Positions 1-64,000 of a stretch of DNA of 64,000 nucleotides are shown here, in pieces; position 1 is the stretch's first letter, and every line of letters begins with the position of its first letter. Location of the stretch: contig JAJRXR010000014.1 in NCBI GenBank assembly GCA_024276195.1, positions 30,507 through 94,506 on the forward strand, read 5' to 3'. This DNA is from Planctomycetota bacterium. Its GTDB lineage: Bacteria; Planctomycetota; Phycisphaerae; Phycisphaerales; UBA1924. Under the pieces are notes generated by a model. That model had not been told where the DNA came from, ran no database searches, and saw only the letters and a program-made list of their open reading frames with translations. A program made the position numbers and the translations under genes.

Positions 1-54
1 GGCAAGGCGGAGGGCCTTGGGCGCCTGCTGGACTCTCGGCGTGGTCTGGGTCAT
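1..54 (-). CDS. Possible 5' end of a gene running off the left edge
   Basis: On the minus strand an ATG at 54-52 opens a frame of 18 codons with no stop before the window edge. The residues (MTQTTPRVQQAPKALRLA) match no family I recognise. There is no convincing ribosome binding site. It would be divergent from the gene at 210. This is only a possibility and could be chance. Confidence 0.22.
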   Translation of the reverse strand, partial: MTQTTPRVQQAPKALRLA

Positions 55-111
55 CGCATTGCGTCTGCCCCGTCTGGGCGAGAACCGATCCCCTTCAAGG
101 CCCGTATCGGA

Positions 112-139
112 TTGACGCGTCCCCGGGGTGCTCTAGACT
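112..139 (+). promoter_or_regulatory. Candidate sigma-70-type promoter for the gene at 210
   Basis: TTGACG (112-117) and TAGACT (134-139) are separated by 16 bp and lie about 70 bp upstream of the ATG at 210. The match is 5/6 and 4/6 to the standard consensus. Nothing else supports it, and planctomycete promoters may differ from the E. coli consensus. Confidence 0.4.
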
Positions 140-209
140 ACCCACCCCGGGACGCTCGGCGCGATGACGCCCGGGTCTGAGTTCACACCGACGACGCGAG
201 AGGATCGAT

Positions 210-857
210 ATGCAGCGGTCGAGGACATCCTGGACACGCCCGATTCGGGCTCTGGCGATCGCGTGTGTCGCGCTCGGCGCCGTTATGACCGCCCCGGGCG
301 CCGCCCCGGAGCCATCGCCCATCCCGACCTCGTGGGAGTTTGATTTCGACGCAGGGCCGCTGCGTCTGGCCCGGGTCGATGTTCCCGGCGTCGGCGTGCG
401 TCCGTTTTTCTATCTGACCTTCACCGTGACGAACTTCTGGGGCGCCGATCTGCTCTACGCCCCGGATTTTTACCTGAAAACCGACATGGGCGAGATTCTT
501 CGCTCGGGCGAGAACATCCCCCCGGCCGTCACCGCGGAGATGCTCAAACGCCTGGGCAACCCGCTGATCAAGGACCAGATCTCGATCCTGGGCAGCGTGC
601 TCGAAGGCGTTGAGAACGCGCGCTCGGGCGTGGTGATCTGGCCCGCGACGGACCTGGACGTGGACGAGATCATGGTCTTCGCGGCGAACCTCTCGGGCGA
701 GAGCACGGTCTTCTGGACCAAGGACCGCCAGACCGGGCAGCGCCAGAGGCACGTCCTGCGCAAGACGCTGATGCTCCGCTACGAGACCCCGGGCGACATG
801 ACCGACCGGGGCGGCGAGCCGCTCGAGCGGGTCGAGACCCTCTGGGTAATGCGGTAA
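210..857 (+). CDS. Secreted or periplasmic protein of unknown function
   Basis: The gene encodes 215 aa. An Arg-rich start (MQRSRTSWTRPIR) and a hydrophobic stretch at about residues 14-30 (LAIACVALGAVMTAPGAA) look like a signal peptide. The rest is a soluble domain with a possible beta-sandwich start (FFYLTFTVTNFWGADLLYAPDF), a typical way for exported proteins to describe attribute-like folds, but no family is recognised. GAGAGGA sits just upstream of the ATG at 210, which supports this start. It stands alone, with a candidate promoter at 112-139 and rpmA 159 bp downstream. Real coding is supported by codon bias and the clear start; the function is unknown. Confidence 0.7.
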   Translation: MQRSRTSWTRPIRALAIACVALGAVMTAPGAAPEPSPIPTSWEFDFDAGPLRLARVDVPGVGVRPFFYLTFTVTNFWGADLLYAPDFYLKTDMGEILRSGENIPPAVTAEMLKRLGNPLIKDQISILGSVLEGVENARSGVVIWPATDLDVDEIMVFAANLSGESTVFWTKDRQTGQRQRHVLRKTLMLRYETPGDMTDRGGEPLERVETLWVMR

Positions 858-892
858 GGCGTCAAAAGGGGTGAGCAGCCTCAATAGCTTCG

Positions 893-964
893 GGCGCCCC
901 GTCCGCCTATCCTTGCCGCTGGCGAGACGGCGCCCCGTCCGCCTATCCTTGCCGCTGGCGAGAC
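893..964. repeat. 36-bp perfect tandem duplication
   Basis: Bases 893-928 and 929-964 are identical 36-mers containing CCGTCCGCCTATCCTTGCC. The pair lies in the leader between the gene ending at 857 and rpmA (1017). The TATCCT in each unit could be a duplicated -10-like hexamer or part of a leader element, but this is not established. Confidence 0.85.
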
Positions 965-1016
965 AGACACCTGCCCCGCAGGCGACGAGCCTTGGGGATT
1001 GATTGGAGCCGACGCG

Positions 1017-1313
1017 ATGGCGCACAAAAAGGGACAGGGCTCGACCAAGAACGGGCGCGACTCGAACCCGCAGTACCGCGGGATCAAGCTCTACGGCGGT
1101 GAATGGGCCAAGCCCGGCGCGATCATCGTCCGCCAGTGCGGCACCAAGTTCAAGCCCGGCTTCAATGTCCGACGCGCCAAGGACGACACGCTCTTTAGCG
1201 TCGGCGAGGGTCGCGTCGTCTTCCAGGGTCGCAAGATCCACGTCGATCCGCCCGAGAGCGACGCGCAGCGCACCGTCCAGCTCCGACGCATGCGTGACGC
1301 CAAGGCGAGCTGA
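1017..1313 (+). CDS. rpmA: 50S ribosomal protein L27
   Basis: L27 is a large-subunit protein whose N-terminal tail reaches the peptidyl-transferase centre. This 98-aa protein begins [17 protein letters not shown], the diagnostic L27 N-terminus, and keeps GVKxYGGExxxxGxIIxRQxGTxFxPG (here [19 protein letters not shown]) followed by DDTLFS. It is about 10 residues longer than usual at the C-terminus. ATG 1017 is chosen over an upstream TTG (999) because GGAG at 1005-1008 is well spaced and L27 starts MAHKK in most bacteria. L27 normally follows rplU (L21); here there is no rplU next to it and the gene ends in a strong terminator, so it is probably transcribed alone. Confidence 0.97.
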
Positions 1314-1354
1314 GCCGCTCGTCCCGATAAAGAACACACCGACTATGACCCAAG

Positions 1355-1385
1355 CCGCCCGCGATCTTCGCGGGCGGTTTCTTTG
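1355..1385 (+). terminator. Rho-independent terminator after rpmA
   Basis: A perfect 10-bp GC stem, CCGCCCGCGA / TCGCGGGCGG with a 3-nt loop (1355-1377), is followed by TTTCTTTGG. It lies 41 bp after the rpmA stop. Confidence 0.85.
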
Positions 1386-1478
1386 GTTCCCGCGTCCGAT
1401 ACCCGCCAGAACCAGATCGCTGCGCTTTGAGATTCGCGCCCGGGCGGCTACGTTGTGAGACCACCTTGGAGAACACCG

Positions 1479-2123
1479 ATGCGTAGAACACTCACAACAC
1501 CGCTGGGCGCGATCGCCGTTGCGCTCGCCGCCGCCCCCTCGCTGGGCGCGATCGCTGGCTTTACCGAAGACTTCAACGCCGGGCTCGGCGGCTGGGGCGG
1601 CGGCGCGACGCTCGACCTGATCGCCACCGGCGGCGTCGGTGGCGCCGGCGACGGCTACCTGCTGATCTCAAACTCCAACCCGGCCCAGCTCGCGACACGC
1701 AACACATCGGCCCCGTACACGGGCGACCTGATCGCTGATGGTGTGACAGGCATGTCCTTCTGGCTGCGCGACCTCGGGGGTGAGGACACGCTGCGATTGC
1801 ACGTGGCCGTGGGCAACCCGGGCAACTTCTGGACGAGCGTTGTCGAGTTCTCGCCCGGCGCCGACGCCTGGACGTTCTACCAGGTGGACTTCACCGATTC
1901 CGCCTCGTGGGTCCGCCAGCAGGGCAGCGGCACGTTCGAGGACGCCCTGCGCGCCACCAACCGCATGCAGTTTCGCAACAACCCGCTCGCGGGGGATCCA
2001 TCATCGCCCGATGGGATCGCGGACTTCGCGCTCGACCGGATCACGCTCGTGCCGTCGCCGGGGACGCTGGCGATGCTGCTGGTGTTCGGGCCGCTGGCGA
2101 AGAGGCGTTCGAGGCGAGCCTGA
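1479..2123 (+). CDS. Secreted protein with a PEP-CTERM-like C-terminus
   Basis: The gene encodes 214 aa. A signal peptide is clear (MRRTLTTPLGAIAVALAAAPSLGAIA), followed by an acidic/aromatic beta-rich domain (FTEDFNAGLGGWGG) similar in style to laminin-G/concanavalin-like exported proteins with FxEDF openings. The C-terminus VPSPGTLAMLLVFGPLAKRRSRRA has the V-P-S-P, hydrophobic helix and Arg cluster of PEP-CTERM sorting signals, so the protein is probably processed and placed at the cell surface or in the matrix by an exosortase system (inference; no exosortase gene is in the window). ATG 1479 with GGAG at 1468-1471 is preferred to a GTG at 1455. It ends 7 bp from the convergent kdsA gene. 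Confidence 0.75.
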   Translation: MRRTLTTPLGAIAVALAAAPSLGAIAGFTEDFNAGLGGWGGGATLDLIATGGVGGAGDGYLLISNSNPAQLATRNTSAPYTGDLIADGVTGMSFWLRDLGGEDTLRLHVAVGNPGNFWTSVVEFSPGADAWTFYQVDFTDSASWVRQQGSGTFEDALRATNRMQFRNNPLAGDPSSPDGIADFALDRITLVPSPGTLAMLLVFGPLAKRRSRRA

Positions 2124-2130
2124 TCGGGCG

Positions 2131-3000
2131 TCATCGGGGCGGGTCAATATCGATCGCGCGCCTGACCGCCGCGACGCTCGCGAGCACCTCGCCCACGTCG
2201 CTCAGCGGGAGCTGCGTCGCGCCGTCGGAGAGCGCCTCGCGCGGGTTCGGGTGGGCCTCGATGAAGAGCGCGTGAACGCCGGCGGCGGTCGCGGCCCTTG
2301 CGAGCATCGGCGCCCGCTCGGGCCTGCCGCCCGTTTGCTGGCCCGAGCCGGGGAGCTGGGTCGAGTGCGTGACGTCAAAGCAGACCGGCGGCGGGCCAAG
2401 GTCGGTAAAGCCCGAGCAGTCGAGCTCCATGAGATCGCCGAGACCGATGAAATCGTTGACGAGTCGGTGGTAGCCGAAGAACGTGCCGCGCTCGATGAGC
2501 AGGACGTTGTCGAGCCCGCCCTCGGAGAGCTTGCGGACGGGGCCGGACATCTCTTCGGGCGAGAGGAACTGACCCTTCTTGACGCTGACAGCCCGGTTGT
2601 GGGCGTTGGCGCTGTGGGCCGCCGCGAGGAGCAGGTCCGTCTGGCGGCAGAGGAACGCGGGGATCTGGAGCATGTCCACGACGCGGGCGACGGGCTCGCA
2701 CTGCTCGGGCGTGTGGACATCGGTGGTGACGGGGACGCCCAACTCGTCGCGGACGCGGGCGAGCGCGTCGAGGCCCCGGGCGAGGCCCGGGCCACGCGGC
2801 GAGGCGATGCTGGTGCGGTTGGCCTTGTCGAACGAGGCCTTGAAGATCAGCGAGAGACCCAGGCCTTGGCAGGCGTCCTTGAGGACGCGCCCGACCTCGA
2901 GGGCGAGTTCGGGGGATTCGAGCGAGCAGGGGCCGCCGATGATCGTCAGCGGGCGCCCGGGACCGATGGTGACGTCGCCGACGTGGCAGCTTCGGGTCAT
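2131..3000 (-). CDS. kdsA: 3-deoxy-8-phosphooctulonate synthase (Kdo-8-P synthase)
   Basis: KdsA condenses phosphoenolpyruvate with D-arabinose 5-phosphate to Kdo-8-phosphate, the first committed step to the Kdo sugar of lipopolysaccharide, in the cytoplasm. The 289-aa length is typical. Family motifs are visible: IIGGPCSLES near residue 20, FKASFDKANRTS at about 53-64, GLARGLDAL, TDVHTPEQ at about 92-99, DMLQIPAFLCRQTDLL, NRAVSVKKGQF, ERGTFFGYH, FDVTHSTQLPG and FIEAHPNP. The Cys in PAFLCRQ and the substrate loop are intact. No clear Shine-Dalgarno precedes the ATG at 3000. The waaA remnant across tRNA-Val is the same pathway, so the two probably belong to a Kdo locus split onto opposite strands. 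Confidence 0.96.
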   Translation of the reverse strand: MTRSCHVGDVTIGPGRPLTIIGGPCSLESPELALEVGRVLKDACQGLGLSLIFKASFDKANRTSIASPRGPGLARGLDALARVRDELGVPVTTDVHTPEQCEPVARVVDMLQIPAFLCRQTDLLLAAAHSANAHNRAVSVKKGQFLSPEEMSGPVRKLSEGGLDNVLLIERGTFFGYHRLVNDFIGLGDLMELDCSGFTDLGPPPVCFDVTHSTQLPGSGQQTGGRPERAPMLARAATAAGVHALFIEAHPNPREALSDGATQLPLSDVGEVLASVAAVRRAIDIDPPR

Positions 3001-3067
3001 GGGGCAACGGTAGCCCGCCCAGGGGGATCCTCGCGGGCGGCGTTGCGGGCGTAGGCTTGGTCCGCCC

Positions 3068-3141
3068 GGGCGGGTAGCTCAGTTGGCCAGAGCGTTCGCC
3101 TTACACGCGAAGGGTCGCGGGTTCGAGTCCCGCCCCGCCCA
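3068..3141 (+). tRNA. tRNA-Val (anticodon TAC)
   Basis: The 74-nt cloverleaf is complete: acceptor GGGCGGG / CCCGCCC, D arm GCTC/GAGC, anticodon stem TTCGC/GCGAA around loop CTTACAC (anticodon TAC), T arm GCGGG-TTCGAGT-CCCGC and discriminator A. The CCA end is not encoded. Confidence 0.96.
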
Positions 3142-3170
3142 TTGGCCCATCGCGCTCGCACGGACAGGGC

Positions 3171-4448
3171 ATGAACGCACTCGATCTGGCGTACATCCTG
3201 GGCGGCGTCATCAGCGCCCCGGTCTGGCTGCGCAAGCGGCGCCAGGGCTGGCCCGAACGCTTCGGGCGTGTCGAGCCCATGCTCTCCGGGCGCTAACCCT
3301 CCGGGCGTGAGCCCTCCGGGCGACCGCGGATCATGCTCCACGCGGTCTCGGTGGGGGAGGTCAACGCCCTGCGCCCGCTGGCAGCGCTGCTCGAGGGTCG
3401 GGCTGATCTGATTATCTCGACAACCACGGACACCGGCCTGGCGCGCGCGCAGGCGCTGTTCGCGCAGACGTGCGAGGTGGTGCGCTACCCGCTGGATTTC
3501 TCGTGGGCGGTGGGGCGTTTTCTGGACTCGATCAGGCCCGACGTGGTCGGGCTGGTGGAGCTGGAGCTGTGGCCGAACTTTTTGCGAGCGTGCCGGAGGC
3601 GGGACATCCCGGTCTGTGTGATCAACGGGCGTCTGAGCGAACGCTCGTTCAAGGGGTACCGGCGCTTCCGACCCGTCGTTGGGGGGATGTTCCGGTCGCT
3701 GGAGGTCGCGGCGGTCCAGGATGAGGCGTACCGGGCTCGGTTCGAGGCGATGGGCGTCGCGCCCGAGCGGTGCATGGTCACGGGCTCGATGAAGTGGGAC
3801 AGCCTGGACGTTTCGCGCCCGGTGGCCGGGGCGAGTGAGGAGGCGCGGGCGCTGGGGCGGGCGATGGGGATCGACCCGGGGCGCCAGCTGATCGTCGCGG
3901 GCAGCACCGGGCCGGGCGAGGAGGCGATGGTGCGCCGGGCCTGCCCGCCCGGGGCGCAGCTCGCGTGCGCACCGCGCAAGCCAGAGCGGTTTGCTGAGGC
4001 GGGCGCAGCGCTCGAGCCGTGCACCAGGCGATCGCAGAATGAGGCGCCAATGCCCGGGGGCGATCGGTTCCTGCTCGACACGATCGGGGAGCTGGGGCTG
4101 CTGTATCAACTGGCGGATATCGCGGTGGTGGGGCGTTCGTTCGGGGATTTGCACGGCTCGGACCCGATCGAGCCCGTCGCCCTGGGCGCCGCGACGCTCA
4201 TCGGCGAGCGGTTCGGCGATTTCGAGTCCATCGTCGAGGCCCTGCTCAATGGCGGGGGGATCGAGGTCGTCTCGGCGGAGGCGCTCGCGGGGCGATTGAG
4301 CGAACTGCTGGACGACGGGCAGGCCCGGGCGGGCTTGGCACAGCGGGGGCGGGGGTGCATTCTGGAGCGTCAGGGGGCGGCCCGGCGGCACGCGGAGGTG
4401 CTTCTGGGACTCGCAGACGGGGTTGGAGAGGAAATGAGAGGCGGTTGA
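3171..4448 (+). pseudogene. waaA: Interrupted Kdo transferase (waaA/kdtA) with an in-frame stop
   Basis: WaaA (GT30) transfers Kdo from CMP-Kdo to lipid A precursor at the inner membrane. Reading from ATG 3171 gives a normal membrane-anchor start (MNALDLAYILGGVISAPVWL...ERFGRV) and then a TAA at 3294-3296. The same frame goes on to 4448 with the conserved core: HAVSVGE (holding the catalytic Glu), RPDVVGLVELELWPNFL, CVINGRLSERS, GSMKWD, APRKPERF and GRSFGDLHGSDPIEP. With the stop ignored, the whole is 425 codons, the usual family length. The stop lies in the first of three 15-bp repeats (3285-3329). Translation could restart at ATG 3333 (371 aa, catalytic Glu retained but membrane anchor lost). 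Sequencing error, true pseudogene or restart are all possible. Confidence 0.75.
3285..3329 (+). repeat. Three 15-bp tandem repeats (TCCGGGCG-based) inside waaA
   Basis: The units are 3285-3299, 3300-3314 and 3315-3329. All start with TCCGGGCG; units 1 and 2 end CTAACCC and TGAGCCC. The period is a multiple of three, so copy number does not shift the frame, but unit 1 carries the TAA stop. Without units 1 and 2 the protein would read ...MLSGRPRIMLHAVSVGE, as expected for WaaA. Confidence 0.85.
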
Positions 4449-4522
4449 TCGCGTCTGACGCGGATGTGTCCTAGGATCGCGCCTGCGCGGCGAGTTGAGC
4501 GTGCGAGAGCACGACCGTTGCC

Positions 4523-4595
4523 GGGGGCGTAGCTCAATCGGTAGAGCACCGGCCTTTTAAGCCGTTGGTTGTGGGTTCGAGTCCCCCCGCCCCTA
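4523..4595 (+). tRNA. tRNA-Lys (anticodon TTT)
   Basis: The 73-nt cloverleaf has acceptor GGGGGCG / CGCCCCT, D arm GCTC/GAGC, anticodon loop CTTTTAA (anticodon TTT), T loop TTCGAGT and discriminator A. Two stem positions do not pair: C27 with T43 and T50 with C64. CCA is not encoded. Confidence 0.9.
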
Positions 4596-4698
4596 TTGAG
4601 CGTCTCCGAGTGGAGGCGCCAGACCCGCCGAGTTGGAACCCGCAACGGACGCGGGGAGCGGGCGACGATCATCGGTCCGGGATGGAGAGAGCCGGAAC

Positions 4699-7600
4699 GT
4701 GAGTCAGCTCAGCCAAGGTGGTATCACGGAACAGGAAACCCTCGTCGTTCACGCGGCGTGGACCGACGGGCGTCTGCACCTGTGGGGCGAGACGGGCGGC
4801 GCGCGCGCGCCCTCGCCCGAGAGCGGGGGGGAGGCGAGCCCGTTCGCGCTCGACCCGGCGCGCCTGCGCGAGGCGCTGGCGATCGACGCCGGGCGCGAGA
4901 GCGAGATCGAGATGCGTCTGCCCGCGAGCGGGGCGAGCCCCGCGCCGAGCACCGAGATGGCGCTGGCGATGGGGCGGTCGGCCCACGAGGACGAGGGGGC
5001 GGCGACGGGTCTGGGGCTGTTTCGGATCCCGACGCTCGCGTTCGAGCCCGGAGAGGCGGCGGCGGTGCTCGAGCTGCTGCTCGATTCGAGCGTGGGCAGG
5101 GTGACACTCGGCGCCTCGGTCGGATACCTGGCGATGGTCGCTCGCCTGGCGCGCCACCTGCTCGGGCGACACAGATTTGTGCCCATGGCCTGTCAGGACG
5201 GGACCGGCAAGCTCACCGGGGCGTGGCGCGGGTGGATGAGCGATGAGGCGAGCGCCGAGCGGGCTGCGGCGTTGTGCATGGCGGCGCCGCCGGTGGTGCG
5301 CGCGGTTGTGGACGAGAACGAGCACCACGCGTGGACGATCGTTGAGCAGATGGTGGGGGCGTTGATCGACGCGGCGTGCCGACGGGTGCTGATCTCCGAG
5401 GAGATGACCGACACCATCGAGGGCCAGAGCCCGGAGGTGGACCCGCAGGTCGCGTGGCTGACGGGGCTCCTGGGCGAACGGGTCAAGGTCCCGACGACGC
5501 CTCAGCAGCGCACCGATATGGCGCGCCGGATCAAACGCTGGATCGGGGCGCTCGAGGACCGGGGGCAGAGCTCGACGTGGCGTCTGTGCTTCCGCCTCAA
5601 CGAGCCGCTGGACGAGGAGCTGCCCGACGATCTGGACGACACCGCGGGGTCGCTGAACTGGTCGGTGAGTTTCTACCTGCAATCGCAGGAAGACTCGGGC
5701 GTGATCGTCGAGGCGGCGGACATCTGGCTGCTCTCGCGCGATCGCGTGACGATCGAGGGGTACACGCTCGAATCACCCCAGGAGCTGTTGCTTGGAGAGC
5801 TCGGGCGCGCGAGCCGCTTGTATAAGCGTTTGGAGACGGCGCTGAGCGAGAGCGAGCCGATTGATGTGGCGCTGACGACGCGCCAGGCGTACGAGTTTCT
5901 GCACGAGATCAAGCCGGTGCTCGTCGAGCAGGGGTTCGGTGTGGTCTCGCCCGCGTGGTGGGATTCGCCGGTCGGGCGTCTCGGGGCGCGTTTGCGGATT
6001 GATTCGGGCGAGCTTGACGCGGACGCCGGCCCGGGCTCGGGCGGGGCGGCGGGGGCGCAGATCGGGCTGACGGCGCTGGTGGGGTACCACTGGGAGATCG
6101 CCATCGGGGACACGACGCTGACGCTCAACGAGTTCGAGCAGTTCGCGAGCAAGTCGAGCCCGCTGGTGCGCGTGGGGGGCAAGTGGGTCGAGATCCGCCC
6201 GGAGGACGTGCAGAACGCGATCAAGTTCATCCGGGAGAACCCGGGCGGGCAGATGCCGTTGGCCGAGGCGATGAGCCTGGCGTTCGCGTCGGACACGAGC
6301 CAGACGGGCGTGCCGGTGGTGGGGCTGGAGGCGACGGGGTGGGTCTCGGATCTGCTGGGCGGGTCGGACGAGAACGCGAAGGTGGAGTTCCCGCAGCTGC
6401 CCACGCCCAGGGGGTTCGTCGGGACGCTGCGTCCATATCAGGAGCGCGGGCTGAGCTGGCTGGCGTTTCTTGAGCGGTTCGGGCTGGGGGTGTGTCTGGC
6501 CGACGACATGGGCCTGGGCAAGACGATCCAGCTCTTGGCGCTGCTGGTGCACGAGCGCGAGGAGGGCGAGCGGACCGGGGAGGCGGTGGACCCGACGCTG
6601 CTGGTGGCGCCGATGTCGGTGATCGGTAACTGGATGCACGAGACCAAGAAGTTCGCGCCGGGTCTGAAGGTGCGGATCCACCACGGGGTGGAGCGCCTGA
6701 CCGGCGAGGAGCTGGTCGAGGCGTCCGAGTCGAGCGATCTGGTGGTGACGACGTACGCGCTGGTCCACCGGGATCTGGAGACGCTCGGGCGGGTGCGCTG
6801 GGGGCGGATCGTGCTCGACGAGGCGCAGTTCGTGAAGAACCCGGCGGCGAAGCAGTCCAAGGCGGTGCGGGCGATCGAGGCGCCGCGCCGGATCGCGCTC
6901 ACGGGCACGCCGGTGGAGAACCGCCTGACGGAGCTGTGGTCGATCATGGACTTCCTGAACCCGGGGTTTCTGGGGACGGTGGGGAGCTTTCGCAAGCGTT
7001 TCGCGGTGCCGATCGAGCGGTACCACGACCAGGCCAAGAGCGAGCGTCTGCGGGCGTTGGTGAGGCCGTTCATTTTGCGGCGCGTCAAGACGGACCCGAA
7101 CGTGGTGTCGGATCTGCCCGAGAAGATCGAGTCCAAGGAGTACTGCCACCTCACGAGCGAGCAGGCGACGCTGTACGAGAGCTGCGTCAAGCGGATGCTC
7201 GCGGACGTGGACCAGAGCGAGGGGATCCACAGGCGGGGCGTGGTGCTCGCGTCGCTGATCCGTCTCAAGCAGATCTGCAACCACCCGTCGCAGATGCTCA
7301 AGGACCACGACTTCGCGTCGTCGCGCCCGGTGGATCCGTCGCGCTCGGGCAAGTGCGTGCGTCTGCTCGAGCAGCTCGACGAGGCGCTCAGCGAGGGCGA
7401 CCAGGTGCTGGTGTTCACGCAGTTCCGCCAGATGGGGCACCTGCTGGCGTCGATGCTGCGCCACGAGCTTGGGCGTGAGGTGCTGTTCCTGCACGGCGGG
7501 ACGCCGCAGGGGCAGAGGCAGAAGATGGTGGACCAGTTCCAATCAGAGAACAACACGGCTCCGATCCTGCTGCTCTCGCTCAAGGCGGGCGGCGTGGGCC

Positions 7601-7893
7601 TGAACCTGACGGCGGCGACGCACGTCTTTCATTATGACCGGTGGTGGAACCCGGCGGTGGAGAACCAGGCGACGGACCGGGCGTACCGCATCGGGCAGAC
7701 GCGGACGGTGCAGGTGCACAAGTACGTCGTCCGGGGCACGCTCGAAGAGCGGATCGACGAGATGATCGAATCGAAGATGGAGCTTGCGGACAACATCATC
7801 GGCGCCGGCGAGCGCTGGCTGACGGAACTGGACACGGACCAGCTCCGCGACATCCTGACGCTGCGGAGCGACGCGGTCGGGGACGAGGCGTGA
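4699..7893 (+). CDS. SNF2-family DEAD/DEAH-type helicase-like ATPase
   Basis: The gene encodes 1064 aa. The N-terminal half (about 1-560) is the bacterial SNF2-associated region. The ATPase core follows: ADDMGLGKTIQLLALL (motif I), LLVAPMSVIGNW (Ia), IVLDEAQFVKN (II, DEAQ), ALTGTPVENRLTELWSI (III), VLVFTQFRQMG (IV), SLKAGGVGLNLTAA (V) and DRAYRIGQT (VI), ending with the SNF2 tail EERIDEMI. Such enzymes translocate on duplex DNA to remodel protein-DNA or RNA polymerase complexes; the exact role here is unknown. GTG 4699 is chosen over TTG 4633 because GGAGAG at 4684-4689 is well placed. The SWIM protein starts 16 bp after the stop, and this two-gene pairing recurs in bacteria, suggesting a joint complex. 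Confidence 0.93.
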   Translation: MSQLSQGGITEQETLVVHAAWTDGRLHLWGETGGARAPSPESGGEASPFALDPARLREALAIDAGRESEIEMRLPASGASPAPSTEMALAMGRSAHEDEGAATGLGLFRIPTLAFEPGEAAAVLELLLDSSVGRVTLGASVGYLAMVARLARHLLGRHRFVPMACQDGTGKLTGAWRGWMSDEASAERAAALCMAAPPVVRAVVDENEHHAWTIVEQMVGALIDAACRRVLISEEMTDTIEGQSPEVDPQVAWLTGLLGERVKVPTTPQQRTDMARRIKRWIGALEDRGQSSTWRLCFRLNEPLDEELPDDLDDTAGSLNWSVSFYLQSQEDSGVIVEAADIWLLSRDRVTIEGYTLESPQELLLGELGRASRLYKRLETALSESEPIDVALTTRQAYEFLHEIKPVLVEQGFGVVSPAWWDSPVGRLGARLRIDSGELDADAGPGSGGAAGAQIGLTALVGYHWEIAIGDTTLTLNEFEQFASKSSPLVRVGGKWVEIRPEDVQNAIKFIRENPGGQMPLAEAMSLAFASDTSQTGVPVVGLEATGWVSDLLGGSDENAKVEFPQLPTPRGFVGTLRPYQERGLSWLAFLERFGLGVCLADDMGLGKTIQLLALLVHEREEGERTGEAVDPTLLVAPMSVIGNWMHETKKFAPGLKVRIHHGVERLTGEELVEASESSDLVVTTYALVHRDLETLGRVRWGRIVLDEAQFVKNPAAKQSKAVRAIEAPRRIALTGTPVENRLTELWSIMDFLNPGFLGTVGSFRKRFAVPIERYHDQAKSERLRALVRPFILRRVKTDPNVVSDLPEKIESKEYCHLTSEQATLYESCVKRMLADVDQSEGIHRRGVVLASLIRLKQICNHPSQMLKDHDFASSRPVDPSRSGKCVRLLEQLDEALSEGDQVLVFTQFRQMGHLLASMLRHELGREVLFLHGGTPQGQRQKMVDQFQSENNTAPILLLSLKAGGVGLNLTAATHVFHYDRWWNPAVENQATDRAYRIGQTRTVQVHKYVVRGTLEERIDEMIESKMELADNIIGAGERWLTELDTDQLRDILTLRSDAVGDEA

Positions 7894-7909
7894 GGCGAGA
7901 GACATCAGC

Positions 7910-8938
7910 GTGACAAGCAACCCAGCACAACCCCCCCCGGGCCAGCCGTTCCGGCGAGAGGCCAAGATCCCGATCAACCCGCGCCGGGTGCGCGGCGGCG
8001 TGCGCCTCAAGGCCAAAGAGGGCGAGGCGTGGGAGAGCTGGGTGACGCAGCGCCTGTTCCGCGTGGTCGAGCAGGCGTCCTCGGGCGAGGCGCTGCGCGA
8101 GGGGATGGAGTACGCGCGCACCGGGCAGACGCGCCGGATTGATATTGACGATGGTGTCTCCCGCGCCTCGGTCCAGGGGCGCGCCCAGCGTCCGTACCGC
8201 GTGAGCATCGGGCTCGAGCGGTTCACCGACGATCAGCGCGAGCGCGTGATCGAGGCGATGAGCGACCAGGCGATCTACGCGGCCAAGCTGCTGGCCGGGG
8301 AGCTGCCGACGAACATCGAGGATCTGCTGGCGCCGCTGGAGCTGCGCCTGTTCCCGCAGGACGCGTCGGACTTTGAGGTGAGCTGTTCGTGCAAGGAGAC
8401 GAACAAGCCGTGGTGCAAGCACGCGGTGTGCGCCTCGGCGTTGCTGTGCGAACAGCTGGGCAGCGATCCGATGCTGGTGTTCTCGTTGCGGGGGCTCGAT
8501 GGTGAAGAGCTGATCGAGCGCCTGCGCGAGAGGCGTGTTCTGGCGGGGCGCGGGTCTCGCCCGGGGGATTTGTACACGCCGCGGGCGCCGGGCGCGAGCG
8601 ATGACCCGTCGCCGGCGCTCGAGGATTGTCTGGAGCATTTCTGGGAGGCGGGTCCCGGGCTGGAGATGGTGCACCTGCCGATCGAGAAGCCGGACGTGGG
8701 GTATGTGCTGCTGCGTCGGTTGGGGCCGAGCCCGTTCCCGGAGGCGGCGTTTCCGCTGGTGGGGCTGCTGGCGACGTGCTACGAGCTGATCGGCGAGCGG
8801 GCGCTCGCAGAGCCGATCGGGCGCCTGGGCTCGGGCGGCGATTCGGAGGAAACCCAAACTCAGGGCGAGGGCGAAGCTCAGGCGGGCGAAGCTCAGATGG
8901 GCGGCGATCAGGATGGGGCGCCCGCGGACGAGGATTGA
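7910..8938 (+). CDS. SWIM zinc-finger protein, partner of the SNF2 ATPase
   Basis: The gene encodes 342 aa. A SWIM zinc finger (CxC...CxH) is visible as CSCKETNKPWCKHAVCA at about residues 159-175, within a region (YRVSIGLERFTDDQRERVIEAM...LLAGELP) typical of SWIM proteins encoded beside SNF2 ATPases. SWIM domains bind DNA or proteins. The last 40 residues are Gly/Glu/Gln-rich and probably disordered. It starts at GTG 7910, 16 bp after the SNF2 gene, so the two are almost certainly co-transcribed and co-translated. No catalytic motif is seen. Confidence 0.88.
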   Translation: MTSNPAQPPPGQPFRREAKIPINPRRVRGGVRLKAKEGEAWESWVTQRLFRVVEQASSGEALREGMEYARTGQTRRIDIDDGVSRASVQGRAQRPYRVSIGLERFTDDQRERVIEAMSDQAIYAAKLLAGELPTNIEDLLAPLELRLFPQDASDFEVSCSCKETNKPWCKHAVCASALLCEQLGSDPMLVFSLRGLDGEELIERLRERRVLAGRGSRPGDLYTPRAPGASDDPSPALEDCLEHFWEAGPGLEMVHLPIEKPDVGYVLLRRLGPSPFPEAAFPLVGLLATCYELIGERALAEPIGRLGSGGDSEETQTQGEGEAQAGEAQMGGDQDGAPADED

Positions 8939-9235
8939 CTCGATCAGGTGGGTTCCTAGCATTACAGCATTGCGGAGCCGGGTGTGACGGAGCGAGGGGC
9001 GAGGCCCCGGGCGAGGCGCATCCAGGGGTCCCCTCTTGATCCGGGCGAGTGCTCGGGCGCGGCGACGGGGGATTCTGCTCCAAGTCCGTCGGTGACGGGC
9101 GTTTGGCGCCGCGACCGGTCGTCCTCTGAGGGCGTCTTGGCCGCGACGGAACGGTTCGAGACGTTGTGCCGGGCGCAGTGCCCGGTGCTCAGAGGGAGGT
9201 ACGCGGCGCGCGTCGGCTTGCACGATCAACACCAC
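8939..9235. other. 297-bp gap with no recognisable gene
   Basis: This space lies between the SWIM gene and tRNA-Gln. A GTG-started frame (8984-9250) runs into the tRNA and has a composition unlike the neighbouring proteins. I see no strong hairpin and no convincing promoter. Confidence 0.5.
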
Positions 9236-9307
9236 TGCCCGATGGTGTAATTGGCAACACAGCTGTTTTTGGTACAGCCATTCCAGGTTCGAGCCCTGGT
9301 CGGGCAG
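9236..9307 (+). tRNA. tRNA-Gln (anticodon TTG)
   Basis: The 72-nt cloverleaf has acceptor TGCCCGA / TCGGGCA, D arm GTGT/ACAC, anticodon stem GCTGT/ACAGC around TTTTGGT (anticodon TTG), T arm CCAGG-TTCGAGC-CCTGG and discriminator G. All stems pair. CCA is not encoded. It lies 41 bp upstream of glmU. Confidence 0.96.
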
Positions 9308-9348
9308 CTTTCCATCCACAGCAAGCGGACGGCGCGTCGCCTCTGGCG

Positions 9349-10182
9349 ATGAGCGGCACACCCAACACATCCAGCTCTGCGAGCGCTCCCGGGGCGATCA
9401 TCCTTGCCGCGGGCAAGGGCACGCGGATGAACTCGGACCTGCCCAAGGTCTGCCACCCGGTCGGGGGGCGGGCGATGGTGTGCGCGGTTGTGGACGCGTG
9501 CTTGGACGCTGGGTGTGAGCGCGTTGTGGTTGTTGTCGGGTACAAGCAGGAGCTGGTGCGCGAGGCGCTCGCGCCGTATGCCGATCGCGTCGTGTTCGCG
9601 TTGCAGGACGAGCAGCTCGGGACCGGGCACGCGGTGATGTGCGCCCGTGGGGCGTTCGATGGCGCCCCAAACGCAGGATCGCCCAAGGCAGAGGTGTTTG
9701 TGCTGTGCGGCGACGGCCCGCTGATCCGGACGGAGACCCTGGCGGAGATGCTCGGGCGTCACCGCTCGACGGGCGCCGGGGCGACGCTGGCGACGAGTGT
9801 TCTTGATGACCCAGGCGGGTACGGGCGGGTCGTGCGGGGGGCCGACGGGCGGTTTGAGCGGATTGTCGAGCAGAAAAACGCGACGCCCGAGCAGCTTGAG
9901 ATCCGCGAGGTGAACCCGAGTTATTACTGCTTTGATCGCGGGTTGTTGTTCGAATCTCTGGATCGTCTCGAACGCGACGAGGTGAGCGGGGAGTACTACA
10001 TCACGGACGTCCCGGAGATGATCCGGGCTCGGGGTGGGCGCGTTGAGGTGATCCGGGGCGTGCCCCCGGGGGACGTGCTGAGCATCAACACGCCCGAGCA
10101 ACTGGCGGCGGTGGACCGCGTCTTCCGGGCGCGGGTCAACAGGGCTGGGGCTGCGGGGACTTCTGTCGGGGGCGCTTCATGA
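9349..10182 (+). CDS. glmU: UDP-GlcNAc pyrophosphorylase domain protein (GlmU N-terminal half only)
   Basis: The gene encodes 277 aa. It has the nucleotidyltransferase signature LAAGKGTRMNSDLPKV at about residues 18-33 and LQDEQLGTGHAV, LCGDGPLI, VLDDPGGYGRVV, IVEQKNAT, EVNPSYYCF and SGEYYITDV, all found in the GlmU uridyltransferase half. Bifunctional GlmU is about 455 aa; the left-handed beta-helix acetyltransferase half is missing, so the acetylation of glucosamine-1-P needed for cell-wall precursor synthesis must be done by another protein, or this enzyme acts on a different sugar-1-phosphate. ATG 9349 is used because longer versions would overlap tRNA-Gln. It overlaps prs by 4 nt (ATGA); the order glmU-prs-rplY-pth is a well-known conserved block. 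Confidence 0.92.
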   Translation: MSGTPNTSSSASAPGAIILAAGKGTRMNSDLPKVCHPVGGRAMVCAVVDACLDAGCERVVVVVGYKQELVREALAPYADRVVFALQDEQLGTGHAVMCARGAFDGAPNAGSPKAEVFVLCGDGPLIRTETLAEMLGRHRSTGAGATLATSVLDDPGGYGRVVRGADGRFERIVEQKNATPEQLEIREVNPSYYCFDRGLLFESLDRLERDEVSGEYYITDVPEMIRARGGRVEVIRGVPPGDVLSINTPEQLAAVDRVFRARVNRAGAAGTSVGGAS

Positions 10183-11162
10183 ACGGCGAGCTGTCGAACG
10201 AGCTGAAAGTCTTCGCGGGGCGCAACAGCAAAGCGCTGGCGAAGATCGTGTGCGAGCACATGGACATCCCCCTGGGCGATGCGCGCACGAGCCTCTTCCC
10301 CGACGGCGAGATCTTCGTCAAGCTCGAGGAGGACGTCCGCGGGCGCGACTGCTATGTGATTATCTCGACCTGCCAGCCGGTCAACGACAACCTGATGGAG
10401 CTGCTGGTCTTTACGGACTGCCTCAAGCGGGCGAGCGCCAATCGGGTGACGATTGTGACGCCGTACTTCGGGTACGGGCGCCAGGACCGCAAGGACGAGG
10501 GGCGGGTGCCGATCACAGCCAAGCTGGTAGCGAACCTGATCACGGGCTCGCAGGCGGACCGGGTGATGGCGATCGACCTGCACGCGGCCCAGATCCAGGG
10601 GTTCTTTGACCTGCCGATGGACCACCTGTCGGCGACGCCCGTGTTCCTCGATTATTTTGAGTCGATCCGGGACGAGCTGGGGGATCTGTGTCTGGTGAGC
10701 CCGGACGTGGGGAACGTCAAGGTCGCCGAGGGTATGGCGAACCTGATGGGCGGCGAGCTGGCGATCATCAACAAACGACGGGTCTCGGGCACGGAGGTCC
10801 GGGTGGGCAACATCATCGGGTCCGTGAAGGGCAAGACGGTGCTGATGTTCGACGACATGATCTCGACGGCGGGCACCATCTGCGAGGCGGCGCAGCTGGT
10901 AATGGACAAGGGGGCGACCCGCGTTCTGGCGGCGGCGACCCACCCCGTGCTCGCGGGCATGGCGATCGAACGCCTGAGCGAGTCGCCGATCGAACGCTTG
11001 GTTGTGACAGACACCATCCCGTGCGGGCAGCGTTGCGAGCCGATCCGCGACAAGCTGGTGCAGCTGAGCATCGGCCCGCTGCTGGGCGAGGCGGTCAGGC
11101 GGATCCACCAGAACCAGTCGGTCAGCGCCCTGTTCTCGAGGACATCGGGGATGAAACGGTAA
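10179..11162 (+). CDS. prs: Ribose-phosphate pyrophosphokinase (PRPP synthase)
   Basis: This enzyme makes PRPP from ribose-5-phosphate and ATP for nucleotide, histidine and tryptophan synthesis. The 327-aa protein has the class I landmarks: LFPDGEIFVKLEEDVRG near the N-terminus, TPYFGYGRQDRK (ATP loop), the divalent-cation motif AIDLHAAQIQGFFD, SPDVGNVKVAEGMA, and the PRPP-binding loop VLMFDDMISTAGT at about residues 222-234. Length is normal. It starts inside the glmU stop (ATGA overlap), implying translational coupling. Confidence 0.97.
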   Translation: MNGELSNELKVFAGRNSKALAKIVCEHMDIPLGDARTSLFPDGEIFVKLEEDVRGRDCYVIISTCQPVNDNLMELLVFTDCLKRASANRVTIVTPYFGYGRQDRKDEGRVPITAKLVANLITGSQADRVMAIDLHAAQIQGFFDLPMDHLSATPVFLDYFESIRDELGDLCLVSPDVGNVKVAEGMANLMGGELAIINKRRVSGTEVRVGNIIGSVKGKTVLMFDDMISTAGTICEAAQLVMDKGATRVLAAATHPVLAGMAIERLSESPIERLVVTDTIPCGQRCEPIRDKLVQLSIGPLLGEAVRRIHQNQSVSALFSRTSGMKR

Positions 11163-11242
11163 TCGGGCGTTGGCCCAAAGAGCAAGAAACACACACACAC
11201 ACGCAAACACACGAGAAGACCACACGAATCGGAGGCTACGAC

Positions 11243-11917
11243 ATGAGCGACGAAACACACATTCTTAAGGCCCAGGCGCGCGAGCGCACGGGCTCTCGGT
11301 ACTGCAAGCGGATCCGCGAGAGCGGCGGCCTGCCCGCGGTTGTCTACGGGCACGGCAGAGACCCCGTCTCCATCACGCTCAACGCCAAGGACGCGATCAA
11401 GCACATCACCAAGGGCGAGAAGGTCTTCGAGCTGACGCTCGAAGGCTCGGACGCGCGTCAGCACGTGCTCGTCAAGGATCTGCAGTTTGATTACCTGGGC
11501 ACGAACATCGTCCACGCGGACTTCGCCCGGATCGAGCTGACGGATCGGATCAACGTGTCGGTGCCGCTGCGTCTGGTGGGCGATGCCCCCGGGCTCAAGA
11601 CCGCGGGCGCGATCATGACGCACCCTGTGACGCAGCTGGAGCTGAACTGTCTGGTGACGAACCTGCCCAGCTTTATCGAGGTGGACGTCTCGGGGCTCGA
11701 GGCTGGCAGTGTGATCCACGCGGGCGAGGTGAAGCTGCCCAAGGACACGATGAAGCTGCTGTCGGACACGGACGGCGTGGTGGCGCATGTGGTGGTCCAG
11801 GCCGAGGCGCCGGCGGAAGAGGGCGAGGAGGCGCAGGTCTCTGGCGACGCGACCGAGCCGGAGGTCATGGGCGAGAAGAAGGACGACGAGGGCGAGAAGA
11901 AAGAGGGCGAGGGCTGA
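11243..11917 (+). CDS. rplY: 50S ribosomal protein L25/general stress protein Ctc
   Basis: L25 binds 5S rRNA. This 224-aa protein is the long (TL5/Ctc) form: an N-terminal 5S-binding domain (ARERTGSRYCKRIRESGGLPAVVYG) and a C-terminal beta domain (VPLRLVGDAPGLKTAGAIM...HAGEVKLPKDT), then an acidic Glu/Lys tail (about 200-224) with low complexity. GGAGG at 11231-11235 fixes ATG 11243. The 80-bp leader after prs contains a CA-rich run (11190-11212). It stands between prs and pth, as in many bacteria. Confidence 0.96.
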   Translation: MSDETHILKAQARERTGSRYCKRIRESGGLPAVVYGHGRDPVSITLNAKDAIKHITKGEKVFELTLEGSDARQHVLVKDLQFDYLGTNIVHADFARIELTDRINVSVPLRLVGDAPGLKTAGAIMTHPVTQLELNCLVTNLPSFIEVDVSGLEAGSVIHAGEVKLPKDTMKLLSDTDGVVAHVVVQAEAPAEEGEEAQVSGDATEPEVMGEKKDDEGEKKEGEG

Positions 11918-11955
11918 GGCCCCGTTTCTCTTCGTCATTGAAGGAGCGTTTCGAC

Positions 11956-12630
11956 GTGAAGCTGATTGTGGGGCTTGGAAACCCGGGGCTCGAGTACGAG
12001 CGGACGCGGCACAACGCCGGGTTCATGGCGCTCGACGAGCTGGCACGCCGCCACGCCGGCGGGGCTGTCCCGCGCTCCAAGTTCCACGCGGCTCTGCTCG
12101 ACGCCTCCATCAACGGCGAGAAATGCCTGCTCATGAGGCCGACCACCTTCATGAACCGCTCGGGCCTGAGCGTGGGCGAGGCGATCCGTTTCTACAAGCT
12201 CGAGCCGAGCGAGGACATGCTCGTGCTCGTCGATGAGGTGGCCCTGCCCGTCGGCGAGGTCCGAATCCGCCCGAGCGGGTCGGACGGCGGGCACAACGGG
12301 CTGGGCGACATCAGCCGTGCGCTCGGCGGGGCGGACTACCCACGCCTGCGCATCGGCATCGGCGCGGTCCCGAAGTTCATGGTCCGGGCGGACTGGGTCC
12401 TGTCCCGGTTCATGAGTGAGGAGAAAGCGGACGTGGAGCGCGCCATAAAGAGCGCGGCGGACGCGACGGAGATGGCGCTGTCCAAGGGACTCGACGCCGC
12501 CATGAACACATTCAACCGCAGGATCTCCCAGGAACAACCCCAACCCAAGGACGGGGTGAAGGCGGGCGATCAGGCGGATAGCGATACAGAACCGAAGCGA
12601 ACAACGAACACAGAATCGGAGACGAAGTGA
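11956..12630 (+). CDS. pth: Peptidyl-tRNA hydrolase
   Basis: Pth releases peptides from prematurely dropped peptidyl-tRNA, recycling the tRNA. The 224-aa protein carries LIVGLGNPGLEYERTRHNAGF (catalytic His in RHNAGF at about residue 23), RPTTFMNRSG, the catalytic Asp in VDEVALPVG, and SDGGHNGLGDI. The last ~35 residues are a Gln/Lys/Glu/Thr-rich extension not needed for activity. The start is GTG 11956 with AAGGAG at 11941-11946; the upstream TTG (11938) would place this site inside the gene. The stop TGA overlaps the rpsF ATG by one base. Confidence 0.96.
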   Translation: MKLIVGLGNPGLEYERTRHNAGFMALDELARRHAGGAVPRSKFHAALLDASINGEKCLLMRPTTFMNRSGLSVGEAIRFYKLEPSEDMLVLVDEVALPVGEVRIRPSGSDGGHNGLGDISRALGGADYPRLRIGIGAVPKFMVRADWVLSRFMSEEKADVERAIKSAADATEMALSKGLDAAMNTFNRRISQEQPQPKDGVKAGDQADSDTEPKRTTNTESETK

Positions 12631-13187
12631 TGACAGAGACAGCGGTAAAGACGAACCCGTACGAGGTGATGTTCCTGACCAGCCAGGGGGCCGCGGCGGA
12701 CCTGAACGCACTGGTGGAGCACATCAGCGAGCTGTTCAGCCGTGCGGGCTCGGAGATCATCTCGCTGCGCAAGTGGGACGAGCGCCGCCTGGCGTTCCCG
12801 ATCGAGAAGCAGAAGCGCGGGGTGTACTTCCTCGCGTACGCCAACATGCCGATTGACGGCCCGGCCCACCTCGAGCGCGACTGCGTGATCTCCGAGAAGA
12901 TCATGCGGGTGCTGCTGACCAAGGCGGACCACCTGTCGATGGACGAGATCACGGTTCACGACAAGCGCGACGAGCTGGCGACGGAGGCCAAGCTCCGGGC
13001 CGAGCAGGGCGAGACCGAGACGGAGAAGCGCACGACCGTCTCGCTCGGCGCCCCGGTCGTCGAGCAAGCCCCGGCGCCCGAGGCCCCGGCTGCGGACGCG
13101 GCAGGCGAGGGCGCCCCCAAGACCGAGACCGCCCCCGCGGAGACCGAGACCACCCCCGAGACCAAAACCGAGGCCAGCGAGGGCTGA
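12630..13187 (+). CDS. rpsF: 30S ribosomal protein S6
   Basis: S6 is a small-subunit protein that normally pairs with S18 on the platform. The first ~105 residues are S6 (NPYEVMFLTSQG, WDERRLAFPIEKQKRGVYFL, and LLTKADHL). A C-terminal tail of about 80 residues is rich in Glu, Ala, Pro and Thr, far longer than the usual S6 (about 95-130 aa) and presumably disordered. ATG 12630 is used (an in-frame GTG 12627 is an alternative). The usual partner gene rpsR is not downstream. Confidence 0.95.
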   Translation: MTETAVKTNPYEVMFLTSQGAAADLNALVEHISELFSRAGSEIISLRKWDERRLAFPIEKQKRGVYFLAYANMPIDGPAHLERDCVISEKIMRVLLTKADHLSMDEITVHDKRDELATEAKLRAEQGETETEKRTTVSLGAPVVEQAPAPEAPAADAAGEGAPKTETAPAETETTPETKTEASEG

Positions 13188-13280
13188 TCTGGGCGGGTTG
13201 CCCTGTCGGTTCCTCCTTGTATGGGGGAGGAGCCTGTTAGAATCATCCGGCGCCCGAGGTGGGCGCGATGGGAGGTTGGT

Positions 13281-13727
13281 ATGGCCGGCAACGTGAACAA
13301 GGTTTTCCTGATGGGCAACCTGACGCGGGATGTGGAGATGCGTTCCCTGCCCAGCGGGATGAACGTGGGCAACTTCGGGATCGCCGTCAACGAGCGGTTC
13401 AAGTCCAAGGACGGCGAGTGGCAAGAGCGGGTCAACTTCATCGACTGCGAGGTCTGGGGACGCACCGCCGAGATCATGAGCCAGTACCTGAAGAAGGGCA
13501 GGCCGGCATTTATCGAGGGCAGGCTCCGCCTCGACCAGTGGGAAGACAAGCAGGGACAGAAGCGGTCCAAGCTCAAGGTCGTTGTTGACAACTTCCAGTT
13601 CGTCGATTCTCGCACCGATGGAGGTGGTGGTGGGGGCGGTGGATCTAGCGGGGGCGGCTCGGGCCAGTCCCAGGTCAGCGTGCCCGACGACTCGCCGGCG
13701 ATCGATCACGACGACATCCCGTTCTGA
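13281..13727 (+). CDS. ssb: Single-stranded DNA-binding protein
   Basis: SSB coats single-stranded DNA in replication and repair and recruits partners through its C-terminal tip. The 148-aa protein has an OB fold (NKVFLMGNLTRDVEMRSLPSG, VNFIDCEVWGRTAE, LKKGRPAFIEGRL, LRLDQWEDKQGQKRSKLKVV), a Gly/Ser linker at about 113-130, and the acidic tip DHDDIPF, close to the classic DDDIPF. GGGAGG at 13270-13275 supports ATG 13281. It sits between rpsF and rplI in the place often taken by ssb-rpsR. Confidence 0.97.
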   Translation: MAGNVNKVFLMGNLTRDVEMRSLPSGMNVGNFGIAVNERFKSKDGEWQERVNFIDCEVWGRTAEIMSQYLKKGRPAFIEGRLRLDQWEDKQGQKRSKLKVVVDNFQFVDSRTDGGGGGGGGSSGGGSGQSQVSVPDDSPAIDHDDIPF

Positions 13728-13868
13728 TTACGCCTAGGATCTTTGCCCGGGGTCACATGCTGGCCCGGGGACATGCTGGGGCCTGCCCGCCGGTGTCGGT
13801 GGGAACGTCGGGCTCCTCAACTGCCCGCCCAACTCCGGGGCGGGTCCAGGACAGCGAAGGAGGCCAGC

Positions 13869-14453
13869 GTGCCCAAGACCATTCAGCTTTTGCTTACCGA
13901 GAACGTCGATAACCTCGGCATCGTCGGCGATGTCGTGAGTGTCAAGGTCGGGTACGCCCGGAACTATCTGCTCCCGCGTGAGCTGGCGACGCCGCCGAGC
14001 GACGAGCTGATGAAGGGTCTCGCGGCCAAGCGGGCGCAGGCGGAGAAGGACGTGGCCGCGCTGCGTTCGTCACGCCAGGAGCTCATCGGGCGCCTCGACG
14101 GCATCGAGATCACGATGCTCCGGGCCTGCAACGACCAGGGACACCTGTACGGCTCCGTCACCCAGCAGGACATCGCGTCCGGCCTGGCGGAACTGGGCTA
14201 CGACGTCAAACCCCGCGAGGTCCGCCTGGCGCAGACGATCAAACGCCTCGACGCCTTCGAGGTCAGCGTCAAGTTTGACTCGGATCTCGAGGCGACCATC
14301 AAGCTGCACGTCATGCCCGACCGCGAGATGGAGGATGACGATCGCGAGGAGATGGAGTTCGACAACGAGGGCGAGCTGATCGAGAAGAAGCCCAAGAAGA
14401 AGGCGGACAAGGCCGAGGTCGAGGCCGGCGCCGAGGCCAGTACTGAGGGTTGA
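13869..14453 (+). CDS. rplI: 50S ribosomal protein L9
   Basis: L9 is an elongated protein at the base of the L1 stalk. The N-domain reads IQLLLTENVDNLGIVGDVVSVKVGYARNYLLP, the diagnostic L9 start; a long helix (about 45-75) and C-domain (GHLYGSVTQQDIASGL) follow. The last ~45 residues form a Glu/Lys/Ala-rich extension beyond the usual ~150 aa. GTG 13869 is supported by AAGGAGG at 13857-13863. It ends the housekeeping run and is followed by a terminator. Confidence 0.96.
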   Translation: MPKTIQLLLTENVDNLGIVGDVVSVKVGYARNYLLPRELATPPSDELMKGLAAKRAQAEKDVAALRSSRQELIGRLDGIEITMLRACNDQGHLYGSVTQQDIASGLAELGYDVKPREVRLAQTIKRLDAFEVSVKFDSDLEATIKLHVMPDREMEDDDREEMEFDNEGELIEKKPKKKADKAEVEAGAEASTEG

Positions 14454-14483
14454 GGCCAGAGTTCTGGAACCCATCAACGAACG

Positions 14484-14517
14484 CCGCCCCCGCGACCGAC
14501 GCGGGGGCGGTTTTTTT
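14484..14517 (+). terminator. Rho-independent terminator after rplI
   Basis: A perfect 11-bp stem CCGCCCCCGCG / CGCGGGGGCGG with loop ACCGA (14484-14510) is followed by seven T residues. It closes the rpsF-ssb-rplI transcript. Confidence 0.93.
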
Positions 14518-14542
14518 ATGTCAACGCTGAGGCGTGTTCAGT

Positions 14543-14640
14543 CAGAGCCGCGAGCATAAGCTCGCGCTGGATCAACCGAGCCGCGAGCGTGAGCTCGCGA
14601 GGGGCGCCGAATACAGCGCGAGCTCACGCTCGCGGCTCGG
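14543..14640. repeat. CCGAGCCGCG-type nested palindrome, full copy plus a half copy
   Basis: Arms 14576-14599 and 14617-14640 form a perfect 24-bp inverted repeat with a 17-nt spacer. Each arm is itself nearly palindromic (CGCGAG...CTCGCG), so either one long or two short hairpins can form. A diverged half copy (GAGCCGCGAGCATAAGCTCG) is at about 14545-14566. The element lies between convergent rplI and the CvpA-like gene and may end transcription of both. Confidence 0.85.
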
Positions 14641-14649
14641 TTCTGGACC

Positions 14650-16494
14650 CTATCCGCCCTGGCGTTGGTCGCACTCGAAGGGCGCCTCGAACTTGAGGAT
14701 GGCCTTGTCGCCCAGGACGTAGTGGCTGATCTTGGCGCCGCGGCTGACGACAAAGAGCAGGCGGAGCTTCTGGTCCGTGCGCGCCCGGGAGAGTGATTTG
14801 GGCAGCTCGCGGAGACTCGCGATGGTCTTCGAGGGTGTGTAGCGGATCCAGACGCCCTCGCTGTCCTCGTAGACCCAGCCGATGGCCTCGTAGTAGGCGC
14901 CATTGGTATCGACGAGGCGCGGGGGCAGATCGGCATCGAGCGCGCGGACGACCGGGCTGAGCAGGCTCGCGGGCATGTCTTCGCCCGAGACGCCGATCTG
15001 GACCATGTTCTGGTCCGAGGCGACGCCGAAGCGTTCGACGCGGAAGTTCCGCTCGGCGTTGCGCCCGGCCTTGGACTCTTCTTCGGAGAACGAGCCCTCG
15101 CCGCCGAAGATGGCGTTGCTCTTGCCGTCCTCCTCGACCACGAGCCCGCGCTTGGCGGTCGTGCGGTCGAGCGAATAGCCCAGGCGGTTGGAGATGTAGA
15201 CGCCCGGGGGGGTCAGTGTCCTGGCGAACGAGACTTTAACATCCGAGTCGGGGACGATGACGGCGTCGGACTCGTCGAACGAGATCTCGGCGCTGCCCTT
15301 GATGAGCGCGCCCGAGGTGATGGCCGCGTCGCGGTCGCTCGGCTCGTCGTAGCGGATGGGCTCGGTCGCCTGGGGGAGATCGGTCAGGGGGAGGCGGGCG
15401 TTTTTGACGCTCAGGGCGATCGGGTGATAGCCGGCGGGGACGATGAACTCGAAGGCCATTTTGACGGCCGAGGCCCCGCCGACGGACGCGATGTAGATGT
15501 CCTCGGCGTCGTAGCGCCAGCGTCCGTACAGATTTCCCTCTTTGGCCTCAGCCTGGCTGATGCTCGCGATGGGGAAGATGACGGTCGAGCGGTCGCCTTC
15601 GGCGTTCTCGTCGGTCTTCTCGGCGATCATAAAGATCTGCCCGTTGGACATGAGCACCTGGGCGCCCTTGGAATCTTCCTTGGCGCCCGCCTTGAACTCG
15701 ATGACGTAGCCGAAGAGCTGGCCTGTGCTGACGGGCTCGCCGCTGATGTCCCGGTACTTCTGCGGCGTTTCGTCGAAGGTGTCGGTGAGCAGATCGCGGG
15801 CGGGGGCGGATTCGGAGCCGACGGTGTAGGCGCGGACGAGGCGGAAGTCGTCGTTGTTGAAGGTGTTGCGACCGGCGCCGTCGCCCGGGCTGATGCGGGC
15901 GGCGAAGCCGGTGAGCTCGATATTCGGGCGCCACTTGGTCAGCGGTTCGCTGGTCGAGAGGGCGTTCTCGCTCATCGTGCCGTAGAGGTTGGCGACGATG
16001 GAATCGACGGGGAGCCAGAGCTTGTCCTTGCGGACGAGGCTGCCGTCGCGGTCGTCGGAATACCAGATGGGCTGGTAGCCGAGGAAGTTGGTACTCAGGC
16101 GGAAGTAGCCGACGCTCAGGACGAGGAAGCCGACGGCGATGACGGAGGAGGCCCCGCCGCAGATGACCCCGCCGGCGTAATCGACCGCAGTCGCCTGGGC
16201 GACGTTGGCGATGACGAGCTTGTCAACGATCACACGCAGGAGGACGAGCGAGACGACAAAGGGAACGAGCAGGCCGATGCCCCAGCTCATGCCGTGGAGA
16301 AAGCGGAGCCAGCCCGAGGTGGGGAGCACGCTCACAAGCAGCTCGGAGAGCGGCTCCCAGAAGGCGAAGGCGATGGCGCCTGCGGCCAGCGTGCATAGCA
16401 GGTGCAGGAAGGCGCTGAAGAACCCCCGGGTCATCCAGAGGTACGCGAGCCCGAGCACGCAGGCGACGACGATCAGGTTGAACACAAGCAGCAT
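14650..16494 (-). CDS. Membrane protein with a CvpA-like N-terminus and a large extracytoplasmic domain
   Basis: The gene encodes 614 aa. Four hydrophobic segments (about 2-20, 26-46, 68-88, 104-130) resemble the colicin V production (CvpA) membrane domain. Beyond residue 135 a long soluble region with no family I recognise contains aromatic and acidic beta-like stretches and ends DKAILKFEAPFECDQRQ. Its large size outside the membrane suggests surface or envelope work, but function is unknown. ATG at 16494 has GAGGAG nearby. It is the last gene of the pilT, GspE-like, CvpA-like run (43 bp after the ATPase), so a role with the pilus or secretion machinery is possible. Confidence 0.75.
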   Translation of the reverse strand: MLLVFNLIVVACVLGLAYLWMTRGFFSAFLHLLCTLAAGAIAFAFWEPLSELLVSVLPTSGWLRFLHGMSWGIGLLVPFVVSLVLLRVIVDKLVIANVAQATAVDYAGGVICGGASSVIAVGFLVLSVGYFRLSTNFLGYQPIWYSDDRDGSLVRKDKLWLPVDSIVANLYGTMSENALSTSEPLTKWRPNIELTGFAARISPGDGAGRNTFNNDDFRLVRAYTVGSESAPARDLLTDTFDETPQKYRDISGEPVSTGQLFGYVIEFKAGAKEDSKGAQVLMSNGQIFMIAEKTDENAEGDRSTVIFPIASISQAEAKEGNLYGRWRYDAEDIYIASVGGASAVKMAFEFIVPAGYHPIALSVKNARLPLTDLPQATEPIRYDEPSDRDAAITSGALIKGSAEISFDESDAVIVPDSDVKVSFARTLTPPGVYISNRLGYSLDRTTAKRGLVVEEDGKSNAIFGGEGSFSEEESKAGRNAERNFRVERFGVASDQNMVQIGVSGEDMPASLLSPVVRALDADLPPRLVDTNGAYYEAIGWVYEDSEGVWIRYTPSKTIASLRELPKSLSRARTDQKLRLLFVVSRGAKISHYVLGDKAILKFEAPFECDQRQGG

Positions 16495-16537
16495 GGCTGA
16501 CTCCTCGATGCTTCGAGACTCGGTGGTCTGATCGGTC

Positions 16538-18304
16538 TTACCCGGCCTTGACGGGCGCCTCGCCTGCGGCGCCGGATTTCTTCTTCGATTTCTGCTTTGA
16601 CGGGGCGGACGCGGTGACGCGCATGACCTCTTCGATGCTGGTGACGCCCTCGACGGCGCGGCGCAGGGCCGCCTGCTGGATGGACGGGCGTTGCGTTTTA
16701 CGCAGGGCGTTGCGCAGGGCGATCCAGTCCTGGCCCGCGATGAGCGAGCGCATCTCGTCGTCGAGGACGTAGACCTCGAAGACGCCGATCTGCCCGACAT
16801 AGCCGAGCCCCTGGCAGACCGGGCAGACCTCGGGCTTGTTGCGGATGAGCACCTGTCCGCCCTTCTTGTGCAGCTGCTTGACCTTGTCCGGGGGCAGCCC
16901 GAGCTTCTGGAGGATCTCGGGCGGGGGTTGGTACGGCACGCGGCAGTTGTCGCACAGCTTGCGCAGCAGGCGCTGGGCGATGAGCCCCTTGAGCCCCTCG
17001 CCGGCGAGCTTCGCGTCGCCTACCGCTTTGACCCACAGCTGCGCCGAGGCCAACGCCCCGTCGCCCTTGATCGAGACGTACACCCGCGAGCGGCTCAGGT
17101 CCGCCTTGGCGATCTCCTTGGCCGTATCGACATCGGGCAGCTCCATCACGCTGACCACGTCCGGGTCGCGCCGGAGCACGGACCGCACGGTCGAGGCGAA
17201 GTCCGGCCCGTCGTCCTTCGCCTCGTACACGATCTGGCGCACGCCCTCGAGCATGTCCTCGGATTCGGTCTCGACGGTCTGCACGTTCTGCGTGTAGGCG
17301 TCGTGGAGGTTGAGCATGGAGTAGGCGGTGGTGGTGCGTCCGTGGTCACTCGGCGCCGCGAGCAGGACGACCCCGCCCTCGATCTGCCCGAGCGCCTTGA
17401 CGTCTTCGAGCTGCTGATCGAGGAATCCGAGCTTCTCGATCGGGCGGCGCACGGCCTTGTCCGGGTCGAACACCAGCGTCAGGCGCATCCCGCTCTTGGA
17501 CCCGCTTGTGACAATCTTGACGCCCGTCTCCCCGGCGCCGCCCGTCACCTTGATCATGCCCGAGATCTTGCGCCGACGGTCCTTGATATCCAGCTCGGCG
17601 CACGACTTCCAGAAATCGATCAGGGTGATCGCGTCGGCGGTCGGGATCGCGTCGCCCGCCTGGCGGACGCCGTCGATCAGGTACGACGCGGCGTACGTCG
17701 CCTCCGTCGCGGGCGCGAAGTCCACCTGCGACGCGCGGACTTGGCTGGCCTTGATGAAAATATGCTCGGCGTTGGCGCGGATCGCGTAGTCCGGTGTGTC
17801 CTTGTTCGGCGCCTGCACCGCGATGCCCGAGGCGTTCTTGATTTCGAGCTGGACCGTCGCCTGCTGCTTGGACGCCGCCTTCACCTCGCGGGCCTCGCTG
17901 ATCTTCGAGAAATCCAGGCGGATGTGCTGGCTCTCGGGGACGCGCTCGTCCTTGTTGGTGATCGCGGCGAACAACGCAATATCGATCCCCAGGATCAGCA
18001 CCACCGACGTGAACCCGAGCAGGACCCCCCCGATGCCCGGGACCGGCATCAGAAAGCCCGCGATCAACGCCAGCATTCCTGCGGTCATGTGGATCGCGTT
18101 CCACTTCTCACGCCCGAGAAAGAAGCGGGCGGCGTGCTTGTCGAACAGCGTCGAGATCAGCCACGCCCACGCCACGAACGGCGCAAACAGCAGCAGCGGC
18201 TTCCACCATGACACAAGCTGGTGGGCCGTCTCGGCGAGCGTGAGGACGCCGGCGCTGGGCGGGAGGGTCATGGCGAGGAGCGTTGGTTCTTGGAGGGTGC
18301 TCAC
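16538..18304 (-). CDS. Membrane-anchored, degenerate GspE/PilB-like ATPase
   Basis: The gene encodes 588 aa. The N-terminus has about three membrane segments (32-54, 71-92, 93-115), unusual for this family. The C-terminal half aligns with the GspE/PilB motor core: FWKSCAELDIKDRRRKISG, VVLLAAPSDHGRTTTAYSM in place of Walker A (normally GPTGSGKTTT, so the P-loop Gly-Lys is lost), DPDVVSVMELPDVDTA in place of Walker B (the Glu is kept), and LIAQRLLRKLC. The tetracysteine zinc site CDNC (451-454) / CPVC (494-497) survives, with GYVGQIGVFEV after it. Loss of the Lys suggests it cannot hydrolyse ATP normally. It lies 66 bp after pilT. GTG 18304 is preferred over ATG 18271 because AGGAAA sits 8 nt upstream. 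Confidence 0.88.
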   Translation of the reverse strand: MSTLQEPTLLAMTLPPSAGVLTLAETAHQLVSWWKPLLLFAPFVAWAWLISTLFDKHAARFFLGREKWNAIHMTAGMLALIAGFLMPVPGIGGVLLGFTSVVLILGIDIALFAAITNKDERVPESQHIRLDFSKISEAREVKAASKQQATVQLEIKNASGIAVQAPNKDTPDYAIRANAEHIFIKASQVRASQVDFAPATEATYAASYLIDGVRQAGDAIPTADAITLIDFWKSCAELDIKDRRRKISGMIKVTGGAGETGVKIVTSGSKSGMRLTLVFDPDKAVRRPIEKLGFLDQQLEDVKALGQIEGGVVLLAAPSDHGRTTTAYSMLNLHDAYTQNVQTVETESEDMLEGVRQIVYEAKDDGPDFASTVRSVLRRDPDVVSVMELPDVDTAKEIAKADLSRSRVYVSIKGDGALASAQLWVKAVGDAKLAGEGLKGLIAQRLLRKLCDNCRVPYQPPPEILQKLGLPPDKVKQLHKKGGQVLIRNKPEVCPVCQGLGYVGQIGVFEVYVLDDEMRSLIAGQDWIALRNALRKTQRPSIQQAALRRAVEGVTSIEEVMRVTASAPSKQKSKKKSGAAGEAPVKAG

Positions 18305-18370
18305 CGGGCGGGTTTCCTGGCGGAGGGTGATAGAGCGGGGCGCACCGGGGCGCCGCCGGCTCCTGAGCGG

Positions 18371-19537
18371 CTACTTGAGCTTCTTGAGTTTCATGATGAG
18401 GTCGTCAACGTTGGGCGAGTTCTCTTGCGCGACGCGCATGTGGATGAACTCCTCCTCGACGAGCTTTACGAGCGAGTCGTTGAAGTCGATCATCCCGACC
18501 TGGCGGGCCTCGACCGAGTTGAGCACGTCACGCAGCTCGCCCTCACGCCCGTCGAGGACGAACTTGCGGACGACCGTGTTGCCGATGAGGATCTCCAGCG
18601 CGGGGATCCGGTGGATTTTTTCGTGGAGCGTGGGCAGGAGCTTCTGGTACACGAACGAGCGCATCTGGTAGCCCAGGATCTTGCGGACCTGCTCGACCTC
18701 GTCCTGCGGGAACAGGCCGTAGATGCGGCTGAACGTCTGAGTCGTGCTCGAGGCGTGGATGGTGCCGTAGACGAGGTGCCCGGTCTCGGCGGCGTGCAGG
18801 GCCGCCTCGAACGTCTCCTGGTCGCGCATCTCGCCGATGAGCACGATGTCCGGGTTCTCACGCACGAGCGCCCGGAGCGCGATCTTGAAGTCGAGGCAGT
18901 CGATGCCGATCTCACGCTGGTTGATCGTCGCCTTCTTATCCTCGAAGATGTACTCGATCGGATCCTCGATCGTGAGGATGTGGACGCTCTTGCGCGCGTT
19001 GACGTAGTCGAGCATCGAGGCGATGGTCGTGGACTTGCCCGAGCCCGTCACGCCGCACAGCAGCACGATGCCCTGCGGCTGCATTGCGATGTCCGACATG
19101 ATCGGGGGCAGGTGCAGCCCCTCGAACGGGAGGATGTTGCTCGTGATGTTCCGGGCCGCGACCGAGAGCTTGCCCCGCGCCTGGAACAGGTTCACGCGGA
19201 AGCGGTTCTTCTCCGAATAGTTGTACGCAAAGTCCACGGACCCGAACTTGTGCAGGTAGGCGAACTGATCTTCGGTGAGGATGTGCTGGGCGATCTTGAG
19301 GAACTCCTCGCCCGTCACCTTGGGCACGTCGAGCGCCTTGAGCGAACCCTTGAGGCGGATCTTGGGCTGCTGCTCCGACTTCATGATGAGGTCGGACGCC
19401 TCGAACTTGATCGTCGCCTTGAGAAAGTCGCCCCAGCGCGTCGCGTGCGGGTCGTGCTTCTCGCTCCCGGTGACGTCGAGGCTGACGTGACCAGCGCTGG
19501 TGTCGTCGAGGTTTGCATCTGTTGTAGAGGGCGTCAT
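18371..19537 (-). CDS. pilT: PilT/PilU-type twitching motility ATPase
   Basis: PilT hexamers power retraction of type IV pili from the cytoplasmic side. The 388-aa protein has GVTGSGKSTT (Walker A, about 162-171), ILTIEDPIEYIFEDK, ALRALVREN (the PilT AIRNLIRE motif, about 221-229), IVLIGEMRD (Walker B, 231-239) and HLVYGTIHA. The N-terminal ~35 residues before the usual start of the family (DFLKATIKFEASDLIM) are extra. ATG 19537 has GGAGGA at a good distance. It is upstream of the degenerate GspE-like ATPase and downstream of a sigma factor gene whose own terminator intervenes. Confidence 0.94.
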   Translation of the reverse strand: MTPSTTDANLDDTSAGHVSLDVTGSEKHDPHATRWGDFLKATIKFEASDLIMKSEQQPKIRLKGSLKALDVPKVTGEEFLKIAQHILTEDQFAYLHKFGSVDFAYNYSEKNRFRVNLFQARGKLSVAARNITSNILPFEGLHLPPIMSDIAMQPQGIVLLCGVTGSGKSTTIASMLDYVNARKSVHILTIEDPIEYIFEDKKATINQREIGIDCLDFKIALRALVRENPDIVLIGEMRDQETFEAALHAAETGHLVYGTIHASSTTQTFSRIYGLFPQDEVEQVRKILGYQMRSFVYQKLLPTLHEKIHRIPALEILIGNTVVRKFVLDGREGELRDVLNSVEARQVGMIDFNDSLVKLVEEEFIHMRVAQENSPNVDDLIMKLKKLK

Positions 19538-19860
19538 TACTCGGGCATCCTCCGAACCGGACCACGCGCTCGAGCGGGTCTGGTGGGTCGTTCATGCTCC
19601 CGCGTCCGGGCTGGCCCGGCGCGGGACAAACATCCTATTCTCATCGCGGGGCGTTCTCCGGCTTGAACCAGCCCGAATCCTCCGATTCGCACCAGAGGCG
19701 GCGCGGGTTGCCCACGGGCGGGATCAAAGAAAGCGGGCCCGCCGTTGGGCGGACCCGCGTCGTGAACGGTTTTTGCGACGCCCTGGCGTCACAGTGGGGG
19801 GGAAACCACGGGATCTCGCCCGTTTCGCCCCAGAGTCAGCCCGGTTATGCCCGGGTCATC
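19538..19860. other. 323-bp spacer between pilT and the sigma factor gene
   Basis: It holds the sigma gene terminator (19725-19758). No further gene is supported; the promoter of the pilT run should lie between about 19538 and 19724 but none stands out. Confidence 0.5.
19725..19758 (-). terminator. Rho-independent terminator of the sigma factor gene
   Basis: On the minus strand, an 11-bp stem with one G-T pair (19758-19748 with 19743-19733, loop CAAC) is followed by TTTCTTTG. It lies about 100 bp after the sigma stop codon and separates it from pilT. Confidence 0.85.
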
Positions 19861-20937
19861 TCAGCGGGCGCTGACCTCGACACCCTCTTCGGCGGCCTCC
19901 TCCGCCTCGCGGGTGCCCAGGAAGTTCACCTCCAGCTGCGTGCGGATCTTCTCCATCGCCTTGTTCTGGATCTGGCGCACACGCTCCTTGGTGACCCCGA
20001 TGATCTGCCCGACCTGCTCGAGGGTCATGGGCTTCTCGCCGGACTCGCTCTCAAGCCCGAACCGGTGTTCAATGACGGTCCGCTCGACGGTCGTCAGCTC
20101 GGCGCTGTTGTCCATCACGATCCGTCGGACCTCGTCGGCCGCGTCCTTCTCGAAGCCGGCGCGCTTCGTCTCCAGATAATCCGACTTCTCCAGCTTCGGG
20201 TCGAAATCGGTCGGGAAACGCTGGCGGTACTTGCTCAGCTTCATCCCCTGGCGGCTGAACGCCTTGAGAATCGCCCGGCACGCGTACGTCGAGAACTTGA
20301 ACCCTCGCCCGGCGTCGAACTTGTCCACCGCACGCAGCAGCGCCATGTTCCCCTCGGACACCAGGTCCGCGAAGTCCACCTCGCTCATCCGCGTCCGCTT
20401 GGCCATCGCCAGCACCAGCGCCAGGTTCGTCTCGGCGATCTGCTCGCGGATCCGATCCGCCCGTCGGTGCCAGCCCAGAAGCAGCAGCGCCAGCTCCGGC
20501 GTTGGCTTCTTCCCCGGGCTCGACCAGACCTCCTGCTGCAGCTTCCACACTCGGAAACGCGCGTAGTTGAACTGGTAGAACAGCACACGCTCCTCGGCGC
20601 CCGTCAGGATCACCTGCTGCGTGCTCTTGACCGTCCGCGAGCGGGCCGACGTGATGTCGTCCATCACCGGGTGGTACCAGGTCGTATCGGGCTTGGCGAC
20701 GTCCGGAGCCTCGTCATAAATCGACGCCTCGGCGCCCTCCTCGCGGAAGACCTCCGAATCGATGAAATCCTGCTCTTTCGTCAGGATCTGCGTGAGCAGA
20801 CGCTCGTCTTCCTGCGACAAGCGCCGGCGCGGCGTTCGTGACGAGCGAGGCGTCGCCGTCCGGGTCACACCAACCCGGTGCCGTCGGCGAACCTGCTCAA
20901 GCGGGCTCGGAGCCTTCTGTGGTCCTTGCTGCATCAT
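19861..20937 (-). CDS. RNA polymerase sigma-70-family factor (regions 2 and 4)
   Basis: The gene encodes 358 aa. The first ~110 residues are Arg/Lys-rich and match no domain I recognise. Region 2 is clear at about 162-230 (ETNLALVLAMAKRT, FADLVSEGNMALLRAV, DKFDAGRGFKFSTYACRAI), and region 4 at about 280-333 (TTVERTVIEHRFGL, MTLEQVGQIIGVTKERVRQI). A recognisable region 3 is lacking: only a ~50-residue basic linker separates the two. It keeps the region 2 core-binding face. This is not the classic RpoD and belongs to a lineage-specific group. ATG 20937 with GAAGGA about 9 nt upstream is preferred to a TTG at 20970. A 717-bp spacer precedes it. Confidence 0.92.
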   Translation of the reverse strand: MMQQGPQKAPSPLEQVRRRHRVGVTRTATPRSSRTPRRRLSQEDERLLTQILTKEQDFIDSEVFREEGAEASIYDEAPDVAKPDTTWYHPVMDDITSARSRTVKSTQQVILTGAEERVLFYQFNYARFRVWKLQQEVWSSPGKKPTPELALLLLGWHRRADRIREQIAETNLALVLAMAKRTRMSEVDFADLVSEGNMALLRAVDKFDAGRGFKFSTYACRAILKAFSRQGMKLSKYRQRFPTDFDPKLEKSDYLETKRAGFEKDAADEVRRIVMDNSAELTTVERTVIEHRFGLESESGEKPMTLEQVGQIIGVTKERVRQIQNKAMEKIRTQLEVNFLGTREAEEAAEEGVEVSAR

Positions 20938-21654
20938 CCGAGAGAGTCCTTCATCCAAACCCAGGTCCAAGCCGAGCCTCCCGCTCTGCCCGCCCAGTCT
21001 TCCTCATATACGCTTGCCGGACCCTTGTAGTGCGGCCCACAAACGGTTCGTTCCTACTTTCCCCCGCCATCTTTCCGTCGGGCGAGAGCCAATCCTGACC
21101 GGTGGGCGTTTCTTCCCGCCGGCAAGTGCCTGCTTTCGTGCAGGCGTCGCTGTCGATTCGACCCCGCCGGAGCATCCCCAGGCCTGAGCCTTCAGTTGTC
21201 TGAACCACGCCCGGAGGCCCGGGATTCCCGGTTCAGAGCAGCCAGTTGAGGGGCTCAGAGGCCAGAGCCAGAGCGTGTCGAGTGGGTTGCGGACCCACGC
21301 CTGCACACACCGCGATTCCGAGATCCTGCCGAACACACTTTCTAACACCCGAATCTTTCCAGGATTCAGGTTTTTTAGAATGATTCGAGAGAACGAGCTC
21401 TTCGGATCCGTCTTCGGTTGCTGGGGCGTCGCATCCTGCCTGCCCGACGTACGCGATCTGAGCGTCACACACACGGTTGACCGGGTTCTGGGCGACGCCT
21501 ATTCTCGGACGTTCAACCCTCGGTCTCGCCGCCGCTTGATCGGCTGGGCTGAGAGTATAGCCGATCCGACAGGGGCAACGCAACCACCTGCCCATCTTGT
21601 CGCGTCGGCTTTTTGTGTCTATTTTGTTCGGGATATGACCGGAAGGAGACCCCG
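20938..21654. other. 717-bp intergenic region between divergent sigma factor and sod genes
   Basis: No convincing protein gene is seen on either strand; the open frames here lack codon bias and starts. A weak plus-strand hairpin (GAATC...GATTC at about 21350-21367) is followed by GGTTTTTT (21368-21375) and could end a small RNA, but no transcript start or family is recognised. A candidate promoter for sod lies at 21477-21505. The rest likely carries the sigma gene promoter on the minus strand. Confidence 0.5.
21477..21505 (+). promoter_or_regulatory. Candidate sigma-70-type promoter for the superoxide dismutase gene
   Basis: TTGACC (21477-21482) and TATTCT (21500-21505) are 17 bp apart, giving 5/6 and 4/6 matches to the consensus. 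The implied leader to ATG 21655 is about 140 nt. Confidence 0.45.
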
Positions 21655-22287
21655 ATGCCCTTCGAACTGCCCCCTCTCCCATACGCATTCGACGCCCTCG
21701 AGCCCGCCATCGATGCGCGCACGATGGAAATTCACCACGACAAGCACCACGCGGCGTACGTCGCCAAGGGGAACAACGCCCTCGAGGGCACGCCCCTGAG
21801 CGACATCTCCTGCCCGTTCCAGGTCTGCGCCCGACTCGGCGAGCTTGACGACAGCCGCAAGACCGCCGCCCGAAACAATGTCGGCGGGCACGCCAACCAC
21901 TCGCTGTTCTGGGAAGTCATGACGCCCGGCGGCTCGAACCAGCCCACCGGCCCCGTCGCCGATGCGATCAACAACGCTTTCGGCTCGTTCGAGGGCTTCA
22001 AAAAGACCTTCACCGATGCCGCGGCAACGCGCTTCGGCTCCGACTGGGCGTGGCTGTATGTGGACACCGACGGCGCCCTCAAGGTCGGCTCAACCGCGAA
22101 CCAGGACAACCCGGCCATGGGCAGCGAGATCGCCGGCATCGCTGGACGCCCGGTCCTGGGCCTGGATGTCTGGGAGCACGCGTACTACCTCAACTACCAG
22201 AACCGGCGCCCGGACTACATCGAGGCGTTCTTCAGCGTGATCAACTGGGACAAGGTCGCCGAGATGTTCGCCCACGCCGCGAGCTGA
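21655..22287 (+). CDS. Superoxide dismutase, Mn/Fe family
   Basis: The enzyme converts superoxide to oxygen and hydrogen peroxide. The 210-aa protein has all four metal ligands: His in [13 protein letters not shown], His in [10 protein letters not shown], and Asp and His in [23 protein letters not shown] resembles the Mn-type second-sphere Gln region (NQDNP) more than the Fe type, so Mn is the better guess. ATG 21655 has GGAAGGAG just upstream. No signal peptide, so cytoplasmic. A strong hairpin follows. Confidence 0.96.
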
Positions 22288-22295
22288 ATCTCATT

Positions 22296-22363
22296 CCGAG
22301 CCGCGTGCGTGAGCACGCGAGACAGCGCCGGGAATCGCGTGCTCACGCACGCGGCTCGGTTTT
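22296..22363 (+). terminator. Strong CCGAGCCGCG-type palindrome ending in T-run after sod
   Basis: Arms 22296-22320 and 22335-22359 form a perfect 25-bp inverted repeat with a 14-nt loop, followed by TTTT. Each arm can also fold on itself (GCGTG...CACGC). It is related by arm sequence to the element at 14576-14640. Confidence 0.9.
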
Positions 22364-22390
22364 GTTTTGATCCACGCTACGATACGGGCC

Positions 22391-22639
22391 ATGGGTCGCC
22401 GGATGAAACAGAACGTGCTGCTGACGCTGTGGGTGCTGGCGCCGTTCGCGGTGCTCGCGGTGCTGGTGAGCTGGATTTTCTATTCGCTGCGTGCGGGGCC
22501 GATGATGGACGAGCCGGGTGTGGGGGCGGGCGCGGGCGACACCGGCGGCGCCAACGCCATCGGCGAGATGCTCAAGCACCGCCACGATGATGATGATGGC
22601 AACACCGAGGGCGATCCGGACGAACAGACAGATGACTGA
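22391..22639 (+). CDS. Small single-pass membrane protein
   Basis: The gene encodes 82 aa. A basic start (MGRRMKQN) precedes one membrane helix (VLLTLWVLAPFAVLAVLVSW, about 9-31); the rest is an acidic tail with HRHDDDD. No family is recognised. Its stop overlaps the start of the next gene (TGATG at 22637-22641), so the two are translationally coupled. Confidence 0.6.
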   Translation: MGRRMKQNVLLTLWVLAPFAVLAVLVSWIFYSLRAGPMMDEPGVGAGAGDTGGANAIGEMLKHRHDDDDGNTEGDPDEQTDD

Positions 22640-23139
22640 TGCGACTGCCGCTGAGCAAAGTCTGGCGAGCGTTCCCCGAGCTTGACCGCTTCGACGATGC
22701 GCGCTGCCAGCGGTATGTCCGCGAGGCGAAGCGAGAGAGCCGGAGATCCGGTCTGCTCGTCGCCGCCTTGATCCCGCTGAGCGTCTTCGCGTGGATGGTC
22801 AGCGTCGCGATCGCGATCGCCATCATGGACATGCTCAACTCGGGGGGCGTCGGGCCTGGGGGGCTGGGTACGATCGTCGCGCTCGCTCTGTACGTCGGGA
22901 CGCCGTTCGTGCTGATGTTGGTGTTCCTGCTCGCCCGCGACCGGTGGCTGCACGGCGCGATCCGCAGCCGCCTCAACATCGCCCGGTGCCTCGGGTGTTC
23001 GTACAGCCTTCTGGGCCTGGCGCCGATCGAGAGCGAGAGCGGCAGCCACGTCATCTGCCCCGAGTGCGGCAAGACGGGCGAGCTCGCCGACGAGATGCTG
23101 GAGCAGATGCAAGAACTCGGCGTGATCCCTACCCCTTGA
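22639..23139 (+). CDS. Two-TM membrane protein with a zinc-ribbon-like C-terminus
   Basis: The gene encodes 166 aa with two membrane helices (about 34-58 and 73-95) and a cysteine pattern CLGCSYSLLGL...VICPECG (about 115-140), a CxxC/CxxC zinc-ribbon style common in planctomycete membrane proteins of unknown function. Start ATG 22639 overlaps the previous stop. Its 3' end overlaps the convergent DUF1501 gene by 11 bp. Confidence 0.7.
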   Translation: MRLPLSKVWRAFPELDRFDDARCQRYVREAKRESRRSGLLVAALIPLSVFAWMVSVAIAIAIMDMLNSGGVGPGGLGTIVALALYVGTPFVLMLVFLLARDRWLHGAIRSRLNIARCLGCSYSLLGLAPIESESGSHVICPECGKTGELADEMLEQMQELGVIPTP

Positions 23140-24481
23140 CCACCCTCGTCGCCTTGAACCGTCCTTCGAGGATTTCGCCGGGGTTCTTGGCGCCGAGCCA
23201 GGCGCCGAGCACGTCGGAGTAGACGGACCGGAAGTCGATCTTGTATTTCAGATCGCCTTGGTCGAGGTCGGTCAGGGACGGGTGGAGCCCGGTGACGCCA
23301 GCCTTGACCATTGGCCCGAGCAGGAACATCGGCGCGGCGGTGCCGTGGTCGGTCCCGCCCGAGGCGTTCTGGCTGACGCGCCTGCCGAACTCGCTGAAGC
23401 ACATGGTCATCACACGCCCGTCGTTCTCCTGGGCTTTGAGGTCGTCGTAGAAAGCCTTGACGCCATCGGAGAACTGCTGCAGGAGCTGGGCGTGCCTGCC
23501 GTTGGAGCCGCCCTGGCCTGAGTGGGTGTCGAACCCGCCGTGGGTGACGTAGTAGATCCGGGTCTTGAGCCCGGAGCGGATCATGGAGGCGACCATCTGG
23601 AGCTGACGGGCAAAGCCCGAGTTGGGGTAGCGCACCAGCGGCTGGCGCGAGACGGCCTGGCGGATCTGGTCGCTCGAGACCTGGGCGTCGAGCGTGGTGC
23701 GCATCAGGAACGCGGCGTTGGAGTGCGGGTCGGTCCCGGGCGTCACGCCCTGCTGGGCGAGTTTTTCATACGGATCGACGAGCGAATCGTGGACGTCCTC
23801 GCCCATCCAGCGGAAGAGGTCGGGGGTCTCGAAGGCGACGGGCTTGACGCGGGCGCCCTCGAGCGCGAGCGGCGCCGTGCGCCCGATCGCGATGGGCGGG
23901 TTGATGGTTTCGCTGGAGCCGTCGTCCTTGCCGGACTCGCCCTTGCCGTAGCCGCAGCATTCTGCGTCGATGTAGCGTCCGAGCCAGCCGTCGCCGACGC
24001 CGGAGGTGTCGGCGGTCTGCCAGATGTCCATGGACTTGAAGTGCGAGCGGTTGGGGTTGGGATAGCCGACGCCCTGGACGAGGGCGCACAGGCCATCGTC
24101 GTAGAGAGATTTGACGCCGGACATGGCGCGGTGGAGCGCGAGGCCCTCGGAGCCGTTGGAGCCGAGGCGTGAGAGTTGGAGGAGCTGGTCTTCGCCGCGG
24201 AGGGCGATGCCCGGGCGGGCGCGGTAGTAGGCGTCCTGGCGGAAGGGGATGACGGTGTTGAGCCCGTCGTTGCCGCCTCCGAGCTGGCAGACGACGAGGA
24301 TGCGGTCCTCGTTGACGCCGGCGATGGAGCTGAGGCCGGCGGCGGCGGTGGGCAGGGCGAAGGCGGAGCGTTGGAGGAAGTGGGGGACGGCGACCGCCGC
24401 AGAGGCCATGGTCAGGCCCGAGTGCAGGAACTCGCGCCGTGTGTACGCGCTGGCCTGTGACGGATCGTTATGCAGCGTCAT
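23129..24481 (-). CDS. DUF1501 protein, Tat-exported
   Basis: The gene encodes 450 aa. A twin-arginine signal is visible (YTRREFLHSGLTMASAAVAV). The body has the DUF1501 pattern: ILVVCQLGGGNDGLNTVIP, GVKSLYDDGLCALVQGVGYP, HFKSMDIWQTA, YYVTHGGFDTHSGQ and FSEFGRRVSQNASGGTDHGTA. DUF1501 proteins resemble the alkaline phosphatase fold and are abundant in planctomycetes, usually next to DUF1800 genes, as here; substrate unknown. It is downstream of DUF1800 on the same strand, 111 bp away. ATG 24481 is preferred over a 24-residue longer frame that would cross the hairpin element. Confidence 0.93.
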   Translation of the reverse strand: MTLHNDPSQASAYTRREFLHSGLTMASAAVAVPHFLQRSAFALPTAAAGLSSIAGVNEDRILVVCQLGGGNDGLNTVIPFRQDAYYRARPGIALRGEDQLLQLSRLGSNGSEGLALHRAMSGVKSLYDDGLCALVQGVGYPNPNRSHFKSMDIWQTADTSGVGDGWLGRYIDAECCGYGKGESGKDDGSSETINPPIAIGRTAPLALEGARVKPVAFETPDLFRWMGEDVHDSLVDPYEKLAQQGVTPGTDPHSNAAFLMRTTLDAQVSSDQIRQAVSRQPLVRYPNSGFARQLQMVASMIRSGLKTRIYYVTHGGFDTHSGQGGSNGRHAQLLQQFSDGVKAFYDDLKAQENDGRVMTMCFSEFGRRVSQNASGGTDHGTAAPMFLLGPMVKAGVTGLHPSLTDLDQGDLKYKIDFRSVYSDVLGAWLGAKNPGEILEGRFKATRVVKG

Positions 24482-24521
24482 GGTGTGGCTCGCTTCCCAG
24501 TGCCCAAAGCCCATCGCCCGA

Positions 24522-24577
24522 AGCCGGTTGGAAACCGGCTCTACCAGGGCCAAGGCGCGAGGGCTGGAAGCCCTCGC
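24522..24577. repeat. Two TCC/GGA-loop hairpins between DUF1800 and DUF1501
   Basis: AGCCGGTT-GGA-AACCGGCT (24522-24540) and GCGAGGGCT-GGA-AGCCCTCGC (24557-24577) are perfect hairpins with unrelated stems and the same GGA loop. They belong to the dispersed family seen at several other places in the window. Confidence 0.85.
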
Positions 24578-24592
24578 CTCCGGGGGTGATTT

Positions 24593-26140
24593 CTAACATA
24601 GCTGATACTCCGGCATGGCGGTCACGAGCAGGAGTGCGCCGGTGACGACGTCCTTGCGGACACCGCCGTGTGTTTCGATGAACTCGGTGAGGACGGCGCG
24701 CGCATGGGCGGGCGACTTGCCGAGTGTGAGGCGGAGGAGATAGTCAACGACCTTGCTCGGGTCGTTGGAGGCGCCGGGGTCTCCGGATTCGAGCGAGTCG
24801 AGCAGGGCCATGGGGTCAAAGGTTTCGGAGCCGACGGTCGCGTCGTAGCCGACCGGTTTTTTGCCGGTGAGGAGGAAGGCGAGGATGTTCTGGCGGACGA
24901 ACATGGTGGAGGTGTTGACCCAGGAGCGTCCGCCGTCCCAGCCCTTGACGCTGGGCGGGAAGAACAGGCGCTGGCCCATGAGGTCGAGCGCGTCGTTGAG
25001 CACCGCCAGATCGCGCACCGGCGCGTTGAGCGAACGCACGGCCCCGACGACAAGCTCGACCGGGCTCTTGATCTGCTCGTCCATCACGCTCGGGTGGTAG
25101 AAGTGCTGGCTCTTGAAGAGCTGGCGCAGGACGGGGCGCAGCTCGTAGTCCGAGCGGCGCAGGGCGCTGGCGACCTGCCCGACGATCCGCTTGGTGTCCT
25201 TGGTCTGGCGCGTCGGGTCGGTGGGGATGTGGCGCACAAAGAAACGGTACAGCGTCGAGGCGAGGAACTCCGAGCAGGCGCGCTGGCGGAGAATGGCTCG
25301 GACAAAGCTCTCGCCGTCGTGCGGCGCCCGGACGCCGAGGATGGTCTTGGAGCCGGTGTCGTGGTTCTCCTGGTTGAAGTAGAACTCGTCGTCGCGGAAG
25401 GTGTAGCCGGTGAGGGCGCGGGCGCCCTGCTTGATGTCGCGCTCGGTGTAGGCGCCGACGCCGAGGCTGAAGAGTTCCATCAGCTCGCGGGCGAGGTTCT
25501 CGTTTGGGCGGCGCTTGGACGACTCGTCGTTGTCGAGATACTTGAGCATCGCCGGGTCGCGGATGATCGCGAGCAGAATGTTCCCGAAGTTGCCCGCGGC
25601 ATTCGCCCGGAAGGTCTGGTTCTGCAGGTACATGTGGTACGAGTTCTCGATCGTCCGGTACCCGGTCGCGAGGCGCCCGTGCCAGAAGAGGGTCATTTTC
25701 TCTTCGAAGGGGCGGGGCGTCTCGATCATCCGCTTGAGCCACCAGCGCTGCATCTCGCCGATCTGCTGGCGGTCGCGGCGCTGCGCCTGCTGGCGGCGCA
25801 GGCGGAACTGCGCCAGCGCGTTCTCGTTCTGCGAGCGCTGGGCGGCGCGGCGCTGGCGGCGCTGCTCGTCCGTGGGCGGCTGCATGATGTTGCGGTCAAA
25901 GGCATCGGCGCTCGGCGCCTCGAACGGGACCGCCTCGTAATCGAGCAGGTGGTCCACCGCCTTGTCCAAGCCCCACGACGCGAGCGTCTGGATCTGGGCC
26001 GGGCTGCCTCCGAAGCCGGCGCGCCACAACAGATGCCTCGCCTCGGCGTACCCGAAGCTGCGCCTGTCGATCGGCTTGAGATGGAGCGGGGGCGGCTCGA
26101 CCGGCTCGACCTGTGCTCCCGCTGCGATGCTGGCGTTCAT
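24593..26140 (-). CDS. DUF1800 protein
   Basis: The gene encodes 515 aa. It shows the DUF1800 pattern: RHLLWRAGFGGSPAQ, WWLKRMIETPRPFEEKMTLFWHG, FRANAAGNFGNILLAI, PNENLARELMELFSLG, ARALTGYTF, SVKGWDGGRSW and FVRQNI. It has a Gln/Arg-rich segment at about 88-125. No signal peptide is evident. DUF1800 and DUF1501 proteins are encoded as pairs in planctomycetes and are thought to act together in or on the envelope; no reaction is known. AGGAGG precedes ATG 26140 well. Confidence 0.93.
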   Translation of the reverse strand: MNASIAAGAQVEPVEPPPLHLKPIDRRSFGYAEARHLLWRAGFGGSPAQIQTLASWGLDKAVDHLLDYEAVPFEAPSADAFDRNIMQPPTDEQRRQRRAAQRSQNENALAQFRLRRQQAQRRDRQQIGEMQRWWLKRMIETPRPFEEKMTLFWHGRLATGYRTIENSYHMYLQNQTFRANAAGNFGNILLAIIRDPAMLKYLDNDESSKRRPNENLARELMELFSLGVGAYTERDIKQGARALTGYTFRDDEFYFNQENHDTGSKTILGVRAPHDGESFVRAILRQRACSEFLASTLYRFFVRHIPTDPTRQTKDTKRIVGQVASALRRSDYELRPVLRQLFKSQHFYHPSVMDEQIKSPVELVVGAVRSLNAPVRDLAVLNDALDLMGQRLFFPPSVKGWDGGRSWVNTSTMFVRQNILAFLLTGKKPVGYDATVGSETFDPMALLDSLESGDPGASNDPSKVVDYLLRLTLGKSPAHARAVLTEFIETHGGVRKDVVTGALLLVTAMPEYQLC

Positions 26141-26284
26141 CGGCGCCGTCCTCCTGGGCTGCTTCCCGAGCGTTCAACGCCCGGGGCGCGCGTCCATTGC
26201 CCTCGTTGGGGATCGGCGCGCGACTGTTCCCAGACTATCGGTCCGTCCGACCCGCGCCCACAGTTCCGGGTGATTGGGGGCGGA

Positions 26285-27673
26285 TCAGGGCTCTTTCCGC
26301 CTCAGGCGGTGGGTCCAGAGCACCGCCAGGGCCACCGCCGCGAAAACCAGAGCCCCGCTGGCCTGGTGGACGGTCGTGAAAATCGCCTCGATGCCCTCGA
26401 TCGGATGGGCCGAGGCGAGTTCGTCGGCGCTGGGGATGGGGCGGTCGGCCTTGCTGGGCGGGGCCATGCCCAGCGCCGCCCACCCGAGCAGGAACTGCCA
26501 CCCGACGAGCCCGTGCTGGAGCACGCCGATGCGACGGAGCGTCTTGCCCGGGCGCGTCTGGCGCGAGCCCTTCATGCACAGCGAGCCGCAGATGATGACC
26601 AGCACCAGGACGACAAACGACCAGCCGATGTGCGCATAGAGCGAGTGGGCGCCCTTCTCGACGCCCAGGTGTCGGTAGAGGGCGCCGAAGATGAGCTGGA
26701 CGAGCACGGCGACAAGCGTGACGACCGCGAGCTTGCGCGCGCGCCGGGCTGCCTTGCGGGTGTCGTCATCGAGCAGCCCCGGCGCGTCAATGTACCCGCG
26801 TGTCTGGGCCGCGGCGAGACCGACGGCGAACACGAACGTGATCTGGCCGACGATGCCGTGGACCACACCCATGATCTGCAGGTCTTCGCCGACACGCACC
26901 ATCCCGAAAACACCCTGCACAACAACAAGAATCCAGAGCGCCCAGGTTGCGATTTTCATGCCGGTGCGTCGATCAGCAATCGTCGTGTACACCGCCCAGA
27001 TCAGCGTCACCAGTCCGATCAACTGTGCGAGTAGTCTGTGCGAATGTTCTAGAAAGATCCGCTCCTCACCCATGAGACTGAGTGGAAACAGGAAGCTCAC
27101 GGCGCCGTAGCTTGTCACCGAGTCGGGCACGGACATGCCCGCCTCGGCGCTCGTGACCGCCCCCCCGACCAAGAGCAGGGGCAGGATTGACAAGGCGCTG
27201 ACCACACCCAGGCGCGCGAGCCAGAGCTGTGCGTTCCCCCCGGAGCGTGGGGCGCGGAGCGAGGCGCCGACGAGGCCTGCGATCGCGCCCGCGAAGGTGC
27301 AGGCGAGCAGGAACCCGCCAATGACGATCGCGGCGTTGGGGGCGAGTGTGTTGGCCGCCTCGCCCATCTGCTCGGTGGTTTCGGGCTGCTCGACGATGCG
27401 CATGCCCAGGAGCAAGAGATTGAGCCCCCCCGCGAGGGCGCCGGCGAGCAGGCCGATGAGCCAGCCCGGGCGCCCGCGACCGGACCGGGACACGCCGACG
27501 CCGAGCCCGATGAGCAGGACACCACCGAGGATTGGGGTCGCGATGGTGGTGTCGGCGCGGACGCCGGGCATGTGCAGGAGGAACCAGGCGATCCACATGG
27601 CAACGGTCACGCCGACGCCGGTGACGAGAACTGGTCCCGCGAGCGGGCTTCTGGCGGTGTTGTTGTCGGTCAT
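26285..27673 (-). CDS. ctaA: Heme A synthase (COX15/CtaA)
   Basis: CtaA oxidises heme O to heme A for the cytochrome oxidase; it acts in the membrane. The 462-aa protein has many membrane helices, with the heme ligand His in EHSHRLLAQL (about 220) and GVVHGIVGQ, IGW-type helices, and HQASGALVF near the C-terminus. It is longer than usual (300-350 aa) by an N-terminal region with extra helices. It is divergent from actA, with a 282-bp shared upstream region. GAGAGGA precedes ATG 27673. Heme O synthase (ctaB) is not in the window. Confidence 0.93.
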   Translation of the reverse strand: MTDNNTARSPLAGPVLVTGVGVTVAMWIAWFLLHMPGVRADTTIATPILGGVLLIGLGVGVSRSGRGRPGWLIGLLAGALAGGLNLLLLGMRIVEQPETTEQMGEAANTLAPNAAIVIGGFLLACTFAGAIAGLVGASLRAPRSGGNAQLWLARLGVVSALSILPLLLVGGAVTSAEAGMSVPDSVTSYGAVSFLFPLSLMGEERIFLEHSHRLLAQLIGLVTLIWAVYTTIADRRTGMKIATWALWILVVVQGVFGMVRVGEDLQIMGVVHGIVGQITFVFAVGLAAAQTRGYIDAPGLLDDDTRKAARRARKLAVVTLVAVLVQLIFGALYRHLGVEKGAHSLYAHIGWSFVVLVLVIICGSLCMKGSRQTRPGKTLRRIGVLQHGLVGWQFLLGWAALGMAPPSKADRPIPSADELASAHPIEGIEAIFTTVHQASGALVFAAVALAVLWTHRLRRKEP

Positions 27674-27769
27674 GGGCAAGTCCTCTCGCGCGGGGGCGTG
27701 TAGTAAAAGGGTCAGGGCGTCTGCAAACGGGCGGGCGTCTGGTTATTGAGACCCTGTCTCATTTACGGT

Positions 27770-27799
27770 TTGACAGTGACACGATCGCCAGAGCATACG
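27770..27799 (+). promoter_or_regulatory. Candidate promoter for the actA-cox run
   Basis: A perfect TTGACA (27770-27775) is followed after 18 bp by CATACG (27794-27799), a weak -10. It lies about 157 bp before actA, in the ctaA-actA divergent region. Confidence 0.4.
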
Positions 27800-27955
27800 C
27801 GCCAGGGGTGAGAATTTCGGCTGGGCAGCAATGCGGGAATGCGGCGGTGGTGCTAACCTCCCCGACCACCGCCCGGTTGAGGGCGCGTGGATGGTCTCGG
27901 ATCGGCGGCGCGCCCACAGGGCGTCATCGTCGACCACCAGCGGAGGAGGCGTCGC

Positions 27956-28648
27956 GTGCCAGGCCTGTTTCCACGATGGATGAACGTGCTGCCCACGCTC
28001 GGCGCTCTCGGCGCCATGGGCGGCGGAACCCTCGCGATCGGCGGCGTCTGGTACTACTTCACGCCCTCGTTCTGGGAAGTTGGCTATATGCCCATCCAGC
28101 CGGGCAGCGGGTTCAACCACCAGATCCACGCGGGCAAACTCGGTATGGACTGCCGTTATTGCCACTCGAGTGTCGAAGAATCGCGCATCGCAAACATCCC
28201 CAGCGTGACGACCTGCTACGGGTGTCACGGCGAGGGCAAGCTTCAGAACGTTGAGGAAAAAACGGCGTTCGTCCGCGAGGCGTACGAGACGGACACATCC
28301 ATCCCGTGGCGCCGGGTCCACAAGCTGCCGGATTACGTTCAGTTCTCACACCAGTCGCACCTGTCGGCCGGGGTGAGCTGCTTCTCGTGCCACGGGCAGA
28401 TCAAGGGGTTGCCCGTGGTGGCGCAGGCCAAGTCGCTGTCGATGAGCTGGTGCCTGGATTGTCACCGGAACCCGGAGAACAACCTGGTGCCGACGGACCG
28501 GGTGACAGATCTGATCTGGGTTGAGGAGTGGCTGAGCATGCCCCCGGACGAGCGGGGCGCTGATGGGCAGGCGCAGATGAGCCCGCAGGCGCTGCTCGAA
28601 TCGCTGCGTCGAGACCCACCCGAGAACTGCGGCGCCTGCCACTACTGA
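27956..28648 (+). CDS. actA: Alternative complex III subunit A, pentaheme cytochrome c
   Basis: ActA is the multi-heme c-type cytochrome of alternative complex III, the quinol:electron-acceptor oxidoreductase used instead of bc1. The 230-aa protein has one N-terminal membrane helix (about 12-32) and five CxxCH heme sites: CRYCH, CYGCH, CFSCH, CLDCH and CGACH. GTG 27956 is used because GGAGGAGG lies just before it and the longer frame would add a non-family Arg-rich start. It leads the respiratory operon and probably transfers electrons to ActE or the caa3 cytochrome. Confidence 0.93.
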   Translation: MPGLFPRWMNVLPTLGALGAMGGGTLAIGGVWYYFTPSFWEVGYMPIQPGSGFNHQIHAGKLGMDCRYCHSSVEESRIANIPSVTTCYGCHGEGKLQNVEEKTAFVREAYETDTSIPWRRVHKLPDYVQFSHQSHLSAGVSCFSCHGQIKGLPVVAQAKSLSMSWCLDCHRNPENNLVPTDRVTDLIWVEEWLSMPPDERGADGQAQMSPQALLESLRRDPPENCGACHY

Positions 28649-28744
28649 CCTTTGTTTCCCTGAGACGACTTTCGGCGGACGCACACGACCCCGAGCACGC
28701 GACAGAACCCACAGGCCGAGCGGGCCTGAGAGACAGGGCGGACC

Positions 28745-31700
28745 ATGAGCAAGCTGGAACAGTGCCCATCGACGAAGGACTCGGATCTCACGCCGGAGAT
28801 CGCGGCGCACGCGGGCACGCTTTCGGGGCGCCGGTACTGGCGGAGCCTTGATGAGGTAAGCGAGACGAGCGAGTTCAAGAGCTTTGTCGAGCGGGAGTTT
28901 CCTGCGGGCGCGTCGGAGTTGCTGGGCGAGTCGCGCCGCGACTTTGTAAAGCTGATGGGTGCGAGCGTGGCCTTGGCCGGCGCCGCGACGCTTCCGGGTT
29001 GCCGCCGGCCCGAGCACCACATCCTGGCGTATTCGAGCTCGGTGCCCGAGGAGGTCATCCCGGGCAAGGCGTTGTATTACGCGACAGCGATGGCGCTGCC
29101 CGGGGGCGGGGCCGAGGGGATTCTGGCCGAGACGCACGCCGGTCGTCCGACGAAGATCGAGGGCAACCCGCTGCACCCGGTCAACCGGGGCAAGTCGAGC
29201 ATCTGGGCGCAGGCGAGCGTGCTGACGCTGTACGACCCGGACCGCCTGAAGAACCCGGTGTACCTGAACCCGACATCGGGGCAGAAGGTCGCGACGTGGG
29301 ACGATTTCAAGGTGTGGAGCGCATCGCACCTGAGCGGGTTCGACGCGACGCGCGGGCGGGGCCTGGCGTTCCTTGTTGACAAGAAGACCAGCCCGACGCG
29401 CGACGCGCTCAGGGCGCGGATTCTTGAGCGCTGGCCCGAGGCCGCGTGGCACGCGTACAGCGCGAGCGAGCGCTCCGGCGCCGCCGATGGCGCCCGGACC
29501 GCGTTCGGCTCGCCCGTGCGGGTTCACTACGACCTGTCCAAGGCCAAGCGGGTGCTGAGCCTCGATTCTGATTTCACCTGCGACGGCCCCGAGGCGTTGA
29601 TTCACTGCCGCGACATGGCCTCGATCCGGCGTGTCAAGCACGCGGGCGACGAGATGGGGCGGTTGTATGTGCTCGAGTCGTGCCCGAGCGCGACGGGCTC
29701 GGTCGCGGACCACCGGATCCGCATGGCGCCGAGCCAGATCTCTGCGTTTGCGATGGCGTTGGCCAACGCCCTGGGCGTCGGTCGGTTCAGTGTTCCCGCC
29801 GGGGCGGAGCTCGATCAGGAGGTGGTGTCGCAGATCAGCGACGACCTGCGTTCGCACGGGGCGGGGTCGGTCGTGATCCCGGGCGCGAGCCAGGGCCCGG
29901 AGGTTCACGCGCTGTGCCACGCGATCAACTCGGCGCTGGGGTCGATGGGTTCGATCGTCACAACCTCGCCCATGAGCGCCGACGAGGCGCGCAGCTCGAT
30001 CGAGTCCATCCGGGCTCTGGCGGGCGAGATGAGCGCCGGGCGCATCGACACGCTCGTGTGCATCGACACCAACCCGCTGTTCGACGCGCCCGCCGACCTG
30101 AACTTCGGCGACGCCTTCGCCTCGCTCGGCACGACCATCACCTGGTCCGTGCAGTCCACCGAGACCGCGGCCCGCTCCACCTGGAGCCTCAACGGCGCCC
30201 ATTTCCTCGAATCCTGGGGTGACGCCGAGGCCCACGACGGCACAATCTCGCCCGTCCAGCCGATGATCGCCCCGCTGTATGACCCGGCCATGAGCGACAT
30301 CGAGCTGCTCGCGATCTTCGCGGGCGACGAGCAACCCGACGGCTACGCCCTCGTCCGCGCGACCTGGAGCGCCCGCTCGGGCGCGAGTGTCGAGGACAAG
30401 GCGTTCGCCAAGCTCTGGCGGCGCGCCCTGCACGACGGCGTGCTCGCTGGCTCGGGCGCAACCCGATCAACACCGAGCGTCAACGTGGCGAGTGTCCAGC
30501 GCGCAGCCAGCGCGTTGACGCTTCCGTCCGCGCCGACACAGGAGTCGCTCGAGGTCGTGTTCTCGACCGGGAACGTGGGCGACGGGCGCTGGGCCAACTG
30601 CGGCTGGCTCCAGGAGCTGCCCGACACCGCCTCCAAGGTCGTCTGGGACAACCCCGCCTACGTCAGCCCCGCGACGGCCAAGGCCCTGGGCATCCTGCCC
30701 GACCACACCTGGCAGGACGAGTACAACCCGTACACCAAGTCGCAGATGCCCCAGGCCAAGATGGCGACGCTCACGCTCGGCGGACGCCAGCTCGAGCTGC
30801 CCGTCTGGATCATGCCGGGCATGCCCGACAACACCGTCGTGCTCCGCCTGGGCTACGGCAGGACCGTCTGCGGGCACGTGGGCAACCAGGTCGGCTTCAA
30901 CACCTACGCCCTGCGAACCGCGGAAACGCCCGCGGGCGCGACCGGCGCAACCCTCGCCCGCGCCAGCGGCTCGTACACCATCGCCAGCACCCAGAACCAC
31001 TGGACCATGGCCGGGCGTGACACCATCCTCCGCTCGATCGACAAGAAGTGGTGGGATGAGCACGGGGGCGCCCCGTCCAAGGTCGTCACGGACCACGTCT
31101 ACGGCGGGGACGGCGCGCCGCTGAACATGGCCGAGCAGCTCGGCGAGCTGGCGCACACGCCTCGCAACATCTCGATCTACGACAACCCGTACAACGAATC
31201 GAAGGAAGAGGCCGCCCCCGGGTCGGCATTCTCCAAGGGGCCGCAGTGGGGGATGACGATCGACATGGGCTCTTGCACCGGGTGCGGCGTGTGCACCATC
31301 GCCTGCCAGAGCGAGAACAGCATCCCGATCGTGGGCAAGCGGGAGGTCGCCAAGGGACGCGAGATGCAGTGGATCCGCGTTGACCGCTACTTCGCGGGCG
31401 ACGACCTGAACAACCCCTCGGGCATGCTCAACCAGCCCGTCGCGTGTGTCCACTGCGAGAACGCCCCCTGCGAGACCGTCTGCCCGGTCAACGCGACCGT
31501 CCACGGCCCCGAGGGCACCAACGACATGACCTACAACCGGTGCATCGGCACACGCTACTGCGCCAACAACTGCCCCTACAAGGTCCGGCGCTTCAACTTC
31601 TTCGAGTGGGGCTGGAACAAGTACAACGGACGCTTCTACGGCGAAGACCTCCTCGGCGACGCCCCGATCTCGCAGAAAGACCTCAACAAAAACTTCATCC

Positions 31701-32329
31701 CCCCCCGCCTGCGCCAGAAGCTCGACGAGATCCAGCGGATGCAGCTCAACCCGGATGTCACCGTCCGCTCGCGCGGCGTGATGGAAAAATGCTCCTACTG
31801 CATCCAGCGCGTCAACGAGGCGCGCCAGGAAGTCAAGGTCAAGAACATCTGGGACCGCGACCAGAACACCGAGATGGGCGAGGGCTACGAGGCCCCGATC
31901 CCCGACGGCTTCTTCCAGGTCGCCTGCCAGCAGGCCTGCCCCTCGGACTCGATCGTCTTCGGCGATATCCTCGACCCGACCAGCAAGGTCAGCGCCTGGC
32001 GCGACAACCAGCGTTCCTACATGGTCCTGGGGTATCTCGACACGCGCCCGCGCACCACCCACCTGATGCGCGTGGACAACCCCAACGAAACCCTCCTGGC
32101 TCACCTCGATCCTGCGGGCTACGAGGACCGCATCGCCCACGACCCGCTCGGGCACGCCGGCGGCCCAAAGGGTGACGACACCGGCGGGCACGGCGACAGC
32201 CCGGGTGATTCCCAAGGCGACGCCCAGCCCGAAACACACGGATTCTTCTACGACACCACTCGCTCCAGCGATCGCGGATACGCCCTGAGCCTCCGCGTGC
32301 TCGCCAAGGCGCCCGGAGTCCACGCATGA
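28745..32329 (+). CDS. actB: Alternative complex III subunit B, molybdopterin-oxidoreductase-like fused to Fe-S protein
   Basis: The gene encodes 1194 aa. A Tat-type motif (RRDFVKLMG, 64-72) and Lys-poor hydrophobic stretch precede a molybdopterin-oxidoreductase-like domain (about 100-830), which in this family lacks molybdenum. The C-terminal third is a ferredoxin domain with four cysteine clusters: [11 protein letters not shown] (about 843-853), [14 protein letters not shown] (about 900), [12 protein letters not shown] (about 933) and CSYC...CQQACP (about 1016-1060), predicted to hold three 4Fe-4S and one 3Fe-4S. ActB is the electron wire of the complex on the periplasmic side. The last ~60 residues are Gly/Asp/His-rich. 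It overlaps actC by 4 nt. Confidence 0.95.
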
Positions 32330-33915
32330 GCTCCATTCACCCCGACAAGGTGACGGCCGAACGCCTCGCCGGGCTCCGTTCCGGGGCGCCGGCCCCCGGG
32401 CGCGACGAAGGCCCCAACTTGGGCGACGGCTCGCTCGTCGAGGACCCCGCCGTCCGACCCCCGCGCGTGCTCTCTGGGCGGACGCACGGCGAGGTCACGC
32501 AGATCGTCTCGGGCTACGCCGAGGACCCCGCGCCAAAGTGGTGGTACATCGCGATCACGATCAGCTCCACGATCGCGGCGGTCGGCACCGGGATGATCCT
32601 GTATCTGATCATCACGGGCGTGGGCGTCTGGGGTCTGAACAACCAGGTGGACTGGGCCTGGGACATCACCAACTTCGTGTTCTGGATCGGCATCGGGCAC
32701 GCCGGGACGCTGATCTCCGCGATTCTCTGCCTGCTCAAGCAGAAGTGGAGGACGGCGGTGAACCGTGCGGCGGAGGCGATGACGATTTTCGCCGTCATCT
32801 GCGCCGGCATTTTCCCGGGCATCCACGTCGGGCGTGTCTGGTTCGCCTGGATGCTCTTCCCGATCCCCAACTCCAACGGGCTCTGGCCCAACTTCCGCTC
32901 GCCGCTGCTGTGGGACGTCTTCGCGGTCTCGACGTACGCGACGGTCTCGCTGCTGTTCTGGTACATGGGCATGATCCCGGACATCGCGACGTTGCGCGAC
33001 CGGGCGGACCGGCGCCTGCGCCTGGGCGTGTCCAAGGCGTTTGTGGTCACACTGCCGGGCGGGCGCGACGTGACGCTGCCGCTGCCCAGGCCCGACACGC
33101 TCCGGGCGTACATCTACGGCCTGCTGTCGATCGGCTGGCGGTTCTCGAGCAGGCACTGGCACCGGTACGAGGTCGCGTACCTGGTTCTGGCCGGGATCTC
33201 GACGCCGCTGGTGCTCTCGGTTCACTCGATCGTGTCGTTCGACTTTGCAACGTCGGTGCTGCCCGGGTGGCACACGACGATTTTCCCGCCGTACTTCGTC
33301 GCGGGCGCCATCTTCGGCGGCTTCGCGATGGTGCTGTTCCTGCTGATCCCGATGCGGGCGCTGATGCCCAACTTCAAGGATCTGCTCACGATCCGGCACA
33401 TCGAGAACATGGCCAAGATCATCCTGGTGACGGGGATGATGGTCGGCTTCGCGTACGCGATGGAGTTCTTCATCGCGTGGTACGGCGCCAACAAGTTCGA
33501 GTTTGAGGCCTTCGCCAACAACCGCGTGAACCCACGGGTCGCGCCGTACTGGTGGGCGTACTGGACGATGATCGGGTGCAACGTGATCTCGCCGCAGGTG
33601 TTCTGGTTCCGGAAGATCCGCCAGAACCCGTGGGCGGTGTGGGTGGTGGCGATCCTTGTGACGATCGGGATGTGGTTCGAGCGGTTCGTCATCATCGTCA
33701 CGTCGCTGCACCGGGCGTTCATCCCGGGCGAGTGGCACATGTTCTACCCGACGTGGGTGGACATCCTGACATTCGTGGGCTCGTGCGGCATCTTCCTGAC
33801 GCTGTTCCTGCTGTTCATCAAGTTCCTGCCGATCTTCGCGATGGCCGAGCTTAAGGCCGTGATGCCAGAGGCGGACACGCACGGGCACGACGACGACCAC
33901 GGGGAGGAGCACTGA
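32326..33915 (+). CDS. actC: Alternative complex III subunit C, NrfD-like quinol-binding membrane subunit
   Basis: The gene encodes 529 aa. It is an integral membrane protein of the NrfD/PsrC family with about ten helices, starting after a ~60-residue soluble N-terminus. Motifs such as [21 protein letters not shown] and [16 protein letters not shown] mark ActC, a predicted quinol site subunit. The C-terminus is His/Asp-rich ([11 protein letters not shown]). It starts in the actB stop (ATGA) and is one base from actD. Confidence 0.94.
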
Positions 33916-33916
33916 C

Positions 33917-34567
33917 ATGCCTGAGCTGCCCAAAATCTTCGGCAAGATCCCGAGCGTGTCGGAGCTGCTCGCCAGCGCCAGCGACTACATGCCCTTCATC
34001 CCCAAGCCCGCGCCCAAGTACGTCTCCGAATCGGGCAAGCCCGTTCACGGGATCACGGCGGAGTTCTCCAAGACGCCCGTGGTTGTCCGGGCCGCTGAGA
34101 AGGTCCGCGACGCGGGCTACACCAGGTGGGACGTGATGACACCCTTCCCGATCCACGGGATGGAAACGTCGATGGGCATCAAGCGGACCATCCTGCCCGC
34201 GCTGGCCGCGGGAGCGGCGCTGACGGGTGTGGCCGGCGCCCTGGCCATGCAGCTTTATATGAACAACGATTTCGAGATGGTCGTCCAGGGCAAGCCCTTC
34301 CTCTCGTGGGAGCCGCTCACGCCCATCACCTTCGAGATCGGCATCCTGCTCACCGCGTTCACCTGCGTCTTCGGCATGATGGCTCTCAACGGCTTGCCCC
34401 GCTTCCATCACCCGCTCTTCAACAGCGAGCGATTCCTGAGCGTCTCGGACAACCGTTTCTTTGTCTGCATCGAGGCCAGCGATCCGAAGTTCGACCCCGT
34501 ACGCACGCGGGAGCTGCTCGAGTCCGCCGGCGCCGATCGCATCGAGCTTGTGGAGGACGAGAACTGA
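33917..34567 (+). CDS. actD: Alternative complex III subunit D (DUF3341)
   Basis: The gene encodes 216 aa with two membrane helices (about 93-119 and 135-158: TILPALAAGAALTGVAGALA, FEIGILLTAFTCVFGMM) and the DUF3341 landmarks GITAEFSKT, GYTRWDVMTPFPIHGM and LPRFHHPLFN. ActD is a structural subunit of the complex. Its TGA overlaps the actE ATG by one base. Confidence 0.93.
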   Translation: MPELPKIFGKIPSVSELLASASDYMPFIPKPAPKYVSESGKPVHGITAEFSKTPVVVRAAEKVRDAGYTRWDVMTPFPIHGMETSMGIKRTILPALAAGAALTGVAGALAMQLYMNNDFEMVVQGKPFLSWEPLTPITFEIGILLTAFTCVFGMMALNGLPRFHHPLFNSERFLSVSDNRFFVCIEASDPKFDPVRTRELLESAGADRIELVEDEN

Positions 34568-35363
34568 TGACCGCTTCTCCCCCTCTCCGGACCGGGCTTC
34601 TGCTCGTCGCGCTCGGCGCGGCGGTGCTGGCGCCCGCGCTGGGCGGCTGCCGGGGCGACCGCACCGACGCCCGCCCGCGCCAGTTCTTCCCGGACATGGA
34701 CGACCAGCCCAAGTGGAATCCCCAGTCCGAGACCGAGTTCTTCGTCCACCAGGACGGGACCCGGCGCACGCAGCGCACGCCCGACGCCAACACCGTCGCC
34801 TTCGCCCGGCGCAGCTTCAACCCGGAGCAGCACGCGAGCGACGCCTGGGCCAAGGACTACACGCTCGAGCGGGCCTCGTTCCTCGCCGAGGACGACGCGT
34901 ACTACACGGGCCAGACCGCCCCGGACAGCTTTGTCGCGGTCATCCCCGCGACCGTGACCCGCGAGATGATCGAACTCGGGCGCCAATCGTTTGAGATCAA
35001 CTGCGTCGCCTGCCACGGGTACAAGGGCGACGGCCAGGGCACGGTCGCCAAGCTCGGCTACTCGCCCGTGCCCGCCAACCTGCTCGATCCCAAGTTCTCC
35101 GACCCGTCGCAGCGCTCGGCCAAGGACGGGCACATGTTCAGTGTCATCCGCGACGGGCTCTGGAACGACAACACCGGCGCCAACCGCATGCCCGCGTACG
35201 GGCACAACGTCAGCCCCGACGAGGCGTGGGCGGTCGTCGCCTATATCCGTGTGCTCCAGGCCGCGCAGAACGCCTCGTTTGAGAGCGCGAACCTGTCCGA
35301 TGCAGTCCGGTCCGAGCTGTTGCGCACCCGACCAGCCGCGCCCGCAAGCGAGGGAGGAGCCCC

Positions 35364-35367
<4 letters not shown>
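34567..35367 (+). CDS. actE: Alternative complex III subunit E, monoheme cytochrome c lipoprotein
   Basis: The gene encodes 266 aa. A lipobox (ALGGC) ends the signal peptide at about residue 24, so the protein is anchored by lipid in the envelope. One heme site CVACHGYKGDGQG is at about 147, with the axial Met probably in NRMPAYG. Family members carry electrons from ActA/B to the oxidase. It overlaps actF by 4 nt (ATGA). Confidence 0.93.
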
Positions 35368-36725
<1,358 letters not shown>

Positions 36726-36770
36726 CCCGCCCGGCGAAGCCGCCGTCAGAAGCGAGAACGGGACACACCC

Positions 36771-37184
36771 ATGAGCGATTCACACCAAGAAACCCCGACG
36801 CATCACACCGAGCCGGACGCCTGGCACCGGCACTCGGAGGACGAGGGCGCGCCGCAGGTCGAGCACGCCGCCCACGCGAACCCGACGATCCTCGCCGTCA
36901 CCTTCATCGCGATGATCCTGGGCGTGGCGTTCGTCGTTGTCGTGCTCGTGGCGTACTTCAACAACTACGTCTCGAACTTCAAGGCCGAGAAGCAGGAGGG
37001 CGTTGGGATGGCCGCCCCGTTCGAGGCCTCCAAGGCCGAGGCCCTCGCCCAGCTCAACGGGCACGGCTGGGTTGACACCAACACCATCTATATCCCCGTC
37101 GATGATGCGATGGACCTCGTCGTCCAGCGCTACGCCAGCGCCGCGAGTCCCTCTGAGGAGTCCATGCTGACCGATGCGGACTAA
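36771..37184 (+). CDS. Small single-TM protein of unknown function in the respiratory cluster
   Basis: The gene encodes 137 aa. A His/Glu-rich soluble start (about 1-38, HQETPTHHTEPDAWHRHSEDE-like), one membrane helix (about 39-63, ILAVTFIAMILGVAFVVVVLVAYF) and a soluble domain ending DDAMDLVVQRY. No family is recognised. It lies 45 bp after actF and overlaps sco by 11 nt, so it is co-translated with oxidase assembly genes and is probably a subunit or assembly partner. Confidence 0.7.
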   Translation: MSDSHQETPTHHTEPDAWHRHSEDEGAPQVEHAAHANPTILAVTFIAMILGVAFVVVVLVAYFNNYVSNFKAEKQEGVGMAAPFEASKAEALAQLNGHGWVDTNTIYIPVDDAMDLVVQRYASAASPSEESMLTDAD

Positions 37185-38124
37185 GGCCAGCGCCAACCCG
37201 CGCCTCGCTCGCCAGATGCTCTTGGCGCTGGGCGCTGTCTGTGCGCTGTCGCTGGGCGCGTCCGGGCAGGTGCTTGAGAAGAGGCTGCCGGCGCAGGCCC
37301 AGGGCGTCGAGCTGCGCGAGCGCTTCGGGCAGCGTGTCCCGATGAACCTGGTTTTCACCGAGGCGGACGCCAAGCCCCTGGCGATGGCCGAGGTGCTCGA
37401 AGATGGCCTGCCCGTGGTCCTGGCGCTGGTGTATTACGACTGCCCGATTGTCTGCCCGGTCGTGATGCGGAAGATGCTCGAGTCGTTCAACGACCTGGAC
37501 TACACCATCGGTGACGAGTTCAACGTCCTGATCGTCAGCTTCGACGCGACCGAAACTCCGACCCACGCATCGAGCGCCAAGGCCCAGTACACCGCGCTCT
37601 ACAACCGGCGCTCCCCCAAGACGGACCGGGCTTGGTCGTTCTGCGTCGCCGATCAGGACACCATCGATACGCTCACGAGCACGGTCGGCTTCATGACCAA
37701 TCGCCTGCCCGGCGGGGAGTTCGCACACCCCGTGGGCGTGACGGTGCTCTCGCCCGAGGGCGAGGTCGCCGCCTATTTCCACGGGTTCGATTACCCCGCG
37801 CGTGACATGAAGCTCGCGCTGCTCGACGCCTCGAACGGGGGCGTCGCCCGCTCGTTCGGCGACCGCCTGCTCCACTTCTGCTACCGCTACGACCCGGAGG
37901 CCGGGTCGTACAGCATGCACGCGATGAACGTGATGCGCCTCGCCGGCGTGGTGACCGTGATCGGGCTCATCGCCCTGATCGGGGGTCTGCTCACGATCGA
38001 GCGTCTGCGCAAACGCTCCGCCTCCCGGACCCCCGCGGACATCGCCCCCTCACAACAGACACTCACAGACGCTCAGCGCACGGGGAACTTCCCCGGCGCC
38101 AGCGTGCCAGGATCCGTGTCATGA
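37174..38124 (+). CDS. sco: SCO1/SenC-type copper insertion protein
   Basis: SCO proteins deliver copper to the CuA site of cytochrome oxidase subunit II. The 316-aa protein has a signal-like start, the copper-binding CPIVCP at about 90-95, the His partner in FAHPVGVTVLSPEG, and a C-terminal membrane helix (about 252-278) followed by a short tail, which is an anchor arrangement less common than the N-terminal one. It overlaps coxB by 4 nt, matching its job. Confidence 0.92.
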   Translation: MRTKASANPRLARQMLLALGAVCALSLGASGQVLEKRLPAQAQGVELRERFGQRVPMNLVFTEADAKPLAMAEVLEDGLPVVLALVYYDCPIVCPVVMRKMLESFNDLDYTIGDEFNVLIVSFDATETPTHASSAKAQYTALYNRRSPKTDRAWSFCVADQDTIDTLTSTVGFMTNRLPGGEFAHPVGVTVLSPEGEVAAYFHGFDYPARDMKLALLDASNGGVARSFGDRLLHFCYRYDPEAGSYSMHAMNVMRLAGVVTVIGLIALIGGLLTIERLRKRSASRTPADIAPSQQTLTDAQRTGNFPGASVPGSVS

Positions 38125-39272
38125 CCATGCCCTTCTCCTTGCCGCTGACCACACTCGCCAACGCCGTGCCCCCGGTCCGCGTCCTGCCCAACAACGCCGA
38201 CGGGTTCCAGGAGATATTTTTCCGAACCAACGGCCAGACCGACAGCGCCGTCTGGACCGACGGGCTGTTCATGCTCACCTTCTGGTTCAGCACGTTCTTC
38301 TTTGTGCTGCTCATGGGCCTGCTTGTGTACTGGTGCATCATCTACCGCCGCCGCCCGGGCGTGCCCCAGAAGATCAGCCCGTCCCACAACACCCCGCTGG
38401 AAATTCTCTGGACCGTCGTTCCGTCCTCGGGCATGCTCGTCATCTTCTTCCTTGGCTTCCAGGGGTACATGGACAAGCTCGTCCCCGCCAGCGGCGCCCT
38501 GCAACTCGAAGTCACCGGTTTCAAGTGGGACTGGAAGGTCTCCTACCCCGATGGCACGCAGACCGGACAAACCGTCACCCTCGGCGGACGCAATGACATC
38601 AAGGTCCACGCCCTGCCCGAAGATACCGAGGTCAGCCTCCGCCTCCTCTCCAACGACGTCATCCACGCCTTCTGGATCCCCGACTTCCGCATGAAGATGG
38701 ATGTCTTCCCCAACCGCTACACCGGCTACGGCTTCCGCACACCCGTGCTCGGCCCCGAGGACGACCATCCCGAGGGGCGGTACCGCGACCACTGGGTCTT
38801 CTGCGCCGAGTACTGCGGCGATCTGCACTCCGAGATGGCCGCCGTTCTCCGCGTCATGCCCCGGGCCGACTATGAACAATGGCTCAAGGACCAGGGCAGC
38901 TCGGGCGACCCCGTCATCGACGGCAAGCGCGTCTACAGCAGCATGTGCGCCACCTGCCACACGGTCAACGGCGCCAAAAACATCGGCCCGAGCTGGATGA
39001 ACCTGTACGGGTCTACCCGTGAGTTCGAAGATGGCACGAGCCAGATCGCCGACGACAACTACATCCGTGAATCGATCCTCAATCCGAATGCCAAGATCGT
39101 CAAGGGCTTCCAGCCCCAGATGACCTCGTACCAGGGCGTGATCAATGACACAGACATCGCCAACGTCATCGCGTACATGAAGTCGATCTCCGAGCACGTC
39201 GAGCAGCCCGCCGAGGGCGAAGGCGAGGGCGAGGCGCCCGCCAGCGAGACCGACGCCGAGGGAGAGGGCTGA
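38121..39272 (+). CDS. coxB: Cytochrome c oxidase subunit II with fused cytochrome c (caa3 type)
   Basis: The gene encodes 383 aa. Two membrane helices (about 50-72, 94-114) precede the CuA cupredoxin domain, with ligands in [12 protein letters not shown] and [12 protein letters not shown] (about 232-243), and then a fused cytochrome c domain with CATCHTVNG at about 276-284 (axial Met likely in QPQMTSY). This makes it the caa3-type subunit II that receives electrons directly from the complex III cytochromes. The C-terminus is Glu-rich. It starts in the sco stop. Confidence 0.95.
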
Positions 39273-39312
39273 CCCCGCAGCCGCCGGGGTACGCCCCCGA
39301 TTGGAATCCGAT

Positions 39313-41055
39313 ATGACGACCGCAGAAACAACGCACGACCACCACGATGAAGGCTCCTACCTCACGCCCAAGTACGGCGTGATGGGCACCATCTGGGACT
39401 GGATGACCACCGTCGATCACAAAAAGATCGGCGTGATGTACCTCTTCGCCGTGCTCTTCATGTTCTTCCTCGGCGGCGTCGCCGCCCTCGCGGTCCGCCT
39501 CGAACTGCTCGAGCCCGTCCGCGTCGCCGCCGACGGCACGATCACCGGCCAGCTCTTCGGCCCGGCCAACCCCGAGTCCATCGCCACCGGCAACAATATC
39601 TTCAACCGCCTCTTCACGCTCCACGGCGCGATCATGGTCTTCATGTTCATCATCCCCTCGGTCCCCGCGGCCCTGGGCAACTTCTTCCTCCCGCTCATGC
39701 TCGGCGCCAAGGACGTCGCCTTCCCACGACTCAACCTCTTCAGCTGGTACATCTACGTCGTCGGCTCCCTCTTCGGCGTCTTCTCGATCATCCTCGGGGG
39801 CGTCGATACCGGCTGGACCTTCTATACGCCCTATTCAACGACAACCGACGCCGACCATTGGCGTGTTTTATTGATGGTGCTCGCCGCGTTCGTGCTCGGG
39901 TTCAGCTCGATCCTGACGGGGCTGAACTTCATCGTCACGACCCACAAGCTCCGCGCCCCGGGCATGGGCTGGTTCGACATGCCCCTGTTCATCTGGGCCA
40001 TCTACGCCACGAGCATCATCCAGGTCCTCGCCACGCCCGTCATCGGCATCACCCTGCTCCTGCTCATCTTCGAGCGACTCTTCAAGGTCGGCATCTTCGA
40101 CCCCGCCCTGGGCGGCGATCCCGTCCTCTACCAGCACTTCTTCTGGTTCTACTCCCACCCCGTTGTCTATGTCATGATTCTCCCGGGCATGGGCATCATC
40201 TCCGAGATCCTCTCCGTCCACGCCCGCAAGCACATCTTCGGCTACCGCGCGATCGCCTTCAGCTCCCTCGGCATCGCCGCCGTCTCGTTCATCGTCTGGG
40301 GGCACCACATGTTCACCGCGATGGGCGAGCTCGCCTCGACCATCTTCAGCGCCCTGACCTTCCTCGTCGCCATCCCCACGGCCATCAAAATGTTCAACTG
40401 GATCGCCACCCTCTACAAGGGCTCCATCGCGATCAACACCCCGATGCTCTACGCCCTCTCGTTCCTCTTCCTCTTCTCCATCGGCGGGCTCACGGGCCTG
40501 CCCCTGGGCGCCCTGGCCACCGACCTCCACCTGCATGATTCGTACTTCGTCGTCGCCCACTTCCACTACACCATGATGGGCGGCACCGTCATCGCCTTCC
40601 TCGGGGGCATCCACCACTGGTGGCCCAAGATGTTCGGACGCATGTACAACGAGCGTGCGGGCATGATCGGGTGCGTGCTCGTCTTCATCGGCTTCAACCT
40701 CACCTTCATGACCCAGTTCTTCCTCGGCACCCAGGGCATGCCCCGGCGCTACGCCAGCTACATCGACGAGTTCCAGACCCTCCACGTCCTCTCGACCTAC
40801 GGCTCGTGGATCCTCCTGGCCGGCTTCCTCGTCCACCTGTTCAACTTCATCCACTCGCTCGTGGCCGGGCCCAAGGCGCCGCCCAACCCATGGGGCGGGC
40901 TCACCCTCGAGTGGGAGACCGAGTCACCCCCGATCGAGCACAACTTCCACCACGAGGTCCTTGTCCAGCACGGGCCGTACGACTTTGACACCGTTGTTCC
41001 CCCGCACTGCGACGAGCGCGAGTTCCCGCTCCCCGAGACCCCCGCGTCACACTGA
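39313..41055 (+). CDS. coxA: Cytochrome c oxidase subunit I (A2-type heme-copper oxidase)
   Basis: The gene encodes 580 aa with about 12 membrane helices. Heme and copper ligands are visible: [34 protein letters not shown] and [16 protein letters not shown]. The YSHPVVY motif (instead of HPEVY) marks the A2 group, in which the proton-channel Glu of helix VI is replaced by the YS pair. ATG 39313 is used, since the longer TTG frame adds only four residues. The N-terminus is His/Asp-rich (THDHHDEG). Confidence 0.95.
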
Positions 41056-41064
41056 GAGACCACC

Positions 41065-41769
41065 ATGGCGACCATCGACGCCCCAAATCCAGACATCCAA
41101 GCGACGGGCGCTCAAACGCACCCGCTCTACTGGAAGAACCGCGGCTTCGCCCACCACTTCCGCAACGCCGACGAGCAGTTCGACGCCTGCAAGCTGGGCA
41201 TGTGGCTCTTCCTCTCGACGGAGATCCTGCTCTTCGCCGGGATCTTCTGCGCCTACGCCATCTTCCGCATGCTCTACCCCGAGGCCTGGGCCGCCGGCAG
41301 CCACCACCTCGACTGGCGCTTCGGCGGGCTCAACACCGTCATCCTGCTCCTGAGCTCCTGGACCGTCGCCTCGGGCGTCCGCGCGGCCCAGCTCGGCAAC
41401 AACGCCGCCCTGATCCGCAACCTGGTCATCACCCTCATCTGCGCCGGGCTGTTCGTCTTCATCAAGCTGTACTTCGAGTACATCCCCAAGCTCAGCGCCG
41501 GCAAGGCCCCGGGCACCTTCTTCTCCTATCCCTACGCCCACGACCCGCACGAGCCGCTCTGGTGGAGCATCTACTACATCGGCACCGGCATCCACGCCTT
41601 GCACGTGCTCATCGGAGCCGGCCTGCTCATATGGGTTCTCGTCCGCGCCATCCGCTACGAGGCCTACGGCCCAACCGAGTACACCATGGTCGAGAACAGC
41701 GCCCTCTACTGGCACCTTGTTGACCTGATCTGGATCTTCCTCTTCCCTCTCCTGTACCTCATCCACTAG
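41065..41769 (+). CDS. coxC: Cytochrome c oxidase subunit III
   Basis: The gene encodes 234 aa with five or so membrane helices and family motifs KLGMWLFLSTEILLFAGIFCAY, GLNTVILLLSSWTVASGV, SIYYIGTGIHALHVLIGAGL and LYWHLVDLIWIFLFPLLYL. Subunit III stabilises the oxidase. It is 9 bp after coxA and 12 bp before the next gene. Confidence 0.95.
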   Translation: MATIDAPNPDIQATGAQTHPLYWKNRGFAHHFRNADEQFDACKLGMWLFLSTEILLFAGIFCAYAIFRMLYPEAWAAGSHHLDWRFGGLNTVILLLSSWTVASGVRAAQLGNNAALIRNLVITLICAGLFVFIKLYFEYIPKLSAGKAPGTFFSYPYAHDPHEPLWWSIYYIGTGIHALHVLIGAGLLIWVLVRAIRYEAYGPTEYTMVENSALYWHLVDLIWIFLFPLLYLIH

Positions 41770-41781
41770 CAGGACGACGCC

Positions 41782-42672
41782 ATGTCACACTCAATCGACG
41801 ACGTCCACATCCCCAACCCGGACTTTGATCCCACCGACCCGCACGCGACCGGGCAGGGACACCACGGGCACCACATCATCAGCGCCCCCACGCTGATGAT
41901 CGTCCTGCTCCTGCTGCTCTTCTTCACCGCGCTGACCGTCGGTCTCTCGCGAGGCGAGGTCTGGGTTCAGGACACCTTCGATATCATCCTCCCCAACTGG
42001 CTCAACATCATCATCGCCATGAGCATCTCCGTCATCAAGGCGACGCTCGTGGGCGCCTACTTCATGGGCTTGCGCTTCGACAAGGCGCTCAACTCAATCA
42101 TCATGCTTGTCTGCCTCGCTGCGGTGGTCTGCTTCCTGTTCTTCACCGCGATCGACCTGGGCAACCGCGACTCCGTCTCTGCGGTCCGGGCCACCGTCCC
42201 CACCCCGGGCGGCACGGGCGAGGGGCTCGACAAGACCGCCGACCGCTTCAGCACCGCCCTCTCGCCGCGCATCTCGACCAACCGGATGCCCATCACCGAG
42301 TTCCGTCGCACCGAAAGACTCAACGAACTCGCCCTCAAGCAGGCCGAGGATCACGGACGCATCGAGCCCAACGACGAGGACAAGGCCGCGGGCGAGGCCG
42401 AGTTCTGGCGCATCTACTACCAGGGCTACGTTGACAAGGGCAAGCACCCGCACCGCCACGAGCACGACGAGCACAACTACTTCACGAAGCTCCCGGACCA
42501 CTTTGCCCACCACGATGACGACGCACTCGAGCCCGTCTCCCGACCCGACGTCGCCGGCGTCGCCGATTCGAGCCCCAACTTCTCCTTCCGGCGCACCGGC
42601 AAGACCCCGGGTCTGTTCTCCGAGGGTTCCGAGCACGCCTCCGACCATGCCGCACCCGCGTCCGACCATTAG
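41782..42672 (+). CDS. coxD: Cytochrome c oxidase subunit IV-like protein with a long His/Asp-rich tail
   Basis: The gene encodes 296 aa. Three membrane helices (about 36-56, 69-91, 101-122) match prokaryotic subunit IV (ALNIIIAMSISVIKATLVGAYFMGL-like). The ~170 residues after these are an extension found in no classic subunit IV, with HPHRHEHDEH, HHDDD and an ordered-looking middle. The N-terminus also has HHGHH. Size alone is about three times the usual ~100 aa. It sits directly after coxC. Confidence 0.85.
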   Translation: MSHSIDDVHIPNPDFDPTDPHATGQGHHGHHIISAPTLMIVLLLLLFFTALTVGLSRGEVWVQDTFDIILPNWLNIIIAMSISVIKATLVGAYFMGLRFDKALNSIIMLVCLAAVVCFLFFTAIDLGNRDSVSAVRATVPTPGGTGEGLDKTADRFSTALSPRISTNRMPITEFRRTERLNELALKQAEDHGRIEPNDEDKAAGEAEFWRIYYQGYVDKGKHPHRHEHDEHNYFTKLPDHFAHHDDDALEPVSRPDVAGVADSSPNFSFRRTGKTPGLFSEGSEHASDHAAPASDH

Positions 42673-42696
42673 CGAGACGACATCCGACCACTGAGC

Positions 42697-43632
42697 ATGC
42701 CCATGTCCAGCCCAACGTCCAGCCCAACGCCCAGCCCCGCGTCCACCTCACCAACCGCTGAACACACCCGGGCGCATTCGTTCTCAGTCAAGCCCATCGC
42801 CTGGAGCGGGGTGCTTGTTTCGCTGGTCGTGCTGGTCATCAGCGGCTACATCCTGGCCCAGCGCATCGGCGAGTACAACAAGGCCAACGCACGCCCGATC
42901 TACTCGTTCATCCAGGGCGACAAGACCGACTTCACCTTCCGTGACCGCCCGGTCACGATCCGGGCGGACCTCAACGACGCGGGCGAGGGCGAGGTGCTCG
43001 TCACCTACGCCGACGCGACGCTCCACCTGCCCGTGCAGATCCCGCAGGCGTACGCGTTCCCCGGTCTTGAGCGCTACGCGGACTGGTTCCGGGTGCAGAT
43101 GTTCGCCGAGAGCTCGGGCATGAGCTTCGCCGAGTTCGAGGCCAGGATCAACTCGGGCGAGATCGAGCCCCGCCTCGTGATCGTCACGCGCAACCCGCAC
43201 TCTAAGACCACGCGCGAGGGACGCTTCGAACTCGAGCCGGCCAAAAACTGGGGCTGGGGCGAGGTCCGACGCGACAAATGGACCTTCGGCTTCTACGAGT
43301 TCCTGCCCGAGGGCGGCTTCTCCACCGAGACACTCCGCTTCCCCGAGAGCGGCGCCAGCTTCTACCGACGCCAGGTCAAGGCCGACCTCGCGGGCGATCC
43401 CCCGCCCGAGCGCGCCGACGACGAGCTGCGTGAGGGCTCGTGGCAGTTCCAGGCCGCCCTCCCGCTGATGAACCGTCGCCCGGGCATCACCACCGAGCAG
43501 CAGGGCCTGCGCAACGCCGGCTGGACCCTGCCCGCGGCGTCCGCCTCCATGATCGCGCTGATGGTCTTCCTCGCCTTTGCGCTGGCCCCCAGCCGCGAGC
43601 AGGTCGAGCGCCGGGCCATCAACCAGTCATAA
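42697..43632 (+). CDS. Two-TM protein of unknown function ending the cox run
   Basis: The gene encodes 311 aa. An N-terminal Pro/Ser/Thr-rich start with repeated 12-bp units (around 42706-42740) leads to a membrane helix (about 35-52), an extracytoplasmic domain rich in beta-like stretches (FTFRDRPVTIRADLNDAG, GEVLVTYADATLHLPV) and a second helix near the C-terminus (about 280-299). No family is recognised; a FixH- or assembly-like role is only a guess from position. It follows coxD by 24 bp. Confidence 0.65.
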   Translation: MPMSSPTSSPTPSPASTSPTAEHTRAHSFSVKPIAWSGVLVSLVVLVISGYILAQRIGEYNKANARPIYSFIQGDKTDFTFRDRPVTIRADLNDAGEGEVLVTYADATLHLPVQIPQAYAFPGLERYADWFRVQMFAESSGMSFAEFEARINSGEIEPRLVIVTRNPHSKTTREGRFELEPAKNWGWGEVRRDKWTFGFYEFLPEGGFSTETLRFPESGASFYRRQVKADLAGDPPPERADDELREGSWQFQAALPLMNRRPGITTEQQGLRNAGWTLPAASASMIALMVFLAFALAPSREQVERRAINQS

Positions 43633-43641
43633 CTCCTGGTG

Positions 43642-43662
43642 GCGCCGGTTTCCAACCGGCGC
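43642..43662. repeat. TCC-loop hairpin after the cox run
   Basis: GCGCCGGTT-TCC-AACCGGCGC is a perfect 9-bp stem with the conserved TCC loop. It is 10 bp after the last cox gene stop. Confidence 0.85.
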
Positions 43663-43744
43663 ATCTCCGAGCATCACCAGCCGAACCGACATCGCACGCG
43701 CGAGACGCCCAACCCACCATCCTGCCCACGCCGCGCAAAGACAA

Positions 43745-43771
43745 GGCCGGGCCGCGTGACGCGACCCGGCC
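43745..43771. terminator. Hairpin between convergent cox and ompA-like genes
   Basis: Outer stem GGCCGGG/CCCGGCC and inner CGCG/CGCG with loop TGA, one C-A mismatch between them. It has no T-run on the plus strand; on the minus strand it is followed by TTGTCTTTG. It could act as terminator for one or both genes. Confidence 0.5.
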
Positions 43772-43828
43772 CCTCATCTCGGGCTCCAGTGAGCCCCTGT
43801 GCTTTGTATCGCAAGCCAATGCTCGCCC

Positions 43829-44692
43829 TTACTTGGTCGGGTCGAACGCCGACGCCGGCGGGTTGTCCGAATCGACGTTGACCGTCGTCGGCGCCGGGGA
43901 CTCGCCCCCGACAAAGTTGAAGTCCGACGAGACCAGGAAGATCTCCACACGCCGGTTCTGGGGTGTGTTCCCGTCCGCAGCGTTGGCGACCACCGGGCGG
44001 TACTCGCCCCACCCAGCGATCTGCATCTTGTTGGCGGGGATGCCCACCGAACGCAACGCTTCCTTGACCGCGATCGCGCGGTGCGCCGAGAGGTGTGTGT
44101 TGGTCGGGTGACGCTGCTGCGTCCCGGCGCTGGGCTTGGCCGCGTCGGTATGCCCGACGATCACCACGTCGTACGCCTCGGCCTCGCTCGTCTTGAGCAC
44201 CTCGCCGAGCGCCGCGATGCTCGCCTTCGCCTCGTCACGCACGGCGTCGCTGCCCGACGAGAACGTCAGGTCGCTCGAGAACCGGAGCATGCCCCGGTCC
44301 GCGTCGTACTGGATCTGCCTCGGGAACCGGGCCGCCAGGCGGGCCAAGGCCCGGTCCGTCGCCGGGTCGAGCTGCCCGAGCTCGAGCGAGTCGAGGCGAT
44401 CTTCCAGACCGTTGATCGTGTTTCGCGCCTGCGAGAGCTGCTGGCGCAGCATCGTGTTATCGCTGCGCTGGCGCCCCATCAGATCCTCGGCGCCCGACTG
44501 CGACCCGCGCAGGCCCGCCATTGACTGGTTGCACTCGTCGAGCTGCGCCAGCAGCTCCTGGTTCCGGTTCGTCAGGCTCCGGTTGTTGTCGAAGAGCGCG
44601 TCGTACTCTCCCTGGCTGACGCACCCGCCCAGGCTTCCGGCGCCCAGCGCCAGAACCACCATCGCTCGTCCCGCACGCACTCTGCTGTTCAT
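43829..44692 (-). CDS. OmpA-family peptidoglycan-binding lipoprotein
   Basis: The gene encodes 287 aa. A lipobox (SLGGC) at about residue 24 marks an outer-membrane lipoprotein. A coiled coil follows (about 35-105, heptads of Leu/Asn/Gln), then an OmpA C-like domain: FSSGSDAVRDEA, VVIVGHTDAAKP, HLSAHRAIAVKEAL, IAGWGEYRPVV and NRRVEIFLV. It would tether the outer membrane to the wall. ATG 44692 is preferred; GGGAG lies upstream. It is convergent with the cox run. Confidence 0.93.
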   Translation of the reverse strand: MNSRVRAGRAMVVLALGAGSLGGCVSQGEYDALFDNNRSLTNRNQELLAQLDECNQSMAGLRGSQSGAEDLMGRQRSDNTMLRQQLSQARNTINGLEDRLDSLELGQLDPATDRALARLAARFPRQIQYDADRGMLRFSSDLTFSSGSDAVRDEAKASIAALGEVLKTSEAEAYDVVIVGHTDAAKPSAGTQQRHPTNTHLSAHRAIAVKEALRSVGIPANKMQIAGWGEYRPVVANAADGNTPQNRRVEIFLVSSDFNFVGGESPAPTTVNVDSDNPPASAFDPTK

Positions 44693-44814
44693 TCCGTTGA
44701 CTCCCAGATTATGCGGCTCAACCGCAGGCTCTCGCGTCCGTCGCACGCCCGCGGCTCCATGCCTCTGTCTCTCAAGATGCTACCGTGTCACCCCCTTTCC
44801 ATGCCCTGTCCACA

Positions 44815-46212
44815 ATGACCGACACCCACCCGAACACCCCCGAAACCCCCGCCGGCACGGGCGAATCGCTCGTCCGCCTCAACGCCCGCGCCGTCGCCGA
44901 CGAGCGGGGCGTGCTCGCCCGCCCCGCCTCGCTGCTCCTGGGCGTCACACCCGGCGCCTCCCCCCGCGACCCGCTCTCGGGCGTCCCCCTCGCCCGCACG
45001 ATCCGCCTGCTCGCTCTCGACTCGCCCGAGAGCCTCCCCGAGCACACCCCCGACCTCGTCATCGACCGCCCGGACTGCGTCATCATCCCCCCCCTCGTCA
45101 ACGCCCACGCCCACCTCGATCTGACGCACATCGGCCCGCGACCGCACGACCCGGCTGCGGGCTTTGTCGCCTGGGTCGATCAGATCCGCGACAAACGACG
45201 CGACACCGACCGCGAGATCGCCCAGAGCGTCCTCGACGGCGCCCGCCTGCTCCTCCGCGGCGGGACCGCAGCAGTAGGGGACATCGCCGGCGCCCCCGCT
45301 GGGATCCCCTCGCTCATCCCCTGGCGAACCCTGCGGCAAACCCCGCTCGCGGGCGTTAGCTACCTCGAGTTCTTCGGCATCGGCTCAACCGAAGCCCGCG
45401 CCCGCGATCGCCTCGACCGCCTCCTCCATGAGCACGCCCAGGAGATCGCGCGCGATCACGCCGTCCGTTTCGGTCTCCAGCCGCACGCGCCCAACACCGT
45501 CGCCATCGCGCTATACCGCTGGATCGCCCGGCGCGCCGCCGAGCTGGGCCTGCCCCTGAGCACGCACCTGAGCGAGACCCCCGAGGAGATCGAGTTCATC
45601 GCCAGCGCCTCAGGCCCGCAGCGAGAGCTGCTCGAACGCCTGGGCGTCTGGGCCGACAGCATCGACGCCGGGCACGGTCTCCACCCGATCGAGCACCTCC
45701 GCCCGTTCCTGGAGGACACATCAGGGCGAGACCCCGGTGTGCTTGTCGCGCACGTCAACGCGCTGGGGTCGCACGCGTCGATCCTTGCGGGAGCCCGTGT
45801 CAGCGTCGCCTACTGCCCACGGGCGAGCGCCTATTTCGCCGCCGAGCGTCATTTCGGACCGCACCCGTACCGCGAGCTTCTGGGCGCGGGCGTGAACGTC
45901 TGCCTGGGGACCGACTCGATCGTGAATCTCCCGCCCGAGACGTGCGTGGGGCCGGACGCGCGGATCTCGGTTCTCGATGAGATGCGTTTCCTGTTCAAAC
46001 GCGACGCGACGCCCCCGGGGCTGCTCCTGGCGATGGGCACAACCTGCGGCGCCCGCGCCCTGGGCATTGACCCTGCCCCATTCCGGTTCGAGGTTGGCGC
46101 CGCCATCGCGGGCCTGCTCGCGGTCCGCTCGGACGCTCCCGATCCGCTCGAAGGGGTGATGGGCGCGGGCGCTGCGCCCGAGCCGGTGCTGCTGCGAAAT
46201 CTCGCCCGTTGA
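44815..46212 (+). CDS. Amidohydrolase-superfamily metal-dependent deaminase
   Basis: The gene encodes 465 aa. The metal site motif NAHAHLDLTHIG (about 96-107) and HLSETPEEIEF, VAHVNALG and CLGTDSIVNLPPE (catalytic Asp in GTDS) place it in the TrzA/AtzA/guanine deaminase-like group of cytosolic amidohydrolases. The substrate cannot be decided; aminofutalosine and S-adenosylhomocysteine deamination are known for relatives, and this chain would need menaquinone, so the former is attractive but unproven. ATG 44815 is preferred over a GTG 30 bp earlier. Confidence 0.85.
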   Translation: MTDTHPNTPETPAGTGESLVRLNARAVADERGVLARPASLLLGVTPGASPRDPLSGVPLARTIRLLALDSPESLPEHTPDLVIDRPDCVIIPPLVNAHAHLDLTHIGPRPHDPAAGFVAWVDQIRDKRRDTDREIAQSVLDGARLLLRGGTAAVGDIAGAPAGIPSLIPWRTLRQTPLAGVSYLEFFGIGSTEARARDRLDRLLHEHAQEIARDHAVRFGLQPHAPNTVAIALYRWIARRAAELGLPLSTHLSETPEEIEFIASASGPQRELLERLGVWADSIDAGHGLHPIEHLRPFLEDTSGRDPGVLVAHVNALGSHASILAGARVSVAYCPRASAYFAAERHFGPHPYRELLGAGVNVCLGTDSIVNLPPETCVGPDARISVLDEMRFLFKRDATPPGLLLAMGTTCGARALGIDPAPFRFEVGAAIAGLLAVRSDAPDPLEGVMGAGAAPEPVLLRNLAR

Positions 46213-46322
46213 GCGGGATTCGTTCGCCGAGGCGGGCACGCCGCGCGTACGATCCGCGACGTGCTTTCGCCAAAAAAATCCCCCATCGGCGCCCCCCGCG
46301 CTCTGAGTACACACGAGGCGCC

Positions 46323-49022
46323 ATGAGCCGCAAGTGGCAGCAAACCAAGCAGTGGGACGACGAGAACCTCCGGGGCCCGCTCGAGCCGCTCCGCCTGATT
46401 CTCCGGGCTCTGAGTTCGGTCTCGCTGGCGGTCGTGCTGCTCACGTTCGTCGCGTTGTACGCCGTGCTCGCGAGCGTGCCCATCGGCCTGCTCGCGATGA
46501 CGCCGACGTACCTCATCGTGGCGCTCAGCCTCGTCGGGATGCTCGTCGTCGTCGCGGTGCTGCCCGTTGTGATCGTGCGCCGCGTCATGCGTCGCGCCAG
46601 CCAACCGGCCCGGTTCACCGTCTCCCTGCTCTCGCTGATCGTGCTGGGTGTTGTTGCCAGCGTGCTCTGGTTTGCGCTGGTCTGGCCCGTGCTCCGGTAC
46701 GACCCGGTCGCGGGGACGGGCCTGCGCCTGTTCCCCGGGTTTGTCAGCGCGTACGAGGCGACGACGCTCCGGCGCCTGCCGATGCTCGAGATGACCGAGC
46801 TGCAGTTCTACTCGTGGTGGCCCCTGGTCGTCGTACTCATGCTGTTTGTGACAAACATGGTCGTCGCCACCTTCCGGCGCATCGAGTTCAACTTCAAAAA
46901 CCTCGGTGTGCTCACCGTCCACTCCGGCATCATCCTCATCGCCCTGGGCAGCCTCTTCTACGCCCGCTTCAAGCAAGAGGGCGACACCATCCTCTTCGCA
47001 TCACAAAACGCCAACACCCTCGGCTCGCCGCAGGTCGCGTTCTACAGCCGTGAGAAGGTCGTGCTCTACATCGCCCAGACCCAGGCCGAGGGCGGGCGCC
47101 CGCGTCCGGGTTCGGTCGCCGGGCACCCGGCGTGGGAGCAGCGCCAGCTGCGCAGGCTGCCGCGCTACAACGATTACAACCTCTTCGCGGGCATCCCCGA
47201 GGGCGCCCGCTCCCTCTGGTCCACCACCGGCGCCGACCGCGCCTGGAAAGACCACCCCGGACTCCCCCTGAGCCAGAAGGTCTCCCCGGGCGCCTCGGGC
47301 CTGGTCGATCCAGACATCCAGTTCCGCATCGTCGGCTACGCCTCCTACGCCACCGCGGGCGAGGATCTCATCGAGCAGCCCCTCGACCCGGGCGCCCCCA
47401 TCCCCGCCGGCTTCCACGCCAACCCGTTGCGTTTCATCGAGCTCTTCTCCCGGCTCGAAGATGAGGGCGATTCCCACGCGGGCCACGACCATGGCCCCGA
47501 CTCTGACCACGAGCACGACCCCGACTCCCCGATCTTCCGCTACTCGCTTTCGCCCACGTCGCCCGTCAACCGGATCTCGGCCAACAGCGCCTTCGGGGTC
47601 GAGTACACCGAGGGCATGGACGAGCGGCGCTGGCGCGATCTGTCCACCCCCGTCCCGCCCGGAACCCAGCAGGCGCTCATCATCGAGATCCCGCGTCAGG
47701 GCGGCGCCTACCGCGCCGCCCTGCCCATCGTCCCGGGCGTCAAGCGCGTGATCTCGGACACGGGATACTCGGTGCGTGTCAAAGAGGTCCTGCCCGAGCC
47801 GCCCTTCCCGATCATCACCCCGGGCTACGAGGGCGCAACAAGCGTCGTCGCGATCGTCGAGATCGAGGCGCCCGAAGGCGAGGACAAGCCCGCCGAGACC
47901 TACGACCGCTGGGTCTACCACCGCTTCCCCGAGATAGCGCAGGACCTGCTCGCCGGCGTCGATCCCGCCTCGGGTCGCCCGGCGCGCCGCGACGCGGACC
48001 TGGGAATCCGTGTCTCTCTGGTCGATGCTTCCATGCTCCAGGTCTACATCGACGGGCGCCCGGATGGCTCGGCCCGCGCCATCATCCGCCAGCCCGGCGG
48101 CGCCGTTCGCATCATCGACCCCATCGCCCCCGGCGAGCGCATCGAGAACATCGTTGACAAGATCGACCTCCGCCTGGCCGACCGCTGGGACCACGCCCGC
48201 CGCTTTGAACGCCCCATCCCCGTGCCCATGGAGGACCGGCGCAACGACCGCGTCGGCACCCACGACGAGGCGCTCATGGGCGTCGAGGTCTCGCTCGACT
48301 CGGGCTGGTCCCGCGTCGTCTGGCTCCCGTTCACCCGCTACATGCACATCCCCGGCCTCGGCACAGAACGCGACGTCACACTCCCCGACGGTCGCACCGT
48401 CCGCATCGCATTCGGGCGTCTCCAGTACCCCCTGCCCGACTTCAGGCTCAGGCTCGTCGATTTCGAGATGATCGCCTACGACCACCGCGGCGCCCCGCGC
48501 GACTACCAGTCCATCGTCCGCGTCGAGCCCAACTCCAACAACGCCGGGTTCGAGGCCTACGAGCACGTCACCAAGCTCAACAGCCCCCTCCGCGCGCCCT
48601 TCCATTGGAGCGAGGAGCGATCGTGGGGCGCCAACGCCCTCCTCCGACTCACCTCGGGCCTGAACCCAAGACAGTTCAAGCTCAGCCAGTCCGGCTGGGA
48701 CCAGGGCGGCTGGACCGAGAGCCAGAAGCTCGTCGATCAGGGCCTGCTCGATCGCCCCCGCGCCAACTTCACCATCCTCGGCGTCGGCAACAACCCGGGC
48801 ATCCACATCATCGCCCTCGGAAGCTTCTTCATGGCCGTCGGCATCCCCTGGGCCTTCTATGTCAAGCCCTGGCTCCTCCGGCGCGAAAAAGCCCGCCTCA
48901 AAGCCGGGCACGCCGCCGATGCTGCCAAGAACAAACCGGACCAGCCCGCGCCCGGTCTCGACCCCAAGCACGAACCCGATGCCCCCGCCGAGGCGAATAC
49001 GCCCGTAGGAGCCGACGCATGA
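46323..49022 (+). CDS. resB: ResB-like cytochrome c maturation protein
   Basis: ResB with CcsA forms System II, which delivers and attaches heme to c-type cytochromes outside the membrane. The 899-aa protein has membrane helices at about 27-55, 63-84, 95-118 and 160-205 and one near the C-terminus (about 822-846), with a very large extracytoplasmic part between, roughly twice the usual size. ILGVGNNPGIHIIALGSFFMAVG is the conserved C-terminal segment. A His/Asp-rich loop (HAGHDHGPDSDHEHD) is at about 381-395. It overlaps ccsA by 4 nt. Confidence 0.88.
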   Translation: MSRKWQQTKQWDDENLRGPLEPLRLILRALSSVSLAVVLLTFVALYAVLASVPIGLLAMTPTYLIVALSLVGMLVVVAVLPVVIVRRVMRRASQPARFTVSLLSLIVLGVVASVLWFALVWPVLRYDPVAGTGLRLFPGFVSAYEATTLRRLPMLEMTELQFYSWWPLVVVLMLFVTNMVVATFRRIEFNFKNLGVLTVHSGIILIALGSLFYARFKQEGDTILFASQNANTLGSPQVAFYSREKVVLYIAQTQAEGGRPRPGSVAGHPAWEQRQLRRLPRYNDYNLFAGIPEGARSLWSTTGADRAWKDHPGLPLSQKVSPGASGLVDPDIQFRIVGYASYATAGEDLIEQPLDPGAPIPAGFHANPLRFIELFSRLEDEGDSHAGHDHGPDSDHEHDPDSPIFRYSLSPTSPVNRISANSAFGVEYTEGMDERRWRDLSTPVPPGTQQALIIEIPRQGGAYRAALPIVPGVKRVISDTGYSVRVKEVLPEPPFPIITPGYEGATSVVAIVEIEAPEGEDKPAETYDRWVYHRFPEIAQDLLAGVDPASGRPARRDADLGIRVSLVDASMLQVYIDGRPDGSARAIIRQPGGAVRIIDPIAPGERIENIVDKIDLRLADRWDHARRFERPIPVPMEDRRNDRVGTHDEALMGVEVSLDSGWSRVVWLPFTRYMHIPGLGTERDVTLPDGRTVRIAFGRLQYPLPDFRLRLVDFEMIAYDHRGAPRDYQSIVRVEPNSNNAGFEAYEHVTKLNSPLRAPFHWSEERSWGANALLRLTSGLNPRQFKLSQSGWDQGGWTESQKLVDQGLLDRPRANFTILGVGNNPGIHIIALGSFFMAVGIPWAFYVKPWLLRREKARLKAGHAADAAKNKPDQPAPGLDPKHEPDAPAEANTPVGADA

Positions 49023-50890
49023 ACGCCCTCAAGCTCACGCCGCGAACCATCCTGATGCTCGTGCTCGCGGCATTCCCCGCCGCCGCCCTCGCCCAGATGG
49101 CGCCCGATGGCAACGCCCGCCCGGAGCAGCCCGTCGTCAACGCGCCCAACACCAACGCCCTGCCCCTGAGCGAGCACGAGGGCGAGCCCACCGCGACGCC
49201 CGCGCAGAAACGCGACTTCGCCCGGGCGGTCAATCTCGATCCGCTGCGAGATCTTGCCGTCGGGCACAACGGGCGCGTCATGATTCTCGACACCCTCGCG
49301 CGCGAGAGTGTCCGCACGATCACCGGGCGCAAGGACTTCATCGACATCATCTCGGGCGAGCAGGACCCGTCCGAGACCAAGACCTTCAAGCCCGACCCGC
49401 TGTTCACCCTCTTCGATTTCATCTTCGACCCGGCGTACTACACCGACAAGCCGCTCATCTACATCGAATACCTCCCCCTCAGGCGAGCTCTGCTCGAGAT
49501 CGCCTTCCCGGGCGATGAGTACGCCCAGGCGGTCTGGAACAAGCGCACCCGCGTCTCGCCCTCGATCATCGACGACAACGTGGAGGAGGTCTTCCGCGAG
49601 TACTCCGACGAGCCCGCCTTCCGGCGCGCCTTCGCCCAGCTCGACGACAAGCACGAGCTCTTCCTCTTCGGCGCCTCCAACCTCCTCCTTGTCGCCCCCG
49701 AGTCCAGGGACAAGGCCTGGCTCCCGCTGACCTCGCTCGAGCCCAACCACCCCACCCGCAAAGCCGCGGCCGAGCTGGCGGACGCCTGGTTCGAGCGCGA
49801 TGTTGACCGGGCCAACAGCGCCATCGCAACCCTTGCAGATGTCCTGCCCACCATCCACCCCGACATCTACCCCACCTCACGGCGCGACCTTGAGCTGATC
49901 TACAACCGCTCCAACGCCTTCACCTGGGGCGCCTGGGTCTATCTCGTCAGCCTCGTCATGCTCGTGCTCGCCATCGGGACCGGGCGCAAGTGGCTCATCA
50001 TCGGCGGCGTCGGCGCCCTCATCCTCGCCATCGCGCTCCACACCTTCGGCTTCACCGCGCGCTGCCTCATCGCCGAACGATTCGCCATTCAGAACCAGTA
50101 CGAGTCCATGACCGGCGTCTCGCTCTTCGCCGCCGTCGTCGGTCTCGTCATCATGGTCTGGCGCCGCCAGTGGTTCTTCGGCGCCGCCGCCGCCGGCGCT
50201 GGCTTCCTCATCCTTACCGGCGCTACCCAGCTCGCCATCCCCGGCAAGTCCATCACCCCCATGGCCGCCATCCTCAACACCTCCGTCCTGCTCAAGTACC
50301 ACGTCACGACCGTCCTCACCAGCTACGGCCTCATCACCCTCGCCATGGTCGTCAGCCTCTTCTACCTCTTCACCCACTACGCCCGGCGAGGACCGACCGC
50401 CATCCACGCCAGCCTGGGCAGCGCGGGGCCTGCTGGCGCTCCGTCCAAAGCCGCGGGATCAGAATCCCGCGGACCGCAGGACTCCAGTCCTGCGGCTTTG
50501 GACTCTTCCTCCCTCTCCCCCTTGGGGAGAGGGCAGGGCGCCGGGTCTTTATCTTCCTCCGCTCCCTCGCGCGCCCGCCTGCTCGCCGATCTCGACCGCG
50601 CCCAGATGGTCATCCTCCAGCTCGCGTTCTGGACCCTGGGCGTCGGCACCCTCCTCGGCGCCTGGTGGGCCGACCACTCCTGGGGACGCTGGTGGGCCTT
50701 CGACCCCAAAGAAACCTGGGCACTCATCACCTGGATCATCTACCTCATCGTCATCCACGCCCGCTTCGGCATGGGCGGCGAAAAGCGCGCCCTCGTCACC
50801 GCCTGGCTCTCCGTCCTCGGCTTCCTCGTCATGCTCTGGACCTACTTCGGCGTCAACCTGCTGCTGCCGGGATTGCACGCGTATGCGTGA
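49019..50890 (+). CDS. ccsA: CcsA/ResC-like cytochrome c maturation protein
   Basis: CcsA exports heme and ligates it to apocytochromes. The 623-aa protein has a signal-like start and a ~280-residue N-terminal extracytoplasmic region followed by about eight helices, with the WWD-domain segment WGRWWAFDPKETWALITW near 560 and a His in TVLTSYGL/HVTTVL helices. Between helices (about residues 475-505) a Ser/Gly/Pro-rich stretch is encoded by a cluster of palindromes (50443-50533), an insertion not expected in the family. ATG 49019 overlaps the resB stop. Confidence 0.88.
   Translation: MNALKLTPRTILMLVLAAFPAAALAQMAPDGNARPEQPVVNAPNTNALPLSEHEGEPTATPAQKRDFARAVNLDPLRDLAVGHNGRVMILDTLARESVRTITGRKDFIDIISGEQDPSETKTFKPDPLFTLFDFIFDPAYYTDKPLIYIEYLPLRRALLEIAFPGDEYAQAVWNKRTRVSPSIIDDNVEEVFREYSDEPAFRRAFAQLDDKHELFLFGASNLLLVAPESRDKAWLPLTSLEPNHPTRKAAAELADAWFERDVDRANSAIATLADVLPTIHPDIYPTSRRDLELIYNRSNAFTWGAWVYLVSLVMLVLAIGTGRKWLIIGGVGALILAIALHTFGFTARCLIAERFAIQNQYESMTGVSLFAAVVGLVIMVWRRQWFFGAAAAGAGFLILTGATQLAIPGKSITPMAAILNTSVLLKYHVTTVLTSYGLITLAMVVSLFYLFTHYARRGPTAIHASLGSAGPAGAPSKAAGSESRGPQDSSPAALDSSSLSPLGRGQGAGSLSSSAPSRARLLADLDRAQMVILQLAFWTLGVGTLLGAWWADHSWGRWWAFDPKETWALITWIIYLIVIHARFGMGGEKRALVTAWLSVLGFLVMLWTYFGVNLLLPGLHAYA
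50443..50533 (+). repeat. Palindrome cluster inside ccsA
   Basis: An outer inverted repeat GTCCAAAGCCGC / GCGGCTTTGGAC (50443-50454, 50492-50503) encloses two perfect hairpins: CCGCGGGAT-CAGA-ATCCCGCGG (50451-50472) and CCGCAGGACT-CC-AGTCCTGCGG (50474-50495). A fourth, CCCTCTCCCC-CTT-GGGGAGAGGG, is at 50511-50533. All four can fold in the message; the reading frame stays open. Confidence 0.85.
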
Positions 50891-50931
50891 TGCACGCGCC
50901 GTTCACCCGGCTGCGCCTAAAAGCCCGGTGC

Positions 50932-51003
50932 CACGGCTGACCCCGATAGGGGCAGCCGTGCTCTCCCGTCAACGCCCACGCCTGCCCTAGCGGGTCAGGC
51001 GTG
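50932..51003. repeat. Two hairpins between ccsA and the DNA glycosylase gene
   Basis: CACGGCTG (50932-50939) with CAGCCGTG (50953-50960) and CACGCCTG (50977-50984) with CAGGCGTG (50996-51003) form two stem-loops; the outer halves are themselves related as an imperfect inverted repeat. Loops contain CCC...GGG that extends the stems. No T-run follows. Confidence 0.7.
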
Positions 51004-51021
51004 CCACCGATATCCTTCCCC

Positions 51022-51726
<705 letters not shown>

Positions 51727-51871
51727 ACTCGGGCGAAACTTCGGGGATTCACGATCCGCCGTCAGGGCGAGAGCGAATAAGACGGTGCATACCATAGTCC
51801 ATGCCGGGCACGACCCCGGCGCCCGCCCGACCCGTACCCCCGGGCGGATCAGCCTCGCTGGGAGCCGTTCC

Positions 51872-52300
51872 ATGTCCCAGGAAATCGACCTCAAACAGAT
51901 CATGCTCCAGGCCGGCGGCTACGCGCCCGAGTCCTACCGCTTCATCCGCGACGGACTCGCCCATACCGTCCGCACCATCCACGGCGACGCCGCCCTCGAA
52001 GCCCCGCCCACCAGCCAGGACGACGAGGACTCGCGCCACGTCTCGGGCGAACAGCTCTGCAAGGGCCTGCGCGACTTCGGCCTCGATCAGTACGGCTTGC
52101 TCGCCAGGACGGTCCTGTGCCGCTGGGGCATCCGCTCGACCGAGGACTTCGGCAAGATCATCTTCGCCATGGTTGACGCCGGCCTCATGCGCACCACCGA
52201 CGACGACCGCCTCGAAGACTTCGTCAACGTCTACGACTTCTCCGAGGTCTTCCGCGAGCCCGACCCCACAGGCCCCGTCGCCGCCGGCTCACGCAACTGA
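51872..52300 (+). CDS. Minf_1886-family protein
   Basis: The gene encodes 142 aa. Patterns IMLQAGGYAPESYRFIRDGL, HVSGEQLCKGLRDFGLDQYG, LCRWGIRSTEDFGKIIFAMVDAGLM and the tail EDFVNVYDFSEVF match a small soluble family shared by Planctomycetes and Verrucomicrobia, of unknown function. ATG 51872 has TGGGAG at 51859-51864; an 87-bp longer frame lacks homology. Unlinked neighbours on both sides. Confidence 0.85.
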   Translation: MSQEIDLKQIMLQAGGYAPESYRFIRDGLAHTVRTIHGDAALEAPPTSQDDEDSRHVSGEQLCKGLRDFGLDQYGLLARTVLCRWGIRSTEDFGKIIFAMVDAGLMRTTDDDRLEDFVNVYDFSEVFREPDPTGPVAAGSRN

Positions 52301-52328
52301 GCGAGTCTGACCCCAGCACGCGGGTGCC

Positions 52329-52355
52329 GTGGAGACGCCGCTTCGGCTTCTCCAC
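52329..52355. terminator. Possible hairpin after the Minf_1886 gene
   Basis: GTGGAGA...TCTCCAC outer and GCCG/CGGC inner pairs make a 12-bp stem with one C-T mismatch. No T-run follows, so terminator function is uncertain. Confidence 0.35.
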
Positions 52356-52420
52356 GACCAGCGTCAGGCATGCAGAAGGCTGGCGCCGTCTACACGCCCC
52401 CATGCGGGATGTTCAGGATG

Positions 52421-52444
52421 GCGCGAGCTCACGCTCGCGGCTGG
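52421..52444. repeat. Half copy of the CCGAGCCGCG-type palindrome
   Basis: GCGCGAGCTCACGCTCGCGG and the following bases repeat one arm of the element at 14617-14640 (the final C differs: CTGG instead of CTCGG). The partner arm is missing here. Confidence 0.75.
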
Positions 52445-52509
52445 GATCTGTGTTTCGCCGTCCTCCTCCCAAACCGGCGCCCCCCCCCGGCTTGCGATAG
52501 CCTGCCCCC

Positions 52510-53817
52510 GTGAGCGACGCCGACCCAACGCCCAGCCCCGACCCAGCCCCCGCCCCGGACCAGCACGATTCCAAGTGGTCGCGCCTGCACCTCTGGGAGA
52601 TCCAGGGCGTCCGCGACGTGCTCGTCATCCTGGGCGTCTTTGCGCTGTTCTGGCTGGGCCAGAAGGTGAGCGTCGTCACGGTCCCGGTCCTGCTCGCGAT
52701 CCTGCTCGCGTACTTGTTCGAGCCCGTGATCAACTGGCTGACGCGCAAGACCCGTCTCAAGCGCACCGGCGCCGTCGTCGCCATCATCACCGCCACCATC
52801 GCCCTCGTCGTCATCCCCTCCATCCTGGGCCTGACCTACGGCGTCGTGCAGGGCGTTGGCCTCGCCGGGCGCGCGACAACCAACATCGGCCTCATCAGCA
52901 AGTACGTCAGCGAGCCCGCGCCCGTGGGATTTGAGGGTGAGCCCGCCTTCGACAGCGCCCAGCGCACGCTCGATCGCGCGCGATCCGAACTCGAGAGCGT
53001 TGGCTCCGCCTGGATCTGGATCGGCGATCAGATCCGTGAGAAGGAAGACTCCGGCTTCGCGCAGGCCTTCGACACCATCGAGTCCTGGGCGAATACCAAC
53101 GCCGACCGCATCGCCCAGACCGCCACCGCCGCCGGTGTCGGCGTCGTCCAGACCGCGCTCGGCTTCCTCGCCTCCGCCTTCGCGCTCATGTTCATGGCCT
53201 TCCTGACCATCTTTTTCTTCTTCTTCTTCAGCACCGGCTGGGTCCACTTCAAGGGCTTCACGGGCCAGCTCCTGCCCGACAAAAACCGCGACCTCATCAT
53301 CGACCTCGCGACCAAGTTCGATCGTGTCATCTCCGCCTTCATCCGCGGGCGCCTGACCATCGCCTTTATCCAATCGATCGTCTTCACGATCGGCTTCTGG
53401 CTCATCGGTGTGCCCGCCGCCTTCATCCTGGGTCCGGCCGTCGCCCTGCTCTCGATCGTCCCCTACCTCGCGCTCATCGGCGTGCCCGTCGCCATCGTCC
53501 TGCTCTGGCTCGAAGCCCACACCGGCATCCGCGGCAATCTCATCTGGGTCCTCGCCGCCCCGCTCGGGTTCTACTTCTTCGCCCAGGCTCTGGACGATTA
53601 CGTCTGGACGCCGCTTATCCAGGGCAAGTCCACGGACATGTCCACGCCCATGATCCTGTTCGCCTCCATCGCCGGCGGCGTCCTGTTCGGCATCTTCGGT
53701 CTGCTCATCGCCATCCCCATCGCCGCCTGCCTCAAGATCCTGATTCAGGAGGTTTTCTGGCCCCGCTTCAAGGACTGGGCCGAAGGTCGGGCGAGCGATG
53801 TCCTGCCCATCGACTGA
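52510..53817 (+). CDS. AI-2E-type permease (PerM/YdiK-like membrane protein)
   Basis: The gene encodes 435 aa with about eight membrane helices and an acidic Asp/Pro-rich start. Landmarks include VPVLLAILLAYLFEPVINWL, FLTIFFFFFFSTGWVHF, FDRVISAFIRGRLTIAFIQS, PAAFILGPAVALLSIVPYL, LDDYVWTPLIQGKS and GLLIAIPIAACLKIL. The family includes AI-2 exporters and ion antiporters, so transport substrate is unknown. GTG 52510 start. Confidence 0.9.
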   Translation: MSDADPTPSPDPAPAPDQHDSKWSRLHLWEIQGVRDVLVILGVFALFWLGQKVSVVTVPVLLAILLAYLFEPVINWLTRKTRLKRTGAVVAIITATIALVVIPSILGLTYGVVQGVGLAGRATTNIGLISKYVSEPAPVGFEGEPAFDSAQRTLDRARSELESVGSAWIWIGDQIREKEDSGFAQAFDTIESWANTNADRIAQTATAAGVGVVQTALGFLASAFALMFMAFLTIFFFFFFSTGWVHFKGFTGQLLPDKNRDLIIDLATKFDRVISAFIRGRLTIAFIQSIVFTIGFWLIGVPAAFILGPAVALLSIVPYLALIGVPVAIVLLWLEAHTGIRGNLIWVLAAPLGFYFFAQALDDYVWTPLIQGKSTDMSTPMILFASIAGGVLFGIFGLLIAIPIAACLKILIQEVFWPRFKDWAEGRASDVLPID

Positions 53818-53871
53818 CCCGGGCAACTCCCCAGACTTGCACTTCGCGCCCAACCGAGAGAAGATCCACCC

Positions 53872-54243
53872 ATGACTGATACACCCGAAGCCCCCCCCCA
53901 GCAGCCTGCCGCTGCCCCAGCCGGCCCAGGCGCCCCCAACATCATCCGCATCCCGATCCTGATCTCAGCGATCCTCAATAGCTTGCTTGCATTATCTTGG
54001 ATCCCCTTTTGCATCACGATCATTTTGACGGTTCCGCTCGCTGTGCTGGCGGTCTTCGAGATATTGCTCTTCATCAATCTGGGCAAACCCGACTACGCGA
54101 CCCGCAAGCCACGCATCAAGCTCATTGCGATCCTTGAGATGTGTGCCGTTCTTCTTGGCAGTGTGGGCGCCTTGGTCTGCGGCATCATCGTCATGGTCAA
54201 CCTCGACAAGGCCATCCCCGACGGACCCGCCGCCGAAGCCTGA
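53872..54243 (+). CDS. Small membrane protein of unknown function
   Basis: The gene encodes 123 aa. A Pro/Ala-rich start is followed by three hydrophobic segments (about 20-45, 48-64, 80-106). No family is recognised. Codon use in the middle (53970-54150) is less GC-rich than the neighbours, which may reflect transfer or weak constraint. It is followed by a terminator-like hairpin. Confidence 0.65.
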   Translation: MTDTPEAPPQQPAAAPAGPGAPNIIRIPILISAILNSLLALSWIPFCITIILTVPLAVLAVFEILLFINLGKPDYATRKPRIKLIAILEMCAVLLGSVGALVCGIIVMVNLDKAIPDGPAAEA

Positions 54244-54272
54244 TTCAATACACCCAGCCAACCAACAAACGA

Positions 54273-54309
54273 CCGAGCCGCAGGCCCACGCCCGCGGCTC
54301 GGTTTCTTT
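54273..54309 (+). terminator. CCGAGCCGC hairpin with T-run
   Basis: CCGAGCCGC (54273-54281) pairs with GCGGCTCGG (54294-54302), then TTTCTTTA. The arms share the CCGAGCCGC core of the longer elements at 14576 and 22296. Confidence 0.85.
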
Positions 54310-54312
54310 ATC

Positions 54313-54414
54313 GGTGGGGCAGGCGTCCCGCCTGCCTTGGTTTGCCGAGGTGGGTCAGATGGCAGGCGGGACGCCTGCCCCACCAAAGACGAGATGACAG
54401 GCCAGACGCCTGTC
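54313..54414. repeat. TCC/GGA-loop nested palindrome plus a related hairpin
   Basis: A perfect 24-bp inverted repeat (54313-54336 with 54361-54384) contains GGCAGGCG-TCC-CGCCTGCC and its inverted copy with loop GGA. A third hairpin GACAGGC-CAGAC-GCCTGTC follows (54396-54414). It lies between convergent genes. Confidence 0.88.
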
Positions 54415-54424
54415 CCACCAATCC

Positions 54425-55033
54425 TCAATCCTCCGTCTCGACCTCCGCCCGCCCATCCGCCGGCAGCATCCCCGCCGGCACCGGACGCTCGGGCGTCTCC
54501 GTGTCCCACACGATCAGCAGCACCTTCCACCCGCTGCCCTCGTCCGCCGGGTCTTTGACGAGCTGGATGCTGTTGACCCCGCGCGCCACCGCCCTCCCGC
54601 CAAGCTCGTTGTACGTCTCGTAGGTGCTGAAGACGTGCGCCATCCGCCCGAACACCTGCACGTTGTCCCAGACGCTGGCCTCATAGAACGAGTTGGACTC
54701 CATGTGGGCGCCGGCGCGTTCGATGTATTCATCGGGCGTCCATGTGATGCGCTTGGGCGCGACCGCCCCCGTCCCAGCCACGCCCCCGTCACCGCCCGCC
54801 GGGCGACCGCGTGTAAACAGCGACATCCGCCCATCGTCGGTGAACATCTCGCGGAACGCGTCCCAGTCCCGCTCCTGCCCCGCCGGGCCAGAGATCACCT
54901 CGTACATCGCCTCGACCGCCGCGAGCGCCTCCGCCTCGCTCCGAGCCTGCGCGCTCGCCTCAACCCCGTACCACCCCGCCCCAGCAAGGGTCGCGGTCGA
55001 AATAACAACAGCCGCAATCGTCATCGTGCGCAT
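54425..55033 (-). CDS. Exported SnoaL/NTF2-like protein
   Basis: The gene encodes 202 aa. A signal peptide (MRTMTIAAVVISTATLAGAGW) leads to a domain of the NTF2/SnoaL style: ALAAVEAMYEVISGPAGQERDWDAFREMFTDDGRMS and WDNVQVFGRMAHVFSTYE. These folds bind small ligands or act in isomerisation, but key residues cannot be fixed. ATG 55033 with GGAGG nearby is preferred to a longer start. Minus strand, between two palindromes. Confidence 0.75.
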   Translation of the reverse strand: MRTMTIAAVVISTATLAGAGWYGVEASAQARSEAEALAAVEAMYEVISGPAGQERDWDAFREMFTDDGRMSLFTRGRPAGGDGGVAGTGAVAPKRITWTPDEYIERAGAHMESNSFYEASVWDNVQVFGRMAHVFSTYETYNELGGRAVARGVNSIQLVKDPADEGSGWKVLLIVWDTETPERPVPAGMLPADGRAEVETED

Positions 55034-55121
55034 GGTCTGTGCCCTCCGAAGGTTGAGCCGATCGTACCGAGAACTCCAAAGGCGCGTTGCACGGGCCCTC
55101 TCTCCGCCTCCTCCGTCCCCT

Positions 55122-55213
55122 CGTGGCACGGGCGTCCCGCCCGTGATCTACCACTTCTTCTTCTTCTTCTTCTTCTATTTTGTCAATCGCACGGGCGAGA
55201 CGCCCGTGCCACG
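55122..55213. repeat. TCC-loop nested palindrome enclosing a CTT microsatellite
   Basis: A 15-bp outer inverted repeat (55122-55136 with 55199-55213) contains CACGGGCG-TCC-CGCCCGTG and CACGGGCG-AGA-CGCCCGTG. The centre has a 23-bp CTT run (55154-55176). It lies 4 bp downstream of the ffh stop (minus strand). Confidence 0.88.
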
Positions 55214-55217
55214 GGGC

Positions 55218-56744
55218 CTATCGCCTCTTCTTCGGTTTCCGCTTCTTCACACCCCGGCTCTTCGCCTTCGTCGAGCCCTTCCCCCCCATCCCCAGCGCCC
55301 CCATGCCGCCGAGCATGTCCCCCATCCCACCGCTCCCCGCGAGCTGCTTGGCCGCGCTGATCTTCGCGCCCGCGCTCATCGACGCCATCTGCTTGGTCAT
55401 CTTGCTGATCATCTCGAACTGCTTGACGAGCTGCCCGACCTGCTGCTGATCAGCGCCGCTGCCCAGCGCCACACGCCGCCGCCGCGAGTTGTTGAGCACC
55501 TTCGGGTTCGTGCGCTCCGCAGCGCTCATCGACTGAACGATCGCCTCCGTCCGGTCGAGCTGCTTGTCGTCGATGTCCACCCCCTTGAGCATCGACCCCA
55601 CGCCCGGCAGCATCCCCATGATCTGCTTCATCGGCCCCATCCGGCGCAGCGACCGAAGCTGCTTGAGAAAGTCGTCCATCGTCAGCTCGCCCTTGGCCAT
55701 CTTCGCCTCGAGCGCCTTTGCGTCCTCCTCGCTGACCTCCTCCTGCGCCTTCTCCACCAGCGACAGCACATCGCCCATCCCCAGGATCCGCCCCGCCATC
55801 CGGTGCGGGTTGAACACCTCCAGCGCGTCCATCTTCTCGCCCACGCCCACAAACCGGATCGGAGCGCCCGTCACGCGCTTGACGCTGATCGCGGCGCCGC
55901 CGCGCGTGTCCGAGTCGAGCTTGGTCAGGATCACGCCGTCAACTTCCAGGCGCTCATGAAACGCCTTCGCGCTGTTCACAGCGTCCTGCCCCGTCATCGC
56001 GTCCACAACTAAGAAAATATGGTGAGGCCCGAGCGCCCGGTTGATCTGCTGCAGCTCGCCCATCAGCTCGTCGTTGACGTGCAACCGCCCGGCCGTGTCC
56101 AGGATCAGCACGTCCACGCCCTGCGTCCGCGCCGCCTTGAGCGCGTTCTGACACACCTTGACCGCGACCCCGACCGCGCCGCCATACTCGGCGCACTTGT
56201 CCGGCTCCCCATAAAAGTGAACCTGCGACCCGCCCGAGACCGTCTCGCCTGCGGTTTGCGCCACGGTTTCAAGCTGCTCGACCGCCGCCGGGCGTTGCAG
56301 GTCCGCCGCCGCCAGCATCACCGACCGCCCGCGTTTCTTGAGGTACCCCGCCAGCTTGCCGCAGGTGGTGGTTTTGCCCGAGCCCTGCAGCCCGCACATC
56401 ATCACCACCGTCGGCCCGGGCGAGACCTTCATGATCCCAGGCCCCGACTCCATCGCCGCCTCTGGCCCCGCGTCCGGATCGCCCCCGAGCAGTTCGACCA
56501 GTCGCCGGTTGACGATCCCGATCATCTCCTGCCCGGGCTTGAGGCTCTTGGTCACCCCCGCGCCCACGGCGTCCGCCAGCACGTCCTCCGTGAACTGCTG
56601 CACCACGCCGTAGTTGACGTCCGCCTCGAGCAGCGCCGTCCTGACCTCCTCCATCGCCTCGCGGACATTGGACTCAGAGATTGAGCCCTTGCCCGAGAGC
56701 CTGCGGAAGACGCCGTTGAACCCGTCAGAGAGTGTGTCGAACAT
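55218..56744 (-). CDS. ffh: Signal recognition particle protein Ffh
   Basis: Ffh with 4.5S RNA recognises signal peptides and targets ribosomes to FtsY. The 508-aa protein has the N domain, G domain GLQGSGKTTTCGKLA (G1, about 116-130), DLQRPAAVEQL, ILDTAGRLHVNDELM (G3), TKLDSDTRGGA (G4) and the Met-rich M domain (QIMGMLPGVGSML, SMSAAER), with a Met/Gly-rich tail ending basic. Length is slightly above usual. The start is ATG 56744. The standard partner rpsP is not adjacent. Confidence 0.97.
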   Translation of the reverse strand: MFDTLSDGFNGVFRRLSGKGSISESNVREAMEEVRTALLEADVNYGVVQQFTEDVLADAVGAGVTKSLKPGQEMIGIVNRRLVELLGGDPDAGPEAAMESGPGIMKVSPGPTVVMMCGLQGSGKTTTCGKLAGYLKKRGRSVMLAAADLQRPAAVEQLETVAQTAGETVSGGSQVHFYGEPDKCAEYGGAVGVAVKVCQNALKAARTQGVDVLILDTAGRLHVNDELMGELQQINRALGPHHIFLVVDAMTGQDAVNSAKAFHERLEVDGVILTKLDSDTRGGAAISVKRVTGAPIRFVGVGEKMDALEVFNPHRMAGRILGMGDVLSLVEKAQEEVSEEDAKALEAKMAKGELTMDDFLKQLRSLRRMGPMKQIMGMLPGVGSMLKGVDIDDKQLDRTEAIVQSMSAAERTNPKVLNNSRRRRVALGSGADQQQVGQLVKQFEMISKMTKQMASMSAGAKISAAKQLAGSGGMGDMLGGMGALGMGGKGSTKAKSRGVKKRKPKKRR

Positions 56745-56830
56745 GCGATGACCGACCCACGGGACAGGTCCGGTGGGTCTCTCCTTGCGTAGATGTCGTC
56801 AGTGCCGTGACCGCAGCAGTGGGGGGGAGT

Positions 56831-58084
56831 CTAGGGCGCCGGGTCGGCGCCGCACAATGTGGCGATGGCGGAGTTTCGTTTGATAAGCGTCTTGGGGTTT
56901 TCTTCCCGGATGCTGCCGGTCGGCCCAAGCACGATGAAACCGATGAGCGTCTCGTCTTCATCCACAAAGCTGTCTACGGCTTCGAATAGATACTCAGAGT
57001 ATTCATCGTCCCATCGTTCGATGATGTCGTCCCCGTACGAACAGCTCGTTTCAAACGCTGCGACCAAGTCGTCATAGCTCAGGCTGCCGAACTGCTCTTC
57101 CGAAGCCCGAAAGGCCTCAGCGATCGAGAAGCTGCCATTGGGCCAATCGTCGGGGAGTGGCTCGACCTCGCCGTCGGATTCCAGAGCCTCCAGAACCGGG
57201 TTGAACATCTGCTTGAGAACCTGTTCGACGCCAAGGATCATGCCCATCTGAACCCAGAGCGCATCGCCACCGCCATCAACCTCAAGCTGCCGCTCCACGA
57301 ACTCGCGTTGCGCAAAGTACTGGCTGGCCCAAACGCTCTTTACTGAGGTCGGGTCAACTGTCGGGACGAGGAGGCAGATCGTGATCAGACGATCACGATC
57401 GTCGTCTGTTGGCCCCGCCGCGCCCATGCGCTCGATCAGATCCAGCCCGAGCCGTTGAATCGCTCCAGATACCAGCGCATCGATCAGTCGTCCGCCCGGA
57501 CTTGCGATGTGCCGGCCGATTCGCACGATCGCTTCCGCGCGGTCGATCGCGGCCTCTCGATCGCCTTCGATCCAGAGCCGGATCGCGTCATCTTTTAGCA
57601 CGCGCGCAAACCGACGCATTCCCCCGTTAAAACTGCCCCTCGGGTCGTCTTCCGCCCATCGAAAAACCCGTGGGTTCTCGTGCCGATACATCTCAAAATG
57701 ATCGAGCCGGGAGGCTTCGACGATCGCGTCAGTCCAAGCGTGGCGTTCTCTTAACCAAAGTCTCCACGCTTCGATATCCGGGGCGTCTGAAACCCATTCC
57801 TCCTCGTAGGACGATGGAAGGCGCCAAACCTCAAGGTCAACTTCAACCCATCCCGCAGCAGAAACATCGCGGGGCTCGATCTGCTGGGCAAGCCACATGT
57901 ACCGCCCCGCAGCGTTCGGTGAATCGGGCGATATCGGATCCGCAAACGCGGGTGGGTCGGGTAGCGGGTCAACCTGCTGCTGGAGTTCTCTGAGCCGATC
58001 AACCTGGGCCGAGACCGCTGGGGACAAGACCATGATCACGAGGCTGATCGGCAGCAACCAGACGGCAAAGAATCGCATACCCAT
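56831..58084 (-). CDS. Exported protein of unknown function
   Basis: The gene encodes 417 aa. A signal peptide (MGMRFFAVWLLPISLVIMVLSPAVSA) precedes a soluble, acidic, helix-rich domain (several WxxD and LW motifs). No family is recognised. Codon use is somewhat less GC-rich than neighbours. Function unknown; ATG 58078 is an alternative start. Confidence 0.65.
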   Translation of the reverse strand: MGMRFFAVWLLPISLVIMVLSPAVSAQVDRLRELQQQVDPLPDPPAFADPISPDSPNAAGRYMWLAQQIEPRDVSAAGWVEVDLEVWRLPSSYEEEWVSDAPDIEAWRLWLRERHAWTDAIVEASRLDHFEMYRHENPRVFRWAEDDPRGSFNGGMRRFARVLKDDAIRLWIEGDREAAIDRAEAIVRIGRHIASPGGRLIDALVSGAIQRLGLDLIERMGAAGPTDDDRDRLITICLLVPTVDPTSVKSVWASQYFAQREFVERQLEVDGGGDALWVQMGMILGVEQVLKQMFNPVLEALESDGEVEPLPDDWPNGSFSIAEAFRASEEQFGSLSYDDLVAAFETSCSYGDDIIERWDDEYSEYLFEAVDSFVDEDETLIGFIVLGPTGSIREENPKTLIKRNSAIATLCGADPAP

Positions 58085-58173
58085 ACGACGAGTCTACCGC
58101 CTGTCGCGGATCAGCCCAAGCCTTGCCCGTGCGATGCCGCCATTGCCCGCCTCACCCTCACCAACCCCAACCC

Positions 58174-59097
58174 TCAGTTCACCCTCGGCGGGTCCATGTC
58201 CCGCCCGCTCCCGCTGAAGTAGCGGTTCGTCGCCATGGTGGTTTCGTACTGAAAGCTCCCGTTGGGGGCGCGCTCGTACCCGAGCTCGACCGCCGTCGCG
58301 GATTTGACGTGCGCGTCGAGCCACGCGACGTTTGCTCGTCCCCGGTGGCGCTCATCCGGGGCCGATCGCGTGGTCCCGTCGCGGCTGCCGTCACAGTTGT
58401 CGCTGTTGCTCGTCAGGCGAGGCGGATCGAGCGACCACCCGTGGTTGTTCACCTCGCGCGTGTCGTTGTCCGGGTGCGGCCTCGGGTTGTACGCCAGCCG
58501 CTCATACTCCGGGAACGCCGCCGCCGTCCCCAGCGTGTCGGCGAACAGCACCGTCTCCCCGTTGAACTGGTAAATGCGCGCCGGGAACCGGACAAACCGC
58601 CCGTCCGCCCGCCGCCGGCTGTTGCCCAGAAACTGAAAGTTGTACCCCAGGCTGTAGTTCCGGTTGTTCACATACTCGGGCACAACCGGGTCCTGAAAGA
58701 TCTCGTGCTCGAGCGCTCGGTTGTTGTCGTTCTCCCTGCTCGGGTCCGTCGAAGGCGTCGCGTACGCATAAAACCCCGCGCCCGCCCCCATCGAAATCAT
58801 CCAGCGCGGGCGATAGTGCAGCCCGTTGCCCACGTTGTAATGGTTCGCCGAGCTTTCCGGCGGGTTCACCTTCGCCATCCGACCCGGGATGCTGATCCCA
58901 TCAAAGCTGTTGGCGTACATCGCGTGCCCGACCGCGAGCTGGCGCATGTTCGAGGCGCACTTGATCGTCCTGGCCGACCCCCGCGCCGACCCCAGCGCCG
59001 GCAGCAAGATCCCGATCAAGAGCGCGATAATCGCGATCACCACCAGCAGCTCGATCAGTGTGAACGCCCGCCGCCGTACATTTCGTGCATGTCTCAT
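58174..59097 (-). CDS. Prepilin-like protein with type IV pilin N-terminus and DUF1559-style C-terminus
   Basis: The gene encodes 307 aa. [33 protein letters not shown] is a type III (prepilin) signal: cleavage expected near RRA^FTLIE. The C-terminus has [11 protein letters not shown], the ...WLDxH motif typical of planctomycete pseudopilins. Body has [15 protein letters not shown]. It belongs to the long pseudopilin group of planctomycetes, whose role is not known. ATG 59097 is chosen. Confidence 0.9.
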
Positions 59098-59217
59098 CGT
59101 TCTCTCCAAAGGCCCGCAGCCACATGCTACCAGCAGGCCCACCCCCGGTTCCAGGCGCGCCCCGCGACCTTGCTTTGAGAGCGATTAGAACGAGAGCAAA
59201 CCCCGTCCGCCCGCGCA

Positions 59218-60111
59218 TCAGTCTGTCGCCCCGCGGTCAAACCCGAGCCCGTTGAACAGGCTGTTATCCCCGCGATCCGCTTCCACGAGCCCGGATTCGC
59301 TGTCGATGACCCGGTACCCGAGCGACTCCAGGGTGAACGCGTCCGCGTGCCCGTCGAGCCAGCTCACGATCGCCCTGCCGTTGTGGCGCAGCTCGGGCGT
59401 CACCTGCCCGCTCGAGTGCCCGAACCGCGTCGCCCCGCTGCCCGCCGCGTCCAGACGCGGCGGGTCCAGCACATACGAGTGCTCGCGGAACCCCTGCGTC
59501 GTCCGCAGCACCTGGCTCCCCCCCGAATCCGCGAACGCGATCGTCCGCACCGGCTGGCGCACCGCCCGCTCCGGGACCGGATAGTTGCTGAACGCCCCAC
59601 CAGGCCCGTCCGTGCGCGCGTTGCCCAGGTACAGATAGTTGTACCCGTACGACCCGTTCCGCAGCACCTGGATCTGCCCCGATCCAACCGAACGCATGTC
59701 CTCCACCCCGTGCGCAGGATCAAGAAACACCTCGTTGTCGAGGCGCGGAAAGTCGCTGGTGTTGAGGAACATGTCCATCTCCTCAGCTCCCTGCGGGCGG
59801 AACGGGCGCCCGACATACTCCCCGATCATCCAGTGCCACCGCGCCAGCGGGCGCCCGGTCTCTTCATGCACGCCCGACGCCATCCGCAACGGCGGGTGGA
59901 ACCCATAGTCATCCGTGTACATCCGCAGCGCCAGCCCGAGCTGGCGATGGTTCGACAGGTTCTTCACCCGCCGCCCCGACGCCCGCGCAGACCCCAGCGC
60001 CGGCAGCAAAATCCCGATCAACAACGAGATGATCGCGATCACCACCAGCAACTCGATCAGCGTAAACGCCCCCCCCGTCCGCCCCGCTCGGCCGCCAGCC
60101 CTTGCCACCAT
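59218..60111 (-). CDS. Second prepilin-like protein
   Basis: The gene encodes 297 aa. [32 protein letters not shown] is the pilin signal, followed by RQLGLALRMYTDDYGF and, near the C-terminus, AIVSWLDGHADAFTLESLGYRV. GAGGAG precedes ATG 60111. It is similar in layout to its neighbour (59097), 120 bp upstream of it, and the two likely arose by duplication. It could be exported through the type II/IV-like machinery to which the pilT run belongs (inference). Confidence 0.9.
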   Translation of the reverse strand: MVARAGGRAGRTGGAFTLIELLVVIAIISLLIGILLPALGSARASGRRVKNLSNHRQLGLALRMYTDDYGFHPPLRMASGVHEETGRPLARWHWMIGEYVGRPFRPQGAEEMDMFLNTSDFPRLDNEVFLDPAHGVEDMRSVGSGQIQVLRNGSYGYNYLYLGNARTDGPGGAFSNYPVPERAVRQPVRTIAFADSGGSQVLRTTQGFREHSYVLDPPRLDAAGSGATRFGHSSGQVTPELRHNGRAIVSWLDGHADAFTLESLGYRVIDSESGLVEADRGDNSLFNGLGFDRGATD

Positions 60112-60226
60112 CGCGCGCTCCTCATCCCGCCCGAGCCCTACAGGCCCGGTGTGTGGTGACGATGATACGCAGCTGAGAATGAGTCGCAACCGCAGCGAGG
60201 CGGGTTTCTGCTCGAAACCCGCCGCT

Positions 60227-62020
60227 CTACCCTCGCCTGGAGCGCAACCATTTATGCAGCTTGGCTTTAGGCCATGTATTGATGCATAGTTCAGGCGTCA
60301 GCCATCCCCTCCGCCCGGTCAGCACGCCGTAGCGCAGGTTGTCAAAGTCCGCCGTCTGGTGGTCGTCGCAGTCAATCGCGATCGTGGCGCCCGCCTCGAC
60401 CGCCGCCCGGACGTGCGTGTCCCTCAGATCCAGGCGCATCCAGTGGGCGTTGATCTCCAGCGCCACGTCGTGCTCGAGCGCGCACGCGATGATCTCGTCC
60501 ATCGCCGGCTCGAGCCCCTTGCGCCGCCCGACCAACCGCCCGGTCGGGTGCCCGATGATGTGTACGAACGGGTTCTCAATCGCGCGGATCAGTCGGGCCG
60601 TCGCCTTGCTCGCCTCCTGCCCCAGCGCCACGTGCGCCGACGCCACCACCACATCCAGCCCCGCGAGCACCTCATCATCAAAGTCAAGCGACCCATCACC
60701 AAGAATGTCCACCTCCGACCCGCACAGAATCTCGATGCCCGTGGTCGTCTCGCGCAGCGCCTCGATCTGTGCGCGCTGCTCGCGCAGGCGCGCCTCGTCC
60801 AGCCCGCCCGCCTGGGCGCTGTTCTTGGAGTGGTCCGTCACCGCGATGGTGTGAAACTTCCGGCGTTTCGCCTCGCCGACGAGCTCTTCGAGCGACATCG
60901 ACCCGTCCGAGGCCGTCGTGTGCGCGTGCAGCTCCGCCCGGATATCCCCAACCTCAACAAGCCTGGGCGTCTCGGCCAGCGCAAGCTCGCCCCGGTCCTC
61001 GCGGATCTCGGGCGGAACCCACACCAGCCCGAGCGCCGTATACACCGACTCCTCGGTCTTGCCCGCCTTCGCCTTGATGCCGCGCTTCTGGGGAGGCTCG
61101 CTCTGCCCATCGTCCGGGTACAGCCCGTACTCATTGAGCGTGAGGCCCTGCTTCTGCGCCCGCTCGCGCAGGCGGACGTTGTGCTCTTTCGAGCCTGAAA
61201 AATACATCAGCGCCGCGCCCCAGCTCGCCTCGGGCACAACCCGCAGATCCACCTGCACCCCGCCCGCGCCGCCGTCGCTCCCCCAGCGCGAGTGCTCGCG
61301 TTCTCCCAGGCTCAGGCGGACCGACGACTTGCTCGCGCCCTTGGCAAGCACCTCCGTCACCCCCTCCATCGCGACAAACGCCTCGCGCGCGCCGTCCGGA
61401 TCGCTCGTTGTCACCAGGATGTCGATGTCCCCGATCGTCTCGCGCCCGCGCCGCAGCGACCCCGCGTACGCGACGCGCGTCACGCCCTTGATGCCTTCCA
61501 TGCGATCAACAATCGCCTCCGCGATCGGCATGGCGATTCCGATGTGCAGGCGCGTGCCGCTGGTCTCAAGAAACGCGATCGACGCCCGGATGTTCTCGAC
61601 CGTCTTCGCCCCCATCCGTGCCAGCCCCAGGATCGACCCGTCCTCGATCACCCGCTTGAGCCCCTCGATGTCCTCGACCCCCAGGTCCTTCCACAGCTGT
61701 CCCACCTTCTTAGGACCAAGCCCCGGAACCTCCAGCATTCGCACCACCCCGGGCGGAACCTGTGCGAGCAGATCCAGGTGCTCGCCGATCGCGCCCGTCC
61801 GCGCGTACTCCCCGATCTTCTCCGCGATCCCCTTGCCGATCCCCGGGATCGCGATCAGCGCCTTCGCGTCGCCCGCGATGGATTCCAGATCGGTCGTCAG
61901 GTCGTCGATGACCCGGGCCGCCCGGGCGTGGGCGTTGACCCGGAACGGGTTCGCCCCGGTGAGTTCGAGCATCTGCGCCATCTGCTCAAACCGCGACACC
62001 AGCTCGTCGTTGAAGCTCAT
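60227..62020 (-). CDS. polX: PolX-type DNA polymerase with PHP phosphoesterase domain
   Basis: Bacterial PolX fills short gaps and has 3'-5' exonuclease activity. The 597-aa protein has two helix-hairpin-helix elements (AIPGIGKGIAEKIGEY, VPGLGPKKVGQLW), the nucleotidyltransferase site GSLRRGRETIGDIDILV, and the PHP domain: ELHAHTTASDGSMSLEEL, VTDHSKNSAQAGGL, EVDILGDGSLDF, HIIGHPTGRLVGRRKG, LEINAHWMRLDLRD (usually EINANP) and IDCDDHQTADFDNL. Length is usual (about 570-600). It lies 42 bp after the small gene at 62063. Confidence 0.94.
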   Translation of the reverse strand: MSFNDELVSRFEQMAQMLELTGANPFRVNAHARAARVIDDLTTDLESIAGDAKALIAIPGIGKGIAEKIGEYARTGAIGEHLDLLAQVPPGVVRMLEVPGLGPKKVGQLWKDLGVEDIEGLKRVIEDGSILGLARMGAKTVENIRASIAFLETSGTRLHIGIAMPIAEAIVDRMEGIKGVTRVAYAGSLRRGRETIGDIDILVTTSDPDGAREAFVAMEGVTEVLAKGASKSSVRLSLGEREHSRWGSDGGAGGVQVDLRVVPEASWGAALMYFSGSKEHNVRLRERAQKQGLTLNEYGLYPDDGQSEPPQKRGIKAKAGKTEESVYTALGLVWVPPEIREDRGELALAETPRLVEVGDIRAELHAHTTASDGSMSLEELVGEAKRRKFHTIAVTDHSKNSAQAGGLDEARLREQRAQIEALRETTTGIEILCGSEVDILGDGSLDFDDEVLAGLDVVVASAHVALGQEASKATARLIRAIENPFVHIIGHPTGRLVGRRKGLEPAMDEIIACALEHDVALEINAHWMRLDLRDTHVRAAVEAGATIAIDCDDHQTADFDNLRYGVLTGRRGWLTPELCINTWPKAKLHKWLRSRRG

Positions 62021-62062
62021 GAGCGAATGGTATCGCCCTTGTGCGCGCGCACTCGGGCGTCG

Positions 62063-62320
62063 TCACTCCCGATCGTCGCCCGGCGCAAACCCCGGCGCGT
62101 CGGCCCCGAACTCCTCGACGATCTGCCTCTCGACCGCCTCGACGACCGCCTCGCGCTCGTCCTCGGGCACGAGCGTCAACGCCGCGAGCCAGCGCCGCCC
62201 CAGCTCAGGACCCATCGCACGCATCAGCTCCACGAGCATCCGCAGGTGCTCGCTGGGCGACAGCGGCCCGGATTCGCCGGGCTTTCTCGCCTTGTGCAGG
62301 GGTTGGCTTTCCTTCGACAT
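62063..62320 (-). CDS. Small soluble protein overlapping the HTH gene
   Basis: The gene encodes 85 aa (MSKESQPLHKARKPGES... SPSEHLRMLVELMRAMGPELGRRWLAALTLVPEDEREAVVEAVERQIVEEFG). It has helical composition typical of a real small protein, but no family is recognised. It overlaps the 3' end of the HTH gene by 116 bp in another frame. Between the HTH and polX genes, it may form an operon with them. Confidence 0.55.
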   Translation of the reverse strand: MSKESQPLHKARKPGESGPLSPSEHLRMLVELMRAMGPELGRRWLAALTLVPEDEREAVVEAVERQIVEEFGADAPGFAPGDDRE

Positions 62321-62699
62321 CCACACCGATCTTATCGTCCGCCCCACGAAGACGTGTGTCCAAAGACTGCACGAACCGCTCCACGTTCGTCAACCGGTCG
62401 CTCAGCTCTTCGAGCGTCTTGGCGATCGCCGCGAGCAACTCCGACGGATCCGCCCCCCGCAGCGTCTCCACCCGCAGGTCCGCCGCCTTCTGAGGCCCCT
62501 TGCCCAGCAGCATCCACTCCGGGTTCAGTCGCATCGACGCGCACAAACGAGACACAAACTCGATGCTCGGCGCCTGCCCCTGCATGTACCGGCGCACCGT
62601 CTCCGGGTGGATCCCCGTCAGATCCCCCAGCGCCCGGTACGTCCTCGTCCCGACCACCAGCATCAGGCGTTCGTGCAGCGTTGACTCACTCATGGACAT
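62205..62699 (-). CDS. CI-type helix-turn-helix transcription regulator
   Basis: The gene encodes 164 aa. An N-terminal HTH (ALGDLTGIHPETVRRYMQGQAPSIEFVSRLCASMRLNPEWMLLGKGPQ, about 25-72) resembles phage CI-like regulators. It is followed by a coiled-coil-like segment (about 85-115) and a Pro/Arg/Ala-rich tail. No ligand domain or LexA-type protease. ATG 62699 (or 62693) start. It is followed closely by the 85-aa gene and polX. Upstream lies a candidate operator (62751-62773). Confidence 0.8.
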   Translation of the reverse strand: MSMSESTLHERLMLVVGTRTYRALGDLTGIHPETVRRYMQGQAPSIEFVSRLCASMRLNPEWMLLGKGPQKAADLRVETLRGADPSELLAAIAKTLEELSDRLTNVERFVQSLDTRLRGADDKIGVDVEGKPTPAQGEKARRIRAAVAQRAPADARGADACDGS

Positions 62700-62750
62700 G
62701 AGACTACCACCACGTTCGGGCTCTGCACGCACACCAATCGGGCTCCGTTC

Positions 62751-62773
62751 GTGTATATACGGAGTGTGTACGG
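62751..62773. promoter_or_regulatory. Candidate operator: two similar GTGTA-TACGG half-sites
   Basis: GTGTATATACGG (62751-62762) and GTGTGTACGG (62764-62773) are imperfect direct copies, the first with the palindrome GTATATAC. They lie 50-75 bp upstream of the HTH start. They could be a site for the HTH protein; unproven. Confidence 0.3.
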
Positions 62774-62875
62774 TATTGAACCACACAATCGTGGGAGATC
62801 GTGCGTGTCTCGTACCGAGCCACAGCACAAATCTGTGGCGCCCTCGCGCAAAGTAAAATGCTCGGATCCACAGAC

Positions 62876-64000
62876 TTATGCCACGTCGCCGAGCCCGAGT
62901 GATTCGCCGTGGGCCTTGAGCAGGCGCCGGCGTGCCAGCGCGTCCTCGGGTCTGTCCAGTGTGGGCGACGCCTCGATCCATGCTCGGGCGTCGCGTCGCG
63001 CCATGGCCAGCAGCTCGACATCGCGCCGCAGGTCCGCGACCTTGAACGGCGCCGCACCCGCCTGCCTCGCCCCGAACACCTCCCCAGGTCCGCGGATCTC
63101 CAGGTCCAGCTCCGCCAGCGCAAACCCGTCGCTGGTCGTCGCCATCACCCCCAGGCGCTGCGCCCCGTCGGGCGTCTGCGCCTCGCCGATCAGCACGCAC
63201 ACCGACGCCGTCCCGCCGCGCCCGACCCGCCCGCGGAGCTGGTGCAGCTGCGCCAGCCCGAACCGCTCGGCGTGCTCGACCACCATCACCGTCGCGTTGG
63301 GCACGTCCACACCCACCTCGATCACCGTCGTCGCGATCAGCACATCAATCAACCCCTCGCGGAAGCGCCCCATCACCCGCTCGCGCGTGCTCCGCTTCAG
63401 GCGCCCGTGCAGAGCGGCGATGCGCAGCCCCGAAAGCGGGCCGTCCTCAAGCTCCTTGACCAACGAGCGCAGGTCCTTGAGCGCGCCGCCCGCGCTCTGG
63501 CCCGTGTCGATCGCCGGCGCCACGACGTACGCCTGCTCGCCGCGCTCAACGCGCGTGCGCACAAACGCGTACACCTCGTCGCGCCGGTCCTGCCCGAGCA
63601 CGCGCGTCTCGACCGGCTGGCGCCCGGGGGGCATGCCCGTGATCGTCGAGACGTCCAGATCGCCGAACAGCGTGATCGCGATGGTTCGCGGGATCGGCGT
63701 CGCCGTCATCACGATCACGTGCGGCGTCGTCAGCCCGCCGTCGCCCATCCCCTTCGTCCGCAAGAGCGCCCGCTGGCGCACCCCAAACCGGTGCTGCTCA
63801 TCAATAATCGCTACGCCCAGGCTCTTGAACGCGACGCTCTCGCTCAGCAGCGCGTGCGTCCCGATGACCAGATCCAGCTCGCCCGAGGCCAACCGTTCCA
63901 GCGTCGAGGCCCGCTCGGGCGCGGGCGTCGTGCCCGTGAGCAGCGCAAGCGAGACCCGCGAGCCGCGCAGCATCTCGGAGATCGACGCGAAGTGCTGCTC
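62876..64000 (-). CDS. recG: ATP-dependent DNA helicase RecG, 3' part (start outside the window)
   Basis: RecG remodels stalled replication forks and Holliday junctions. The visible ~374 C-terminal residues include VIDEQHRFGVRQR (motif II DEQH), VIVMTATPIPRTIAITLFGDLD (motif III), GRQPVETRVL, YVVAPAID, LHGRLKRSTRERVM (IV), VLIATTVIEVGVDVPNATVMV (V) and HQLRGRVGRGG (VI), then the RecG-typical wedge return DFALAELDLEIRGPGEVFG-like and RRDVELLAMAR. The gene continues beyond base 64000; the first helicase motif and N-terminal wedge domain are not visible. Confidence 0.95.
   Translation of the reverse strand, partial: EQHFASISEMLRGSRVSLALLTGTTPAPERASTLERLASGELDLVIGTHALLSESVAFKSLGVAIIDEQHRFGVRQRALLRTKGMGDGGLTTPHVIVMTATPIPRTIAITLFGDLDVSTITGMPPGRQPVETRVLGQDRRDEVYAFVRTRVERGEQAYVVAPAIDTGQSAGGALKDLRSLVKELEDGPLSGLRIAALHGRLKRSTRERVMGRFREGLIDVLIATTVIEVGVDVPNATVMVVEHAERFGLAQLHQLRGRVGRGGTASVCVLIGEAQTPDGAQRLGVMATTSDGFALAELDLEIRGPGEVFGARQAGAAPFKVADLRRDVELLAMARRDARAWIEASPTLDRPEDALARRRLLKAHGESLGLGDVA

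Follow-up and report, generated by a model that had tools for sequence, protein, structure and literature searches.

The window analyzed here is a 64,000-nucleotide stretch of a Phycisphaerales-like genome (G000), in which short hairpins with a TCC loop (GGA on the other strand) lie both between and within genes. We assign them to repeat families F1 to F4, characterized below. On the minus strand, an F4 element at positions 24522 to 24544, between a DUF1501 gene and a DUF1800 gene, consists of the foot GTAG and the hairpin AGCCGGTT-TCC-AACCGGCT, and an F3 element at 24557 to 24581 consists of the foot GGAG and GCGAGGGCT-TCC-AGCCCTCGC. A second F4 element (43638 to 43662, plus strand; foot GGTG, hairpin GCGCCGGTT-TCC-AACCGGCGC) lies about 10 nt past the stop codon of ORF 42697-43632. 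Palindromes of other families occupy 50454 to 50533, in frame within a cytochrome c assembly gene (ORF 48605-50890) whose palindrome region exceeds that of genome G002 by 96 nt and that of G001 by 36 nt. The next gene considered, MPG, for methylpurine-DNA glycosylase (51001 to 51726, plus strand; Pfam PF02245, E = 9.9e-59), carries an F3 doublet (REPIN) at 51381 to 51447, likewise in frame and on the plus strand, with the foot GGAG, the hairpin GGGGGGGCT-TCC-AGCCCCCCC, and a degenerate second arm; this insertion is present in G000 and G002, and the G001 site is empty, 25 codons shorter, and still in frame. Two F2 REPINs follow. One, at 54313 to 54384, downstream of ORF 53872-54243, is an inverted pair of GTGG plus GGCAGGCG-TCC-CGCCTGCC; the other, at 55122 to 55213, combines GTGG plus CACGGGCG-TCC-CGCCCGTG with an inverted TCT-loop partner and adjoins the end of ffh (55218-56744, minus strand).

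Seven perfect TCC hairpins had been listed in the original prediction. Six of them (24522, 24557, 43642, 51386, 54318, and 55127) indeed have perfect stems of 8 to 9 bp, and 54361 adds a seventh in the window; the site at 50474, by contrast, reads CCGCAGGACT-CC-AGTCCTGCGG, with the T paired and a loop of 2 nt, and belongs to another repeat family. The three nested palindromes described there stand in part: 54313-54384 is made of two perfect TCC hairpins, while 55122-55213 pairs a TCC hairpin with a partner whose loop is TCT on that strand, and 51381-51447 has the degenerate arm noted above.

The hairpins are far more numerous than expected by chance. In a sample of 725,315 bases (37 stretches, the window among them, or roughly a quarter of the genome; three masked ones were dropped), TCC/GGA was the loop of 44 of the 183 perfect 3-nt-loop hairpins with stems of at least 7 bp and of 34 of the 80 with stems of at least 8 bp; the runner-up loops reached 15 and 4, respectively. 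Ten first-order Markov simulations yielded 2 to 6 TCC/GGA loops among 97 to 114 hairpins at the shorter stem length and 0 to 2 among 24 to 40 at the longer, and TCC/GGA makes up 4.2% of the eligible 3-mers (rank 11 of 25). By stem GC content the counts were 13 of 46 (below 0.7), 30 of 116 (0.7 to 0.9), and 1 of 21 (0.9 or more), the GC-richest stems showing no excess. Chance palindromes and GC bias are ruled out by the simulations and by the counts of other loops, and the refuting outcome named in the original prediction, TCC loops no commoner than other 3-nt loops, is contradicted overall, for the quarter of the genome sampled.

By our reading of the hairpin list, 42 of the 44 TCC hairpins fall into four families, each with a fixed inner stem and with a tetranucleotide foot located 5′ of the TCC strand, outside the stem. 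F1 is GTAG-ATCGGCTC-TCC (n = 11, the foot present in 10); F2 is GTGG-nnnnGGCG-TCC (n = 11, plus one GTGG-ACGGGCT variant counted in the 42); F3 is GGAG-nnnnGGGCT-TCC (n = 14); and F4 has a GTAG or GGTG foot with CGGTT-TCC (n = 5), the classical GTAG foot being confined to F1 and part of F4. The MetRS gene of G000 also has F1 hairpins clustered within it, in frame. The stems had been called unrelated in sequence; this is true of the outer 3 to 4 bp in F2 and F3, which vary with compensation, and untrue of the inner stem, which is constant within each family. Among elements chosen on the strength of just the 5′ arm, outer-stem bases paired in 52 of 56 cells in F3 (where GGTG, GGGG, GCGA, and GGGT each face their own complement), 59 of 72 in F2, and 17 of 23 in F4 (one match there being plainly no hairpin), as well as in 40 of 40 in F1, whose outer stem is invariant and hence uninformative on covariation. 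The claim that symmetry and loop stay constant as part of the stem varies was thus borne out, with the foot kept likewise, and it is most naturally read as structure-based recognition or selection. Of a separate symmetry-making mechanism, which had been offered as the other choice, we found no sign.

The original prediction also set these hairpins apart from ordinary REP/RAYT repeats, and at the same time suggested looking for a RAYT-like gene. That search found RAYT genes (REP-associated tyrosine transposases) flanked by the hairpins and, as a surprise that the prediction had not foreseen, residing in frame inside host genes. PF01797 (Y1_Tnp) matches six places in the genome, five of them above the Pfam cut-off. 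Three of the places lie between inverted TCC hairpins, namely GGAG-GGGGGGGCT at L001, GTAG-ATCGGCTC at L002/L009, and GTGG-(C)ACGGGCG at L004; another, L005, is flanked by hairpins with TCAC or GTAA loops. In rdgB, the RAYT is flanked by a pair of the hairpin seen in MPG, and the REPIN at 55122 to 55213 shares its hairpin family with the pair flanking the RAYT in valS. The distinction from REP/RAYT repeats therefore falls away: these hairpins are REP/REPIN elements, with four families coexisting in one genome, as seen in the many short copies with a fixed 5′ tetranucleotide (42 of 44 in four families), in the inverted doublets (of the three in the window, one has a degenerate arm), and in the cognate RAYT that lies between inverted copies in the same genome for three of the four families. 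For F4 no matching RAYT was found in G000, which counts against the explanation that we prefer; in G036, an F4-like hairpin, GTAG-GGCCGGTT-TCC, lies upstream of the RAYT in rdgB. Exact copies of three RAYT-flanking stems were counted in seven genomes, the RAYT's own flanking copies included in the totals, and each stem was most numerous in the genome of its own RAYT: the stem from leuS of G000 occurred 25 times in G000, 2 times in G036, and 0 times in the 5 others; the G017 stem 15 times in G017, then 4, 1, and 0 in the remaining 4; and the G010 stem 4 times in G010 and 0 times in the 6 others. For 15 of the 63 nested loci, a script-based search detected no pair of inverted hairpins, the loops of the 24 pairs found at rdgB, valS, leuS, and miaA hosts were 18 TCC, 4 TCT, 1 TTC, and 1 TGC, and the loops of RAYT-flanking hairpins in Verrucomicrobia mostly have letters other than TCC, all of which count against our explanation.

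These flanks also bear on two explanations that need no transposase. Replication template switching (quasipalindrome correction) is a process known from the literature and would account for outer stems that are compensated within a family, but it yields neither a fixed foot or loop nor the match between RAYT flanks and dispersed stems; we consider it unlikely as the source of the symmetry, and it could act in addition to transposition. Alternatively, the hairpins might be RNA-level signals (terminators or mRNA stabilizers) whose symmetry is kept by selection on RNA folding. Several hairpins in the window do lie just past stop codons and the stems do pair by compensation, yet fixed feet outside the stem, inverted doublets, RAYTs between inverted copies, genome-specific stems, and copies within coding sequence (MPG, MetRS, and ValRS) would all be left unexplained, so that we regard this reading as very improbable. 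Some hairpin copies may be used as terminators.

The nested genes are recognizable both as RAYTs and as parts of their hosts. Three frames in G000 read host-RAYT-host, in rdgB (Ham1 family), leuS, and valS, and three of three nested domains tested pass the NCBIfam model NF047646, "REP-associated tyrosine transposase" (93.1, 94.0, and 91.6 against a cut-off of 80 bits). One ValRS-RAYT frame passes both the valS equivalog model (774 versus 612) and NF047646 (88.7 versus 80), and the closest solved structure by sequence is that of TnpAREP (4er8). Among the 63 nested copies checked, 62 have the HUH motif and 61 the Tyr motif; a valS copy (L071) without the Tyr motif counts against our explanation. 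A profile built from the three nested RAYTs gave 123 hits in 61 related genomes, and the 23 best, found in 16 genomes, form the clade considered here. All 23 lie in frames of 399 to 1689 aa, versus 9 of the 100 other hits in frames of at least 350 aa (Fisher p about 6e-18, for hits that share ancestry and a profile derived from nested copies); one of these nine, in G046, had no match to the clade profile. None of the 23 is thus a free-standing gene, the usual RAYT condition, and we keep them within the RAYT family as a variant because sequence, motifs, and flanking hairpins agree. Their hosts, identified by Pfam and by BLAST against identified hosts, are valS (9), rdgB (8), leuS (5), and miaA (1), and host sequence flanks the RAYT on both sides in 21 of the 23, the remaining two stopping at contig ends.

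Almost all genomes examined are metagenome assemblies, which counts against our explanation and lends some color to the notion that the in-frame RAYTs are errors of assembly, artifacts of gene calling, or else dead insertions. We find this hardly credible, however, given that the frame is open from host through RAYT to host in numerous assemblies, among them G051 (2 contigs) and G015 (about 20 contigs), that the insertion site is common across genera, that the host gene is the single detected copy, and that the RAYTs show dN/dS values of 0.05 to 0.38. By profile search, rdgB has one copy in 8 of 8 genomes and ValRS one in 9 of 9 (matches below the cut-off being taken as IleRS, LeuRS, and MetRS), and there is one full LeuRS in 5 of 5. 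Two details run the other way: valS of G000 is in two pieces on two contigs, and G011 has an extra LeuRS fragment of 147 aa. The break falls at the same place in 9 of 9 valS genes (between profile positions ca. 365 to 394 and 375 to 378) and in 8 of 8 rdgB genes (profile position ca. 122 to 127); leuS is broken at one site in four genomes and at another in G000.

Of 50 nested copies, 19 have an ATG in the 40 codons that precede the LPH motif, versus 18 of 22 free copies, which rules out a conserved internal start; counting any start codon (ATG, GTG, or TTG), the figures are 40 of 50 and 21 of 22, so that separate translation of the RAYT is a possibility. A group I or II intron or an intein was rejected on searches of Rfam (no match at the gathering score in 14 nested-RAYT loci) and Pfam (no intein family at E ≤ 0.001 among the hits of 11 fusions scanned). 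PHROGs matches were to function-unassigned families only. An AlphaFold2 model of an RdgB-RAYT protein, built from five sequences, is weak (mean pLDDT, 64.9), which counts against our explanation; within the model the RAYT (ca. residues 176 to 296) is well predicted between RdgB strands 129-140 and 319-333, with poorly predicted linkers. In Foldseek, the model matched RdgB/HAM1 structures, one of them over 382 columns with a TM of 0.80 (normalized by target length), as well as TnpAREP 4er8 with a TM of 0.66 on the same basis; the predicted structure recovers both folds, with the RAYT placed between two RdgB strands.

The nine RAYT pairs compared are under purifying selection (the range of dN/dS given above, in which dS exceeds 1 in five pairs and makes those values rough). 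In a tree of 86 RAYTs, copies from one host gene cluster together, with 25 label changes against a shuffled mean of 57.7; the exceptions are a miaA copy within the leuS clade and two rdgB copies within the valS clade, placements that rule out strict vertical descent and indicate that jumps occur. On this tree, the history of these RAYTs appears to be one of long residence with occasional jumps. RAYT and host divergence are moderately correlated (r, 0.40 to 0.42; p, 0.014, 0.004, and, for leuS with four rows, 0.24), which counts against our explanation. Together with the purifying selection, this moderate codivergence would suit recruitment of the RAYT domain as a working part of the host enzyme. 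We nevertheless hold recruitment to be improbable, for presence is patchy, orthologues are empty, the hosts are unrelated to each other, and at the same ValRS site the class of RAYT has been exchanged. The valS site is empty in G001 and G009, holds a lone in-frame REP in G016, and in G036 has a longer stretch without a RAYT. In G005, G043, G044, and G047, the same loop holds a RAYT of another class (RAYT-B), from which we conclude that two RAYT classes reached one site independently. A search for RAYT-B in the 61 genomes gave 40 hits, six of them in frames of at least 350 aa; four of the six are in valS at that loop, and in L237 and L241 no host domain was seen. An in-frame stop occurs in 13 of 34 short-frame RAYT-B hits versus 0 of 6 long-frame hits, numbers too small to carry a claim that nesting protects copies from decay.

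Nesting extends beyond the order. Of 392 genomes from the phylum, 66 had a strong match, in both short and long frames, and the phylum elsewhere contains clade relatives encoded as free-standing genes, which counts against our explanation. Among named genomes, 315 loci were found and 80 kept, a list biased to relatives of the nested query; in 39 of these 80, an open frame of at least 80 aa lies on either side of the RAYT. In 37 further loci examined with Pfam, we read host domains on both sides in 20, and on one side or none in the remainder. The hosts of those 20 are AlaRS, RecG, PriA, PurH, IleRS, MetH, a ThrRS-like synthetase, MgsA/RarA, GcvP, a helicase, and an oxidoreductase, and the organism names attached to nested RAYTs are those of Planctomycetota and Verrucomicrobiota.

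Much of this anatomy has precedents. PMC3733652 describes REPs from Planctomycetes and Verrucomicrobia, a GTGG foot for O. terrae, dimers, and REPtrons, as well as in-frame palindromes (intragenic REPs and Rickettsia RPEs), many of them in DNA repair and tRNA metabolism genes, including those for aminoacyl-tRNA synthetases. The present elements resemble the REPtrons of Proteobacteria and other phyla in having a foot, a short hairpin, inverted doublets, a Y1/HUH transposase between hairpins, and several families per genome; they differ in their GGAG and GTGG feet, in a TCC loop common to families with different stems, and in that the RAYT gene itself lies in frame within a host gene. Intragenic REPs and RPEs are likewise palindromes in frame in genes, but they are small noncoding repeats, whereas here a whole transposase sits in the gene, at recurrent sites. 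A 2018 survey (PMC6006769) classifies TnpAY1 proteins, describes REPs within tnpAREP genes with the frame intact, and tabulates a class 3, mainly from Planctomycetes and Acidobacteria, with the motifs NHVH, WT, and YVxxEQ. RAYT-B shares these motifs with class 3 and differs in its occurrence in frame within valS, seen for 4 of the 40 RAYT-B hits from the 61 genomes. The same survey states that "unexpectedly long" proteins were discarded; surveys that drop such transposases would miss nested RAYTs. Searches of open PubMed Central papers turned up no description of a RAYT gene lying in frame within a host gene.

Our preferred explanation, which we consider very probable, is that the hairpins belong to four REP/REPIN families, three with a cognate RAYT, and that the clade RAYTs are in-frame domain insertions in housekeeping enzymes. 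The REP/REPINs would be short, nonautonomous mobile DNA hairpins with a family-specific foot and inner stem, and the RAYT a Y1/HUH single-strand transposase whose coding region, in three families, lies between inverted copies of its hairpin. Most likely the RAYT reads the foot, the loop, and the paired state of the stem, in which case the outer stem bases would be free to change as long as pairing is kept. The clade RAYTs, predicted to lie in surface loops of ValRS, LeuRS, RdgB, and MiaA, would be translated together with the host protein as one of its parts. Presumably the transposase moves as single-stranded DNA, and insertions would survive only where frame and fold are preserved; residence in an indispensable gene may then provide expression and protection from deletion, while the enzyme feeds the REPIN population. 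This scheme starts from direct observations: where the RAYTs lie, their open frames, the number of host copies detected, the purifying selection on nine pairs, the empty orthologous sites, and the lone REP and second RAYT class in the same ValRS loop. Beyond such anatomy and comparison, it would follow by analogy from the biochemistry of IS200/IS605 elements and RAYTs, part of which is covered in PMC6006769.

A broader proposition, to which we lean with some reserve, is that of a transposon living as a translated domain of indispensable enzymes, dependent on the host for expression, reentering tolerated loops such as the ValRS loop used by two unrelated RAYT classes and a lone REP, jumping in frame between genes, and sustaining REPINs. 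The nearest likeness is with inteins, which sit in frame in indispensable genes, often those for replication or aminoacyl-tRNA synthetases, at recurrent sites and with sporadic presence. The nested RAYTs are alike in in-frame residence, indispensable hosts, recurrent sites, and sporadic presence; they differ in that the scanned fusions contain no Pfam intein domain and that the mobile enzyme is an HUH transposase. Such a lifestyle would let an HUH transposase persist much as inteins do, with no known splicing. RAYTs and REPINs are believed to endure in bacteria over very long periods, and a transposase within the sole detected copy of ValRS or LeuRS suggests a testable answer to the question of how RAYTs escape deletion. 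The insertions are also large natural additions to aminoacyl-tRNA synthetases and repair enzymes, marking sites that tolerate a 200-residue domain, and the many RAYT-hairpin pairs offer a resource for learning how foot, loop, and stem are recognized.

Palindromes of several kinds lie inside open frames of this genome without closing them. In the locus L193, a 1201-aa frame of MetRS sequence (L193:10676-14278, minus strand) holds an in-frame cluster of hairpins of F1, the TCC-loop REP family with foot GTAG, placed immediately ahead of the strand that bears the 'AKDILWFH' motif. This position looks like the homologue of the same genome's leuS site, where a RAYT sits in frame in the LeuRS gene. 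Within the window, the non-TCC palindrome families CCGCGGGAT-CAGA-ATCCCGCGG, CCGCAGGACTCCAGTCCTGCGG and CCCTCTCCCCCTTGGGGAGAGGG stand in frame in a cytochrome c assembly gene (50454-50533), a region whose length is offset from that in the genomes G001 and G002 by multiples of 3. The frame is likewise kept in a truA-like sequence (L005:2-778) that contains the CCCTCTCCCCCTCGGGGGAGAGGG palindrome. The free-standing RAYT of this same locus, L005, is flanked by the hairpin stem found in the GCGCGAGCTCACGCTCGCGGCTCGGTT-type repeats, which have the loop TCAC and occur in the window at 14616, 22335, 52421 and 54278. The window also carries an exact 30-nt direct repeat (899-964; two copies, 36 nt apart).

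RAYTs themselves share open frames with other domains. A single frame in L163 comprises an FAD-binding domain, a RAYT in the middle and an FMN oxidoreductase domain; Eco57I-type methylases share frames with RAYTs in L156, L157, L160, L172 and L173, with the host domain seen on a single side only. The second class, RAYT-B, has in-frame stops in 13 of its 34 short-frame copies; it also lies in the ValRS loop that the first class occupies, in valS of G005 (L213), G043 (L216), G044 (L222) and G047 (L215), four other genomes of the comparison.
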